A stretch of DNA of 40,149 nucleotides from NCBI GenBank assembly GCA_029560805.1, contig JAKQKE010000125.1, forward strand, positions 1-40,149, read 5' to 3'. A model generated the notes under the pieces. It was not told where the DNA came from and did no database searches. It saw only the letters and a list, made by a program, of their open reading frames with translations. Source of the stretch: Spirochaetota bacterium (GTDB lineage Bacteria > Spirochaetota > Spirochaetia > Treponematales > UBA12059). Shown one piece after another: positions 1 to 40,149 of this stretch. Positions within the stretch are counted from its first letter, which is position 1, and every line of letters starts with the position of its first letter. Both the position numbers and the translations under genes were made by a program.

Positions 1-603
1 GTAGAACGGATAGCGTAGCCGGTCGACTCCGTACTCGACGATTTCACCCTTGACCGTTTCGGTCAGCGTGGACCAAGCCACGATCGATTCGATGCCGTCT
101 TCCCAGACCCCGGGTCGGAACTCGCCCCAGCCTTGATAGTACGAATCCCAGTCTTGGATAATTGCATCCTTAAAGCGCTTCGAGCCCCCGAAAAAGGCAC
201 CAGAACCTTCTCTATCTATCCCTGCAATATGCTCATCTGGATCCTCGTAGATATAGCGTTCGACGACGAGAAGCATATCGCCTCCGCTAGTAATGATTGC
301 AGGATCATGCCAATCGACAATCCCTGTGGTGTAATACCTATATCCATTATCAGCTGTAACGCCGTCATCGTAGGTCAAGATTGAATATAAGTGAGGCTTT
401 ATATGGTTCTCAATAATAAGGTACCCGCCATAAAGCACACCATGAAGTGGAAAATAATCCGCAGGATACACATAGTTGAACGGCTCGAGCCCTGGTAGGC
501 CCATGCGGTGATCCACCGGGATCAGGTAGTCGGCGTCGACGAAGCCCTGGGCCCCGAGACACGAGGCGCAGAGCGCCATGAGTAAAACCGTCATGATGCT
601 CAT
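1..603 (-). CDS. small exported protein of unknown function (3' end outside window)
   Basis: This open frame starts at ATG 603 and is still open at base 1, giving 201 codons. Its start shares one base with the stop of the giant gene (TGATG), so translation is probably coupled. The N-terminus MSIMTVLLMALCASCLGAQG reads as a signal peptide, with likely cleavage after the LGAQ region. A lipoprotein reading at one of the cysteines is possible but not classical. The mature part is rich in Tyr, Trp, Asp and Gly and looks beta-rich. I recognise no family. Codons between about 180 and 480 are clearly richer in A/T (many GAT, ATT, GCA, AGA) than the GC-rich neighbours, which hints at a different origin or relaxed selection. 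Position suggests a partner of the giant protein, for example an anchor, chaperone or immunity-like protein; that is inference. Confidence 0.7.
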   Translation of the reverse strand, partial: MSIMTVLLMALCASCLGAQGFVDADYLIPVDHRMGLPGLEPFNYVYPADYFPLHGVLYGGYLIIENHIKPHLYSILTYDDGVTADNGYRYYTTGIVDWHDPAIITSGGDMLLVVERYIYEDPDEHIAGIDREGSGAFFGGSKRFKDAIIQDWDSYYQGWGEFRPGVWEDGIESIVAWSTLTETVKGEIVEYGVDRLRYPFY

Positions 604-3600
604 CACCACGTCCCTTCCTTATAGCCGCCGCCATAGACGAAGTCAGACTCATCGGACAGAATCCCGGCTATGGCGTAACCCTGGTACAGTCCCCAGCTCT
701 TGAGCTGAGCCATAAGAACCTCATAGTAATTGACGTTTGCTTGAGTCTTCGAATATACCAAACAGCCGTCGCTAGAGCCCCAATCGGTACTATGTATCAG
801 CCAGCGATCGTCATACGGATAACCGACGCGCTTTCCTGCCGAGTCGAGCCGCTCGCCGGCCACGGTCGTCGCGTCGGACAGGATCAGCACGTCCTGGCCT
901 TCGAATTTCCTTGATCCTAATAGTGACCAGCGCGAGACGAACGAGCCGCGCGCTATGGTATATGCCTGTATCGTCGGCCCATCGAGCAACGAGTAGCGCA
1001 CATCGGTACCGATCGGGACCCCGGCAGCGTTCAACTGTCCATACGAGTTGTCGACGGTGTTCCATACGCCGCCGGCAACGAGCGTCGCTAGCTGTTCTCC
1101 CGAGTCGATGTCCCACTTGGTATAGCTCAAGCGATTCAAGCCCCCTTCCAGGCTATGCTTGACACCGTCCATCCACACGTCATAGGCCCCGTAACCGCGT
1201 TCGACCTCCGAGGTGATGGAATAGCGCTCGTACGCGCCGCTTCCTATCGACCGCAGGGCGGCTGAGCCATGGATCTCACCGTCGGTCAGGCTGAGCCCGA
1301 GGCCCTCGCCTATCCAGGCGCCGTTACCGCCCTGGGCCGACGCATCCCAGACGATGCCAGCGCCTTTCATGAGCGCCTCGCCGAGCAGACGTCGTCTGGA
1401 CTCGTCGCTGGCGAGCGCTATGACGCTCGCGGCCTCACTAGGGCTTCGACGTATAGCCTTGACGTCGACCGGGTCGAGGCCGAGTACGTCCTGCAAGGTC
1501 TGGTCGTCGTACCTGGACGCATCGTAGACGGATCCGCCGAACAACTCGAGGGCGCGGGCCTCTCCCAAGTACGCGACCAAGGCCGCCGCGGTCGATGACT
1601 CGAAGGCAGAGCCGTCGACCTCGACCCAGCCTGGGGAACCGTCATCGTTCAGGATCTCCGCGAGCACACGCGCCCTGCCGTCGTTGAGGAGTCGCCCGTC
1701 CATTGTCAGCTTCCAATTATCCCCGATAGAATCATAGGCCTCTGCGACGTACGAAGTAAAGCTTCCGCCCGAGTAGTGAGCAATATCTGCCCCGAAGATC
1801 GAGTCCAAGCCCATGAGACCGATCATCGCGCCACCGAATTCGGAACTGCCCGCGAGCCTCATGGCTAGTTCCGTATGGGCCGTCACGGCACTCAGCGTCT
1901 CGTAGGCCTGCCCTATCGCTCCGTCGTCGCGACCGTTTCGCCAAGCCTCGTGCTGTAGACCAATGGCCAGCTCAAGCATGGCCGTCTGACCGCGATCGTC
2001 GCCCGCTGGGCTGACGGTGATGGTACGATTCCCCAAGCCATCGGCGACCGTTACTGCCTTTCCCGCCAGGCTGTCGAACCGCAGCTCGTCTTGGCCCGCT
2101 ATGAGGCGCCATACCGTTTCCTCGGCAGCCAGGTCTCCGAAGGCGTACGCCGTCTCGAGCGCGCCGCGCAACGTCGAGCCTCGATCCGCGGCGAAGCGAC
2201 CTAGGCTAGCGTCGAAGGCCAAGCCCTTGCCTATCGACGTTCCGATGTCGATCAGGTCGTAGCCGCCTCCTCCGAGCGATCCCGCAACCCCGCCCGATCC
2301 GATACTGATGGATAGGCCTATCGAGCCGAAGGAGCTTGCGACCCGCTCGCTCTCCATCCGGGCGGCCGCATCGTAGCCGTCTCCGAAGACAGCACCGAGG
2401 AAGCCGGCCACCCCGAGTACGCTACGAGCGTTAGCGACGTTCAGGCTGATTCCCGCGCTATGCGACCACGCGTCCTCGAACAGCGCCGCCCCAGATACGC
2501 CGCGGTACGACGAAAAGGCCAGGTGCGTGGCGTATGAGGCGCTCTCGGTCGCCGCGATCGAGGCCAGGTCGGTAAAGCCTGACCATACTGCATCCTCGAA
2601 AGCGCCGCCGTAGTCCATCGACGATCCGCAGGCGGCTCCTGCCATACTACCTACCAATCCGGCGATCGCGCCTTCTCCGAAAACCGACTCCACGAAGCGA
2701 TCCTTATCGATGCTCAGCCCCGCCAGGGATCCATCGGCCTCGTAGTCGAGCTTGACCGACGAGACGAGGCCGGACGACGCGAGCTCGGTGAAGCCGCGCG
2801 CGCCGCTCAACACGGCGGCGTCGAATCCCGAGCGTAGCGTACCCAGGCCGGCTACGCTCGCGATGGCCCCGTCGAAGAGCCCGGCTGTGCCGTAATTGGC
2901 CAGCGACCCGACGGCTTTCTTCCCGAAGCTAAGGCTGGCCTCAGCCCATGACGTATACCCGCACAGCCCATCCAAGGCGCCGAACAGCATGTCATCGGCC
3001 AGGTTCATCGCCAAGGCGCCTATGCCGCCGGTCGCCAAGCCCGTGACGACCGATACGCCGACGTCGGCGACCTCGCGTAGCGTCGGCGCTTCGAGCCAGT
3101 CGTCCCTATCGTCCCACAGGTCCTTATCGTAGATCGGCTTGTTAGCCTCGGCCCAGCCCCGGCCCTCGACGACCGACCAGTAGACGAGAGCCGACATCAA
3201 GCGACCGAGCTCGCCCGAGCCCGCATCCGAGAAGAAACACTCAATTCCGTCATCGGGGTTGGCATCGGCCAAGCGTTCGGGCGATGTTCCGACGTGCTCT
3301 CCGAACGTCCCGCGCCCGTCTCCCGCCCCGAAGACCTCACGCCCCTTCTCTTCGACCGCGGCCTGCGCGCTCGCCATGCGCGCTCGCGCTATCGACGCGC
3401 CGCTCCCTCGTAGCGATGCCTCCGAAAGAGTATCCCCTAGGCTCCAGGGCGAGAGCTCGAAGTACGCGAACACGGGTACCTCGACGCGTTCCGTTATAAA
3501 TGCTTGTCCGACGGTAGAGTGGACGACAACGTCTTTGCCGTAGCGTGTGCCGTCGCGCCTCCAGGCGCCGTCGGCGACAAACAGGCCGTTCATATCGTCG

Positions 3601-6600
3601 TCGAAGCCTCGGTTGGCGTATGCAATTCTGTCGACGAGCGATACTTTCGCTTTCTCGATAGAGCGCCCGAGTTCCGAAGCCATTATCCCGGCCTGTATAC
3701 CAGCCAAGCTCTCGTTCGCGGACAACGCGAAATCGGCCGCCGCCGCGAGGATACTTCCCGATTCCCAAACGCGACCGCCGGCGAGTCCCGCTCTAACCTT
3801 GGCGCTTAAGCCGCCAGCCGATAGGGACCAGGCCTCGAGCGACTCACCCAGCCTCGCGAGGCCGCTACCGCCGATGACACGCTCGTAAGCTCCATAGCTA
3901 CTATCCTCAAAATCGAATCCAGTCACGGCGAACGAGGTGAGCTTCCTGCCGGCCGCCGCTGCATCGACTCCGAGCATCGCAACGATGGCCTCGGACGCGG
4001 CTCCATCCACGGCCATCGTCGCCCTGGCCGCCCAATCCCGCTTGGCCTCGAGCGAATCGGCGTAGGCATAGTCCCACGCGGCCGCCTTGATCGAGTACGC
4101 CTCGGCGAAGCGCTCGGCCCAGGACCCGGCCTCGGATTCAAGCCTCTCAAACGCCGCATCGAAGTCAGACTCCCCGCGCGACAACAGTAGTTCGCCTGCC
4201 CGTCGCCACGCTAGCCATCGCTCGTACAACTCCTGACGATCGCAGGTCCACTCAGCCTCCCTGGCGGACAGTTCCGCGTCGTAGCGAAGCGATACGGCTC
4301 GAGCGCTCAAAGTCGAATACTGACGAGCGGCGTCAAAGCCTTCGGAACCGGCGGCCGATTCGCCGCTCAGGGATCCTTCACGCAAGACCGTCTCGAGATT
4401 GGATACATGCGTTTTGGCGGACGCCGCGCCCGGCCCGAAGGCGGCGTTGGCCGCAAGAGCAAGGTCCTCTTCCGAGGCGCGTCCGGCGATGAAGGCGGCA
4501 TAGACGGCGTTATATATCTCTCCCGCCTCGACGCGTTCCACATCGTCTTCGGCATACGCCGCCTCCAGTCCGCCGAGCGAGTCGTCGCGTGACACCCGGC
4601 TCCATGTCGCGAGCGCTGACAGAGCTTCGAGCGAACCATGGTTGGTCGCCCCGGTTTCAGAGGCATAGGCGCCATACAACGAGGTCAACTCGTCGACCTC
4701 GGCAGACGTCAGCGAGCCGGACTGCGCCAACGCGGCTCTCAGGCTCGACTCATCGCACGCGGCTCCCCCAAGGGTGACGCCCTCGAGCGAGGCCAGCCGA
4801 TCGCACGAGGATAGGTACTTCGATCGTAACGCTACGCACGAAGGCATGCCGTCCGTCATGCGAAGGGCACCGGACTCGGTCTGGGCGAATAGGTCCGACA
4901 TGGCCGATGAGTAGACCGCTCGGGTCTCGCCGACGCCGGACATGGTTAACCCGAACGCCGTCATCGTGGCCAAGGCAAGAGCCGCGGCGGCTAGTAACCC
5001 GGGAACGAGGAAAATGGTGATCAAGAAGGCTCCGGCAACGGCGGCGGCGGCGAGAAACCCGGCGTACGTAGCCGCGCTCGCTTCGATGCCGGTACGGCAT
5101 ACGGCGATCTGACGTTCGGCCTCGGCCTCGAGCGCGGCATACTGGGCCCGGTCAGACCAACTCGAGAAGGCGTCGTAGGTCGACGAACCGTCGTTGGTAG
5201 CCTTGGGCGGCTTCATCGCCCCGGTCAGCTGCAACGCCAGATAGGTATCGAACATGGCCTTCTCGTCGCCATCGAGGCTGGCGTAGGCGGCCTCCTGGTC
5301 GGCCGCGAGCGAATCCTCCCGATACGTTGCGAGTATCTCCGCAAGCGTAGGACCCGCCAGCGTGAAGCGATGTCCCCCGATCGTGGCGTCGTCGATGGCC
5401 GATTCGGAATACGAAACTCGTGACGCGAAGCCTGAGTCGTTCGCGGCTAAGCGCTTAACGACGTAATCGCGGGCGAGCCCCCAGCGCTCGGCCCTGGTAC
5501 GATCGAACGAGACGCTCGTCATCCAGGAGGCAAGCCTATCGAGATTCGTCTCGAACGCGGTCTCGGACATCCTCGAACCGGTATCGCCCTGCGCCTGAGC
5601 CGAGAAGAACGCCGACAGCTCGCTTTGGCCCATCGCGCCGGAGAACGCGAAGGACGCGTCGTAGGCCAGGCGGATACAGCCGTCCTCTCCAATACGCAGG
5701 TATACGGCGAAGCCGTCGTCGACCGTTCGCCCAGTGGCCAGGCCCGACCTCGCGGCTCTGTAGGCCGCGGCGGCTTTTTCATTGGCGGCCAACTCGAGGG
5801 TCAGGCCGTCGGCCAGGGCCGCTTCGGCTTTTCTGACGAGCATTAGGCGCCGATAGCTCTCTCGATACTCGTCGTACGCGGCACGGTATTCGCTCGACGC
5901 ATATTCGCGCACCTCCTGGCCCTCGTCATAGAGCCCGCGTAGCGCGGCCATGGCCGTAGAGGCACGAGCCAGCGACGCCTCGCAGTATGACAGCTCCCCG
6001 GCTGGATCGCCGTACAGCGAGCCTGAGCACGCTTCGTCTGAAGCGTAGAGGTAAGCCGAACTAGCCCAACGCCAGATTGCGTCCTCGATGGCATACGCGT
6101 GGTTCGCCTCCTCGAGGTCGTCGTATCGCCGCGAGGCTTGGCTATACGCCTCGTCATATGCGGCTCCGGCCTCGGCGAGCTTGGCGCCGGCACTTTCGTA
6201 CGCGGCCAAGGCGACTCGTTGCCCTCCGCGCGCGGCCTCGATCTCGATCTCGAGGCTGCGCGCCAACTCGATCATGGCATCGGCATCACCGACCGCCCCG
6301 GCCATCGATCCCAGTTCTCCGAACCTTGCGGCGGCGAGAGCTCGAGACGAATCGAAGGCCAGATAGGCGTCCAAGGCTGCCTGACTAGCTCGGGCCACCG
6401 AGCTCGAGGCGCGGGGCAAACCCGAGGCGTCGTAGGGCGTGGATGGATCGCTGGTATACCGCTCCATGGACACTACAAGGCTAGCAAGCTGGTCACCACC
6501 CACCATGCCGATACTCTCCGAGTATCGCTTCCACGAGGCGAGGCCATCGTTCAAGGCCAGGGTCCGCCTATGTGCCGCGTCCGACCCGTCGGCGAGCGCG

Positions 6601-9600
6601 CCGGCGTTCCATGAGGCCGCGACAGCCGGCGTTTCGGTAGGCTCGGCCTCGGGCTCGCCCGGAGCTCGAGGCTCAGGCAGGCGCGACGCATCGGCTTCAA
6701 TGGCCGCCCGTAAGGCGTTAGACCCAAGCAACTCTCGCCAATGGAGAATTCCGCCAGCCTCGGCCGCCTCGGCTTCCGCTATATGACGATCGTAGGCGGC
6801 CGAATAGGCCGACAAGTCCTTCAGGCGCTCGGCCTCGGCGAAGCTAGCGTCTATCTTCAGGCTCGTCAGCGCGAATAGCCAACGACCGAACGGCCCCTCC
6901 AACGAGTTGGAAGAAGACGCCCCTTCTATGGACGCTACCATCGCGAGGGCCATGCCGACGTCACCTCCGCTGGCTTTCAAGGCCCAGGCGATGATGCCCC
7001 CGGAGAAATCGCCCAAGTAGGCGGAGCAAGCCTCGGCGCGGTCGATCACGGCCCGCCCGCGCTCGGCCTTCTCCGCGCTTACGAGCGACGCCAGCGAATC
7101 GAACTCGGAGGTTCGCCCCGCCTCGGCTAGACCGGCTAGGTAAAACGAGGCCGCGCTGAAGGCCATCGCCGTATCGCCGAGCCCGATGAAGGCCGAGGCC
7201 ATCGCCGCGTCTTCCGAAGCTCCGAGAGACAAAGATTGGCCATACGAACCAGCAAGTCCGACGAGGGGCAAGATCCACGAGACGAACTCGAAGTCTGGAG
7301 CGGTCGAGGCGACGATAGCGGCCAGGTAGCGTTCTATCGGAGCCGACGCGTCTCCCAGGTGTCCACGAGCCTCGCGTATATGGGATGCGAGTGTATCGAG
7401 CGAATCGACGACCATGGCTGTCACCCGAGATCGCGCGGCCTCGTAGCTCCAAGCGTCTCCGGCCTCGCCGGCCGCCGCGACGATGAGCGATTCCATCGTC
7501 GTCCCGGCGTCTTGGCCTTCGCTGGCGTAGTACGATCCTAGCCAGCTCGCCGCTCCGTCCGCTCCAGGCGACAGGAGCGACACGAGGCCCTCACGCGATA
7601 CGGCCCCATAATCTCGTTCGAGCATGGCGAAAACCATCGACTCCATCGTATAGGCGATTCGAGCCAGCGGGCCAGTGGCGAGGCGGGCGGCTTCCGCCGT
7701 CGCCGCGTAGTCCCACGACGACCAGGCGTCCTCGAGCCGTATACGCGCAGCATCCTTGACGACTATGGCCATGTCGTTCTGCTCTAAGTAGCCGAAACGG
7801 GCTGCCACCAGAGCGGCACCATCGCCGTCCATTCCCGCTATGGCTGTCGCGATCGTGGTTAGGGCCTCGTGGCGGATCGCCGATGCCTCGGACGCGCTAA
7901 ACGAAGAATCGTGGGCGAGCTCGTAGAGCGAGGCCAGTCCATGGTCCCCTGCTTCGGACATCGCTCGAGTCGAGGCCCCGAGGCGTCGGGCCGACGCAAG
8001 CCTCTCGGCGGCCTTGTTCGCGTACGCTTCGGCGCTACCATCCGGGGCCGCACCCACGGCGACGCTCCTGGCCACCACGTAGTCGAGCATCGCCTCGTCC
8101 CAACGACGCAGTTCGTCCGCCATCCATGTCGGCGCCAGCCCGGCGGCCTTCTCGACGGCCGAGGAAAGGTCCGCCATGGCGCCGGCCGTATCGACGCCGC
8201 CCTTCGTCACCGCGGCGGCGATATCGCGAGACGCCGGCAAGGAGCGTCCGTCGCCTAGGGTCAGCCCTAGCGGAAAGAGCGCTTCTGTCAAGGCCGAGGT
8301 CGCCTTCTCGAACCTGTCCCGCTCCAACGCGAACGATTCTCGCCCATACCGTTCGTATGCCGTCAGCATGCCTCTGGCGCGCTCGAGGGCCGCCGACTCA
8401 TCTATGGTCAGTATCGACGACAGATCGCTACCGGCCACGGCGAAGAAGCCCCGTCCCCTGGCGAATTCCCCGACGTACGGATCGTCGGCCGCGAGCGACT
8501 GGAGAGCGGACGAGAACGACTCGATCGTCGCAGAGCGATTCAGGTCTATCAGGCCGATGATAGCCTCGAGCGTACCATGTCGTCCGACGAGCGAAGCCGA
8601 CCCGCCGAGGCTCAGGAACGCGCGGCATAGCGCCATCGCTTCGTCACTCGCCAGATCCGGTCGCATGGAGCCCTCGAGGACCAGGATCGCATCGAGCTCC
8701 AAGCGGGCCCTGGCCTCGAGCCAGGCGATGAGCGCGCCAGCTTCATCAGACCTGAGCCTGTCCTCGAGGCTCAGGTCGCCGAGCGAACCGCCGGTCCTCG
8801 AGCCGTACCAGGCCGCGGAGTCGACAGCGCCAAGCAAGGCTACTGCGTCAAGGCGAGCCTCGAGCGCCGACTCGGCCAGGCTATCGGCTCGTCTGGCCAG
8901 GCGACCGGCGAGTTCTAGGCTTGAGGCGATCAGCTCGGCTCTTCTGTCGTCGCTAGACGCGCCTGTGAGCGCCGACGCAGTATGGTCGTGCAGGGCCAGG
9001 AGCGAGGCGTAGGCTGGATCCGCGGTCGACAGCCCGTAGCTAGCGGCGAAGAGCTCCCCCGAACCGACGCCCTCGGAGCTCCAATCGTATAGGGAAGACG
9101 GTTCGACTACGGCCGCGGCGGCGTTCGCCAACGTACGTAGGCTGGGCTCTTCGCCGACGCCTTCGACAGCTGAACGCATGGCCCTTCCCGCGGCCTCGAT
9201 CGCTTTGAACTGACCGCATTCCACGGCCCTCTCGTAGTACGCCGCGAGCAGCTCCGCTTCGCTGGCGGCCGACGTGTCGGCTGATAAGCCAGCCGATTCG
9301 ACGAGGTCGCGGTATCGGGTCAACAGCTCGGATCTCAGCCACTCGCCGTTCCCGCCGGAGGCCAATTCGACCATCAGCGATGAGTACTCGGACGCCGCAC
9401 GTTCGAGCCTCAGCCCGGATTCTTGAAGCGCGTCGAAGGCGAAGCCGATGCCCTCGGAGGCTTCGCCGATACGGCTACCCGCTTCGGATAAATCCGACTT
9501 GGCCTGGTCATAGGCCGAGGCCGCCGCGTCGTAGGCTGACCGCGCCGCCGCCAGTCCTGCGGCCGTATCCCCGGCGGTAGCCCTGCCCGAGCTCAGATCC

Positions 9601-11276
9601 TCCGCGTAGGCGCTCACGGCTTCCGCTATTGACACCCTCGAGCGCCAGTATCCTTCGACGGCCTCGGCCCTGAGCAACTCCACTTGGTACTCGTCCAGGC
9701 AGAACGACAGACTGTCTGCCCCTTCGGCTAGCACGTCGACCAAGGAGCCGGCTCCCGAGCCTATGGCCAGCCCGAAGTCGTCGATCAGCCGACCTCGAGC
9801 CTCGGAGCATCTGGCCATGAACTCGTCATAACGTTCGATGCATTCGCGCGCCTTCGCTATCGAGGCCAGCCTAGACGCCGATGCCCCAGCCTCGGCGCCG
9901 TCTAGCCAAGCCGTCAGCTCAGCCGAGCCGACCAGTAGCCCAACGGCGCCGAGCGACGATAGCCAGTATTCTGCGCCAGACTTGGCGCCCATGGCCGCCT
10001 GCCCGCTCTGGACGTACACGTCGGCCCAGGCGCTGGCCCTCGCGGAGCTTGCCAGCCCCCGTTCCGCGGCGTCTCGCTCGAACTCGGCCCTCGCCTCGGC
10101 GATGGACGACTCGAGTCGCTCGCTAGCGCCGCCAAACGCCCGTTCGCCGCTCAGGAGTAGCTCGCCGGCCTTAGCTTCCCATGCCGACCGTTCCGCCACG
10201 AGACGATTGTACGCCTTGGACCATGCCGCGCCACCGTCCGCGAACGCCGTAGCGGCGTCTCGCTCCCATTCCAGCCTGCGCACCATGAAACGCTCCTCGG
10301 CTTCGGTCCAAAGCTCGAGGCCGGCGTCGAACTGCTCCTCGAATCGCTCCAGCCAATCCGATCCGGATAGGTCCAGCTCGCTGGTCGTGCCTGAGGGGCC
10401 ATCCAGGCGCTCGCGTAGCGACTCCAAGGCCGCGCCGCAGGCCCCGTGAACCTCGGCTATCAGCGACTCGACAATCGAATCGGCGGCCTCGCCGTCACTC
10501 CGCTTCCTGAGGCTCCACGAGTCCGCTTCCCTTCTTGCGACGAACAGGCGCTCCTCGCGGGCGATCAAGGCGTCGAGCTCGCTAACTACCCTGTCGCGGG
10601 CGCTGGTTGCGGCGGAGGCGGCTATCGACTCATATCGCGAAAGGTCTGGGCCGATATACGCCGAGAGTTCTGGCAAGTACGCGTTTAGGCTTGCCTCAGC
10701 GTCCAAGTCGAACCGCGCTAGAGCCTCGCGCATGGAGGACTCGGTCATCTCGAGCCAAGCCTCCTTGTCCGAGGCTATAGTCCCGTCGGCGCCGCGAGCC
10801 AGCATAATAGGGTCGCCGGCATCGTCGAACGACACCATTCCGTCGTCATCGCATACATATAGGAACGCGCGATTCGCCCTGGAGGCCGCCTCCGACACGA
10901 GCCCACGTAGGCGCCCCGATTCCTCGCCGAAGAATCTATCCTCGAGCCATGCGGCGTAACGCTCGGCGATATACTCGTCGCTCCAATCGGCGAGGTCGGC
11001 TCGGGCGCGGGCCACGTCGCGATCGTCCGGGTACGACTCGGACGCGAGTAGCTCCCAACGTGCGAGCTCCCTGTCGGCCTTCGTCCTGGCGACGAGCATC
11101 CATCGCCCGGAGCCCTGTTCGTAATCGGCCATGGCGACCGCGTGTTCATACGATACCGTGTCGAAGCCGATCACCGGCGGCTCGTCGGCGCGAGCGACGC
11201 GAGGCGCCATGGCGAAGGCCATGACGTACATGGCAACCGTGGTCGACAAGACGCTGAACGACGACTTGAGCCGCAT
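603..11276 (-). CDS. giant exported helical protein, 3557 aa, spirochaetal long-protein type
   Basis: The start is ATG 11276, where GGAGGTGA lies a few bases upstream and MRLKSSFSVLSTTVAMYVMA begins a signal peptide with probable cleavage after ARA. An earlier in-frame ATG is part of the ribosome site itself. Residues about 35-2060 are Ala/Ser/Glu/Arg-rich, apparently long helices and coiled coils, split by a Pro/Glu linker near 1533-1553. Two hydrophobic helices lie at about 2070-2113. From about 2580 the sequence becomes Gly-rich and globular, with stretches such as GLSISIGSGGVAGSLGGGGY near 2983. An HEAWRNG...AHTELAMR pattern spans 3109-3138. The C-terminal domain has HSTDWGSSDGC (H3495, C3505), resembling a YkuD/DUF5675-type pair. 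The overall plan recalls the very long spirochaetal proteins modelled in Leptospira as TIGR04388; that is from memory and untested. The function is unknown. It follows the RND genes by one base. Confidence 0.85.
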   Translation of the reverse strand: MRLKSSFSVLSTTVAMYVMAFAMAPRVARADEPPVIGFDTVSYEHAVAMADYEQGSGRWMLVARTKADRELARWELLASESYPDDRDVARARADLADWSDEYIAERYAAWLEDRFFGEESGRLRGLVSEAASRANRAFLYVCDDDGMVSFDDAGDPIMLARGADGTIASDKEAWLEMTESSMREALARFDLDAEASLNAYLPELSAYIGPDLSRYESIAASAATSARDRVVSELDALIAREERLFVARREADSWSLRKRSDGEAADSIVESLIAEVHGACGAALESLRERLDGPSGTTSELDLSGSDWLERFEEQFDAGLELWTEAEERFMVRRLEWERDAATAFADGGAAWSKAYNRLVAERSAWEAKAGELLLSGERAFGGASERLESSIAEARAEFERDAAERGLASSARASAWADVYVQSGQAAMGAKSGAEYWLSSLGAVGLLVGSAELTAWLDGAEAGASASRLASIAKARECIERYDEFMARCSEARGRLIDDFGLAIGSGAGSLVDVLAEGADSLSFCLDEYQVELLRAEAVEGYWRSRVSIAEAVSAYAEDLSSGRATAGDTAAGLAAARSAYDAAASAYDQAKSDLSEAGSRIGEASEGIGFAFDALQESGLRLERAASEYSSLMVELASGGNGEWLRSELLTRYRDLVESAGLSADTSAASEAELLAAYYERAVECGQFKAIEAAGRAMRSAVEGVGEEPSLRTLANAAAAVVEPSSLYDWSSEGVGSGELFAASYGLSTADPAYASLLALHDHTASALTGASSDDRRAELIASSLELAGRLARRADSLAESALEARLDAVALLGAVDSAAWYGSRTGGSLGDLSLEDRLRSDEAGALIAWLEARARLELDAILVLEGSMRPDLASDEAMALCRAFLSLGGSASLVGRHGTLEAIIGLIDLNRSATIESFSSALQSLAADDPYVGEFARGRGFFAVAGSDLSSILTIDESAALERARGMLTAYERYGRESFALERDRFEKATSALTEALFPLGLTLGDGRSLPASRDIAAAVTKGGVDTAGAMADLSSAVEKAAGLAPTWMADELRRWDEAMLDYVVARSVAVGAAPDGSAEAYANKAAERLASARRLGASTRAMSEAGDHGLASLYELAHDSSFSASEASAIRHEALTTIATAIAGMDGDGAALVAARFGYLEQNDMAIVVKDAARIRLEDAWSSWDYAATAEAARLATGPLARIAYTMESMVFAMLERDYGAVSREGLVSLLSPGADGAASWLGSYYASEGQDAGTTMESLIVAAAGEAGDAWSYEAARSRVTAMVVDSLDTLASHIREARGHLGDASAPIERYLAAIVASTAPDFEFVSWILPLVGLAGSYGQSLSLGASEDAAMASAFIGLGDTAMAFSAASFYLAGLAEAGRTSEFDSLASLVSAEKAERGRAVIDRAEACSAYLGDFSGGIIAWALKASGGDVGMALAMVASIEGASSSNSLEGPFGRWLFALTSLKIDASFAEAERLKDLSAYSAAYDRHIAEAEAAEAGGILHWRELLGSNALRAAIEADASRLPEPRAPGEPEAEPTETPAVAASWNAGALADGSDAAHRRTLALNDGLASWKRYSESIGMVGGDQLASLVVSMERYTSDPSTPYDASGLPRASSSVARASQAALDAYLAFDSSRALAAARFGELGSMAGAVGDADAMIELARSLEIEIEAARGGQRVALAAYESAGAKLAEAGAAYDEAYSQASRRYDDLEEANHAYAIEDAIWRWASSAYLYASDEACSGSLYGDPAGELSYCEASLARASTAMAALRGLYDEGQEVREYASSEYRAAYDEYRESYRRLMLVRKAEAALADGLTLELAANEKAAAAYRAARSGLATGRTVDDGFAVYLRIGEDGCIRLAYDASFAFSGAMGQSELSAFFSAQAQGDTGSRMSETAFETNLDRLASWMTSVSFDRTRAERWGLARDYVVKRLAANDSGFASRVSYSESAIDDATIGGHRFTLAGPTLAEILATYREDSLAADQEAAYASLDGDEKAMFDTYLALQLTGAMKPPKATNDGSSTYDAFSSWSDRAQYAALEAEAERQIAVCRTGIEASAATYAGFLAAAAVAGAFLITIFLVPGLLAAAALALATMTAFGLTMSGVGETRAVYSSAMSDLFAQTESGALRMTDGMPSCVALRSKYLSSCDRLASLEGVTLGGAACDESSLRAALAQSGSLTSAEVDELTSLYGAYASETGATNHGSLEALSALATWSRVSRDDSLGGLEAAYAEDDVERVEAGEIYNAVYAAFIAGRASEEDLALAANAAFGPGAASAKTHVSNLETVLREGSLSGESAAGSEGFDAARQYSTLSARAVSLRYDAELSAREAEWTCDRQELYERWLAWRRAGELLLSRGESDFDAAFERLESEAGSWAERFAEAYSIKAAAWDYAYADSLEAKRDWAARATMAVDGAASEAIVAMLGVDAAAAGRKLTSFAVTGFDFEDSSYGAYERVIGGSGLARLGESLEAWSLSAGGLSAKVRAGLAGGRVWESGSILAAAADFALSANESLAGIQAGIMASELGRSIEKAKVSLVDRIAYANRGFDDDMNGLFVADGAWRRDGTRYGKDVVVHSTVGQAFITERVEVPVFAYFELSPWSLGDTLSEASLRGSGASIARARMASAQAAVEEKGREVFGAGDGRGTFGEHVGTSPERLADANPDDGIECFFSDAGSGELGRLMSALVYWSVVEGRGWAEANKPIYDKDLWDDRDDWLEAPTLREVADVGVSVVTGLATGGIGALAMNLADDMLFGALDGLCGYTSWAEASLSFGKKAVGSLANYGTAGLFDGAIASVAGLGTLRSGFDAAVLSGARGFTELASSGLVSSVKLDYEADGSLAGLSIDKDRFVESVFGEGAIAGLVGSMAGAACGSSMDYGGAFEDAVWSGFTDLASIAATESASYATHLAFSSYRGVSGAALFEDAWSHSAGISLNVANARSVLGVAGFLGAVFGDGYDAAARMESERVASSFGSIGLSISIGSGGVAGSLGGGGYDLIDIGTSIGKGLAFDASLGRFAADRGSTLRGALETAYAFGDLAAEETVWRLIAGQDELRFDSLAGKAVTVADGLGNRTITVSPAGDDRGQTAMLELAIGLQHEAWRNGRDDGAIGQAYETLSAVTAHTELAMRLAGSSEFGGAMIGLMGLDSIFGADIAHYSGGSFTSYVAEAYDSIGDNWKLTMDGRLLNDGRARVLAEILNDDGSPGWVEVDGSAFESSTAAALVAYLGEARALELFGGSVYDASRYDDQTLQDVLGLDPVDVKAIRRSPSEAASVIALASDESRRRLLGEALMKGAGIVWDASAQGGNGAWIGEGLGLSLTDGEIHGSAALRSIGSGAYERYSITSEVERGYGAYDVWMDGVKHSLEGGLNRLSYTKWDIDSGEQLATLVAGGVWNTVDNSYGQLNAAGVPIGTDVRYSLLDGPTIQAYTIARGSFVSRWSLLGSRKFEGQDVLILSDATTVAGERLDSAGKRVGYPYDDRWLIHSTDWGSSDGCLVYSKTQANVNYYEVLMAQLKSWGLYQGYAIAGILSDESDFVYGGGYKEGTW

Positions 11277-11277
11277 A

Positions 11278-14200
11278 CTAGTCACCTCCATCGCGTGGTG
11301 GGGCCGAAGGCCCGAATCTGTCGAACAGGCGCGGCGCTGCCGCCGCCAGGGCCGGTACGACGGTAACGGCGGCCATGAAGGAAGCCGCTCCACCGCAGGC
11401 GGTCACGAAGGCTAACGCCCTGACCATCCCCATGTCGCCTGTATCGAGAACGAGGAGAGGTATCGCTCCAACGACGGTCGTAGCCGCGGTCGCCGATACG
11501 ATGACTATCCTCGAACGCACTACGCGGTAGAGAGCCATGGCGCTTGCGACGAAACCGACTTTTTTGGCCTTTCGTATATAGTCAGCCATGAGCACCGAGG
11601 CGTTGACAGCTACGCCGGATACTGCCACGAAGGCGCAGGCCATCGATGCGTCGAGCGGCGAGCCGGTTGCCACCAGTATCAGGGCCGGCGCGGCCAGCGA
11701 AGGAGGCACCGCGGCGAGCGCGACGAGGGGCAGTCCGAACGACTCGCTCAACGCCGCCATGGCCATGTAGGCCAGCGCCACCGCCGCTACAAAGGACAGC
11801 GTGACCCGCCTCAGCCGCCTGGCAGCTTCGATCGCGTCTCGGTCGAAGGTCAGCGTATAGCCGGGAGGCGTAACGAGCCCCTCGAGCGCGGCCATCGTCT
11901 CCCGCGCGGCCTTCTCCGGATCCATGCGTCTCGTCCGGATCGACAGGGATGCCGACCTGCGACGGTCTCGTCTCTGTATCCTGGCTATCCGCTCCTCGCG
12001 GCCGATTCGGACCAGGGACGCGGCCTCCAGGGTCGCGCCGCCCCGCGAGGCGACCACGATCGAGCCGAGCGCCTCCTCGTCGACTCGACGGGAAGCGCCT
12101 ATGCGAACATCGGTGTCGCCCGTATCGCCGACCCGTTTATACGCGACCGGCGCCTGGACCGATCGCCGCATGGCTCCTGCCACTATCGAGAACGGCAACC
12201 CCATGGCGGACGACCTATCGCGGTCGGGCTTGACGACGATAGCCGGCGCCGAGACCTTGAAATTCAGGGCGACCTCGAGAGCCAGGGGTAGCGCCGCGAT
12301 ACGCTCTGCGGCGGCCGCCGCCATCGAGCGACAGGTCTCGTCATCGTCGCCGCGAACGAGCAGTTCCCAGACCCGTTCGTCGGGCGCCCGGCTCTCTATC
12401 CACAGGAAGCTCCCTGCCGGAGCGGCCAGCTTCGCAGACGCCGCGAGGCTGGCACTATCGGCGACGTCGTCATCGTACGTCAACAATAGGTTGGCTGAGC
12501 CGCGCCTGGCGCTCGACTGAGTCGAGACCAGGCCGGGTAGCCTAGCCAACGACGCCGCATAGTCGGCAAGCCTCGAGTCGACCGCCTCGAGTGGCAGGCC
12601 CTGGTCGAACTCGAGGCGCGCGTATAGGTCGCGCCCCTCCGTTCGGGTTCCGACGTCTTTCGGAGAGATCGAGATGGCGACGACGCCGGCCAGCCCAATC
12701 GCGGCCGACCAGGCGAGTACGAGCCGCGGCCTCTCGGCGCATACCGCGATAGCGGCCGCCAGAAGCCGAGCCGACTGCCTTCTCGCTCGCGGAGTGGTTG
12801 GGCGGCCAACCCTGAGACGGTGAAGACGCCGTGCCATTTCTACCGATCGTCGCCTCAACCCGACCATATCGCCACCCCACAGGACGACGGGCGGCATGAT
12901 CGCTATCGTCGCCACGTACGAGACGCCGCAGGTGACGGCTATGCCCGCCGCTACCGCGCCGACGCCCGGCGAGACGGCCTCGAGTCCGAACATCGGAGCC
13001 AGCGCCAAGATAGTGGTGGCAGTACCCGCAGCCAGGGCCGGCGCCAGCTCCCGGACCGAGGCCGCGCCCGAGCCCACGGTCTTGGATGAGCCGAGACGTT
13101 CGGCCACGAGTATCGAGCAATCGATCGAAGAACCGAGCCCGATGGCCAAGCCGGCTAGAGCGCCGACGCTCAGTCCGCGCATCAGGCAGGACAGGATCGC
13201 CGCGGAGACAACCAATATGAACGGGACCATAGCGGCCGAGGCGACCATAGCGAGGCTACGCACGCGCGAACGCCCGAGGTAGAGCCTGGGTCCGATTACG
13301 AGCGCGGCCGCGACCGATACGACGACGACCGCCTCTATCGCCGCCGAGATAACGCGCTTCAGCGATCTGGCGGCCAGCTCCCCCCTGTCGGACAGTACGG
13401 TAAAACGGATCCCGCAGGCGGAAGCGGCCTTCGCCGCCTCGCACGCGATATCTCTCGACAGCATGGCGAGGTTGGCATCGCCGGTCGGTATGACGGCGAT
13501 GGTCACGGCCCTGCGCCCGTCGACGCGGGACAGGCTCTCAGGCTCCCTTTGGCGGCTATCCACCCTGGCTATCGAGCCGAGGCGTATAGCCTCCCCCGTG
13601 CCGCCCGGGATAACGGCTTCGCGGATCGATTCGACCGTAGGGTAACGGGCCTCCATCGAGACGGGCACCAGTGCGTAGCCTGAGCGAAGCGAGCCCGAGG
13701 CGACGAGGCCGTCGGAACCGGCCAGGGACTCGGCTACGGCTTCCGCGGACAGGCCGACCAGCGCGGCCGCCTCGTCGTCTAGAAGCACGGCCAGCTCGGT
13801 TACGCCGCCGCCGTCTATCGAGACCTCCCCTACGCCCGCGAGGCTCTCGAGCGCCGGCTTGACTCTTCGCTCGAGGAGCGCCCGTAGCGCTCCGGACTCC
13901 CCGACGTCGGAAACGGCCGCGGCCACCCAGGCTGGTCCGACGTCATCGCGGGCGGAACTTATCCTTGGGCGCTGCACCGAGCGCGGCAAGGATTCGTATA
14001 GGCGCTGGGCCGCCGCGCTGACCGCCTCGGTTCCGTCGCGGCCTTCGGCGAAGCGCGCTACCACCCTGGCTTCGCCGTATTCGCACGAACTCGACGTGCC
14101 GATGACACCCGGCAGCGAGGCCAACATGTCCTCGAGCGGTATAGCGACGAGGCTCTCCATCTCGCGGGCGTTCGTGCCGTACTGGCTCAAGCTAACGACG

Positions 14201-14337
14201 CAGACGCTTCCACCCGAGCCGGGCGAGCCTCCAAATTCGGTCACGGCGAGCGTCCTAGCCGACAAGGCTACGGCGGCGGCGGCGACGCAGACCGCCGCTA
14301 CCGGCTTTCCGTACCAGCGGGCGCGGGAATCGCTCAT
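11278..14337 (-). CDS. RND-family transporter subunit, second and divergent copy
   Basis: This is a 1019-residue inner-membrane protein of the AcrB/HAE1 RND superfamily, the proton-driven pump of a tripartite envelope system. The first half has TM1, a porter region and a TM4-like GLAIGLGSSIDCSILV. The second half repeats the plan and ends with a TM10-like VSGVAVNASVLMADY and a C-terminal helix pair. At the AcrB D407/D408 position it has D406 followed by C407. At the K940 position it has N912. TM1 is followed by TEFGGSP instead of the usual Leu-Pro-Asp motif. It starts within the stop of the preceding RND gene (ATGA overlap). The pair probably forms a mixed trimer, as MdtB/MdtC does, with this subunit the less active one; that is inference. 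Length is close to the family norm of about 1030. Confidence 0.9.
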   Translation of the reverse strand: MSDSRARWYGKPVAAVCVAAAAVALSARTLAVTEFGGSPGSGGSVCVVSLSQYGTNAREMESLVAIPLEDMLASLPGVIGTSSSCEYGEARVVARFAEGRDGTEAVSAAAQRLYESLPRSVQRPRISSARDDVGPAWVAAAVSDVGESGALRALLERRVKPALESLAGVGEVSIDGGGVTELAVLLDDEAAALVGLSAEAVAESLAGSDGLVASGSLRSGYALVPVSMEARYPTVESIREAVIPGGTGEAIRLGSIARVDSRQREPESLSRVDGRRAVTIAVIPTGDANLAMLSRDIACEAAKAASACGIRFTVLSDRGELAARSLKRVISAAIEAVVVVSVAAALVIGPRLYLGRSRVRSLAMVASAAMVPFILVVSAAILSCLMRGLSVGALAGLAIGLGSSIDCSILVAERLGSSKTVGSGAASVRELAPALAAGTATTILALAPMFGLEAVSPGVGAVAAGIAVTCGVSYVATIAIMPPVVLWGGDMVGLRRRSVEMARRLHRLRVGRPTTPRARRQSARLLAAAIAVCAERPRLVLAWSAAIGLAGVVAISISPKDVGTRTEGRDLYARLEFDQGLPLEAVDSRLADYAASLARLPGLVSTQSSARRGSANLLLTYDDDVADSASLAASAKLAAPAGSFLWIESRAPDERVWELLVRGDDDETCRSMAAAAAERIAALPLALEVALNFKVSAPAIVVKPDRDRSSAMGLPFSIVAGAMRRSVQAPVAYKRVGDTGDTDVRIGASRRVDEEALGSIVVASRGGATLEAASLVRIGREERIARIQRRDRRRSASLSIRTRRMDPEKAARETMAALEGLVTPPGYTLTFDRDAIEAARRLRRVTLSFVAAVALAYMAMAALSESFGLPLVALAAVPPSLAAPALILVATGSPLDASMACAFVAVSGVAVNASVLMADYIRKAKKVGFVASAMALYRVVRSRIVIVSATAATTVVGAIPLLVLDTGDMGMVRALAFVTACGGAASFMAAVTVVPALAAAAPRLFDRFGPSAPPRDGGD

Positions 14338-17300
14338 GCCGCGGCCCTTCGTCGAGCCAGGGCGGCCAGGACGGTCGGCGTTATGAACAGGGTAAGCGCG
14401 GTGGACGCCGCCATGCCGCCTATCATCGACACGGCCATGGAACGCTGGGGCGACGCCTCTGGATTCAGGCAGAGCGGAACGAGGGCGACCAGGGTCGTCA
14501 TCGTCGTCGCCAGTACCGGCCTCAACCTGTCTATGGCCCCTAGGAACGCGGCGCTATCGGGCGCCTCGCCGGCCGCGAGCCGTGCCGCGCAGGCCTCGTA
14601 GAGCAGTATCGCGCTATTGACGACCGTGCCGAACAGGGCGACGAGGCCCATGATCGACCCCGAGTCGAGGCCGACGCCGGCGATCAGCATCGTCGGACCC
14701 GATCCGGCCAGGGCCAAAGGAATGGCTGCCATGATGACCAACGGCGCCACGAAAGACTCGAACTGGCTACCGATCACCAAGTATAGAAGGACCAGCACAA
14801 GGGCGAGCGTCCATGCCATAGCCTCGGCGTAGCGACCGAAGGCGGAGCCGCCGGAACGACGGACACTGGACCTGGCGCCGCTGCCGTACGCGATCATGGC
14901 CCTCTCGACGGCCGCTTCGAGCGCGCCGCGACCGGACACGGCGGCGACCGGCGTCAAGTAGATCGCGTCCCGCCGGTCCAGCCTGGCGAGCGCGGCGGCG
15001 CTGTAGGCCAGGTCGAAGGTCGCGACGGTCGAGGCGTGTATGGGCGCGGAGCCCCCGGCTTCGACGGTGATTGAGCGCAGTGACTCGAGGCTCCCTCCGC
15101 GATCCGCGCTGCCGGCTCCGCCTGCGAAGACGACGATATCCGTATCCTCGCCGTCGGAACGCATGTTCCCAACCCGCACGCCCTCGGTAGCGGTCCTGAT
15201 GACGGCTTCGACCTCCGCAAGCTTGACGCGAAGGCCGGCTATCCGTTGCCTATCAGGGCTGGCCAGGACTCGTCCGGCCTGGCCATCTGGCGACCGTACG
15301 ACCGAAGCGAGCGCGTCTCCGGCCAGGTCGGACAGGTAGGACTCGAACGCGTCCGCGGCCGCCTTGGCCGCCTCGACGCTGTCGGCGTTCACGACGATGG
15401 TCGAACCCTCGACGAGCCCCATGATGGCGGCCGCCGGATCCGGAGGCTCCGCCACGGTTAGCGAGGCTGAAGGAGGCAGGGCAGCCCTCGCGGCGGCCGC
15501 TATCTCCCTGGCTATCGTTTCGGTGTCCGCCTTCGAGGATAGGGCGCAGAGGAGGCTCAGGCGCTCGGGCCCATACGCGGGATCGGCGAGCCTCGACAGG
15601 TCGCCGACCTCGGCTCCGGCCCAACCCCTCGTCGACACGACGCCGTCGACCCTCGATAGGATGGCGCTTAACGATATTGCCTCCGGCCGGATGCCTTCGG
15701 CGTCGCTACCGGGCTCGAATCGAGCGGTCACGAGAAGTTCGGAGACGGCTCCGCGCGGCATGAACGATACGTCTCTCGTGGCCGCCAAGGCGACTCCGAT
15801 CGCGGCTGCGATAGCGGCGCAGATGATGAGCCTCGACGGCCTGCGCATAGCCGTTGACAGCGAGCGCGCGTACGATGCCGCGAGCCTGGCCGGCGGCCGC
15901 CCCCCCGAGCCGGCCGTTCCGAAGAGCCTATACGCCGCCGGTAGTATGGTCATTGCGCAGACCCAGCCGCAGGCGCTGGCGACGACGACGGCGAAGGCCA
16001 GGTCGCCGAAAATGGAGCCGATGGCGCCCGGCAAGTAGAAGATGGGCATGAACACGGCCACGGTCGTTACCATGCCGCCGAACGTTCCGCCGACTACCGA
16101 GGAAGCGGCCTCGCCAATTTCGGCCGGAGTCGGGTACATTCGCCGACTGGTGCCGCGCGGCATCGTCTCTCCCACCGTTGACAGGGCATCCAGGGTAACC
16201 ACCGCGTTGTCCGATATGATACCCACGGCCAGGGCGAGGCCGGACAGGCTCATGCGGTTGAGCGATCGGCCCGCCAGCGACAAAGCGGCCAGGGTTGCGG
16301 CGATGCATATCGGGATTGATACGGCGACCATGACGGCGCAGCGGGCATCCCGGAGCATGGCGTACAGCACGACGGCGGCCGCGATCGAGCCGATGACGGC
16401 CGCCCAGGCCAGTTCCCGTATCGAGGCCGCTACGGCCGTCGACGAGTCACCGACCGTTCTAATGGCCAGCTCGTCCATGAATTCGACCGCCATCGCCTCG
16501 GCCACCAGTACCACCTCGCGAGCCGTAGCCACCGGGTCGGCGCCTGGACGAAGGTAGACCTCGAGCGCCACCGTCTCGATGCCGTCGAGCACGTAGAGAC
16601 TATCGGCCGGCGCGTCTCGCTCATAGACCCGTGCCAGCTCGGATAGGCGAAAAGAGCCGGCGGGAGAGACGGCTACCACGGCTTCAAGCTCGGCGACGGT
16701 CTTCGGCCGACCCTCCGCTATGACGACGAGCTCGAGTCCTCCGCCCTCGACCGAACCGAGCGGGACGTCGGCGCACTCGGCGGCCAGCGCCGAGGCCACG
16801 TCCCTTGCCGTCATGCCCCGCGCGGCCGCCTTACGCTCGTCCACCGCGACGGCTAGCTCTCGATCCCTGCCGCCGACCACGGTCACGGCGCCGACGCCTA
16901 CCACGCGCCGCAACCTCGCCCGGCCCTCGCGTTCGGCCATGCGCTTGGCGAAGGCCAGGTCCCCGGCCATCGGGGCCATAGTCACCGTGACGAGCGGCGA
17001 CGCCGCCGGGTCATCGGCAGTAACGCTTGGCTTGGTCGCGCCTTCCGGCAACCCCGGATAGGTCGCATCGATGATATCGCGTACGTTCGACGCCATCCTC
17101 GCTGCGTCCTCGCCCCAGTTGAAATCGAGGGTGATGACGGTACGTCCGTCCCGGCTAACGCTCGACGACCCGATGAGCCCGTCCGCCGAGGCGAGCGCGT
17201 CCTCGAGCGGACAGGTGACGAGGGAGCGCATCGCCGCCGCGCTCATACCGGGCATCGTCGCCTCGACGAGGACGCGCGGTACCGACACATCGGGCAGGCT

Positions 17301-17408
17301 CCGCCTGGGCAGGTCTATCGCGGCCCCGATGCCGGCCATCATGATGGCGACCAAGCCCATAGCCACGGCCACCGGCCGGCCCGCGCACGACGTGATGACG
17401 CGCTTCAT
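14334..17408 (-). CDS. RND-family transporter subunit, canonical copy
   Basis: This is a 1024-residue AcrB/HAE1-type RND transporter. ATG 17408 is preferred because MKRVITSCAGRPVAVAMGLV is a normal RND N-terminus and it lies 4 bases after the upstream stop. The longer reading from 17504 only overlaps the neighbour. After TM1 comes the typical LPDVSVPRVLVEATMPGMSA segment. TM4 carries VGIISDNAVV with D400/N401, and TM10 carries GTVVNSAILLYEA with N931 in place of AcrB K940. The Asp-Asn/Asn arrangement is common in HAE1 members that use a VDN and VVN motif set, so it does not imply loss of function. It overlaps the second RND gene by ATGA. Together with the adaptor and TolC-like protein it completes a tripartite pump; the substrate cannot be read from sequence. 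Confidence 0.93.
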   Translation of the reverse strand: MKRVITSCAGRPVAVAMGLVAIMMAGIGAAIDLPRRSLPDVSVPRVLVEATMPGMSAAAMRSLVTCPLEDALASADGLIGSSSVSRDGRTVITLDFNWGEDAARMASNVRDIIDATYPGLPEGATKPSVTADDPAASPLVTVTMAPMAGDLAFAKRMAEREGRARLRRVVGVGAVTVVGGRDRELAVAVDERKAAARGMTARDVASALAAECADVPLGSVEGGGLELVVIAEGRPKTVAELEAVVAVSPAGSFRLSELARVYERDAPADSLYVLDGIETVALEVYLRPGADPVATAREVVLVAEAMAVEFMDELAIRTVGDSSTAVAASIRELAWAAVIGSIAAAVVLYAMLRDARCAVMVAVSIPICIAATLAALSLAGRSLNRMSLSGLALAVGIISDNAVVTLDALSTVGETMPRGTSRRMYPTPAEIGEAASSVVGGTFGGMVTTVAVFMPIFYLPGAIGSIFGDLAFAVVVASACGWVCAMTILPAAYRLFGTAGSGGRPPARLAASYARSLSTAMRRPSRLIICAAIAAAIGVALAATRDVSFMPRGAVSELLVTARFEPGSDAEGIRPEAISLSAILSRVDGVVSTRGWAGAEVGDLSRLADPAYGPERLSLLCALSSKADTETIAREIAAAARAALPPSASLTVAEPPDPAAAIMGLVEGSTIVVNADSVEAAKAAADAFESYLSDLAGDALASVVRSPDGQAGRVLASPDRQRIAGLRVKLAEVEAVIRTATEGVRVGNMRSDGEDTDIVVFAGGAGSADRGGSLESLRSITVEAGGSAPIHASTVATFDLAYSAAALARLDRRDAIYLTPVAAVSGRGALEAAVERAMIAYGSGARSSVRRSGGSAFGRYAEAMAWTLALVLVLLYLVIGSQFESFVAPLVIMAAIPLALAGSGPTMLIAGVGLDSGSIMGLVALFGTVVNSAILLYEACAARLAAGEAPDSAAFLGAIDRLRPVLATTMTTLVALVPLCLNPEASPQRSMAVSMIGGMAASTALTLFITPTVLAALARRRAAA

Positions 17409-17412
17409 CCCG

Positions 17413-18969
17413 CTATTTCTGTAGTGACAGGCATTGGTCTTCCTTGGCCGCGTTGCCCCAGGAATCGGCGTAGCCGCCATCGAGACTGAAGGTGACGAGG
17501 CCACAATCGGCGCGGTTCGTCATCGAGCCGTCGATACGGACTATGTCGAGCCCGGACCAAGCCGGGTGAGGCTCCGCGTAGTCGAAACCGCCGGCTACTA
17601 CCCTCAGCGCGTCGAACTCGAGCGAGCCGTTCGTCGCCGAAAATGAGAACGCGCCCATCGTCGAAAGGAGGTCGATGCTCGCGCCCTCTGCCAGCTCGAG
17701 GTACAGCTCGATCGAGGTGCCCGTCGGGACGCCGATCGGATAGCGTCCATCGCCGCCAGCTATCGCCAAGGTAGAAAACGGCTCGTCCAGCGCGAAAGCC
17801 GCGAGCTCGCGATCCGCCGCCTCAGCCCCCGGCGCCAGCGGTAGCCGAAGGCCGACAAAACGAGGCGGCCTCGAGCCGGGCCCGTCGGCCACGATGCGGT
17901 ACACGATGTCGGAGTCGGACGAGTCGCCGTCCTGGTCTTCGACCCCGGACTCGACTCGCAGTGTGAATACGCCGTTCCATTCCGGCGGCTCGTCGAAGCG
18001 CCAGAGCACCCTGGCCGAATACGCTCCTATCGTCTCGATGAGCGGTTTCGGACCGGAATCGCACGCGAGAGCCGAGGCCAGGCCGGCTAGCTCGACCGGT
18101 TCGGAAAAATCCATCCGGAGGCGCCAACGCGACTCCCATCCGCGGTTCAAGGTATACGCGCCGTCCTCGGCCTCGTCGGCCTCGAGCAGGGCCACAACCT
18201 CTCCTTCGGCGTCGACGGCGGCGGCGGCCGTCACTTCGGGCGCGACGCCTTCGAGCCCGGCGACGAAGCGTACGACTACCGAGCGGCCGATCTCGTTGCC
18301 CTCCTCGTCGCGCAGGCCGGCGTCCGCCTCGCACGTATAGTCGACCGAGCGCGCCCAGGGTTCGGTCGGCCTGAACTCGATCCGTCGTCCGCCCTCGACG
18401 AGCCGCCAGGAGCCGCGCGCCCGAGGCGCGATCGACAGGCTGGAGCGGAACCCGATCGGGTCGATTGCCTCGTCGAATTCGAGCGTGAGCGTTCCAAGCT
18501 CGCCGACCATGCGCCCCCCGTCCGGCGGATCGCTCGACACGAACCGGGGCCTTGAGCGCTCGGCCTTCGTGGAGAAGCGGGCCTCGAAGGCTCGCTCGAG
18601 CGATACGCCGGCTTGGTCCATCGCGCCCGTACCGACGCGGAGCTCGTAGTCGGCGCCGTCTCGTAGCGGCGCATACGGCGTGAAGCCCATCCGTGCGCCC
18701 AGCCAGGAGAACGCACCGAGGACGGCCTCGCCGTCGACGCTCAACGAGAAGGCGCTTTCAGAGCTAGGCCTGTCGGCCTCTCGGCTGAATTCGACGCCGA
18801 CGATAATCCCGCCCGCTTCGTCGATCCTCTCCTGACCAGGCGACCAGGCGACGACCTCGAAGGAGTACGGTACCAGCAGAGAGCAGGCGTTGGCCGACGC
18901 CAGGAGCATCGCCAGGAGCGTCGCCAGGGATATCGCTAACCGCGTCGATACGCGGGCCATCGTTCTCAT
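17413..18969 (-). CDS. Ig-like (Big_5/SbsA-type) domain lipoprotein, second copy
   Basis: This is a 518-residue predicted lipoprotein. MRTMARVSTRLAISLATLLA is followed by a lipobox at SANAC, giving Cys29 as the lipid site. It contains Ig-like modules of the SbsA/Big_5 type, seen as repeats of a 'VxFSREAD...SAFSLSVDG' or 'LxFDEAID...SSLSIAPRA' pattern near residues 55-130, 145-240 and 270-350. These modules typically bind to or stack in the envelope. A C-terminal globular part has four Cys in the last 250 residues. The start overlaps the stop of the first Ig lipoprotein (ATGA), and its stop is 4 bases before the RND gene. Accessory lipoproteins of this kind are not standard members of RND operons, so they may shape the machine or its cargo; that is inference. 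Confidence 0.8.
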   Translation of the reverse strand: MRTMARVSTRLAISLATLLAMLLASANACSLLVPYSFEVVAWSPGQERIDEAGGIIVGVEFSREADRPSSESAFSLSVDGEAVLGAFSWLGARMGFTPYAPLRDGADYELRVGTGAMDQAGVSLERAFEARFSTKAERSRPRFVSSDPPDGGRMVGELGTLTLEFDEAIDPIGFRSSLSIAPRARGSWRLVEGGRRIEFRPTEPWARSVDYTCEADAGLRDEEGNEIGRSVVVRFVAGLEGVAPEVTAAAAVDAEGEVVALLEADEAEDGAYTLNRGWESRWRLRMDFSEPVELAGLASALACDSGPKPLIETIGAYSARVLWRFDEPPEWNGVFTLRVESGVEDQDGDSSDSDIVYRIVADGPGSRPPRFVGLRLPLAPGAEAADRELAAFALDEPFSTLAIAGGDGRYPIGVPTGTSIELYLELAEGASIDLLSTMGAFSFSATNGSLEFDALRVVAGGFDYAEPHPAWSGLDIVRIDGSMTNRADCGLVTFSLDGGYADSWGNAAKEDQCLSLQK

Positions 18970-20444
18970 GGTTTAGCCTCCAGGATCTGCGCCAGGTCGG
19001 CCCGCAGGCGTAGGCCGCGCTGGCTCGCAAGTCCGTCTTCTCCGCCCCGCACGACCAGGCGGTAGTACCGCTCGCTGTCGGCGTCGCTCGCCTCCAACCC
19101 CTCCCAGGTCATCGACAGGGTATCGGCCGACGGCCACCAGGCGCTCCTCAGGCGCGGCGACCGGAGCCCGGACGGGAAAAAGGCCGATACCGTCACCGAC
19201 CTCGTAGCCGATTCCATCGCGACGGCCGCGAAGCTGTCCGAGAATCTGAGGATCAGTGTCAGTTCGCCTTCCGGCGGGTCGCCTATGGTCACGGCGAACG
19301 CTCCCCCTTCGCCCGGCGACGGACTCTCCTCACCGACTAGGGTCGAGACGCTCGATAGCTCGAGGTACGGCGTCCGCGGCGTGAAACCGAAGACGCGTTC
19401 CCGCGGCAGGGCGAGCCCGGACGTGTCCTTGGCCGCGGTCCTCACGACGAGGCGCTGGTATTCCTCGGGCGTCCAAGGCTCTCGAGGGGTATAGACGAAC
19501 AGCTCCGTTGACGCCGCGACGACCTGGCCGGAACGAGCCGGCGACATCGTTATTGCGCCGACGACACTATCGACGTCCATGGGCTCCGAGAACCTGACGG
19601 CGACCGAGTCGCCCGCGTCCGTCTCGGACAGGTCAGTCGATAGCTCGACCCAGCGCCCGTCGACGAGAGCGGCAGGCCCGGTGGCGAGCACCGAGGGCGT
19701 CTCCGCATCGAGGTCGGTTACGAAGCAGCCAGACTCCGCCCTGGCTATCGGAGCGCCATCGACGGCCCGCGCGTCCTGGCCTAAGGACCAAGCGTAGCAG
19801 ACGCATGGCGAAAGCCGCTCAAGGAGGCGGATCGACATGAGCGACCCGCCTTCGCCCCAAAGGAAACGGTAGTCCGGTCCCGGGCTGAGCGAGAAGGCTG
19901 ACTCGACGCTAGCCTCGTCCATCGGCTCCGAGAAGCGTAGCACGAGGGCCGTGGAACCGGATGCCGACGCCGCGACACTCGCTCCATCCGATGGGGCGGA
20001 GGATACGAGGCGAGGCATGGAGCTGGCTCGCAGGACGAAGAACGGAAGGTCCAGCGCCAAGTCCGCCACCCTGCCGTCTTCCATGCGCACGTCCCCCGAC
20101 AGCACGAAACGGTAGCGCGATCCCGGATCGAGCGCTTCGATCGGTCGCCAGCTCAGGCATAGGCCGTCCCAGGATAGGTCGCCGTCGGTCGGCCCGGTTG
20201 AGGAGCGAACGGTCACAGCCTCCTCGGCGTCTGTTCGCGACGGGGCAGCCGGGAACATGACCCACAGGGTCTCGTCCCTCGAGGCGACGACTTCGTATGG
20301 TCCCGAAGGGTGGGTCGCTACCGCGACCGGCCTCAAGTCGACGAGCCCGCAAGCGCTCTGAGCGAGCGAGCACGCGCAGAGCGCGACGATGAAGGCAGCT
20401 CCGCGCGGCGGCCCCTGGGGCTTCTCATCGGCCGATCGATACAC
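18966..20444 (-). CDS. Ig-like (Big_5/SbsA-type) domain lipoprotein, first copy
   Basis: This is a 492-residue predicted lipoprotein. The start codon is GTG at 20444, placed 5 bases after GGAGGG; no in-frame ATG competes. MYRSADEKPQGPPRG precedes a hydrophobic stretch and the lipobox AQSAC. At least three SbsA/Big_5 modules are visible, each with the signature 'RFSEPMD...SAFSLSP' or 'RFSEPMD...GAITMSP' near residues 165-190 and 285-305, plus a first divergent one near 45-130. It overlaps the adaptor gene by 20 bases and the next Ig gene by 4, so the three are coupled. It resembles the second copy in plan but not closely in sequence, suggesting an old duplication. The role is unknown. An outer-membrane or periplasmic scaffold for the RND machine is plausible. 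Confidence 0.8.
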   Translation of the reverse strand: MYRSADEKPQGPPRGAAFIVALCACSLAQSACGLVDLRPVAVATHPSGPYEVVASRDETLWVMFPAAPSRTDAEEAVTVRSSTGPTDGDLSWDGLCLSWRPIEALDPGSRYRFVLSGDVRMEDGRVADLALDLPFFVLRASSMPRLVSSAPSDGASVAASASGSTALVLRFSEPMDEASVESAFSLSPGPDYRFLWGEGGSLMSIRLLERLSPCVCYAWSLGQDARAVDGAPIARAESGCFVTDLDAETPSVLATGPAALVDGRWVELSTDLSETDAGDSVAVRFSEPMDVDSVVGAITMSPARSGQVVAASTELFVYTPREPWTPEEYQRLVVRTAAKDTSGLALPRERVFGFTPRTPYLELSSVSTLVGEESPSPGEGGAFAVTIGDPPEGELTLILRFSDSFAAVAMESATRSVTVSAFFPSGLRSPRLRSAWWPSADTLSMTWEGLEASDADSERYYRLVVRGGEDGLASQRGLRLRADLAQILEAKP

Positions 20445-21783
20445 GGCATCCCTCCTCGAGCCTCGAACCCGGCTCGTCGACTACCACCTCGCCGACTTTC
20501 AGGCCGGACAACACCACGCGGCCGCCGGGGCCGACGTCGCCGAGCGTGAGCGACCTCCTCCATACAACGCCGTCGCTGACCACGAAGGCGCTCGCCTGGT
20601 CGCCTTCGCCGAGCGTCGACGACGACGGGATGACCACCGCCACGGTCGGCGGACCCGCTACCACGCTTACCCGCGCGAACATGCCGGGCCTCAGATCCTT
20701 GGGATCGTCGACGAACGCGACGCGCGCCGTGAACGACGCGCTGCCCGAATCAGCCATCGGCGAGACGAAGTCCACCACCGCGGCGTACTCGCCTCCGGTC
20801 GCGTCGACGCGGACCGTGGCAGCCAGGCCGGGCGACAAGCGTACCGCCAGCGCCTCGCGAACGGTGAATACAGCCCTCAGGCCGTCCGTCCCTATCAGCG
20901 TTATCACCGGGCTCCCACTATCGGCGCGCTCGCCCTCCTCGAGGTGCAGGGTGCCGACGACGCCGCTGATCGGCGCCACTAGGGTCAGCTCGGCCAACGC
21001 CAAGCCGGCGGCCTCGAGCTCCTTGACGGCCGCCTCGAGCGAGGCCTTGGCCGCGTCGCGCTCGGCGACCAGGCTCTCCGTGCATAGGTCGGCCAGGGCG
21101 GCGGCCCGAGCCGCTTCCCCCTCGGGTACGCGGAGGCCCCTGGCCACGAGGTCCTCGTCGCGCAACCCGACGAGGTTCGACGCGATCTCACGTTCGATCA
21201 GCTCTATGCCGCCCTTAGCCGACTCTAGCGAGAAGCGGCCGGATCGTACCGTCTCCTCGGCGACGCTCCCCGCCGCATACAGCGCTTCCTGGTCCGCCTG
21301 CTTGCGCTCCGCCTCGCGTAGCTCGAGCCTGGCGAGGCTCAGCTCCATTCTCTCTCGCTCGATGTCGAGTAGCCGCGACTCGGCGTTCAGCCGACCGCTG
21401 AACAGGCGGGCCTCCGCCAAGGCGAGCTCGGCGCTGGCGCTCGCCACGCCGTTCTCGGCTATTCCCAGGGCCAGTAGAACGCGGGGGTTCGTTACGACGG
21501 CGACCACGTCCCCCTTCTCTACCTTCTCGCCCTCCCTGTACGGTAAGGATGCGATTACCCCGGACTGGGCGGTAGCCAGGTCGACTTTCCTCGAGTACGC
21601 GATGGCCCCGTACCCCTGGATCTCGTCATCGAGCGTGAGGGAGGTCGCTACCGCGACCCTAACCGGCAGGACTTCCTCGGTCGCGGCGGCCGCGCTCGCC
21701 CCGCAGGAGGCCGTCGACAGGGCGAGCGAGGCGACGAGCGCCTTGGCGCTCGAGTTCCACATCCGTTTGAACCCGGAGCTCAT
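20425..21783 (-). CDS. RND periplasmic adaptor (membrane fusion) lipoprotein
   Basis: This is a 452-residue HlyD/AcrA-type adaptor linking the RND pump to the outer-membrane channel. ATG 21783 is chosen because it overlaps the TolC stop (ATGA) and sits just after GGAGGG; the 7-residue longer form has no ribosome site. The N-terminus ends in STASC, a relaxed spirochaetal lipobox. The beta-barrel/lipoyl half begins near IQGYGAIAYSRKVDLATAQS and returns in a LVAPISGVVGTLHLEEGERA lipoyl second half. Between them, residues about 110-260 form a long helical hairpin rich in Glu, Arg and Ala. The last third is the MP domain with LRPGMFARVSVV. The hairpin contacts the TolC-like tip in known homologues. 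Gene order with TolC before it and RND after it supports one complex. Confidence 0.92.
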   Translation of the reverse strand: MSSGFKRMWNSSAKALVASLALSTASCGASAAAATEEVLPVRVAVATSLTLDDEIQGYGAIAYSRKVDLATAQSGVIASLPYREGEKVEKGDVVAVVTNPRVLLALGIAENGVASASAELALAEARLFSGRLNAESRLLDIERERMELSLARLELREAERKQADQEALYAAGSVAEETVRSGRFSLESAKGGIELIEREIASNLVGLRDEDLVARGLRVPEGEAARAAALADLCTESLVAERDAAKASLEAAVKELEAAGLALAELTLVAPISGVVGTLHLEEGERADSGSPVITLIGTDGLRAVFTVREALAVRLSPGLAATVRVDATGGEYAAVVDFVSPMADSGSASFTARVAFVDDPKDLRPGMFARVSVVAGPPTVAVVIPSSSTLGEGDQASAFVVSDGVVWRRSLTLGDVGPGGRVVLSGLKVGEVVVDEPGSRLEEGCRVSIGR

Positions 21784-23237
21784 AGTCCCTCCACGAAAGC
21801 GCATAGGCCATCGGGCGGCAGTCCGATTAGCCGCTCGACCTCCCGCTCCGCCTCGACGATCGAGGCGCAGGCCTCGAGCAGATCGATCTCGGCGTCAGCT
21901 CGTTCTAGCCCGGCGCGTAGGGCCTCGAGCGTCGTCGCCCGGCCCAAGTCCCGTCTCAGGCCCACCGAGTCGAACCTGATCGACGCCAAGCGCGCAGCGT
22001 CTCGGCATAGCCGCCGCCTGGCCAACGAGTGTTCATAGGCTCTAGTCGCAGCCATGGTCCTGACTCGCAGCTCGCGTAAAGCCGCCGCGTAGGCCTCCTC
22101 CTCGACGCGCAGGGCCAAGCGGGCGCTCCGTATATCCATGATGCCCGCGGGATCCGGCACCGGCTCCGCCGATAGCGTATTGGCTGCGTTCCTCTCGCGC
22201 CTTCCGTCGCCGCCCGTTTCCAAGCCCATCCCGACCTTGGCCAGGGGTCCGGAGAATTCGACCCTCGCCCCGACGGACCACGATAGAGAGCTGAGGGGGA
22301 ACCGATCGCCGCTTAGTCGCCAGGACGCCGTCAGGCCTATGGCCGGGAGCCATCCCGCGGCGGCGGCCCTGGCCTCGGCTCGTTTCGCCACGATTCGGTA
22401 ACGCGCCTCCCTGAGTTCGGGAGACAGCTCGACGACGTGCCGCCAGAGTTCGTCCGCGTCCAACTTAAGCTCGGGCCGCTGGCCGAGGCCGCCGTCCGCC
22501 AACGGAGGTAGCTTGTCGACGCCGAGCGCGTACGCAAGGTTCCCTTCCGCCTCGCTCAACTCCAGACTCGCCTGCGATAAGGCTATCTCGGCATCGCCTA
22601 TCTCCAGGTCGGCTTCGAGAAGCTCGTCGGCCGAGGCTAGTCCAAGACCCAGCTCGGACGCCAGCGCGGCTCGGCTCAGGCGAGCCGCGTCCAAGGCCGC
22701 TGTCTGGATCTCCAGGCGTGCCCTCGCCGTCATGACCCCGCGATACGAGGCGACCGCGCCCTCGCCGGTCTCGTAGGTCGATCGCTCCAACTCGAGTCTG
22801 GCCAAGCCCAACTCGACCGACTCGAGAGCTCGACGCGCGGCTAGCCGTCCGCCGTCCCATAGCGCCTGCTCGATGCTGGCCGACATGGAACGGGACAGCG
22901 ACTCGGCGCCGACGGCGGCCAGGGTCTCGTCGGCGCTCGCGCCCATCGTGACTGATGGGAGGAACGAGCGGAACGCGAGCCTCCATCGGCCTTCGCGCAG
23001 ATCGAGGGCCTCACGATCCGAGGAGAGCGCCTGATCGTTGGCTATGGCGTAAGCCGCGGCTTCCGCGACGCCCAGCGGCTCGCCCGCGATGATGGTCTCC
23101 GGATAGCCGCGTACGGAAGCCAAGGCGTCGAGCTCAACCGACGTCGCGTAGCGATAATCGACATAGTACCCGGCGCACGCTCCGAGCGTCAGCGCGACGG
23201 CCGCGACCGGCGCGCATAGCGTCTGCGATGTCCTCAT
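21780..23237 (-). CDS. TolC-like outer-membrane efflux protein
   Basis: This is a 485-residue outer-membrane efflux protein (OEP/TolC family). It probably forms a trimeric barrel and a periplasmic helical tunnel for the tripartite machine. The N-terminus has a signal sequence with a lipobox LGAC, so it may be lipid-anchored as OprM is. Two similar halves are visible, each with long helices of alternating Ala/Leu/Glu/Arg. The first is roughly residues 55-250, containing LSLAREAL-like heptads; the second is about 260-480, starting at ELSPELREARYRIVAKRAEA. The start overlaps the stop of the TPR lipoprotein (ATGA) and its own stop overlaps the adaptor start. Length is within the family range of about 420-500. 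Confidence 0.9.
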   Translation of the reverse strand: MRTSQTLCAPVAAVALTLGACAGYYVDYRYATSVELDALASVRGYPETIIAGEPLGVAEAAAYAIANDQALSSDREALDLREGRWRLAFRSFLPSVTMGASADETLAAVGAESLSRSMSASIEQALWDGGRLAARRALESVELGLARLELERSTYETGEGAVASYRGVMTARARLEIQTAALDAARLSRAALASELGLGLASADELLEADLEIGDAEIALSQASLELSEAEGNLAYALGVDKLPPLADGGLGQRPELKLDADELWRHVVELSPELREARYRIVAKRAEARAAAAGWLPAIGLTASWRLSGDRFPLSSLSWSVGARVEFSGPLAKVGMGLETGGDGRRERNAANTLSAEPVPDPAGIMDIRSARLALRVEEEAYAAALRELRVRTMAATRAYEHSLARRRLCRDAARLASIRFDSVGLRRDLGRATTLEALRAGLERADAEIDLLEACASIVEAEREVERLIGLPPDGLCAFVEGL

Positions 23238-23905
23238 GGCGTGGGCTCCCGTATCCGTTGTCCCAGGCTGACGGCCGCCTTCTGCGCGTTCGACCCGACC
23301 GGAAGTACCGTAACCGCCGCGTCGAGGTCGGCGAGGGCGCCGGTGCGGTCCCCGGACGCCCAGCGTATCGACGCGCGGTCGATGAAGGCCATGCCGACCT
23401 CCGCGGACGCCTCGAGCGCGCGGTCGAGGTACGCCTTGGCATCGGCGAGCCGCTCGTCATCGGATGCGAGGCTGGCCATGAGTCTGAGGGCCGTAACCGA
23501 TCCGGGATCAGCCGATACGGCTATGGCGCAGAGTGCCGACGCCTCGGCGGCCAAGCCGCTCGCCCGATAGGCCCTGGCTAGCCATACGGCCGCCTCTCCC
23601 GCCCTGGGCGTCGCCGCGAGAGCCCGTTTGAGCGCCGCTACCGCCTTCTCGTCGTCCCCCGACAGCAATGACGCCTTTCCGAGCAGGAGCAAGGCCGGTA
23701 AGAAGCGCCCGGAGCGCCCGAGCGACCGCTCGGCCCGAGCCGCCGCCCCGACCATGTCGCCGGCGGAATACCGCTCGAGCGCCTGGGCGTACGCGCCGAT
23801 GGCCGCCTCGCTGGCCACGCTCGGATCCCGAGGCCACGAACAGGCGGCTAGCCAGGCGCACGATAGCAGAGCCGTGGCGGCGAAGTGGATGCAATCCTTT
23901 GGCAT
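23234..23905 (-). CDS. TPR-repeat lipoprotein, first gene of the RND/giant-protein operon
   Basis: This 223-residue protein has the signal MPKDCIHFAATALLSCAWLA followed by a lipobox LAAC, so it is a predicted envelope lipoprotein. Residues about 35-215 hold roughly five TPR-like helical pairs, with signatures such as 'YAQALERYSAGDMVGAAARA', 'GKASLLSGDDEKAVAALKRA' and 'ASIRWASGDRTGALADLDAA'. TPR lipoproteins usually mediate protein-protein contacts during envelope assembly. The start is ATG 23905, with GGAGGAG just upstream. It is the first gene of the coupled operon and overlaps the TolC-like gene by ATGA. Upstream lies about 100 bases shared with a divergent gene; I found no strong minus-strand promoter there. 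Confidence 0.85.
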   Translation of the reverse strand: MPKDCIHFAATALLSCAWLAACSWPRDPSVASEAAIGAYAQALERYSAGDMVGAAARAERSLGRSGRFLPALLLLGKASLLSGDDEKAVAALKRALAATPRAGEAAVWLARAYRASGLAAEASALCAIAVSADPGSVTALRLMASLASDDERLADAKAYLDRALEASAEVGMAFIDRASIRWASGDRTGALADLDAAVTVLPVGSNAQKAAVSLGQRIREPTP

Positions 23906-23947
23906 GGCTCCTCCGTGCCGGATCCACGCCCGTTGGGGCCGTCTCGC

Positions 23948-23976
23948 TTGCGCCGGAAGGGATGACGTATTAGAAT
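23948..23976 (+). promoter_or_regulatory. sigma70-type promoter for the DUF1508 gene
   Basis: TTGCGC (23948-23953) and TAGAAT (23971-23976) are separated by 17 bases. AAGGAG follows at 23994-23999, 7 bases before the ATG at 24007. The placement fits a short leader of about 25 bases. Confidence 0.5.
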
Positions 23977-24006
23977 AATTTCACATCTTCATGAAGGAGT
24001 GTATCG

Positions 24007-24189
24007 ATGGCTGGAAAATTCGAATGGTTCAAGGACAAAAAAGACAAGTATCGTTTCAGGCTCAAGGCGGGCAACGGCCAGATCATCGCGACGAGCGAGG
24101 CCTACGAATCGAAGGACTCGTGCTTAAACGGCATAGAGAGCGTCAAGAAGAACGCTCCCGACGCGCCGATCGTCGAGACGGAGGCATGA
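24007..24189 (+). CDS. DUF1508/YegP-like small protein
   Basis: This 60-residue protein matches the DUF1508 (YegP) pattern: a W-F-K-D-K-K-D-K-Y-R-F-R-L-K core, then AGNGQIIATSEAY, then a GIESVKKNAPDAPI tail. Family members are small alpha/beta proteins, often of two tandem modules; this has one. The biochemical role of the family is not settled. The start is firm, with AAGGAG 7 bases upstream and a good promoter. It is transcribed away from the RND/giant-protein operon and is probably monocistronic, ending at a GC-rich hairpin. Confidence 0.88.
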   Translation: MAGKFEWFKDKKDKYRFRLKAGNGQIIATSEAYESKDSCLNGIESVKKNAPDAPIVETEA

Positions 24190-24193
24190 TGCG

Positions 24194-24218
24194 AGCGGCG
24201 GCCACCTCGGCCGCCGCT
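24194..24218. terminator. bidirectional hairpin between convergent genes
   Basis: A perfect 10-bp stem, AGCGGCGGCC with GGCCGCCGCT around the loop ACCTC, lies between the stops of the DUF1508 gene (24189) and the DUF59-like gene (24235). Neither side has a T-tract, so intrinsic termination is uncertain. Confidence 0.45.
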
Positions 24219-24234
24219 CTCGTCGAGGCCGGCG

Positions 24235-24519
24235 CTACTGATCGAAGCGGACGGTCCAGCCCGGGAATGCCTCGAGCAGAGCCGCGCTCAGGTCGCGCTC
24301 TATCGTCGACTTCATCATATCGGTCGCAACGCTGCAAGCCGGGCAGTCCGCCACAGTAGGTCTGGCGTAGTTCATGTAGACCACGATGGTCGTATCCGCC
24401 TTATAGTAAGTTATCTTCTTGACTAGGCCGAGCTCGGCCAGCGACAACTCGGATTGCGGCTCGATCACCCCGTCGAGTATAGCGTCGAACTTGACCCTGA
24501 CGTCCATCGGCAAATCCAT
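24235..24519 (-). CDS. DUF59/MIP18-like protein (Fe-S assembly type)
   Basis: This 94-residue protein has the DUF59 layout. An N-terminal helix ends in 'LDGVIEPQSELSLAELGLV', where typical members read 'DPELGxSIVDLGLV'. A strand pair follows (VKKITYYKADTTIVVYMNYA), then a Cys motif DCPACSVATDMM, a helix with IERDLSAALLEAFPG and a final strand. DUF59 proteins act in iron-sulphur protein maturation, often beside MRP/ArsA-class P-loop ATPases; here an ArsA-type ATPase is two genes upstream. The start is ATG 24519, with AAGG 6 bases before it and the upstream stop 2 bases away. It is the last gene of the four-gene operon. The assignment rests on pattern, not on a search. Confidence 0.65.
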   Translation of the reverse strand: MDLPMDVRVKFDAILDGVIEPQSELSLAELGLVKKITYYKADTTIVVYMNYARPTVADCPACSVATDMMKSTIERDLSAALLEAFPGWTVRFDQ

Positions 24520-24521
24520 GG

Positions 24522-25163
24522 TCAGCCTTCCTTAGCTTCTACGAAGAACGTCGGCATGCGCTGTAGCATGGCCGAAAGATCGTCCCGTATGTCCCCTTCC
24601 TTCGGCCGCAGGTGGACGAAGAAGGTCTTGGTTTCGGGATAGGCGCAGAAATGCCTCAAGCGCTCCGGCTGCCCGAGCGACTCGAGCACCGCCCGCAACT
24701 CGCCTGACAGGTCGGCGCCGCGCCACAGCAGGACGAAGCGCTTGCCCCCGGCCTCCGCCTCGGCGCGGTCCATCGAGTCGACGCCATCGATGTTGGCGCG
24801 CCGCAGGTACGAGGCCTCGACCAGGTGCGCCTCGCCGCGCAGTTTCTTCTTCGTGAAGACATTGACGTAGAACCGGTCGCGGACCCCGATAAGCAGGGAG
24901 AATGGCAGGTACAGGAGCGAATGGCGGGCATTGAGGGTCATCGTGCCTTTGGCCTTGGTCCAGTCGCCCGACAGCGAGTACGCGAAATTGTAGCCGATGG
25001 AGCCGCCGATGTTCACGTAATTGGTCGTGCTCGGCTTGAGCAGCTCCTCAAGGGCTCCGGACATGCGCGAGGTCAGGAAGCGGTTCTTCCTGGTACCCAG
25101 GTAGTATTGGGCCGTCGCCGCTATGGCCAGCACGACGAGAGCCACGAGTGCGTATGGATTCAT
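24522..25163 (-). CDS. membrane-anchored protein of unknown function
   Basis: This 213-residue protein begins with one membrane segment (YALVALVVLAIAATAQYYLG, residues about 3-22), then a soluble part. The soluble domain has two regions: a beta-rich part near 50-130, including LLYLPFSLLIGVRDRFYVNV, and a C-terminal alpha/beta part with LRHFCAYPETKTFFVHLRPK. I recognise no family. The start overlaps the stop of the ArsA-type ATPase gene (ATGA) and the stop is 2 bases before the DUF59-like gene. It could be a membrane docking partner for the ATPase; that is inference. Confidence 0.75.
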   Translation of the reverse strand: MNPYALVALVVLAIAATAQYYLGTRKNRFLTSRMSGALEELLKPSTTNYVNIGGSIGYNFAYSLSGDWTKAKGTMTLNARHSLLYLPFSLLIGVRDRFYVNVFTKKKLRGEAHLVEASYLRRANIDGVDSMDRAEAEAGGKRFVLLWRGADLSGELRAVLESLGQPERLRHFCAYPETKTFFVHLRPKEGDIRDDLSAMLQRMPTFFVEAKEG

Positions 25164-26089
25164 CTGATGCCTTCCGAGGCGGCCGCGTCGAAAGCGGCCA
25201 CCAAATCTTGGGTGTCGAGCCTCATGAGGTCGTCACGCTCGCTCAAGCCTTCCGGCTTGAAGTCGAAGTAGAACGCCGGGATCTCCGCCAGCTCGGCGTC
25301 GAGCTGCCAGGGCGCCTTGGACAGGCCGCGCTTATTGACGCAGATGGCGGAGAACGGTATATCGATGCGCTCGAGCTCTTCCTTGATGCGCAGCGCTTCC
25401 GATACCGACAGCGAGTCCGGGTTAATGACGACCGCGACGAAGCTCTCCTCGCTGAACAGCTTCTGGAGCAGCGCTAGGCGACGCTTGATCGAGCCGAGCC
25501 GGCCGTAGACCTTGTCGTCGTCCTTGTCGACGCAGCTCGAGGCGACCGGCGACTCGGGATTGATCTTGGTAACGATCTGCCGACGCTGCAGGATACGCTC
25601 GCGTAGCTTGGCCAGCTCGGTGATCCACATATTCGATATGGCCGGCATGGCCAGGAACCGCAGGGAAAGAGCCGTCGGAGGCGTGTCGTAGACGACGAGG
25701 TCGTAGTCCGGCGATAGCTCGCAATGGATGTGCTCGATGGCCCAGAGCACCGCGTACTCCTCGGTGCCCGGGGAGTATTTCATGATATCGAAGAACGAGT
25801 CGAGGTTCAGGGCGCCCGCGTAGGAGTAGGTCTCCTTCATCTCATCACGGCTATCCTTGAGGTAGCGATCCACCCAAGCGGACAGCCGGATCTCGAGCGC
25901 GTCGAGGTTCTCTTCGACCCTGAGCGGCTTGTCCTTGAGCCTCTTCCCCAGCACGTCGCCCAGGTTATGCGCCGGGTCGAGCGACGCGATCAGCACCCGT
26001 TTGCCCGCCCGCGCCTCGGCCAGCGCGAAGGCCGCGGAACTCGTCGTCTTGCCGACGCCGCCTTTTCCTAAGAAGAACGCGTTTCTCAT
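25160..26089 (-). CDS. ArsA/Get3-type P-loop ATPase
   Basis: This 309-residue ATPase is of the ArsA/GET3 branch of the SIMIBI class. The deviant Walker A GKGGVGKTT spans residues 8-16, with the intermonomer Lys9. Switch I reads SLDPAHNLGDVLG, close to the family DPAHSLSD. The switch II/A-loop region VVYDTPPTALSLRFLAMP matches ArsA/Get3 DTAPTGHTLRLLxLP, with Pro in place of Ala. A VxxNPDSLSVSEALRIKEEL segment near 220 fits the C-terminal family core. Known members move arsenite, insert tail-anchored proteins or handle metal-linked cargo as dimers. Only one copy is present, there is no zinc CxxC, and no ars genes are nearby. Its neighbours (a DUF59-like and a membrane-anchored protein) argue against arsenic export. 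AAGGA lies 9 bases before ATG 26089. Confidence 0.9.
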   Translation of the reverse strand: MRNAFFLGKGGVGKTTSSAAFALAEARAGKRVLIASLDPAHNLGDVLGKRLKDKPLRVEENLDALEIRLSAWVDRYLKDSRDEMKETYSYAGALNLDSFFDIMKYSPGTEEYAVLWAIEHIHCELSPDYDLVVYDTPPTALSLRFLAMPAISNMWITELAKLRERILQRRQIVTKINPESPVASSCVDKDDDKVYGRLGSIKRRLALLQKLFSEESFVAVVINPDSLSVSEALRIKEELERIDIPFSAICVNKRGLSKAPWQLDAELAEIPAFYFDFKPEGLSERDDLMRLDTQDLVAAFDAAASEGIR

Positions 26090-26115
26090 CCAGATTATTC
26101 CTTGATTTCAGAGAC

Positions 26116-26394
26116 TCAGTCGATCTCGAGCAACCCCATCATGGCGCCAAGCGGATCCTGGGCGAAGTCCGAGCGCGACATCATGATATTCATCTCGCGC
26201 TCCAGTAGCGGCAGCAGCTCCATCGCTATCGGCGCCGGAGGCGAAGGCATGCCGACGAAGCCGCCCATGACGAGTAGCGTGAAGATGTTCTCGAGCTCCT
26301 TGAGTTCGAATTCGATCATCTGGGTGGCACGTTCGCGGTTGATCTGCCGGACGATGCCGTAGGCAGCCCTGGCCTTGTCTGCGAGCTTCCCCAT
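26116..26394 (-). CDS. small helical protein, first gene of the ArsA-type operon
   Basis: This 92-residue protein is predicted to be mostly helical: MGKLADKARAAYGIVRQINR, then a Glu-rich helix IEFELKELENIF, a short hydrophobic turn with MGGFVGMPSPPAP, and a Met-rich C-terminus (MNIMMSRSDFAQDPLGAMMG). I do not recognise a family. The start is ATG 26394, with GGAG about 7 bases upstream. It ends 26 bases before the ATPase gene, so co-transcription is likely. The Met-rich tail and the link to a Get3-type ATPase could mean a metal- or hydrophobe-binding adaptor, but this is only a suggestion. Confidence 0.7.
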   Translation of the reverse strand: MGKLADKARAAYGIVRQINRERATQMIEFELKELENIFTLLVMGGFVGMPSPPAPIAMELLPLLEREMNIMMSRSDFAQDPLGAMMGLLEID

Positions 26395-26420
26395 TCCCGA
26401 CTCCGATTGGTGATACTAGA

Positions 26421-26454
26421 CAAAATCGGAGGGCCTCCGTAGGGGGCCCCCCGA
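26421..26454 (-). terminator. rho-independent terminator of cstA
   Basis: On the minus strand, TCGGGGGGCC pairs with GGCCCTCCGA (10 bp with one G-U pair, 9-base loop) and is followed by TTTTG. It lies 70 bases after the cstA stop and just before the next minus-strand operon. Confidence 0.75.
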
Positions 26455-26523
26455 CGATCGAGCCTGTCGTCGCCCCCGCCCGGCGCGAGCCAGGCAGGTA
26501 GCATCGACGTGAATCCGGAGGAA

Positions 26524-28206
26524 TTAAGCCGCCTGGGCCTTGGTCTTCCAATTCTTGGCGAAACCGCCGATCATGATGAAGTTCAGGATCAGCATGAACA
26601 GCGTGATGAGCCCGACTATCACGCCGGTGATGACGTTCTGCACCTTGGCCATGTCACGGAAGAAGGTCGGAATGACGGCGAACTCGTACCAGACGAGGGC
26701 CGCGGTCACCGTGACCCACAGAATGATGCCAGGAATGAATACGGTCATCGTGTACTTGGGATCGAGCTTCTTCTTGACCCAGACCGTCACCGTGAGCATG
26801 ACGACCGAGGCCAGCAGCTGGTTGGCGCCGGAGAAGGCCGGCCACAGCACGGAGTAGCCGCCGGAGCGCGCGAGGAACAGGCCGATGAAGGCGATGATCA
26901 TCGACGCGACCCACTTGTTGCCGAACACCTTGTAGACGCCCGGTTTCTTGTCCTTGAGCGGCAACGCCATCTCCTGGATGATGTAGCGGCCGAGGCGGTT
27001 GGTCGTGTCGAGGGTGGTCAGCGCGAAGGTCGACACCCATACCGCGGCGAATAGCGTCATGAAGTCGAACGACAGGAACGGCAGGTTCATGCTGACCATC
27101 TTGGCGAAGGACTGCACGAAGCGGCCGAGCGCCGGGGTGGCCATGAGCTTGTCGCCGAGCGCGAAGAAACCGAAGCCGGCGATCGAGATGACGACGAGCG
27201 TCGAGAGGAAGCCCTCGACGAGCATGGCGCCGTAGCCGACGAACAGGGCGTCGTTCTCGGTCCGCAGCTGCTTGGAGCTGGTGCCGGAGGCGACGAGGGC
27301 GTGGAAGCCCGATAGGGCGCCGCAGGCTATGACCAGCGGGATCGTCGGCCAGATCGGCGACGGTACGCCGGAGATCACCTTGGCGTTGAAGCTCGTGAAC
27401 AACGGGATGGCGTCGAGCGGCCTGAAGCTGATCAGGGCCGCGATGCCGCCGGCGAGCAGGCCGAAGTACAGGAAGTACGACGACAGGTAGTCGCGCGGCT
27501 GCAGGAGCAGGTTCACGGGCAGGGTCGAGGCCAGGATGATGTAGATGAGGATGACCAGGAAGTAAATATCCTTGGCCCACTTGACCGGCAGGGCGTTGCC
27601 GGCGATGAACGCGACCACGACCAGGGCTATGCCGATGATCGTGCCGCCGGGCAGGCCGAGCTTGCTCTTGTACATGAAGTAACCAGCGATGACCGCCGCC
27701 ACGCAGAAGAAGACGAAGGAGAAGAACACTCGACCGTCGGCGGCGAACTGGCCGGCGACGATGTCGCCGAAGGCCGCGACGACGAGGATGCACAGGAACA
27801 GGATGAACCAGCTGAAGGTCTTGCCGGCCTTCTTGCCTATCATGTCCTGGGCGACGAACTGTACCGAGCGGCCGTCGTAGCGGACGGACGCCGCGAGCGC
27901 CAGGTAGTCGTGGATGGCACCGAGGAAGATATTGCCGAACCAGATCCACAGGAGGCCGGGTAGCCAGCCCCAGGCGACGGCCATGGCCGGTCCAGTGATC
28001 GGGCCGGCTCCGGCGATCGAGGCGAAGTGATGGCCGAACAACACGAACTTGTTGGTCGGCACGTAGTCCACTCCGTCCGACAGGCGCTCGGACGGGGCCG
28101 CCGGAGCCTTATCGCTCTTGAGCAGCTTGTCGCGCAGCGTCTTTCCGAAGGTGAAGTAGAACACGAGGTAGAGTGCCAGTGCGAAAAGCGCTATCATTGT
28201 CGTCAT
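26524..28206 (-). CDS. cstA: carbon starvation protein A family transporter (CstA)
   Basis: This 560-residue polytopic membrane protein has the CstA signature near the N-terminus: GHHFASIAGAGPITGPA (residues 59-74), then WGWLPGLLWIWFGNIFLGAI and HDYLALAASVRYDGRS. About 14 hydrophobic segments follow. CstA-family proteins take up peptides or pyruvate in nutrient-poor conditions. Length is shorter than E. coli CstA (about 700) but within the family's shorter branch. ATG 28206 has AAGGAGG 8 bases upstream. A promoter (TTGACA/TTTAAG) and a terminator bracket it, so it is probably monocistronic. The exact substrate cannot be set from sequence. Confidence 0.95.
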   Translation of the reverse strand: MTTMIALFALALYLVFYFTFGKTLRDKLLKSDKAPAAPSERLSDGVDYVPTNKFVLFGHHFASIAGAGPITGPAMAVAWGWLPGLLWIWFGNIFLGAIHDYLALAASVRYDGRSVQFVAQDMIGKKAGKTFSWFILFLCILVVAAFGDIVAGQFAADGRVFFSFVFFCVAAVIAGYFMYKSKLGLPGGTIIGIALVVVAFIAGNALPVKWAKDIYFLVILIYIILASTLPVNLLLQPRDYLSSYFLYFGLLAGGIAALISFRPLDAIPLFTSFNAKVISGVPSPIWPTIPLVIACGALSGFHALVASGTSSKQLRTENDALFVGYGAMLVEGFLSTLVVISIAGFGFFALGDKLMATPALGRFVQSFAKMVSMNLPFLSFDFMTLFAAVWVSTFALTTLDTTNRLGRYIIQEMALPLKDKKPGVYKVFGNKWVASMIIAFIGLFLARSGGYSVLWPAFSGANQLLASVVMLTVTVWVKKKLDPKYTMTVFIPGIILWVTVTAALVWYEFAVIPTFFRDMAKVQNVITGVIVGLITLFMLILNFIMIGGFAKNWKTKAQAA

Positions 28207-28250
28207 CGCGCTTTCCTCCTTGGGGTTAGGTTATTTGAATACGTGGACAT

Positions 28251-28278
28251 CTTAAATCTCCGCATAGAAACCTGTCAA
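28251..28278 (-). promoter_or_regulatory. sigma70-type promoter of cstA
   Basis: On the minus strand, a perfect TTGACA (28273-28278) is followed after 16 bases by TTTAAG (28251-28256). It sits in an A/T-rich stretch about 45 bases before the cstA start, and AAGGAGG lies at 28215-28221. Confidence 0.6.
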
Positions 28279-28403
28279 TCATTTTAATTATGAAAATTTG
28301 CGCTCCACCCGCATAAGAATCGTACCACCGGGGACCGCTTGCGCCGGGCGGCTTCTTTCGGCACTATGGGGCTGGACGGACCGATGGCCGTCGGGAGACC
28401 AGC

Positions 28404-29474
28404 ATGCGGATGACCTTCAGATGGTTCGGTACCGGCTTCGACAGCATCCCGCTCCGGTACATAGCCCAGATCCCGGGCCTGTACGGCGTCATCGCGACCC
28501 TGTACGACAAACAGGCCGGCGAACGCTGGGAGCGCTCTCGGATCAAGGCGCTCAAGGACGATTGCGCCGAGTACGGACTTGCCCTGGCAGGCATCGAGAG
28601 CGTCAACGTCCACGACGCCATAAAGGCCGGGCTACCGGAACGGGACGAGTACATCGACGCCTATATCGCGACGCTCGAGGCCCTCGGCGAGGAGGGCGTC
28701 GACCTCGTCTGCTATAACTTCATGCCCGTCTTCGACTGGACGCGCAGCGACCTGGCAAAGCGCCGGCCTGACGGCTCGACCGTGCTCGCCTACGACCAGG
28801 CCGTCATCGACTCCCTGGCCCCCGACCTGATGGCCGAGTCCGTCGACCGCGGCTCGGGGGGCTTCACCCTGCCCGGCTGGGAACCCGAGCGCATGGCCCG
28901 CGTCCGCGAGCTGTTCGGGCTGTACCAGGACGTCGACGCGGAGCGCCTGTTCGCCAACCTGGTGTACTTCCTGGACGCCATCATGCCGACCTGCCGCCGC
29001 TACGGCATACGCATGGCCATCCACCCGGACGACCCCGCCTGGCCGGTCTTCGGGCTGCCGCGCGTGGTCACCGGCGAGGAGAGCCTCCTCCGCCTGATGC
29101 GGGCGGTCGACGACCCGCACAACGGCGTGACGCTGTGCACCGGCTCGCTCGGCACCAACCCGGACAACGATATAGTCGGAACGATACACGCGCTCGAGGG
29201 CCGCGTCCACTTCGCCCACGTGCGCAACCTGCGCCACGAGGCGCCCGGCAAATTCGAGGAAGCCGCCCACCTCTCGGCGGACGGTTCCTTCGACATGTAC
29301 GCCTTCATGAAGGCGCTCTACGACATAGGCTTCTCGGGCCCCGTGCGGCCCGACCACGGCCGGACCATCTGGGACGAGCGGGCCATGCCAGGCTACGGCC
29401 TCTACGACCGCGCGCTCGGCTGCGCCTACCTGTCGGGCCTCTGGGAGGCCATCGACAAGGCGAGCCGGGGGTGA
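28404..29474 (+). CDS. uxuA: mannonate dehydratase
   Basis: This 356-residue enzyme is UxuA, which converts D-mannonate to 2-keto-3-deoxy-D-gluconate in glucuronate breakdown. It uses a TIM-barrel fold with a divalent metal. Family blocks are visible in order: RWFGTGFDSIPLRYIAQIPG (residues about 6-25), IESVNVHDAIKAGLPERD, VCYNFMPVFDWTRSDLAKR, then AIHPDDPAWPVFGLPRV, LCTGSLG, HFAHVRNL and VRPDHGRTIW, which supply the expected His, Cys and Asp metal ligands. Length is slightly short of the E. coli enzyme (394). ATG 28404 is preceded by GGGAG, 6 bases away; ATG 28410 is an alternative. No other hexuronate gene is in the window. I see no convincing promoter in the 120 bases upstream. Confidence 0.95.
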   Translation: MRMTFRWFGTGFDSIPLRYIAQIPGLYGVIATLYDKQAGERWERSRIKALKDDCAEYGLALAGIESVNVHDAIKAGLPERDEYIDAYIATLEALGEEGVDLVCYNFMPVFDWTRSDLAKRRPDGSTVLAYDQAVIDSLAPDLMAESVDRGSGGFTLPGWEPERMARVRELFGLYQDVDAERLFANLVYFLDAIMPTCRRYGIRMAIHPDDPAWPVFGLPRVVTGEESLLRLMRAVDDPHNGVTLCTGSLGTNPDNDIVGTIHALEGRVHFAHVRNLRHEAPGKFEEAAHLSADGSFDMYAFMKALYDIGFSGPVRPDHGRTIWDERAMPGYGLYDRALGCAYLSGLWEAIDKASRG

Positions 29475-29494
29475 GGGGCGCTCGAGCACCCTCA
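29472..29494. terminator. hairpin between convergent uxuA and beta-helix lipoprotein genes
   Basis: TGAGGG...CCCTCA encloses an inner TGC/GCG stem and a TCGA loop, giving about 9 bp with one bulge. It includes the uxuA stop codon and lies 5 bases from the convergent stop at 29499. There is no T-tract on either side, so a bidirectional terminator is only likely. Confidence 0.4.
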
Positions 29495-29498
29495 GTGG

Positions 29499-31029
29499 CT
29501 ACTCTATCGTATTACCTACGCCGGGGGTCCATCCCGAAGCTCCCGATGCGTCGTAGCTCTCAGTATTCGACTCTAGGGTGGAGTTAGTCAGTATGAAGTC
29601 GGCGGAATTTATCGTGATTCCTGTGCCCGCGTGCCGAACGACACAGTAGTCCATGACGCATCCATTACCGTCGATGGCTATTCCGTACCAGTCGCCAGCA
29701 ACGGGGGTCGCGATGCCGGATACGAAGCTGATGTGAGCGTCGGCGGTGCCGTCGGCTATAAGGGTTCCGTCAGTAGCTACGTCTATGCCGCGATCGGCAC
29801 CTACCGTCACGGTCACGCCGGGGGCGAGCGTAAGGGTAGCCTCGATCGTCATACCGAACTGAGCGTAGACCGGCACCTGAACGAGGGCCCAGGAACGATC
29901 GGCCGTGATGCCACCTTCGCTGCAGGTTACGTACTGGTGGGTATTGCTCGTAAAGGCATTCGAGTCGTCGAGGTCGATAACGCCGTTGATGATCATCGGG
30001 TCGGTGTTGCCGGTGAAGGCGTTGGACGACAGCGCTGATACAGAAGAAGCCGTATGGAAGTCGAGGCCTACGGTATTCGCCGAGAAGGTCGAATTCTTGA
30101 CACTAGCCGCGGAGCCGCCAAGATCGATGCCGCAGTCGGCGTGGCTGATCACGCAGTACTCATAGCGGGAACCGTTACCGTCGTCGTCGATACCGTACCA
30201 GTCGCCCTTGGCGGGCACTGAATTACTCGACTTAAATGTAATTATCGCGTCTGAGGTGCCGACGGCGAGGATCTTGCCCGTTTCCGACGGGTATATGCCC
30301 CTATCCGCCCCTACCGTCACGGTAATGCCAGGGGCGAGCGTCAGGATAGCCTCGATCGTTAAACCGTACTGGGCGTAGATCGGCACCTGGACGAGAGCCC
30401 AGGAACGATCGGCCGTGATGCTGCCTTCGCTACAGGTAACGTACTGGTGAGCGTTGCTCGTGAAGGTGTTGCTGTCATCGAGGTCGATCGTGCCGTTGAT
30501 TATCAACGGGTCGGTATTGCCGGCGAAGGTGTTTAACGACAGGGCAGCCAGGGACGAGGCCGAATGGTAGTCCAGGCCTACGATATTAGTGGAGAAGGTC
30601 GTGTGTTTGACGCTCGCAGCCGAGGCGCCGAGGTCAAGGCCGGTGTCGGCGTGGCTGATGACGCAATACTCGTACTGAGAGCCGTTACCGTCGTCGTCGA
30701 TGCCATACCAGTCGCCCTTCGCCGGGACCGTATTGCCCGATCGGAACGTGATAGTCGAGTCAGAAGTACCGACGGCTAGGATTCTGCCTGTTGACGATAC
30801 GTCGATACCGCAATCAGGAGCGATGTTGATAATCGTCCCTGGCTCTATAGTCCATACCGCATCTACGGTTAGGTTTCCGGAAATCGTATAGGTTCCAGCT
30901 ACGGTGGTCGTATCCTCGGTGATGCTCGTTCCGAAGCTCTCTTCGGGTATATTATTAGGATCGCATGAAACAAGACCGATTAGGAGTGCTACGCACGCAA
31001 GTAAGGTAGATAGAATAGTCTCTTCGCAT
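29499..31029 (-). CDS. beta-helix repeat lipoprotein with an out-of-frame start
   Basis: One frame runs unbroken from about 31019 to the stop at 29499. It opens with a lipoprotein signal (TILSTLLACVALLIGLVSC), then a Thr/Ile/Asp/Gly-rich parallel beta-helix region of about 480 residues in 2.6 tandem copies of a 170-residue unit. Each unit has GDWYGIDDDGNGS.YEYCVI and SHAD.G.DLG blocks. In this frame the codons before the signal are TAA CGA TGC GAA GAG, with no start. A well-placed start (GAGGAG, 6 bases, ATG at 31029-31027, encoding MRR) is out of frame by one base. Two more bases in the AGAGA run would join them as MRRET. This points to a frameshift, so the gene may be off or a pseudogene; a sequencing error is possible. 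A TTG at 30506 would give a truncated, unexported product. The role is probably surface-exposed. Confidence 0.65.
29560..30850 (-). repeat. 510-bp tandem repeat, about 2.6 copies, coding
   Basis: The same coding block recurs at exactly 510-base spacing. For example, the stretch containing cgttaccg and the nearby accagtcgcc occurs near 30681, 30171 and 29661. The encoded unit is 170 residues, with copies 1 and 2 nearly identical and copy 3 partial and more diverged. The repeats could recombine and change copy number. Confidence 0.75.
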
Positions 31030-31048
31030 CGTTATCTCCTCGTAACGT

Positions 31049-31077
31049 TTCTCGCCCGCCAAGCGGGCCTACGAGAA
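31049..31077 (-). other. hairpin in the leader of the beta-helix lipoprotein gene
   Basis: TTCTC GCCCGC CAA GCGGGC with GAGAA forms a GC-rich inner stem of 6 bp and an outer 5-bp stem. It lies about 20 bases upstream of the start at 31029 and has no T-tract. A role in the leader is possible but unproven. Confidence 0.35.
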
Positions 31078-31119
31078 AGCTATCATCGTCTCTTCGAGCG
31101 CACTACACAGTGGATTGTG

Positions 31120-31144
31120 AAAAGCCGGGCGGCGACGCCGCGGC
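31120..31144 (-). terminator. rho-independent terminator after xre
   Basis: Right after the xre stop (31147-31145) the minus strand reads GCC GCGGC GTC GCCGC CC GGC TTTT: an 8-bp stem with a 2-base bulge, a 3-base loop and a T-run. It probably ends the htrA-mocR-uvrB-GNAT-xre operon. Confidence 0.6.
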
Positions 31145-31666
31145 TCACTCGAGGATCAGGGTCTCCGGGCTCGGGGTGACGACGCTGACGCCGAGGGCTC
31201 GATAGACGCGGTGGATATGGATGCCCATCGGGCTGACGAGGCCTCGCTCTATGTTCCAGAGCGTGTTCAGGTGCAGCCCCGCCCGGCCCGCCACATCCTC
31301 GAGGGTCAGGCCGAGCGACTCGCGGCGCTCGCGCATGGCCTGGCCTATGATGCGCACGACGAGCGACTCGGGCATCTCCTGGATATCGGCGCGCGGGAAG
31401 GCGCCGGGATCGTCGTGCAGGACGATCTCGTCGTAGCTGTCCGTCATGTTGACGCTCTTACAGCCGAGGGCGGCGAGGAGGCGGCACTTGGTCGAGCCGT
31501 TGATGTCGTGGTCGCCGCGCTCGACCGCTCCTATCGTATTGACGTGGACGCCCGAAAGCTCCGACAGCGCCTCGCGCGTCAGGCCGCGCTCGAGCCTGGC
31601 GCGCCTGAACTCGGCGCCGCACGACTCGAGATAGCCTTCCTCGTCGAAGCGATAGTCGTCGTCCAT
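31145..31666 (-). CDS. XRE-family regulator with two HTH domains
   Basis: This 173-residue protein has two Cro/C1-type helix-turn-helix domains. The first spans residues about 16-72 (FRRARLERGLTREALSELSG, HVNTIGAVERGD). The second spans about 105-162 (IGQAMRERRESLGLTLEDVA, LHLNTLWNIERG). The two recognition helices are similar (HVNTIGAVERG and HLNTLWNIERG), suggesting internal duplication. The linker between them is acidic and has no sensor domain I recognise. ATG 31666 is 4 bases after the GNAT stop, with GAGGTG about 11 bases upstream. The same frame stays open upstream to 32062, but that stretch is the GNAT gene in another frame. Its target is unknown; its own operon or the nearby lipoprotein gene are candidates. 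Confidence 0.85.
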   Translation of the reverse strand: MDDDYRFDEEGYLESCGAEFRRARLERGLTREALSELSGVHVNTIGAVERGDHDINGSTKCRLLAALGCKSVNMTDSYDEIVLHDDPGAFPRADIQEMPESLVVRIIGQAMRERRESLGLTLEDVAGRAGLHLNTLWNIERGLVSPMGIHIHRVYRALGVSVVTPSPETLILE

Positions 31667-31670
31667 ACCG

Positions 31671-32630
31671 TTACGAGCACCTCGTCGGCAGGCGCCAGTA
31701 GTCGACCCTGGCCGTCTCGGCGAATCCGCGGGACCTGTAGAGCGCCATGGCCGGCTCGTTCGCGGCGTCCACCTCGAGGGTGACGTCGCGCACGCCTCTG
31801 TTGCGCAGGACGACGAGGCAGGCGTCCATGATCGCGGAACCGTAGCCCTTGCCGCGATGCTCGGGCAGGACGCCGACGCCATTGAGCTCGTACCCGGCCT
31901 CGCCCCGGGTGATGGTGGCCATCCCGACGGCCCCATCCGCCCCATGCGCCATGAACAGCTCGCGGGCCTCGTCGCGCAGGACCGCCTCGACGAAGGCCCT
32001 CTCGTCATCGTAGCTATCGCCGAAGATGGTCGCCGCCAGCCTGGAGCAGTCGTCTGCGTCATCCTCGCCGACCGGTACGAGACGCAGGTCGGCCGGTGGC
32101 TCGACCCGCTCGAGAGCGTCCGGGTCCAGGCGCATACGCAACTCGGCGTGGTCGAGTTTGGCGTCGAGGCGGCCGGCTATCGAGCGAGACGCTGGTGACC
32201 GGGCGGCGCAGACGAGCAGCACCGAACGGGCTCCCGAACGGCATAGCGACGCCTCGAGGCCGCCGTATAAGGCCTTGAACAGCCCCTGATGCCTGAAGAG
32301 CGGCGAGACGCAGGCGCTGATCTCGCCCTCGGAGCGCAGCGGCGCGAAGGCGGACGCAGCGGCGACGAGCCTGGCCGGCCGCGGGCGCCCGTCCCCGTCG
32401 TCGACGGCCGCGTCGGCGCGGCACGGTTCGCCGCGGCACGTCGCCGCGCAGGCCCAGGCCAGGCGCCAAGGGCGCAGGTCTCGGTCGGCATTCAGGTGGG
32501 TATCGTAGTGCAGGCACGGGTCGAAGCCGTCGCTATCGAGGCATTCGCGGGCGAGCGCCTCGACGGCAGCGCGGCCTTCCGCTGTCAGCGTGGCTCTGCT
32601 CTCGAAGCGCACGGGCAGGCAGATATTCAC
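31671..32630 (-). CDS. tandem-domain GNAT acetyltransferase
   Basis: This 319-residue protein has two GNAT (Gcn5-related N-acetyltransferase) folds. The first half (residues about 5-165) is degenerate but keeps a motif-A-like 'VSPLFRHQGLFKALYGGLEA'. The second half (about 180-315) has a full acetyl-CoA motif, VGVLPEHRGKGYGSAIMDAC, and the C-terminal ANEPAMALYRSRGFAE block. GNATs move an acetyl group from acetyl-CoA to an amine; the acceptor cannot be predicted. It overlaps the uvrB stop by ATGA, so it is translated with uvrB. The active second domain and inactive-looking first one resemble mycothiol-synthase-like layouts, but no cysteinyl-sugar context is seen. Confidence 0.85.
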   Translation of the reverse strand: MNICLPVRFESRATLTAEGRAAVEALARECLDSDGFDPCLHYDTHLNADRDLRPWRLAWACAATCRGEPCRADAAVDDGDGRPRPARLVAAASAFAPLRSEGEISACVSPLFRHQGLFKALYGGLEASLCRSGARSVLLVCAARSPASRSIAGRLDAKLDHAELRMRLDPDALERVEPPADLRLVPVGEDDADDCSRLAATIFGDSYDDERAFVEAVLRDEARELFMAHGADGAVGMATITRGEAGYELNGVGVLPEHRGKGYGSAIMDACLVVLRNRGVRDVTLEVDAANEPAMALYRSRGFAETARVDYWRLPTRCS

Positions 32631-34615
32631 GACTCGCCGGCCTTGATGCGCTCGATCTCGTCGCGGAGTATCGCGGCGGCCTCGAATTCGAGGTTCTTGG
32701 CCCGCTCGAGCATCTCCTGCTCAAGCCGCTTGACGAGGGCGGCCTTCTGCTCGGGTACGAGCAGGTTGTAGGCGCCCTTGACCGTCTCGAGCTCGGCGTC
32801 GAGCGCCTGTTCCTTCTCCTCCTTGTGGCGCTGGAGGATGTCGTGGATGGCCTTTTTCACGGTGGTCGGGGTGATACCATGGGCTTCGTTGTAGGCCTGC
32901 TGGACCGCGCGGCGGCGGTTCGTCTCGTCGATGGCCACGTGCATGGCGTCCGACATCCGGTCGGCGTACATGACGACGACGCCCGAGGCGTTGCGCGCGG
33001 CGCGGCCGATGATCTGTACGAGGCTGGTGGCCGAGCGCAGGAAACCTATCTTGTCCGCGTCGAGTATCGCTATGAACGACACCTCGGGCAGGTCGATGCC
33101 TTCCCTGAGCAGGTTGATGCCGACGAGCACGTCGTACTCGCCGGTCCGTAGCTGGGTGAGTATCTCGACGCGCTCTATCGTCTCCACCTCGCTGTGGATG
33201 TAGCGCACTTTGAGCGAGAGGGACGAGAGGTACTCGGACAGCTCCTCGGCCATACGCTTGGTCAGCGTGAGGATCAGGCTGCGCTCGCCGAGCGCTATGC
33301 GGCGCTTGACCTCGGCGTAGATGTCCTCCATCTGCCCCTCGCTCGGGCGTACGAGTATCTCCGGGTCGACGAGGCCGGTCGGGCGTATCATCTGCTCGAC
33401 GACGCGGGCCGACTTGCCGACCTCGGCGACCCCGGGCGTCGCCGACACGTAGATGACGCGCCTGGTCAGGCCCTCGAACTCGTCGAACTTGAGCGGCCGG
33501 TTGTCGAGGGCGCAGGGTAGCCTGAAGCCGTAATCGACGAGGTTCTGCTTGCGCGAACGGTCGCCCGCGTACATCGCGCCGACCTGCGGCAGGGTTACGT
33601 GCGACTCGTCTATGAAGGTCAGGAAGTCGTCGGGGAAGTAGTCGAGCAGCACCGACGGCCGTTGGCCCCTGGCGCGCCCCGACAGCGGCCCGGAATAGTT
33701 CTCGATGCCGGGGCAGTACCCCATCTCCTCGAGCAGCTCGATGTCGTATTCCACCCTCGTCTTAAGCCGCTGGGCCTCGACGAGGCGGCGTTTGGCCATG
33801 AGTTCCTCGTAGCGCTCGGCGAGCTCCTCCTTGATGGACGACAGGGCGCGCTGGACCATGGTCTCCGGCATCACGAACTGCTTGGCCGGGTAGATCACCG
33901 CCGCGTCGAGCTCCTCGACCGCCTGGCCCGATACCGGGTCGAAGCGGCGTATGCGCTCCACCCGATCGAAGTCCAGCTCGATGCGATACGCCTCGTTGGC
34001 GTAGGCCGGGTAGACCTCGATCACGTCGCCGCGCACCCTGAAGCGACCCCGTTCGAGCACCGAGTCGTTACGCTCGTACTGGAGCGACACGAGCTGGCGC
34101 TTGAAGGCGACCGGGTCGAGCTCCTCGCCGACGGCCGCCTCGACCTTCATCTCTCGGTAGACCTCGGGCGTGGCCAGGCCGTAGATGCAGGATACGGTCG
34201 CCACGATGATCACGTCGCGGCGCTCCATCAGGCTGCGAGTGGCCGACAGGCGGTGGCGCTCGATCTCGGCGTTGATGTCGGCGTCTTTCTCGATATAGAG
34301 GTCGCGCGTCGGCACGTAGGCCTCGGGCTGGTAGTAGTCGTAGTACGATACGAAGTACTCGACGGCGTTGTCCGGGAAGAAGTCCTTGAACTCCCTGAAC
34401 AGCTGGGCCGATAGCGTCTTATTGTGGCTGATGATGAGGGTCGGCTTCTGGACCGCCTCGATGACCTTGGCCATCGTGAAGGTCTTGCCCGAGCCGGTTA
34501 CGCCTTTGAGCGTCTGGAATCGGTCTCCGGCGTTGACGCCGGCGGCCAGGGCGGCTATGGCTTCCGGCTGATCCCCGGCGGGCTCGAATGGGGCGACGAC
34601 TTTGAACGGTTTCAC
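32627..34615 (-). CDS. uvrB: excinuclease ABC subunit B
   Basis: This 662-residue UvrB is the helicase-like damage-verification subunit of nucleotide excision repair, which works with UvrA and UvrC. Walker A GVTGSGKT is at residues 38-45. The beta-hairpin region YYDYYQPEAYVPTRDLYIEK follows, then FIDESHVTLPQ, the motif V/VI region INLLREGIDLPEVSFIAILD and QIIGRAARN. The C-terminal UVR motif runs over the last 40 residues (ERAKNLEFEAAAILRDEIER). The start codon is GTG 34615. AGGAG lies 14 bases upstream, longer than usual, and TATACT ends 8 bases before the GTG. Length is typical. It sits 50 bases after the MocR stop and overlaps the GNAT gene. Confidence 0.97.
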   Translation of the reverse strand: MKPFKVVAPFEPAGDQPEAIAALAAGVNAGDRFQTLKGVTGSGKTFTMAKVIEAVQKPTLIISHNKTLSAQLFREFKDFFPDNAVEYFVSYYDYYQPEAYVPTRDLYIEKDADINAEIERHRLSATRSLMERRDVIIVATVSCIYGLATPEVYREMKVEAAVGEELDPVAFKRQLVSLQYERNDSVLERGRFRVRGDVIEVYPAYANEAYRIELDFDRVERIRRFDPVSGQAVEELDAAVIYPAKQFVMPETMVQRALSSIKEELAERYEELMAKRRLVEAQRLKTRVEYDIELLEEMGYCPGIENYSGPLSGRARGQRPSVLLDYFPDDFLTFIDESHVTLPQVGAMYAGDRSRKQNLVDYGFRLPCALDNRPLKFDEFEGLTRRVIYVSATPGVAEVGKSARVVEQMIRPTGLVDPEILVRPSEGQMEDIYAEVKRRIALGERSLILTLTKRMAEELSEYLSSLSLKVRYIHSEVETIERVEILTQLRTGEYDVLVGINLLREGIDLPEVSFIAILDADKIGFLRSATSLVQIIGRAARNASGVVVMYADRMSDAMHVAIDETNRRRAVQQAYNEAHGITPTTVKKAIHDILQRHKEEKEQALDAELETVKGAYNLLVPEQKAALVKRLEQEMLERAKNLEFEAAAILRDEIERIKAGES

Positions 34616-34665
34616 GCTAGCCAGTATAGCTCCTGCCAGCGCGCGAGAAAAGCTATAAAACGATT

Positions 34666-36099
34666 CTATAACCGCCTGGCCACCGCCGCCATCGCCATGG
34701 CCGCGCTGGACAGCGATTCGAGCGGCGCTGAGCCGAAACTGACTCGAAGGTGGCTGTCCGCCCGCTCGGGCTCCGCGGCCTCATGCCTGAACGACGCCTC
34801 GGGCGCAAGGACGCAGCCCGCCGCCAGACAGGACGAGGCGAAGGATCGCGCTGAGACTCCGCTCGGGAGGGCCAGCCAAAGGTTCAGCCCCCCGCCCGGA
34901 GGCGCCCACGACAGGCCGAGCGATCGGCACGGCGCGAGAGCCGCGTCGAAGGCGCCGTAGGCGGCGCGGTACCGGTCCCTCGCGGCGGCTATGTGCTCGT
35001 CGAAGCGGCCGCTTGCGATGAAGCGCTCCAGGGCCCGCTGCATTAGGCCGTTCGACGATATATCGATGGAGCGCTTGACCGCCTCGAAGCGGGAGCGAAG
35101 GGCGGTCGGCGCCTCGAGGAAGGCGATGCGCAGGCCGGGCATCAGGCATTTCGAGGTGCTCTTGACGAGGATGACCCTGCCGGCCTCGTCGAAGTCGCGC
35201 ACGGCCGGGGGCATCGACCCGTCCCACGATAGCTCGGCGAGCTGGTCGTCCTCGAGCACGTAGAAGCCGTAGCGCTCGGCCATGGAAGCCAGGGCCGAGC
35301 GCCGCTCGGCCGTATAGACCACGCAGGTCGGGTTCTGGAAGCCGGGATTGACGTGGACGAGGCGCAGGGGCCGGCTCCTGGCCAGGGCCTCGAGCGCGTC
35401 CAGGTCAAGGCCTCCCGAGTCGACGGGCACCGGTTCGACCCTCGCTCCGGCGGCCACGAAGGCGTCTCGGGCGCCCCGGTAGCCGGGGTTTTCCACGGCG
35501 GCCACGTCGCCGGGGCGCAGCAGGATACGGGCCGCCAGGTCGATCCCCTGCTGGGCGCCCGAGACGATATGCACGTCGAAGGGGTCGACCGAGCCCGGGC
35601 GCCCCCGGGCGGCTAGGCGCTCGGCCATGGCGACGCGTAGCGGGCGATAGCCGCCCGTGTCCTGGTACTCGAAGGCCTTGCCACCGTCGGCGTCGATGGC
35701 CTCGACGATGAAACGCTTCATATCGACGAGCGGGAACATATCGAGGGGAGGCGCGTTGGCCGCCAGGTCTACCGCGCCGCTCGACCCGTCGGCCAGAGGC
35801 CGCTCGGACGCAGGAAAGGCGGCCGACGGCTCGCCGACGGCCCCGTCGACCGGCGCGTCCGGGGCGACAAACGCTCCCGAGCCGGCCTTGGCGACGATGA
35901 AGCCCTCGCGGGTCAGGATGCGGTAGGCGGCGACCACGGTGGCCGGATTGACGCCGAGCTCGTCGGAGAGTCCGCGCACCGAGGGCAGGCGGTCGCCGAG
36001 GCGGAGCTCGCCGTCCAGGATGCGGGCGCGCACGGCGCGGGCGGCCTGGATATAGAGCGGCGTCTCGTCGTCCTTGAACAGCTGGTAGCCGGCCTCCAT
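34666..36099 (-). CDS. MocR/PdxR-type GntR regulator fused to an aminotransferase fold
   Basis: This 477-residue protein has an N-terminal GntR winged helix (residues about 10-80: PLYIQAARAVRARILDGELR, LPSVRGLSDELGVNPATVVA). A linker rich in Ala, Pro and Asp leads to a class I aminotransferase fold. The PLP lysine is K317 in VKSTSKCLMPGLRIAF, and YTAERRSALASMAERYGFYV fits the family core. MocR regulators sense PLP or amino compounds and control vitamin B6, GABA or transport genes. ATG 36099 is 7 bases after the htrA stop, so it is co-transcribed with htrA. I see no B6 gene nearby, so the target is unknown. Confidence 0.93.
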   Translation of the reverse strand: MEAGYQLFKDDETPLYIQAARAVRARILDGELRLGDRLPSVRGLSDELGVNPATVVAAYRILTREGFIVAKAGSGAFVAPDAPVDGAVGEPSAAFPASERPLADGSSGAVDLAANAPPLDMFPLVDMKRFIVEAIDADGGKAFEYQDTGGYRPLRVAMAERLAARGRPGSVDPFDVHIVSGAQQGIDLAARILLRPGDVAAVENPGYRGARDAFVAAGARVEPVPVDSGGLDLDALEALARSRPLRLVHVNPGFQNPTCVVYTAERRSALASMAERYGFYVLEDDQLAELSWDGSMPPAVRDFDEAGRVILVKSTSKCLMPGLRIAFLEAPTALRSRFEAVKRSIDISSNGLMQRALERFIASGRFDEHIAAARDRYRAAYGAFDAALAPCRSLGLSWAPPGGGLNLWLALPSGVSARSFASSCLAAGCVLAPEASFRHEAAEPERADSHLRVSFGSAPLESLSSAAMAMAAVARRL

Positions 36100-36106
36100 C
36101 GGGCGA

Positions 36107-37348
36107 TTACTTGCCGCCCAGGTACTCGGCCCGGTCGGACAGCGTGATCGTCGCGGCCAGTCGCTTGGAGCCGCGGTAGTACTCTACCCGTATCGCGTCG
36201 CCGGGCTTGTTGTCCTCGAGCGCGGAGTAGAGGTCAGCCAGCGAGCTGACCGCCATGCCGTCCACGGCGACGATCACGTCGCCGCCGACGTTGAACACGC
36301 TCTGGTAGTAGCGCACCGGCGTCGAGCCGCCGCGCAGGCCGGAGCGGTCGGCGTTGCCGGCCCGTTTGGTGGACGATACGAGCAAGCCCTTCTCGATCGG
36401 AAGGGGGTCGCCCTTCTCCTTCATGTACTCGATCAGCGCGGGGAACAGCTGCACGTACTCGGCGTCGATCCAACCTCGCTTGACCATGCCGTACTTGATC
36501 AGGTCGGGCACGATGCGCTTCGCCGTGTCGACCGGCACCGCGAAGCCGACCCCGACCGAACCGCCCGACGGGGAGTATATCATCGTGTTGACGCCTATCA
36601 GCTCGCCGCGGGAGTTGAGGAGCGGCCCTCCGGAATTGCCCGGGTTGATCGACGCGTCGGTCTGGATCATGTCACGGATGATGGTCTTGGAGTCCTGTTG
36701 TACCGGGCGCCCGAGGCCCGAGACGATGCCACGGGTCAGGGTGCGCTCGAGGCCGAAGGGATTGCCTATCGCGAGCACCTTCTGGCCTACCCTGAGGCCG
36801 CCCGAGGTTCCGTAGGGGATAACGGTCAGGGTCATGTCCTTGGGGGGCTCGAATTTAACCACCGACAGATCGTTCTCGGAGTCGGAACCGATGACCTTGC
36901 CCTCGAGGCGGGTGCCGTCGGCCAGGTTGACGAAGACCTTGAAGGCGTCCTTGACCACGTGGTAGTTGGTGAGCACGTAGCCGCGCCGGTCGATGATCGA
37001 GCCTGAGCCCGAGCCGCCGGCCTGGGGAACGGGCTCGAGAAACCAGTTGATCGCTACAACCTCGGTGGTGATGTTGACGACGCCGGCGTTGAGCCGCTCG
37101 TAGACGGTAATATTCTCCCGCTCGTCTTGCGAATAGCCGCCGTCGGCCTCGGACAGCACCGGCGCGGCCTCGACTACGGGCTCCGGGATCGGGACCGGCG
37201 GCGAGGCTTCCGCCTCCGCCGCGGCCGCGAGCGACGCCTCACCGCCGAGCCCTCGCGAGAACAGGCCGACGCCGAAGGCGGCGAGCAGGATGACGGCCGC
37301 GGTGGCCGTAATCGAAACGATCAGCTGTCTACGTGAGTATAGTCGCAC
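36107..37348 (-). CDS. HtrA/DegP-type periplasmic serine protease
   Basis: This 413-residue protease has an N-terminal membrane anchor (LIVSITATAAVILLAAFGVG) and a Pro/Glu/Ala linker before the trypsin-like domain. The catalytic triad is visible: H130 in TNYHVVKD, D160 in SENDLSVV and S239 in GNSGGPLLN. One PDZ domain near 300-405 contains NVGGDVIVAVDGMAVSS. HtrA proteases degrade or refold misfolded envelope proteins. The start codon is GTG 37348, with GGAGG 6 bases upstream. It is the first gene of the htrA-mocR-uvrB-GNAT-xre operon. Which deg paralogue it is cannot be stated. Confidence 0.95.
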   Translation of the reverse strand: MRLYSRRQLIVSITATAAVILLAAFGVGLFSRGLGGEASLAAAAEAEASPPVPIPEPVVEAAPVLSEADGGYSQDERENITVYERLNAGVVNITTEVVAINWFLEPVPQAGGSGSGSIIDRRGYVLTNYHVVKDAFKVFVNLADGTRLEGKVIGSDSENDLSVVKFEPPKDMTLTVIPYGTSGGLRVGQKVLAIGNPFGLERTLTRGIVSGLGRPVQQDSKTIIRDMIQTDASINPGNSGGPLLNSRGELIGVNTMIYSPSGGSVGVGFAVPVDTAKRIVPDLIKYGMVKRGWIDAEYVQLFPALIEYMKEKGDPLPIEKGLLVSSTKRAGNADRSGLRGGSTPVRYYQSVFNVGGDVIVAVDGMAVSSLADLYSALEDNKPGDAIRVEYYRGSKRLAATITLSDRAEYLGGK

Positions 37349-37395
37349 CTGCGTCCTCCATGGTAGCCGGGCCGCTCGGTCCGGGTCCAGGATAG

Positions 37396-37424
37396 AATAT
37401 ACAAGTCCGGAGCCGAATCGCCAA
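37396..37424 (-). promoter_or_regulatory. sigma70-type promoter of the htrA operon
   Basis: On the minus strand, TTGGCG (37419-37424) and TATATT (37396-37401) are 17 bases apart. The start codon GTG 37348 follows with a leader of about 40 bases. Confidence 0.55.
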
Positions 37425-37436
37425 CGCCCAATCGCA

Positions 37437-37465
37437 TTGACCGCGGCCCCATTGCCGGGTAGGAT
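37437..37465 (+). promoter_or_regulatory. possible promoter of fliG
   Basis: TTGACC (37437-37442) and TAGGAT (37460-37465) are 17 bases apart. ATG 37474 is only 8 bases past the -10, which would make the message nearly leaderless. The same AGGAT could instead serve as a weak ribosome site, so this call is tentative. Confidence 0.25.
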
Positions 37466-37473
37466 TATTCGCT

Positions 37474-38682
37474 ATGGACATAAAGCGAAGAATCGGCCAG
37501 GCCTACGGCGTCTCGAAGAGCGACGCTACGAGCGAGAAGCCGTCCGAAAGCCGGCCCATAGCGCCTCCGGGCTCGAATCGCTCCTCGCCCCGGCCGGCCG
37601 GCGCCTCGGCCCAACCGGCCGCCCAGCCACGCAAGAGCCCGCTACCGGCCGCGGACAAGGCCGTCGCGGCCTCCGAGAGCTATATAAAGACCGGTCGCCC
37701 CGGCATCGAGAAGGCCGCAAAATTTCTGCTCCTGCTCGGGCGCGACGAGGCGGCCACGGTAATACGCCACCTCAAGCCCGCCGAGATCGAGAAGGTCTCA
37801 CGGGAGATTGCCAGGATAGACCGCATCGACACCGTCGAGGCGAACGAGATACTCACCGAGTTCGGCTGGCTGGCCAAGACCCAGGGCGCGTCGCTCGAGG
37901 GCGGCCCGGAGATCGCCGAGAGCATGCTCGCGGCCGCCTTCGGCGCGGACAGGGCCAAGGAGGTCATCCGCAAGGCGGTACCCGAGGCCAAGAAGCCGTT
38001 CGACTTCCTCAACGACTTCGACGCCCACCAGCTGATGGCCCTCTTCAAGGACGAGTCGCCCCAGATGGTCGCGATGATACTCCCCTACCTCGATCCCAAG
38101 ATCGCCAGCGGAGTGATAGCCGCGCTACCTGCGGCCGTACGCTCCGACGTGATCCAGCGTATCGCCAGGCTGGACCGCAGCGCGCCCGAGGTGGTCGAGC
38201 GGGTCGAGGCCGTGCTGCGCGACCGTGCGGCCAGGCTGGGCCGCGTCGACTCGGGCGAGCGCATCGACGGGGCAGCGGTGCTCGCCGGCATCCTCAAGCA
38301 CGTCGAAGGCGGCCTCGAGGACAGCATCCTCTCCGGCATCGAGGAGGAGAACCCCGACCTGTCCAAGGACATCCGCGAGCGCCTGTTCACGGCCGACGAC
38401 ATACTGCGCGTGCCCGACCGCGAGGTGCAGAAGGGCCTGCGCGACCTGTCGGAGCGCGACATAGCCCTCGTGCTCAAGGGCAAGAGCCAGGCCTTCAGGG
38501 ACAAGGTCCTGTCGAACGTCTCCCAGGGCAAACGGACCATGGTGCTCGAGGAGTACGACATCATGGGCACGGTCAGGCGCGACGAGGCCGAGAAGGCCAC
38601 GAAGGCCTTCATCGCCTACTACAAGCGGAAGTGGGAGGACGGCGACCTGGTCCTCGAGGGCGACGACGACCTGATCGACTAG
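37474..38682 (+). CDS. fliG: FliG-type flagellar motor switch protein with an N-terminal extension
   Basis: This 402-residue protein belongs to the FliG family of the flagellar C-ring, which couples the stator to rotation and binds FliF, FliM and MotA. After a 65-residue Ser/Pro/Ala-rich extension, the N-domain begins at EKAAKFLLLLGRDEAATVIR. The middle domain has DAHQLMALFKDESPQMVAMI, where typical members read EHPQ. The C-domain has ENPDLSKDIRERLFTADDIL, DREVQKGLRDLSERDIALVL and SNVSQGKR. Spirochaetes carry two FliG paralogues; the altered EHPQ motif, the extension and the absence of fliF/fliH neighbours suggest the FliG1 type. This is inference. ATG 37474 has AGGA about 9 bases upstream. 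Confidence 0.93.
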   Translation: MDIKRRIGQAYGVSKSDATSEKPSESRPIAPPGSNRSSPRPAGASAQPAAQPRKSPLPAADKAVAASESYIKTGRPGIEKAAKFLLLLGRDEAATVIRHLKPAEIEKVSREIARIDRIDTVEANEILTEFGWLAKTQGASLEGGPEIAESMLAAAFGADRAKEVIRKAVPEAKKPFDFLNDFDAHQLMALFKDESPQMVAMILPYLDPKIASGVIAALPAAVRSDVIQRIARLDRSAPEVVERVEAVLRDRAARLGRVDSGERIDGAAVLAGILKHVEGGLEDSILSGIEEENPDLSKDIRERLFTADDILRVPDREVQKGLRDLSERDIALVLKGKSQAFRDKVLSNVSQGKRTMVLEEYDIMGTVRRDEAEKATKAFIAYYKRKWEDGDLVLEGDDDLID

Positions 38683-38693
38683 CGGGCTCGACC

Positions 38694-39221
38694 TCAGTCG
38701 CGGACATACCGGACGCCGCCGTCCGAGGCCTCCTCGGCGCGGGCCATCATGAACAGCAGGTCCGACAGCCGGTTCATGTAGCGGATAACCTGGCCGGGCA
38801 CGTCCGCGTCGCGGGACAGCGCGACGATGCGCCGCTCCGCCCGCCTGCAGACGGTCCTGGCCACGTCGAGCTTGGCCGACTGGAGCGTCGAGCCGGGTAC
38901 GACGAAGCCGGTCAGCGGTATCTCGTCCTCGAAGGCCCCGACGTAGGATGCCAGCCTGACCTCATCCGCGTCCGTCATGGGCTTGGAGAAAGAGCCGGTA
39001 CGAGTGGCCAGTTGCCCGGCTACCCGGTACAGATCGCGTTGCAGCTCCTCGGCGATACGCCTGCAGTCGACGCGCTTGAGCCAGTGCTTGGCCTCGCCGA
39101 TGACCGAGTCCAGCTCGTCCACGGTGCCATACGCCTCGACGCGGGGATCCTCCTTGCGGACCCGCTCGCCCGACCATAACCCGGTCATTCCCTCGTCCCC
39201 GGTCCTCGTAACGATGCTCAT
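38694..39221 (-). CDS. PduO-type cob(I)alamin adenosyltransferase
   Basis: This 175-residue enzyme moves the adenosyl group of ATP to cob(I)alamin to make adenosylcobalamin. The PduO/MMAB pattern is clear: N-terminal TRTGDEGMTGLWSGERVRK (ATP loop), AYGTVDELDSVIGEAKHWL, then CRRAERRIVALSRD near 125 and VIRYMNRLSDLLFMMARAEE. Length is typical. ATG 39221 has AGGAG 5 bases upstream. It is convergent with fliG (11 bases between stops) and divergent from the TPR gene. No B12-dependent enzyme is in the window, and I see no cobalamin riboswitch in the 80-base leader. Confidence 0.95.
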   Translation of the reverse strand: MSIVTRTGDEGMTGLWSGERVRKEDPRVEAYGTVDELDSVIGEAKHWLKRVDCRRIAEELQRDLYRVAGQLATRTGSFSKPMTDADEVRLASYVGAFEDEIPLTGFVVPGSTLQSAKLDVARTVCRRAERRIVALSRDADVPGQVIRYMNRLSDLLFMMARAEEASDGGVRYVRD

Positions 39222-39245
39222 GAACGCTCCTCGCCCCGTCTCCGT

Positions 39246-39266
39246 CGCGCCGCGTTTGGCGGCGCG
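39246..39266 (-). other. GC-rich hairpin at the start of the adenosyltransferase leader
   Basis: CGCGCCGC and GCGGCGCG form a perfect 8-bp stem around a 5-base loop. It lies just downstream of the predicted minus-strand transcription start (about 39268) and 25 bases before the start codon, so it could protect or regulate the message. Confidence 0.4.
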
Positions 39267-39284
39267 CGTATAGTAGCATATATA
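39256..39284 (+). promoter_or_regulatory. promoter of the TPR gene
   Basis: TTGGCG (39256-39261) and TATATA (39279-39284) are 17 bases apart, giving a leader of about 80 bases before the TPR gene. It overlaps the minus-strand promoter of the adenosyltransferase. Confidence 0.5.
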
Positions 39285-39303
39285 GCACGCTCAGCGGCGC
39301 CAA
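39275..39303 (-). promoter_or_regulatory. promoter of the cobalamin adenosyltransferase gene
   Basis: On the minus strand, TTGGCG (39298-39303) and TATGCT (39275-39280) are 17 bases apart. It interleaves with the plus-strand promoter, so the two genes may compete for polymerase. Confidence 0.45.
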
Positions 39304-39369
39304 CTCGTGCTACAATGATCTGGATACAATCGCCCGATCCATAGTAATATTCTTGAATAGGTGCACGTA

Positions 39370-40149
39370 TTGACCACGAACGATACCCGCTTCCAAGCCG
39401 TCGACTCAGCCAACGCTCGCGCCTGGGATATCTTGAGCGCCCAGCCCCAGTCGGCCCTCGAGGAAGCCGAGCGGGCTTTGGCGACGGCGTCCGAGGCCGG
39501 TTACGCCAAGGGTGTCGCCGACGCCCACCTCAATATCGGCTGGTCCATGTACTACCTGACGCACCTGCCCGAGGCCTATCGCGCCTTCCTGGAGGTCCAT
39601 CGCGAGTACCTCGCCCTAGGCGACGTACTCGGCGTCTGCAAGACGCTGAACGCTTTGGGCGTCTACCACTACTCGATTTTCCGCCTCGAGAAGGCCGTGG
39701 ACTATTTCACGCAGAGCCTCGAGGTAGCCAAGGCGAACGGCATCGAGGACCGGGAACTCATCGTCGGCATAAACATCGGCGAGCTCTGCCTGTTGCTCGG
39801 CAATCCGCAGGACGCCCTCGAATACCTGATACCCGCCTACGTCAGGATGATAGGCGTGTTGCCGCCGAGCAACGTCGCCGACTGCCTGCGCAACATCGGC
39901 AAGGCCTTCCTGCGGCTTGACAACCCGGCCCTGGCGGCCGAGTACATACGCCGCTCGTACAGCCTCGCCAAGGACGTAGGCGAGTCCATCATGGCGACCG
40001 ACAGCGTCGAGACCCTGGCCGATGTGGCCATCGAGAGCGGCGAGTACGACGAGGCGGAGCGCCTGGTCCGCGAAGGCCTCGAGCTGGTCGATGTTACCGG
40101 CAACTCGGGCCAGCGCGTCGGCCTGCTCATCGTCGAGGGCACGCTCTTG
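39370..40149 (+). CDS. TPR-repeat protein, N-terminal part (3' end outside window)
   Basis: The frame is open for 260 codons to the right edge. The start is set at TTG 39370 because AGGTG lies 6 bases upstream; GTG 39361 is in frame but lacks a ribosome site, and TAG at 39358 blocks anything earlier. There is no signal peptide, so it is cytoplasmic. Residues about 10-260 hold roughly six TPRs, for example LSAQPQSALEEAERALATAS, NIGWSMYYLTHLPEAYRAFL, LNALGVYHYSIFRLEKAVDY and ETLADVAIESGEYDEAERLV. Long N-terminal TPR arrays of this kind in spirochaetes often precede a GGDEF diguanylate cyclase domain or a histidine kinase. The C-terminal domain is not visible here. Confidence 0.85.
   Translation, partial: MTTNDTRFQAVDSANARAWDILSAQPQSALEEAERALATASEAGYAKGVADAHLNIGWSMYYLTHLPEAYRAFLEVHREYLALGDVLGVCKTLNALGVYHYSIFRLEKAVDYFTQSLEVAKANGIEDRELIVGINIGELCLLLGNPQDALEYLIPAYVRMIGVLPPSNVADCLRNIGKAFLRLDNPALAAEYIRRSYSLAKDVGESIMATDSVETLADVAIESGEYDEAERLVREGLELVDVTGNSGQRVGLLIVEGTLL

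Follow-up and report, generated by a model that had tools for sequence, protein, structure and literature searches.

Why would a complete tripartite RND machine be encoded in one tight cluster with an exported protein of about 3500 residues? The question is raised by a 40,149-nucleotide stretch of DNA from a member of the Spirochaetota, referred to here as the window, in which nine tightly packed open reading frames (ORFs), all on the minus strand, occupy positions 1–23905. The usual substrates of tripartite RND pumps are small molecules; a protein of this length would be out of the ordinary. A first-pass annotation of the window had proposed that the pump, its lipoproteins and the giant protein act together. 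Comparison with related genomes points to a more specific reading: the cluster is probably a polymorphic toxin system used between bacteria and equipped with a trans-envelope machine of its own, a reading that we give a probability of roughly 0.6.

Gene content and organization of the locus

The gene set comprises a TPR lipoprotein, a TolC-like channel, an adaptor, two Big_5 Ig-like lipoproteins, two AcrB-type RND subunits, the giant and a small exported protein (Table 1). The machine genes fall into the Pfam families TPR, OEP, HlyD/RND_mfp, Big_5 (twice) and ACR_tran (twice), and RND, adaptor (TIGR01730) and TolC-type genes are all present together in the cluster. Adjacent genes overlap by 4 bases at the tpr/tolC, tolC/adaptor, ig1/ig2 and rndA/rndB junctions, by 20 bases at adaptor/ig1 and by 1 base at giant/small, while 4 bases separate ig2 from rndA and 1 base separates rndB from the giant. 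These values take the second Met as the start of the adaptor and internal Met codons as the starts of rndA (likely near 17408) and small. The nine genes, single strand and tight coupling described in the first-pass annotation are confirmed by the ORF coordinates and Pfam, and its ATGA overlaps, 1- and 20-base overlaps and gaps of 1–4 bases agree with the coordinates, some of them given these alternative starts. At the rndB/giant junction a terminator scan listed no terminator-like site.

Table 1 Features of the cluster in window coordinates. Signal peptides and lipoboxes were called by eye.
Feature	Position	Strand	Basis
tpr, TPR lipoprotein, first machine gene	23234..23905	-	Pfam TPR; heads operon in relatives
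tolC-like outer-membrane channel	21780..23237	-	Pfam OEP, E 3.5e-28; conserved in relatives
Periplasmic adaptor (membrane fusion protein)	20425..21804	-	TIGR01730 RND_mfp above cut-off; conserved
ig1, Big_5 Ig-like lipoprotein	18966..20444	-	Pfam Big_5
ig2, second Big_5 Ig-like lipoprotein, ig1 paralogue	17413..18969	-	Pfam Big_5; cross-hits with ig1
rndA, RND inner-membrane subunit, AcrB fold family	14334..17504	-	ACR_tran, E 4.7e-139
rndB, second, more divergent RND subunit	11278..14337	-	ACR_tran, E 1.9e-70; conserved rndA partner
Giant, exported, read as polymorphic toxin	606..11276	-	ORF; alignments of relatives
Giant: N-terminal signal peptide, ~31 aa	11184..11276	-	Translation, by eye
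Giant: conserved N-terminal domain, phylum-wide anchor	9900..11240	-	Alignments A1, A7 and searches
Giant: pre-tip conserved core, WDxRxxWxxAPT motif	2934..3236	-	Alignments A2, A8
Giant: second pre-tip motif, HEAWRNG...ET...HTEMA type	1839..1952	-	~320–470 aa from C-terminus in most giants
Giant: variable tip, L,D-transpeptidase-like by motif	606..1199	-	Alignment A9; invariant H, S, C
Tip: putative catalytic H-x6-S-x-G-C motif, residues 3495–3505	762..794	-	Alignment A9
small, putative exported immunity protein, 3' truncated by contig end	1..609	-	Homologues behind same-type tips

The giant has 3557 residues when read from the ATG at 11276 and 3596 from an upstream GTG. Searches of the whole protein against Pfam, NCBIfam and the PDB gave no match, and its body showed neither RHS repeats nor any other named domain. 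The small gene lacks its 3' end because the first base of the window is also the first base of contig C5 in a 304-contig genome.

MdtB is the nearest solved relative of rndA. The D407 position of the AcrB proton relay is invariant in both RND subunits, which lack D408 and have N in place of K940. We considered an unusual ion coupling as a special feature of this pair and discarded it, since other RND proteins of the same genome share the residue pattern. Upstream of the operon (window 25160–28206) lie genes for an ArsA-type ATPase and a CstA-type carbon starvation protein, which are syntenic in relatives, and a further ORF (31145–32062) carries two helix-turn-helix domains.

Conservation of the machine and the giant

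How widely is this arrangement shared? Of the 294 genomes of the order, 83 contain the giant's N-terminal domain; they are spread over 29 genera and three families. A wider profile detected relatives of the giant in 73 of 393 genomes across the phylum. Relatives in a public genome collection, searched with alignment A8, are Treponema and Spirochaetaceae records, mostly metagenome-assembled. Within the order, 40 flanks were read, and in 32 of them the RND genes of the operon adjoin the giant, with tpr-tolC-adaptor-ig1-ig2-rndA-rndB-giant as the usual order, and the window's own family keeps this order with the exception of one genome (G004). The operon also adjoins the giant in 9 of 20 distant flanks, where it is often divergent or reordered. 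The gene order recurs in most flanks read over the three families, with the genes clustered but rearranged in other classes; judged from these genomes, such recurrence is far beyond chance. The first-pass annotation had named conservation of the RND pair next to the giant as a check on its proposal, and the counts bear it out. The opposite case, a giant standing mostly away from RND genes, was not seen in the flanks of the order, and the terminator scan listed no site separating the giant from rndB.

The same association appears in gene content. A profile of the Ig-like lipoproteins detects 95 of the same 294 genomes, and 81 genomes hold both giant and Ig genes, 2 the giant only, 14 the Ig gene only and 197 neither (Fisher p = 8e-55, a value that ignores phylogeny). 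Several of the 14 Ig-only genomes, in which no giant N-terminus was detected, have marginal Ig scores. Where a giant stands alone within the order, an orthologous RND subunit and an Ig gene are found elsewhere in the genome, G171 excepted. The RND pair and the giant are apart in G004 and several other genomes; in G004 (loci L037/L038) the giant directly follows ig2, and the RND pair lies on contig C26 with Ig genes of its own.

Such separated genomes are what one could cite for the view that machine and giant are independent neighbours brought together by operon hitchhiking. Against it stand the co-occurrence in 81 of 83 giant-bearing genomes and an adjacency that outlasts inversions and reordering in other classes, which together make hitchhiking most improbable. 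Adjacency that survives rearrangement favours functional coupling over inertia, and machine and giant are very likely coupled in function, as the first-pass annotation had supposed for the pump, lipoproteins and giant; the toxin nature of the giant, discussed below, had escaped it.

A single 6-Mb genome (G464) holds at least four giant ORFs of roughly 4500–5100 residues, on contigs C13, C21, C22 and C24; three of their C-termini were read, and none is recognisably a wall peptidase.

Swappable tips on a conserved body

When complete giants from about 45 genomes are compared, the body is conserved and the C-terminus varies. Taking the 587 pairs that align across half of the body or more, less than 10% of the last 150 residues aligns in 541. 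Two congeners (G046 and G058) share 86% identity across 2725 residues and are then unrelated, within syntenic flanks. When 49 sequences were clustered by their last 200 residues, 15 groups emerged.

What do these tips encode? Above the Pfam gathering score they match Peptidase_M23 (three tips), Peptidase_M15_4 (one) and Peptidase_C39_2 (two), and weaker matches include further M23 tips, CHAP, NlpC/P60 and YkuD. The scanned tips included no nuclease and no other toxin family that acts inside cells, although several of them matched nothing. Ahead of the swappable tip, most giants carry a motif of the form HEAYRDG...ET...H, which could be part of a processing or translocation domain.

The tip in the window belongs to the largest tip group, in which H, S and C are invariant across 12 tips in an H-x(n)-S-x-G-C arrangement like that of L,D-transpeptidases. 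It has no Pfam hit of its own, and the tip of a distant relative matches YkuD below the cut-off (E 0.018). Modelling gave weak and mixed results for an L,D-transpeptidase fold: of two AlphaFold2 models, both of moderate confidence, the first gave a weak Foldseek match to Helicobacter Csd6 (E 4.6e-3, TM 0.25) and the second no structural match.

The downstream gene and orphan cassettes

If the tip is a toxin, the gene behind it becomes the obvious candidate for immunity. This gene usually lies within tens of bases of the tip gene and usually starts with a signal peptide or lipobox, as would be expected of immunity against a toxin that acts in the periplasm. Orthologues of the truncated small protein reach 235–382 residues, and its homologues stand behind L,D-transpeptidase-like tips in four other genomes (G015, G017, G013 and G004) as well as in an orphan cassette of the window's own genome. 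Across genera, the class of the downstream gene co-varies with that of the tip: among 25 same-tip pairs, 8 also have the same downstream-gene family, against 1.8 expected, a value reached by 4 of 5000 permutations. The pairing has exceptions: in G018 a tip of the window's class is followed by an unrelated gene, and in G016 no such gene stands behind the tip.

Orphan tip-immunity cassettes were found at loci in G058 and G168 and on contig C276 of the window's genome. Behind its own giant and downstream gene, G058 carries an orphan ORF that is the tip of G046 (97% identity over 359 residues), followed by the downstream gene of G046 at 91%. Contig C276 (locus L046, 992–6896) contains two orphan tip-plus-gene pairs. 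One matches G014 in both tip (53%) and downstream gene (57%); in the other, the downstream gene has relatives behind the tips of G004, G017 and G013, which are of the window's class, and resembles the small gene of the window only weakly.

The first-pass annotation had listed the small exported protein as a member of the nine-gene operon. We read it as a putative immunity protein and not a machine part, as it follows the tips and co-varies with them. On the comparative evidence, a toxin-immunity identity of the giant and its downstream gene is very probable.

Could the giant instead work on its own cell, as a wall remodeller or envelope scaffold whose hydrolase tip is held in check by the exported inhibitor downstream, with no rivals attacked? 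Several tips are indeed cell-wall peptidases, and the shape of spirochaetes depends on the wall. Housekeeping enzymes do not exchange tips or folds in this manner, though, and here congeners with 86% identical bodies swap tips, orphan cassettes persist and unrelated enzyme folds replace each other. We therefore consider self-directed remodelling quite improbable and retain the polymorphic toxin reading.

A possible route to the cell surface

What the comparison supports is the gene set, its near-obligate co-occurrence, the swappable tips, the orphan cassettes, the co-variation of tip and downstream gene, and the peptidase tips of relatives. From these we infer that the downstream gene confers immunity, that neighbouring cells are killed and that the RND machine exports the giant. 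In the mechanism that we propose, Sec would take the giant across the inner membrane by its signal peptide, and the RND pair, adaptor and TolC-like channel would then carry it out of the periplasm and onto the cell surface. Help in transport may come from the TPR and Ig-like lipoproteins, possibly as partners at the outer membrane or surface. Once there, the long conserved body would serve as a carrier and the C-terminal tip would attack the peptidoglycan of neighbours, while the small exported protein would shield the producer's own wall.

For the transport step a different arrangement is conceivable. The giant might be a polymorphic toxin that leaves by another route, with the RND machine moving a lipid, a glycan or a small partner that anchors or matures it. 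The small size of usual RND substrates and the genomes in which the RND pair is unlinked from the giant would fit such a division of labour. Yet no other secretion gene was seen linked to the giant in the flanks read, and it is the whole tripartite set, channel and adaptor included, that travels with it. We regard the other-route alternative as unlikely. The best reading of the genome context, at about even odds, is that the RND machine exports the giant, the first option that the first-pass annotation had offered.

Comparison with known systems

The closest functional analogue of the cluster is contact-dependent inhibition (CDI). In CdiA/CdiB systems, which use type V two-partner secretion, a surface protein of thousands of residues carries a swappable toxic tip and is encoded next to an immunity gene. 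No CdiB/TpsB-type two-partner transporter was found among the cluster genes by Pfam. Compared with CDI, the cluster has an RND tripartite machine in the transporter's place, several tips of relatives are wall peptidases and the immunity candidates are exported.

With AcrAB-TolC and MdtABC, the latter with two RND subunits, the cluster has in common two RND subunits, an adaptor and a TolC-type channel. Its conserved set differs in adding two Ig-like lipoproteins, a TPR lipoprotein and the giant. Tripartite conduits that carry proteins are known from type 1 secretion and MacB-type export, where they are driven by ABC proteins (PMC8277102), whereas the motor here is of the RND type and the candidate substrate has about 3500 residues.

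On the toxin side, the cluster resembles the polymorphic toxin systems of Zhang et al. 2012 (PMC3482391) in its long exported carrier, variable C-terminal tip, matching downstream gene and orphan cassettes. L,D-peptidase and other peptidoglycan-cleaving toxin domains are among those catalogued there. The export routes given in the available portion are type II, V, VI, VII, PVC, TcdB/TcaC, PrsW and MuF, and no mention of RND, TolC or efflux was found in that portion. The toxin side is very probably a polymorphic toxin system as Zhang et al. define it, and what is newly recognised is its probable RND export machine. The open-licence literature yielded no paper that connects RND with spirochaetes and with a giant or polymorphic toxin; a description elsewhere is possible.

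A last comparison leads to TIGR04388 (Lepto_longest), a family of proteins that are, like the giant, very long and spirochaetal. Membership of the giant was considered and dropped, as neither it nor its genome gave a match at the NCBIfam cut-off; parts of a few other giant ORFs match the family below it. At two loci, L247 (G331) and L250 (G464), an RND/Ig operon is found next to a TIGR04388 protein or no more than several kilobases from it; in G331 the two adjoin. Tentatively, and at somewhat less than even odds, the cluster may represent a previously undescribed RND-driven secretion of giant peptidoglycan-directed toxins that is old in the spirochaete phylum, with TIGR04388 possibly as a distant branch. 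Should the main reading prove true, spirochaetes would possess an interbacterial weapon for which we found no description in the literature, an RND tripartite machine would stand as the probable export route for a protein of about 3500 residues, and there would be a lead on TIGR04388, a family that has been named but not explained.
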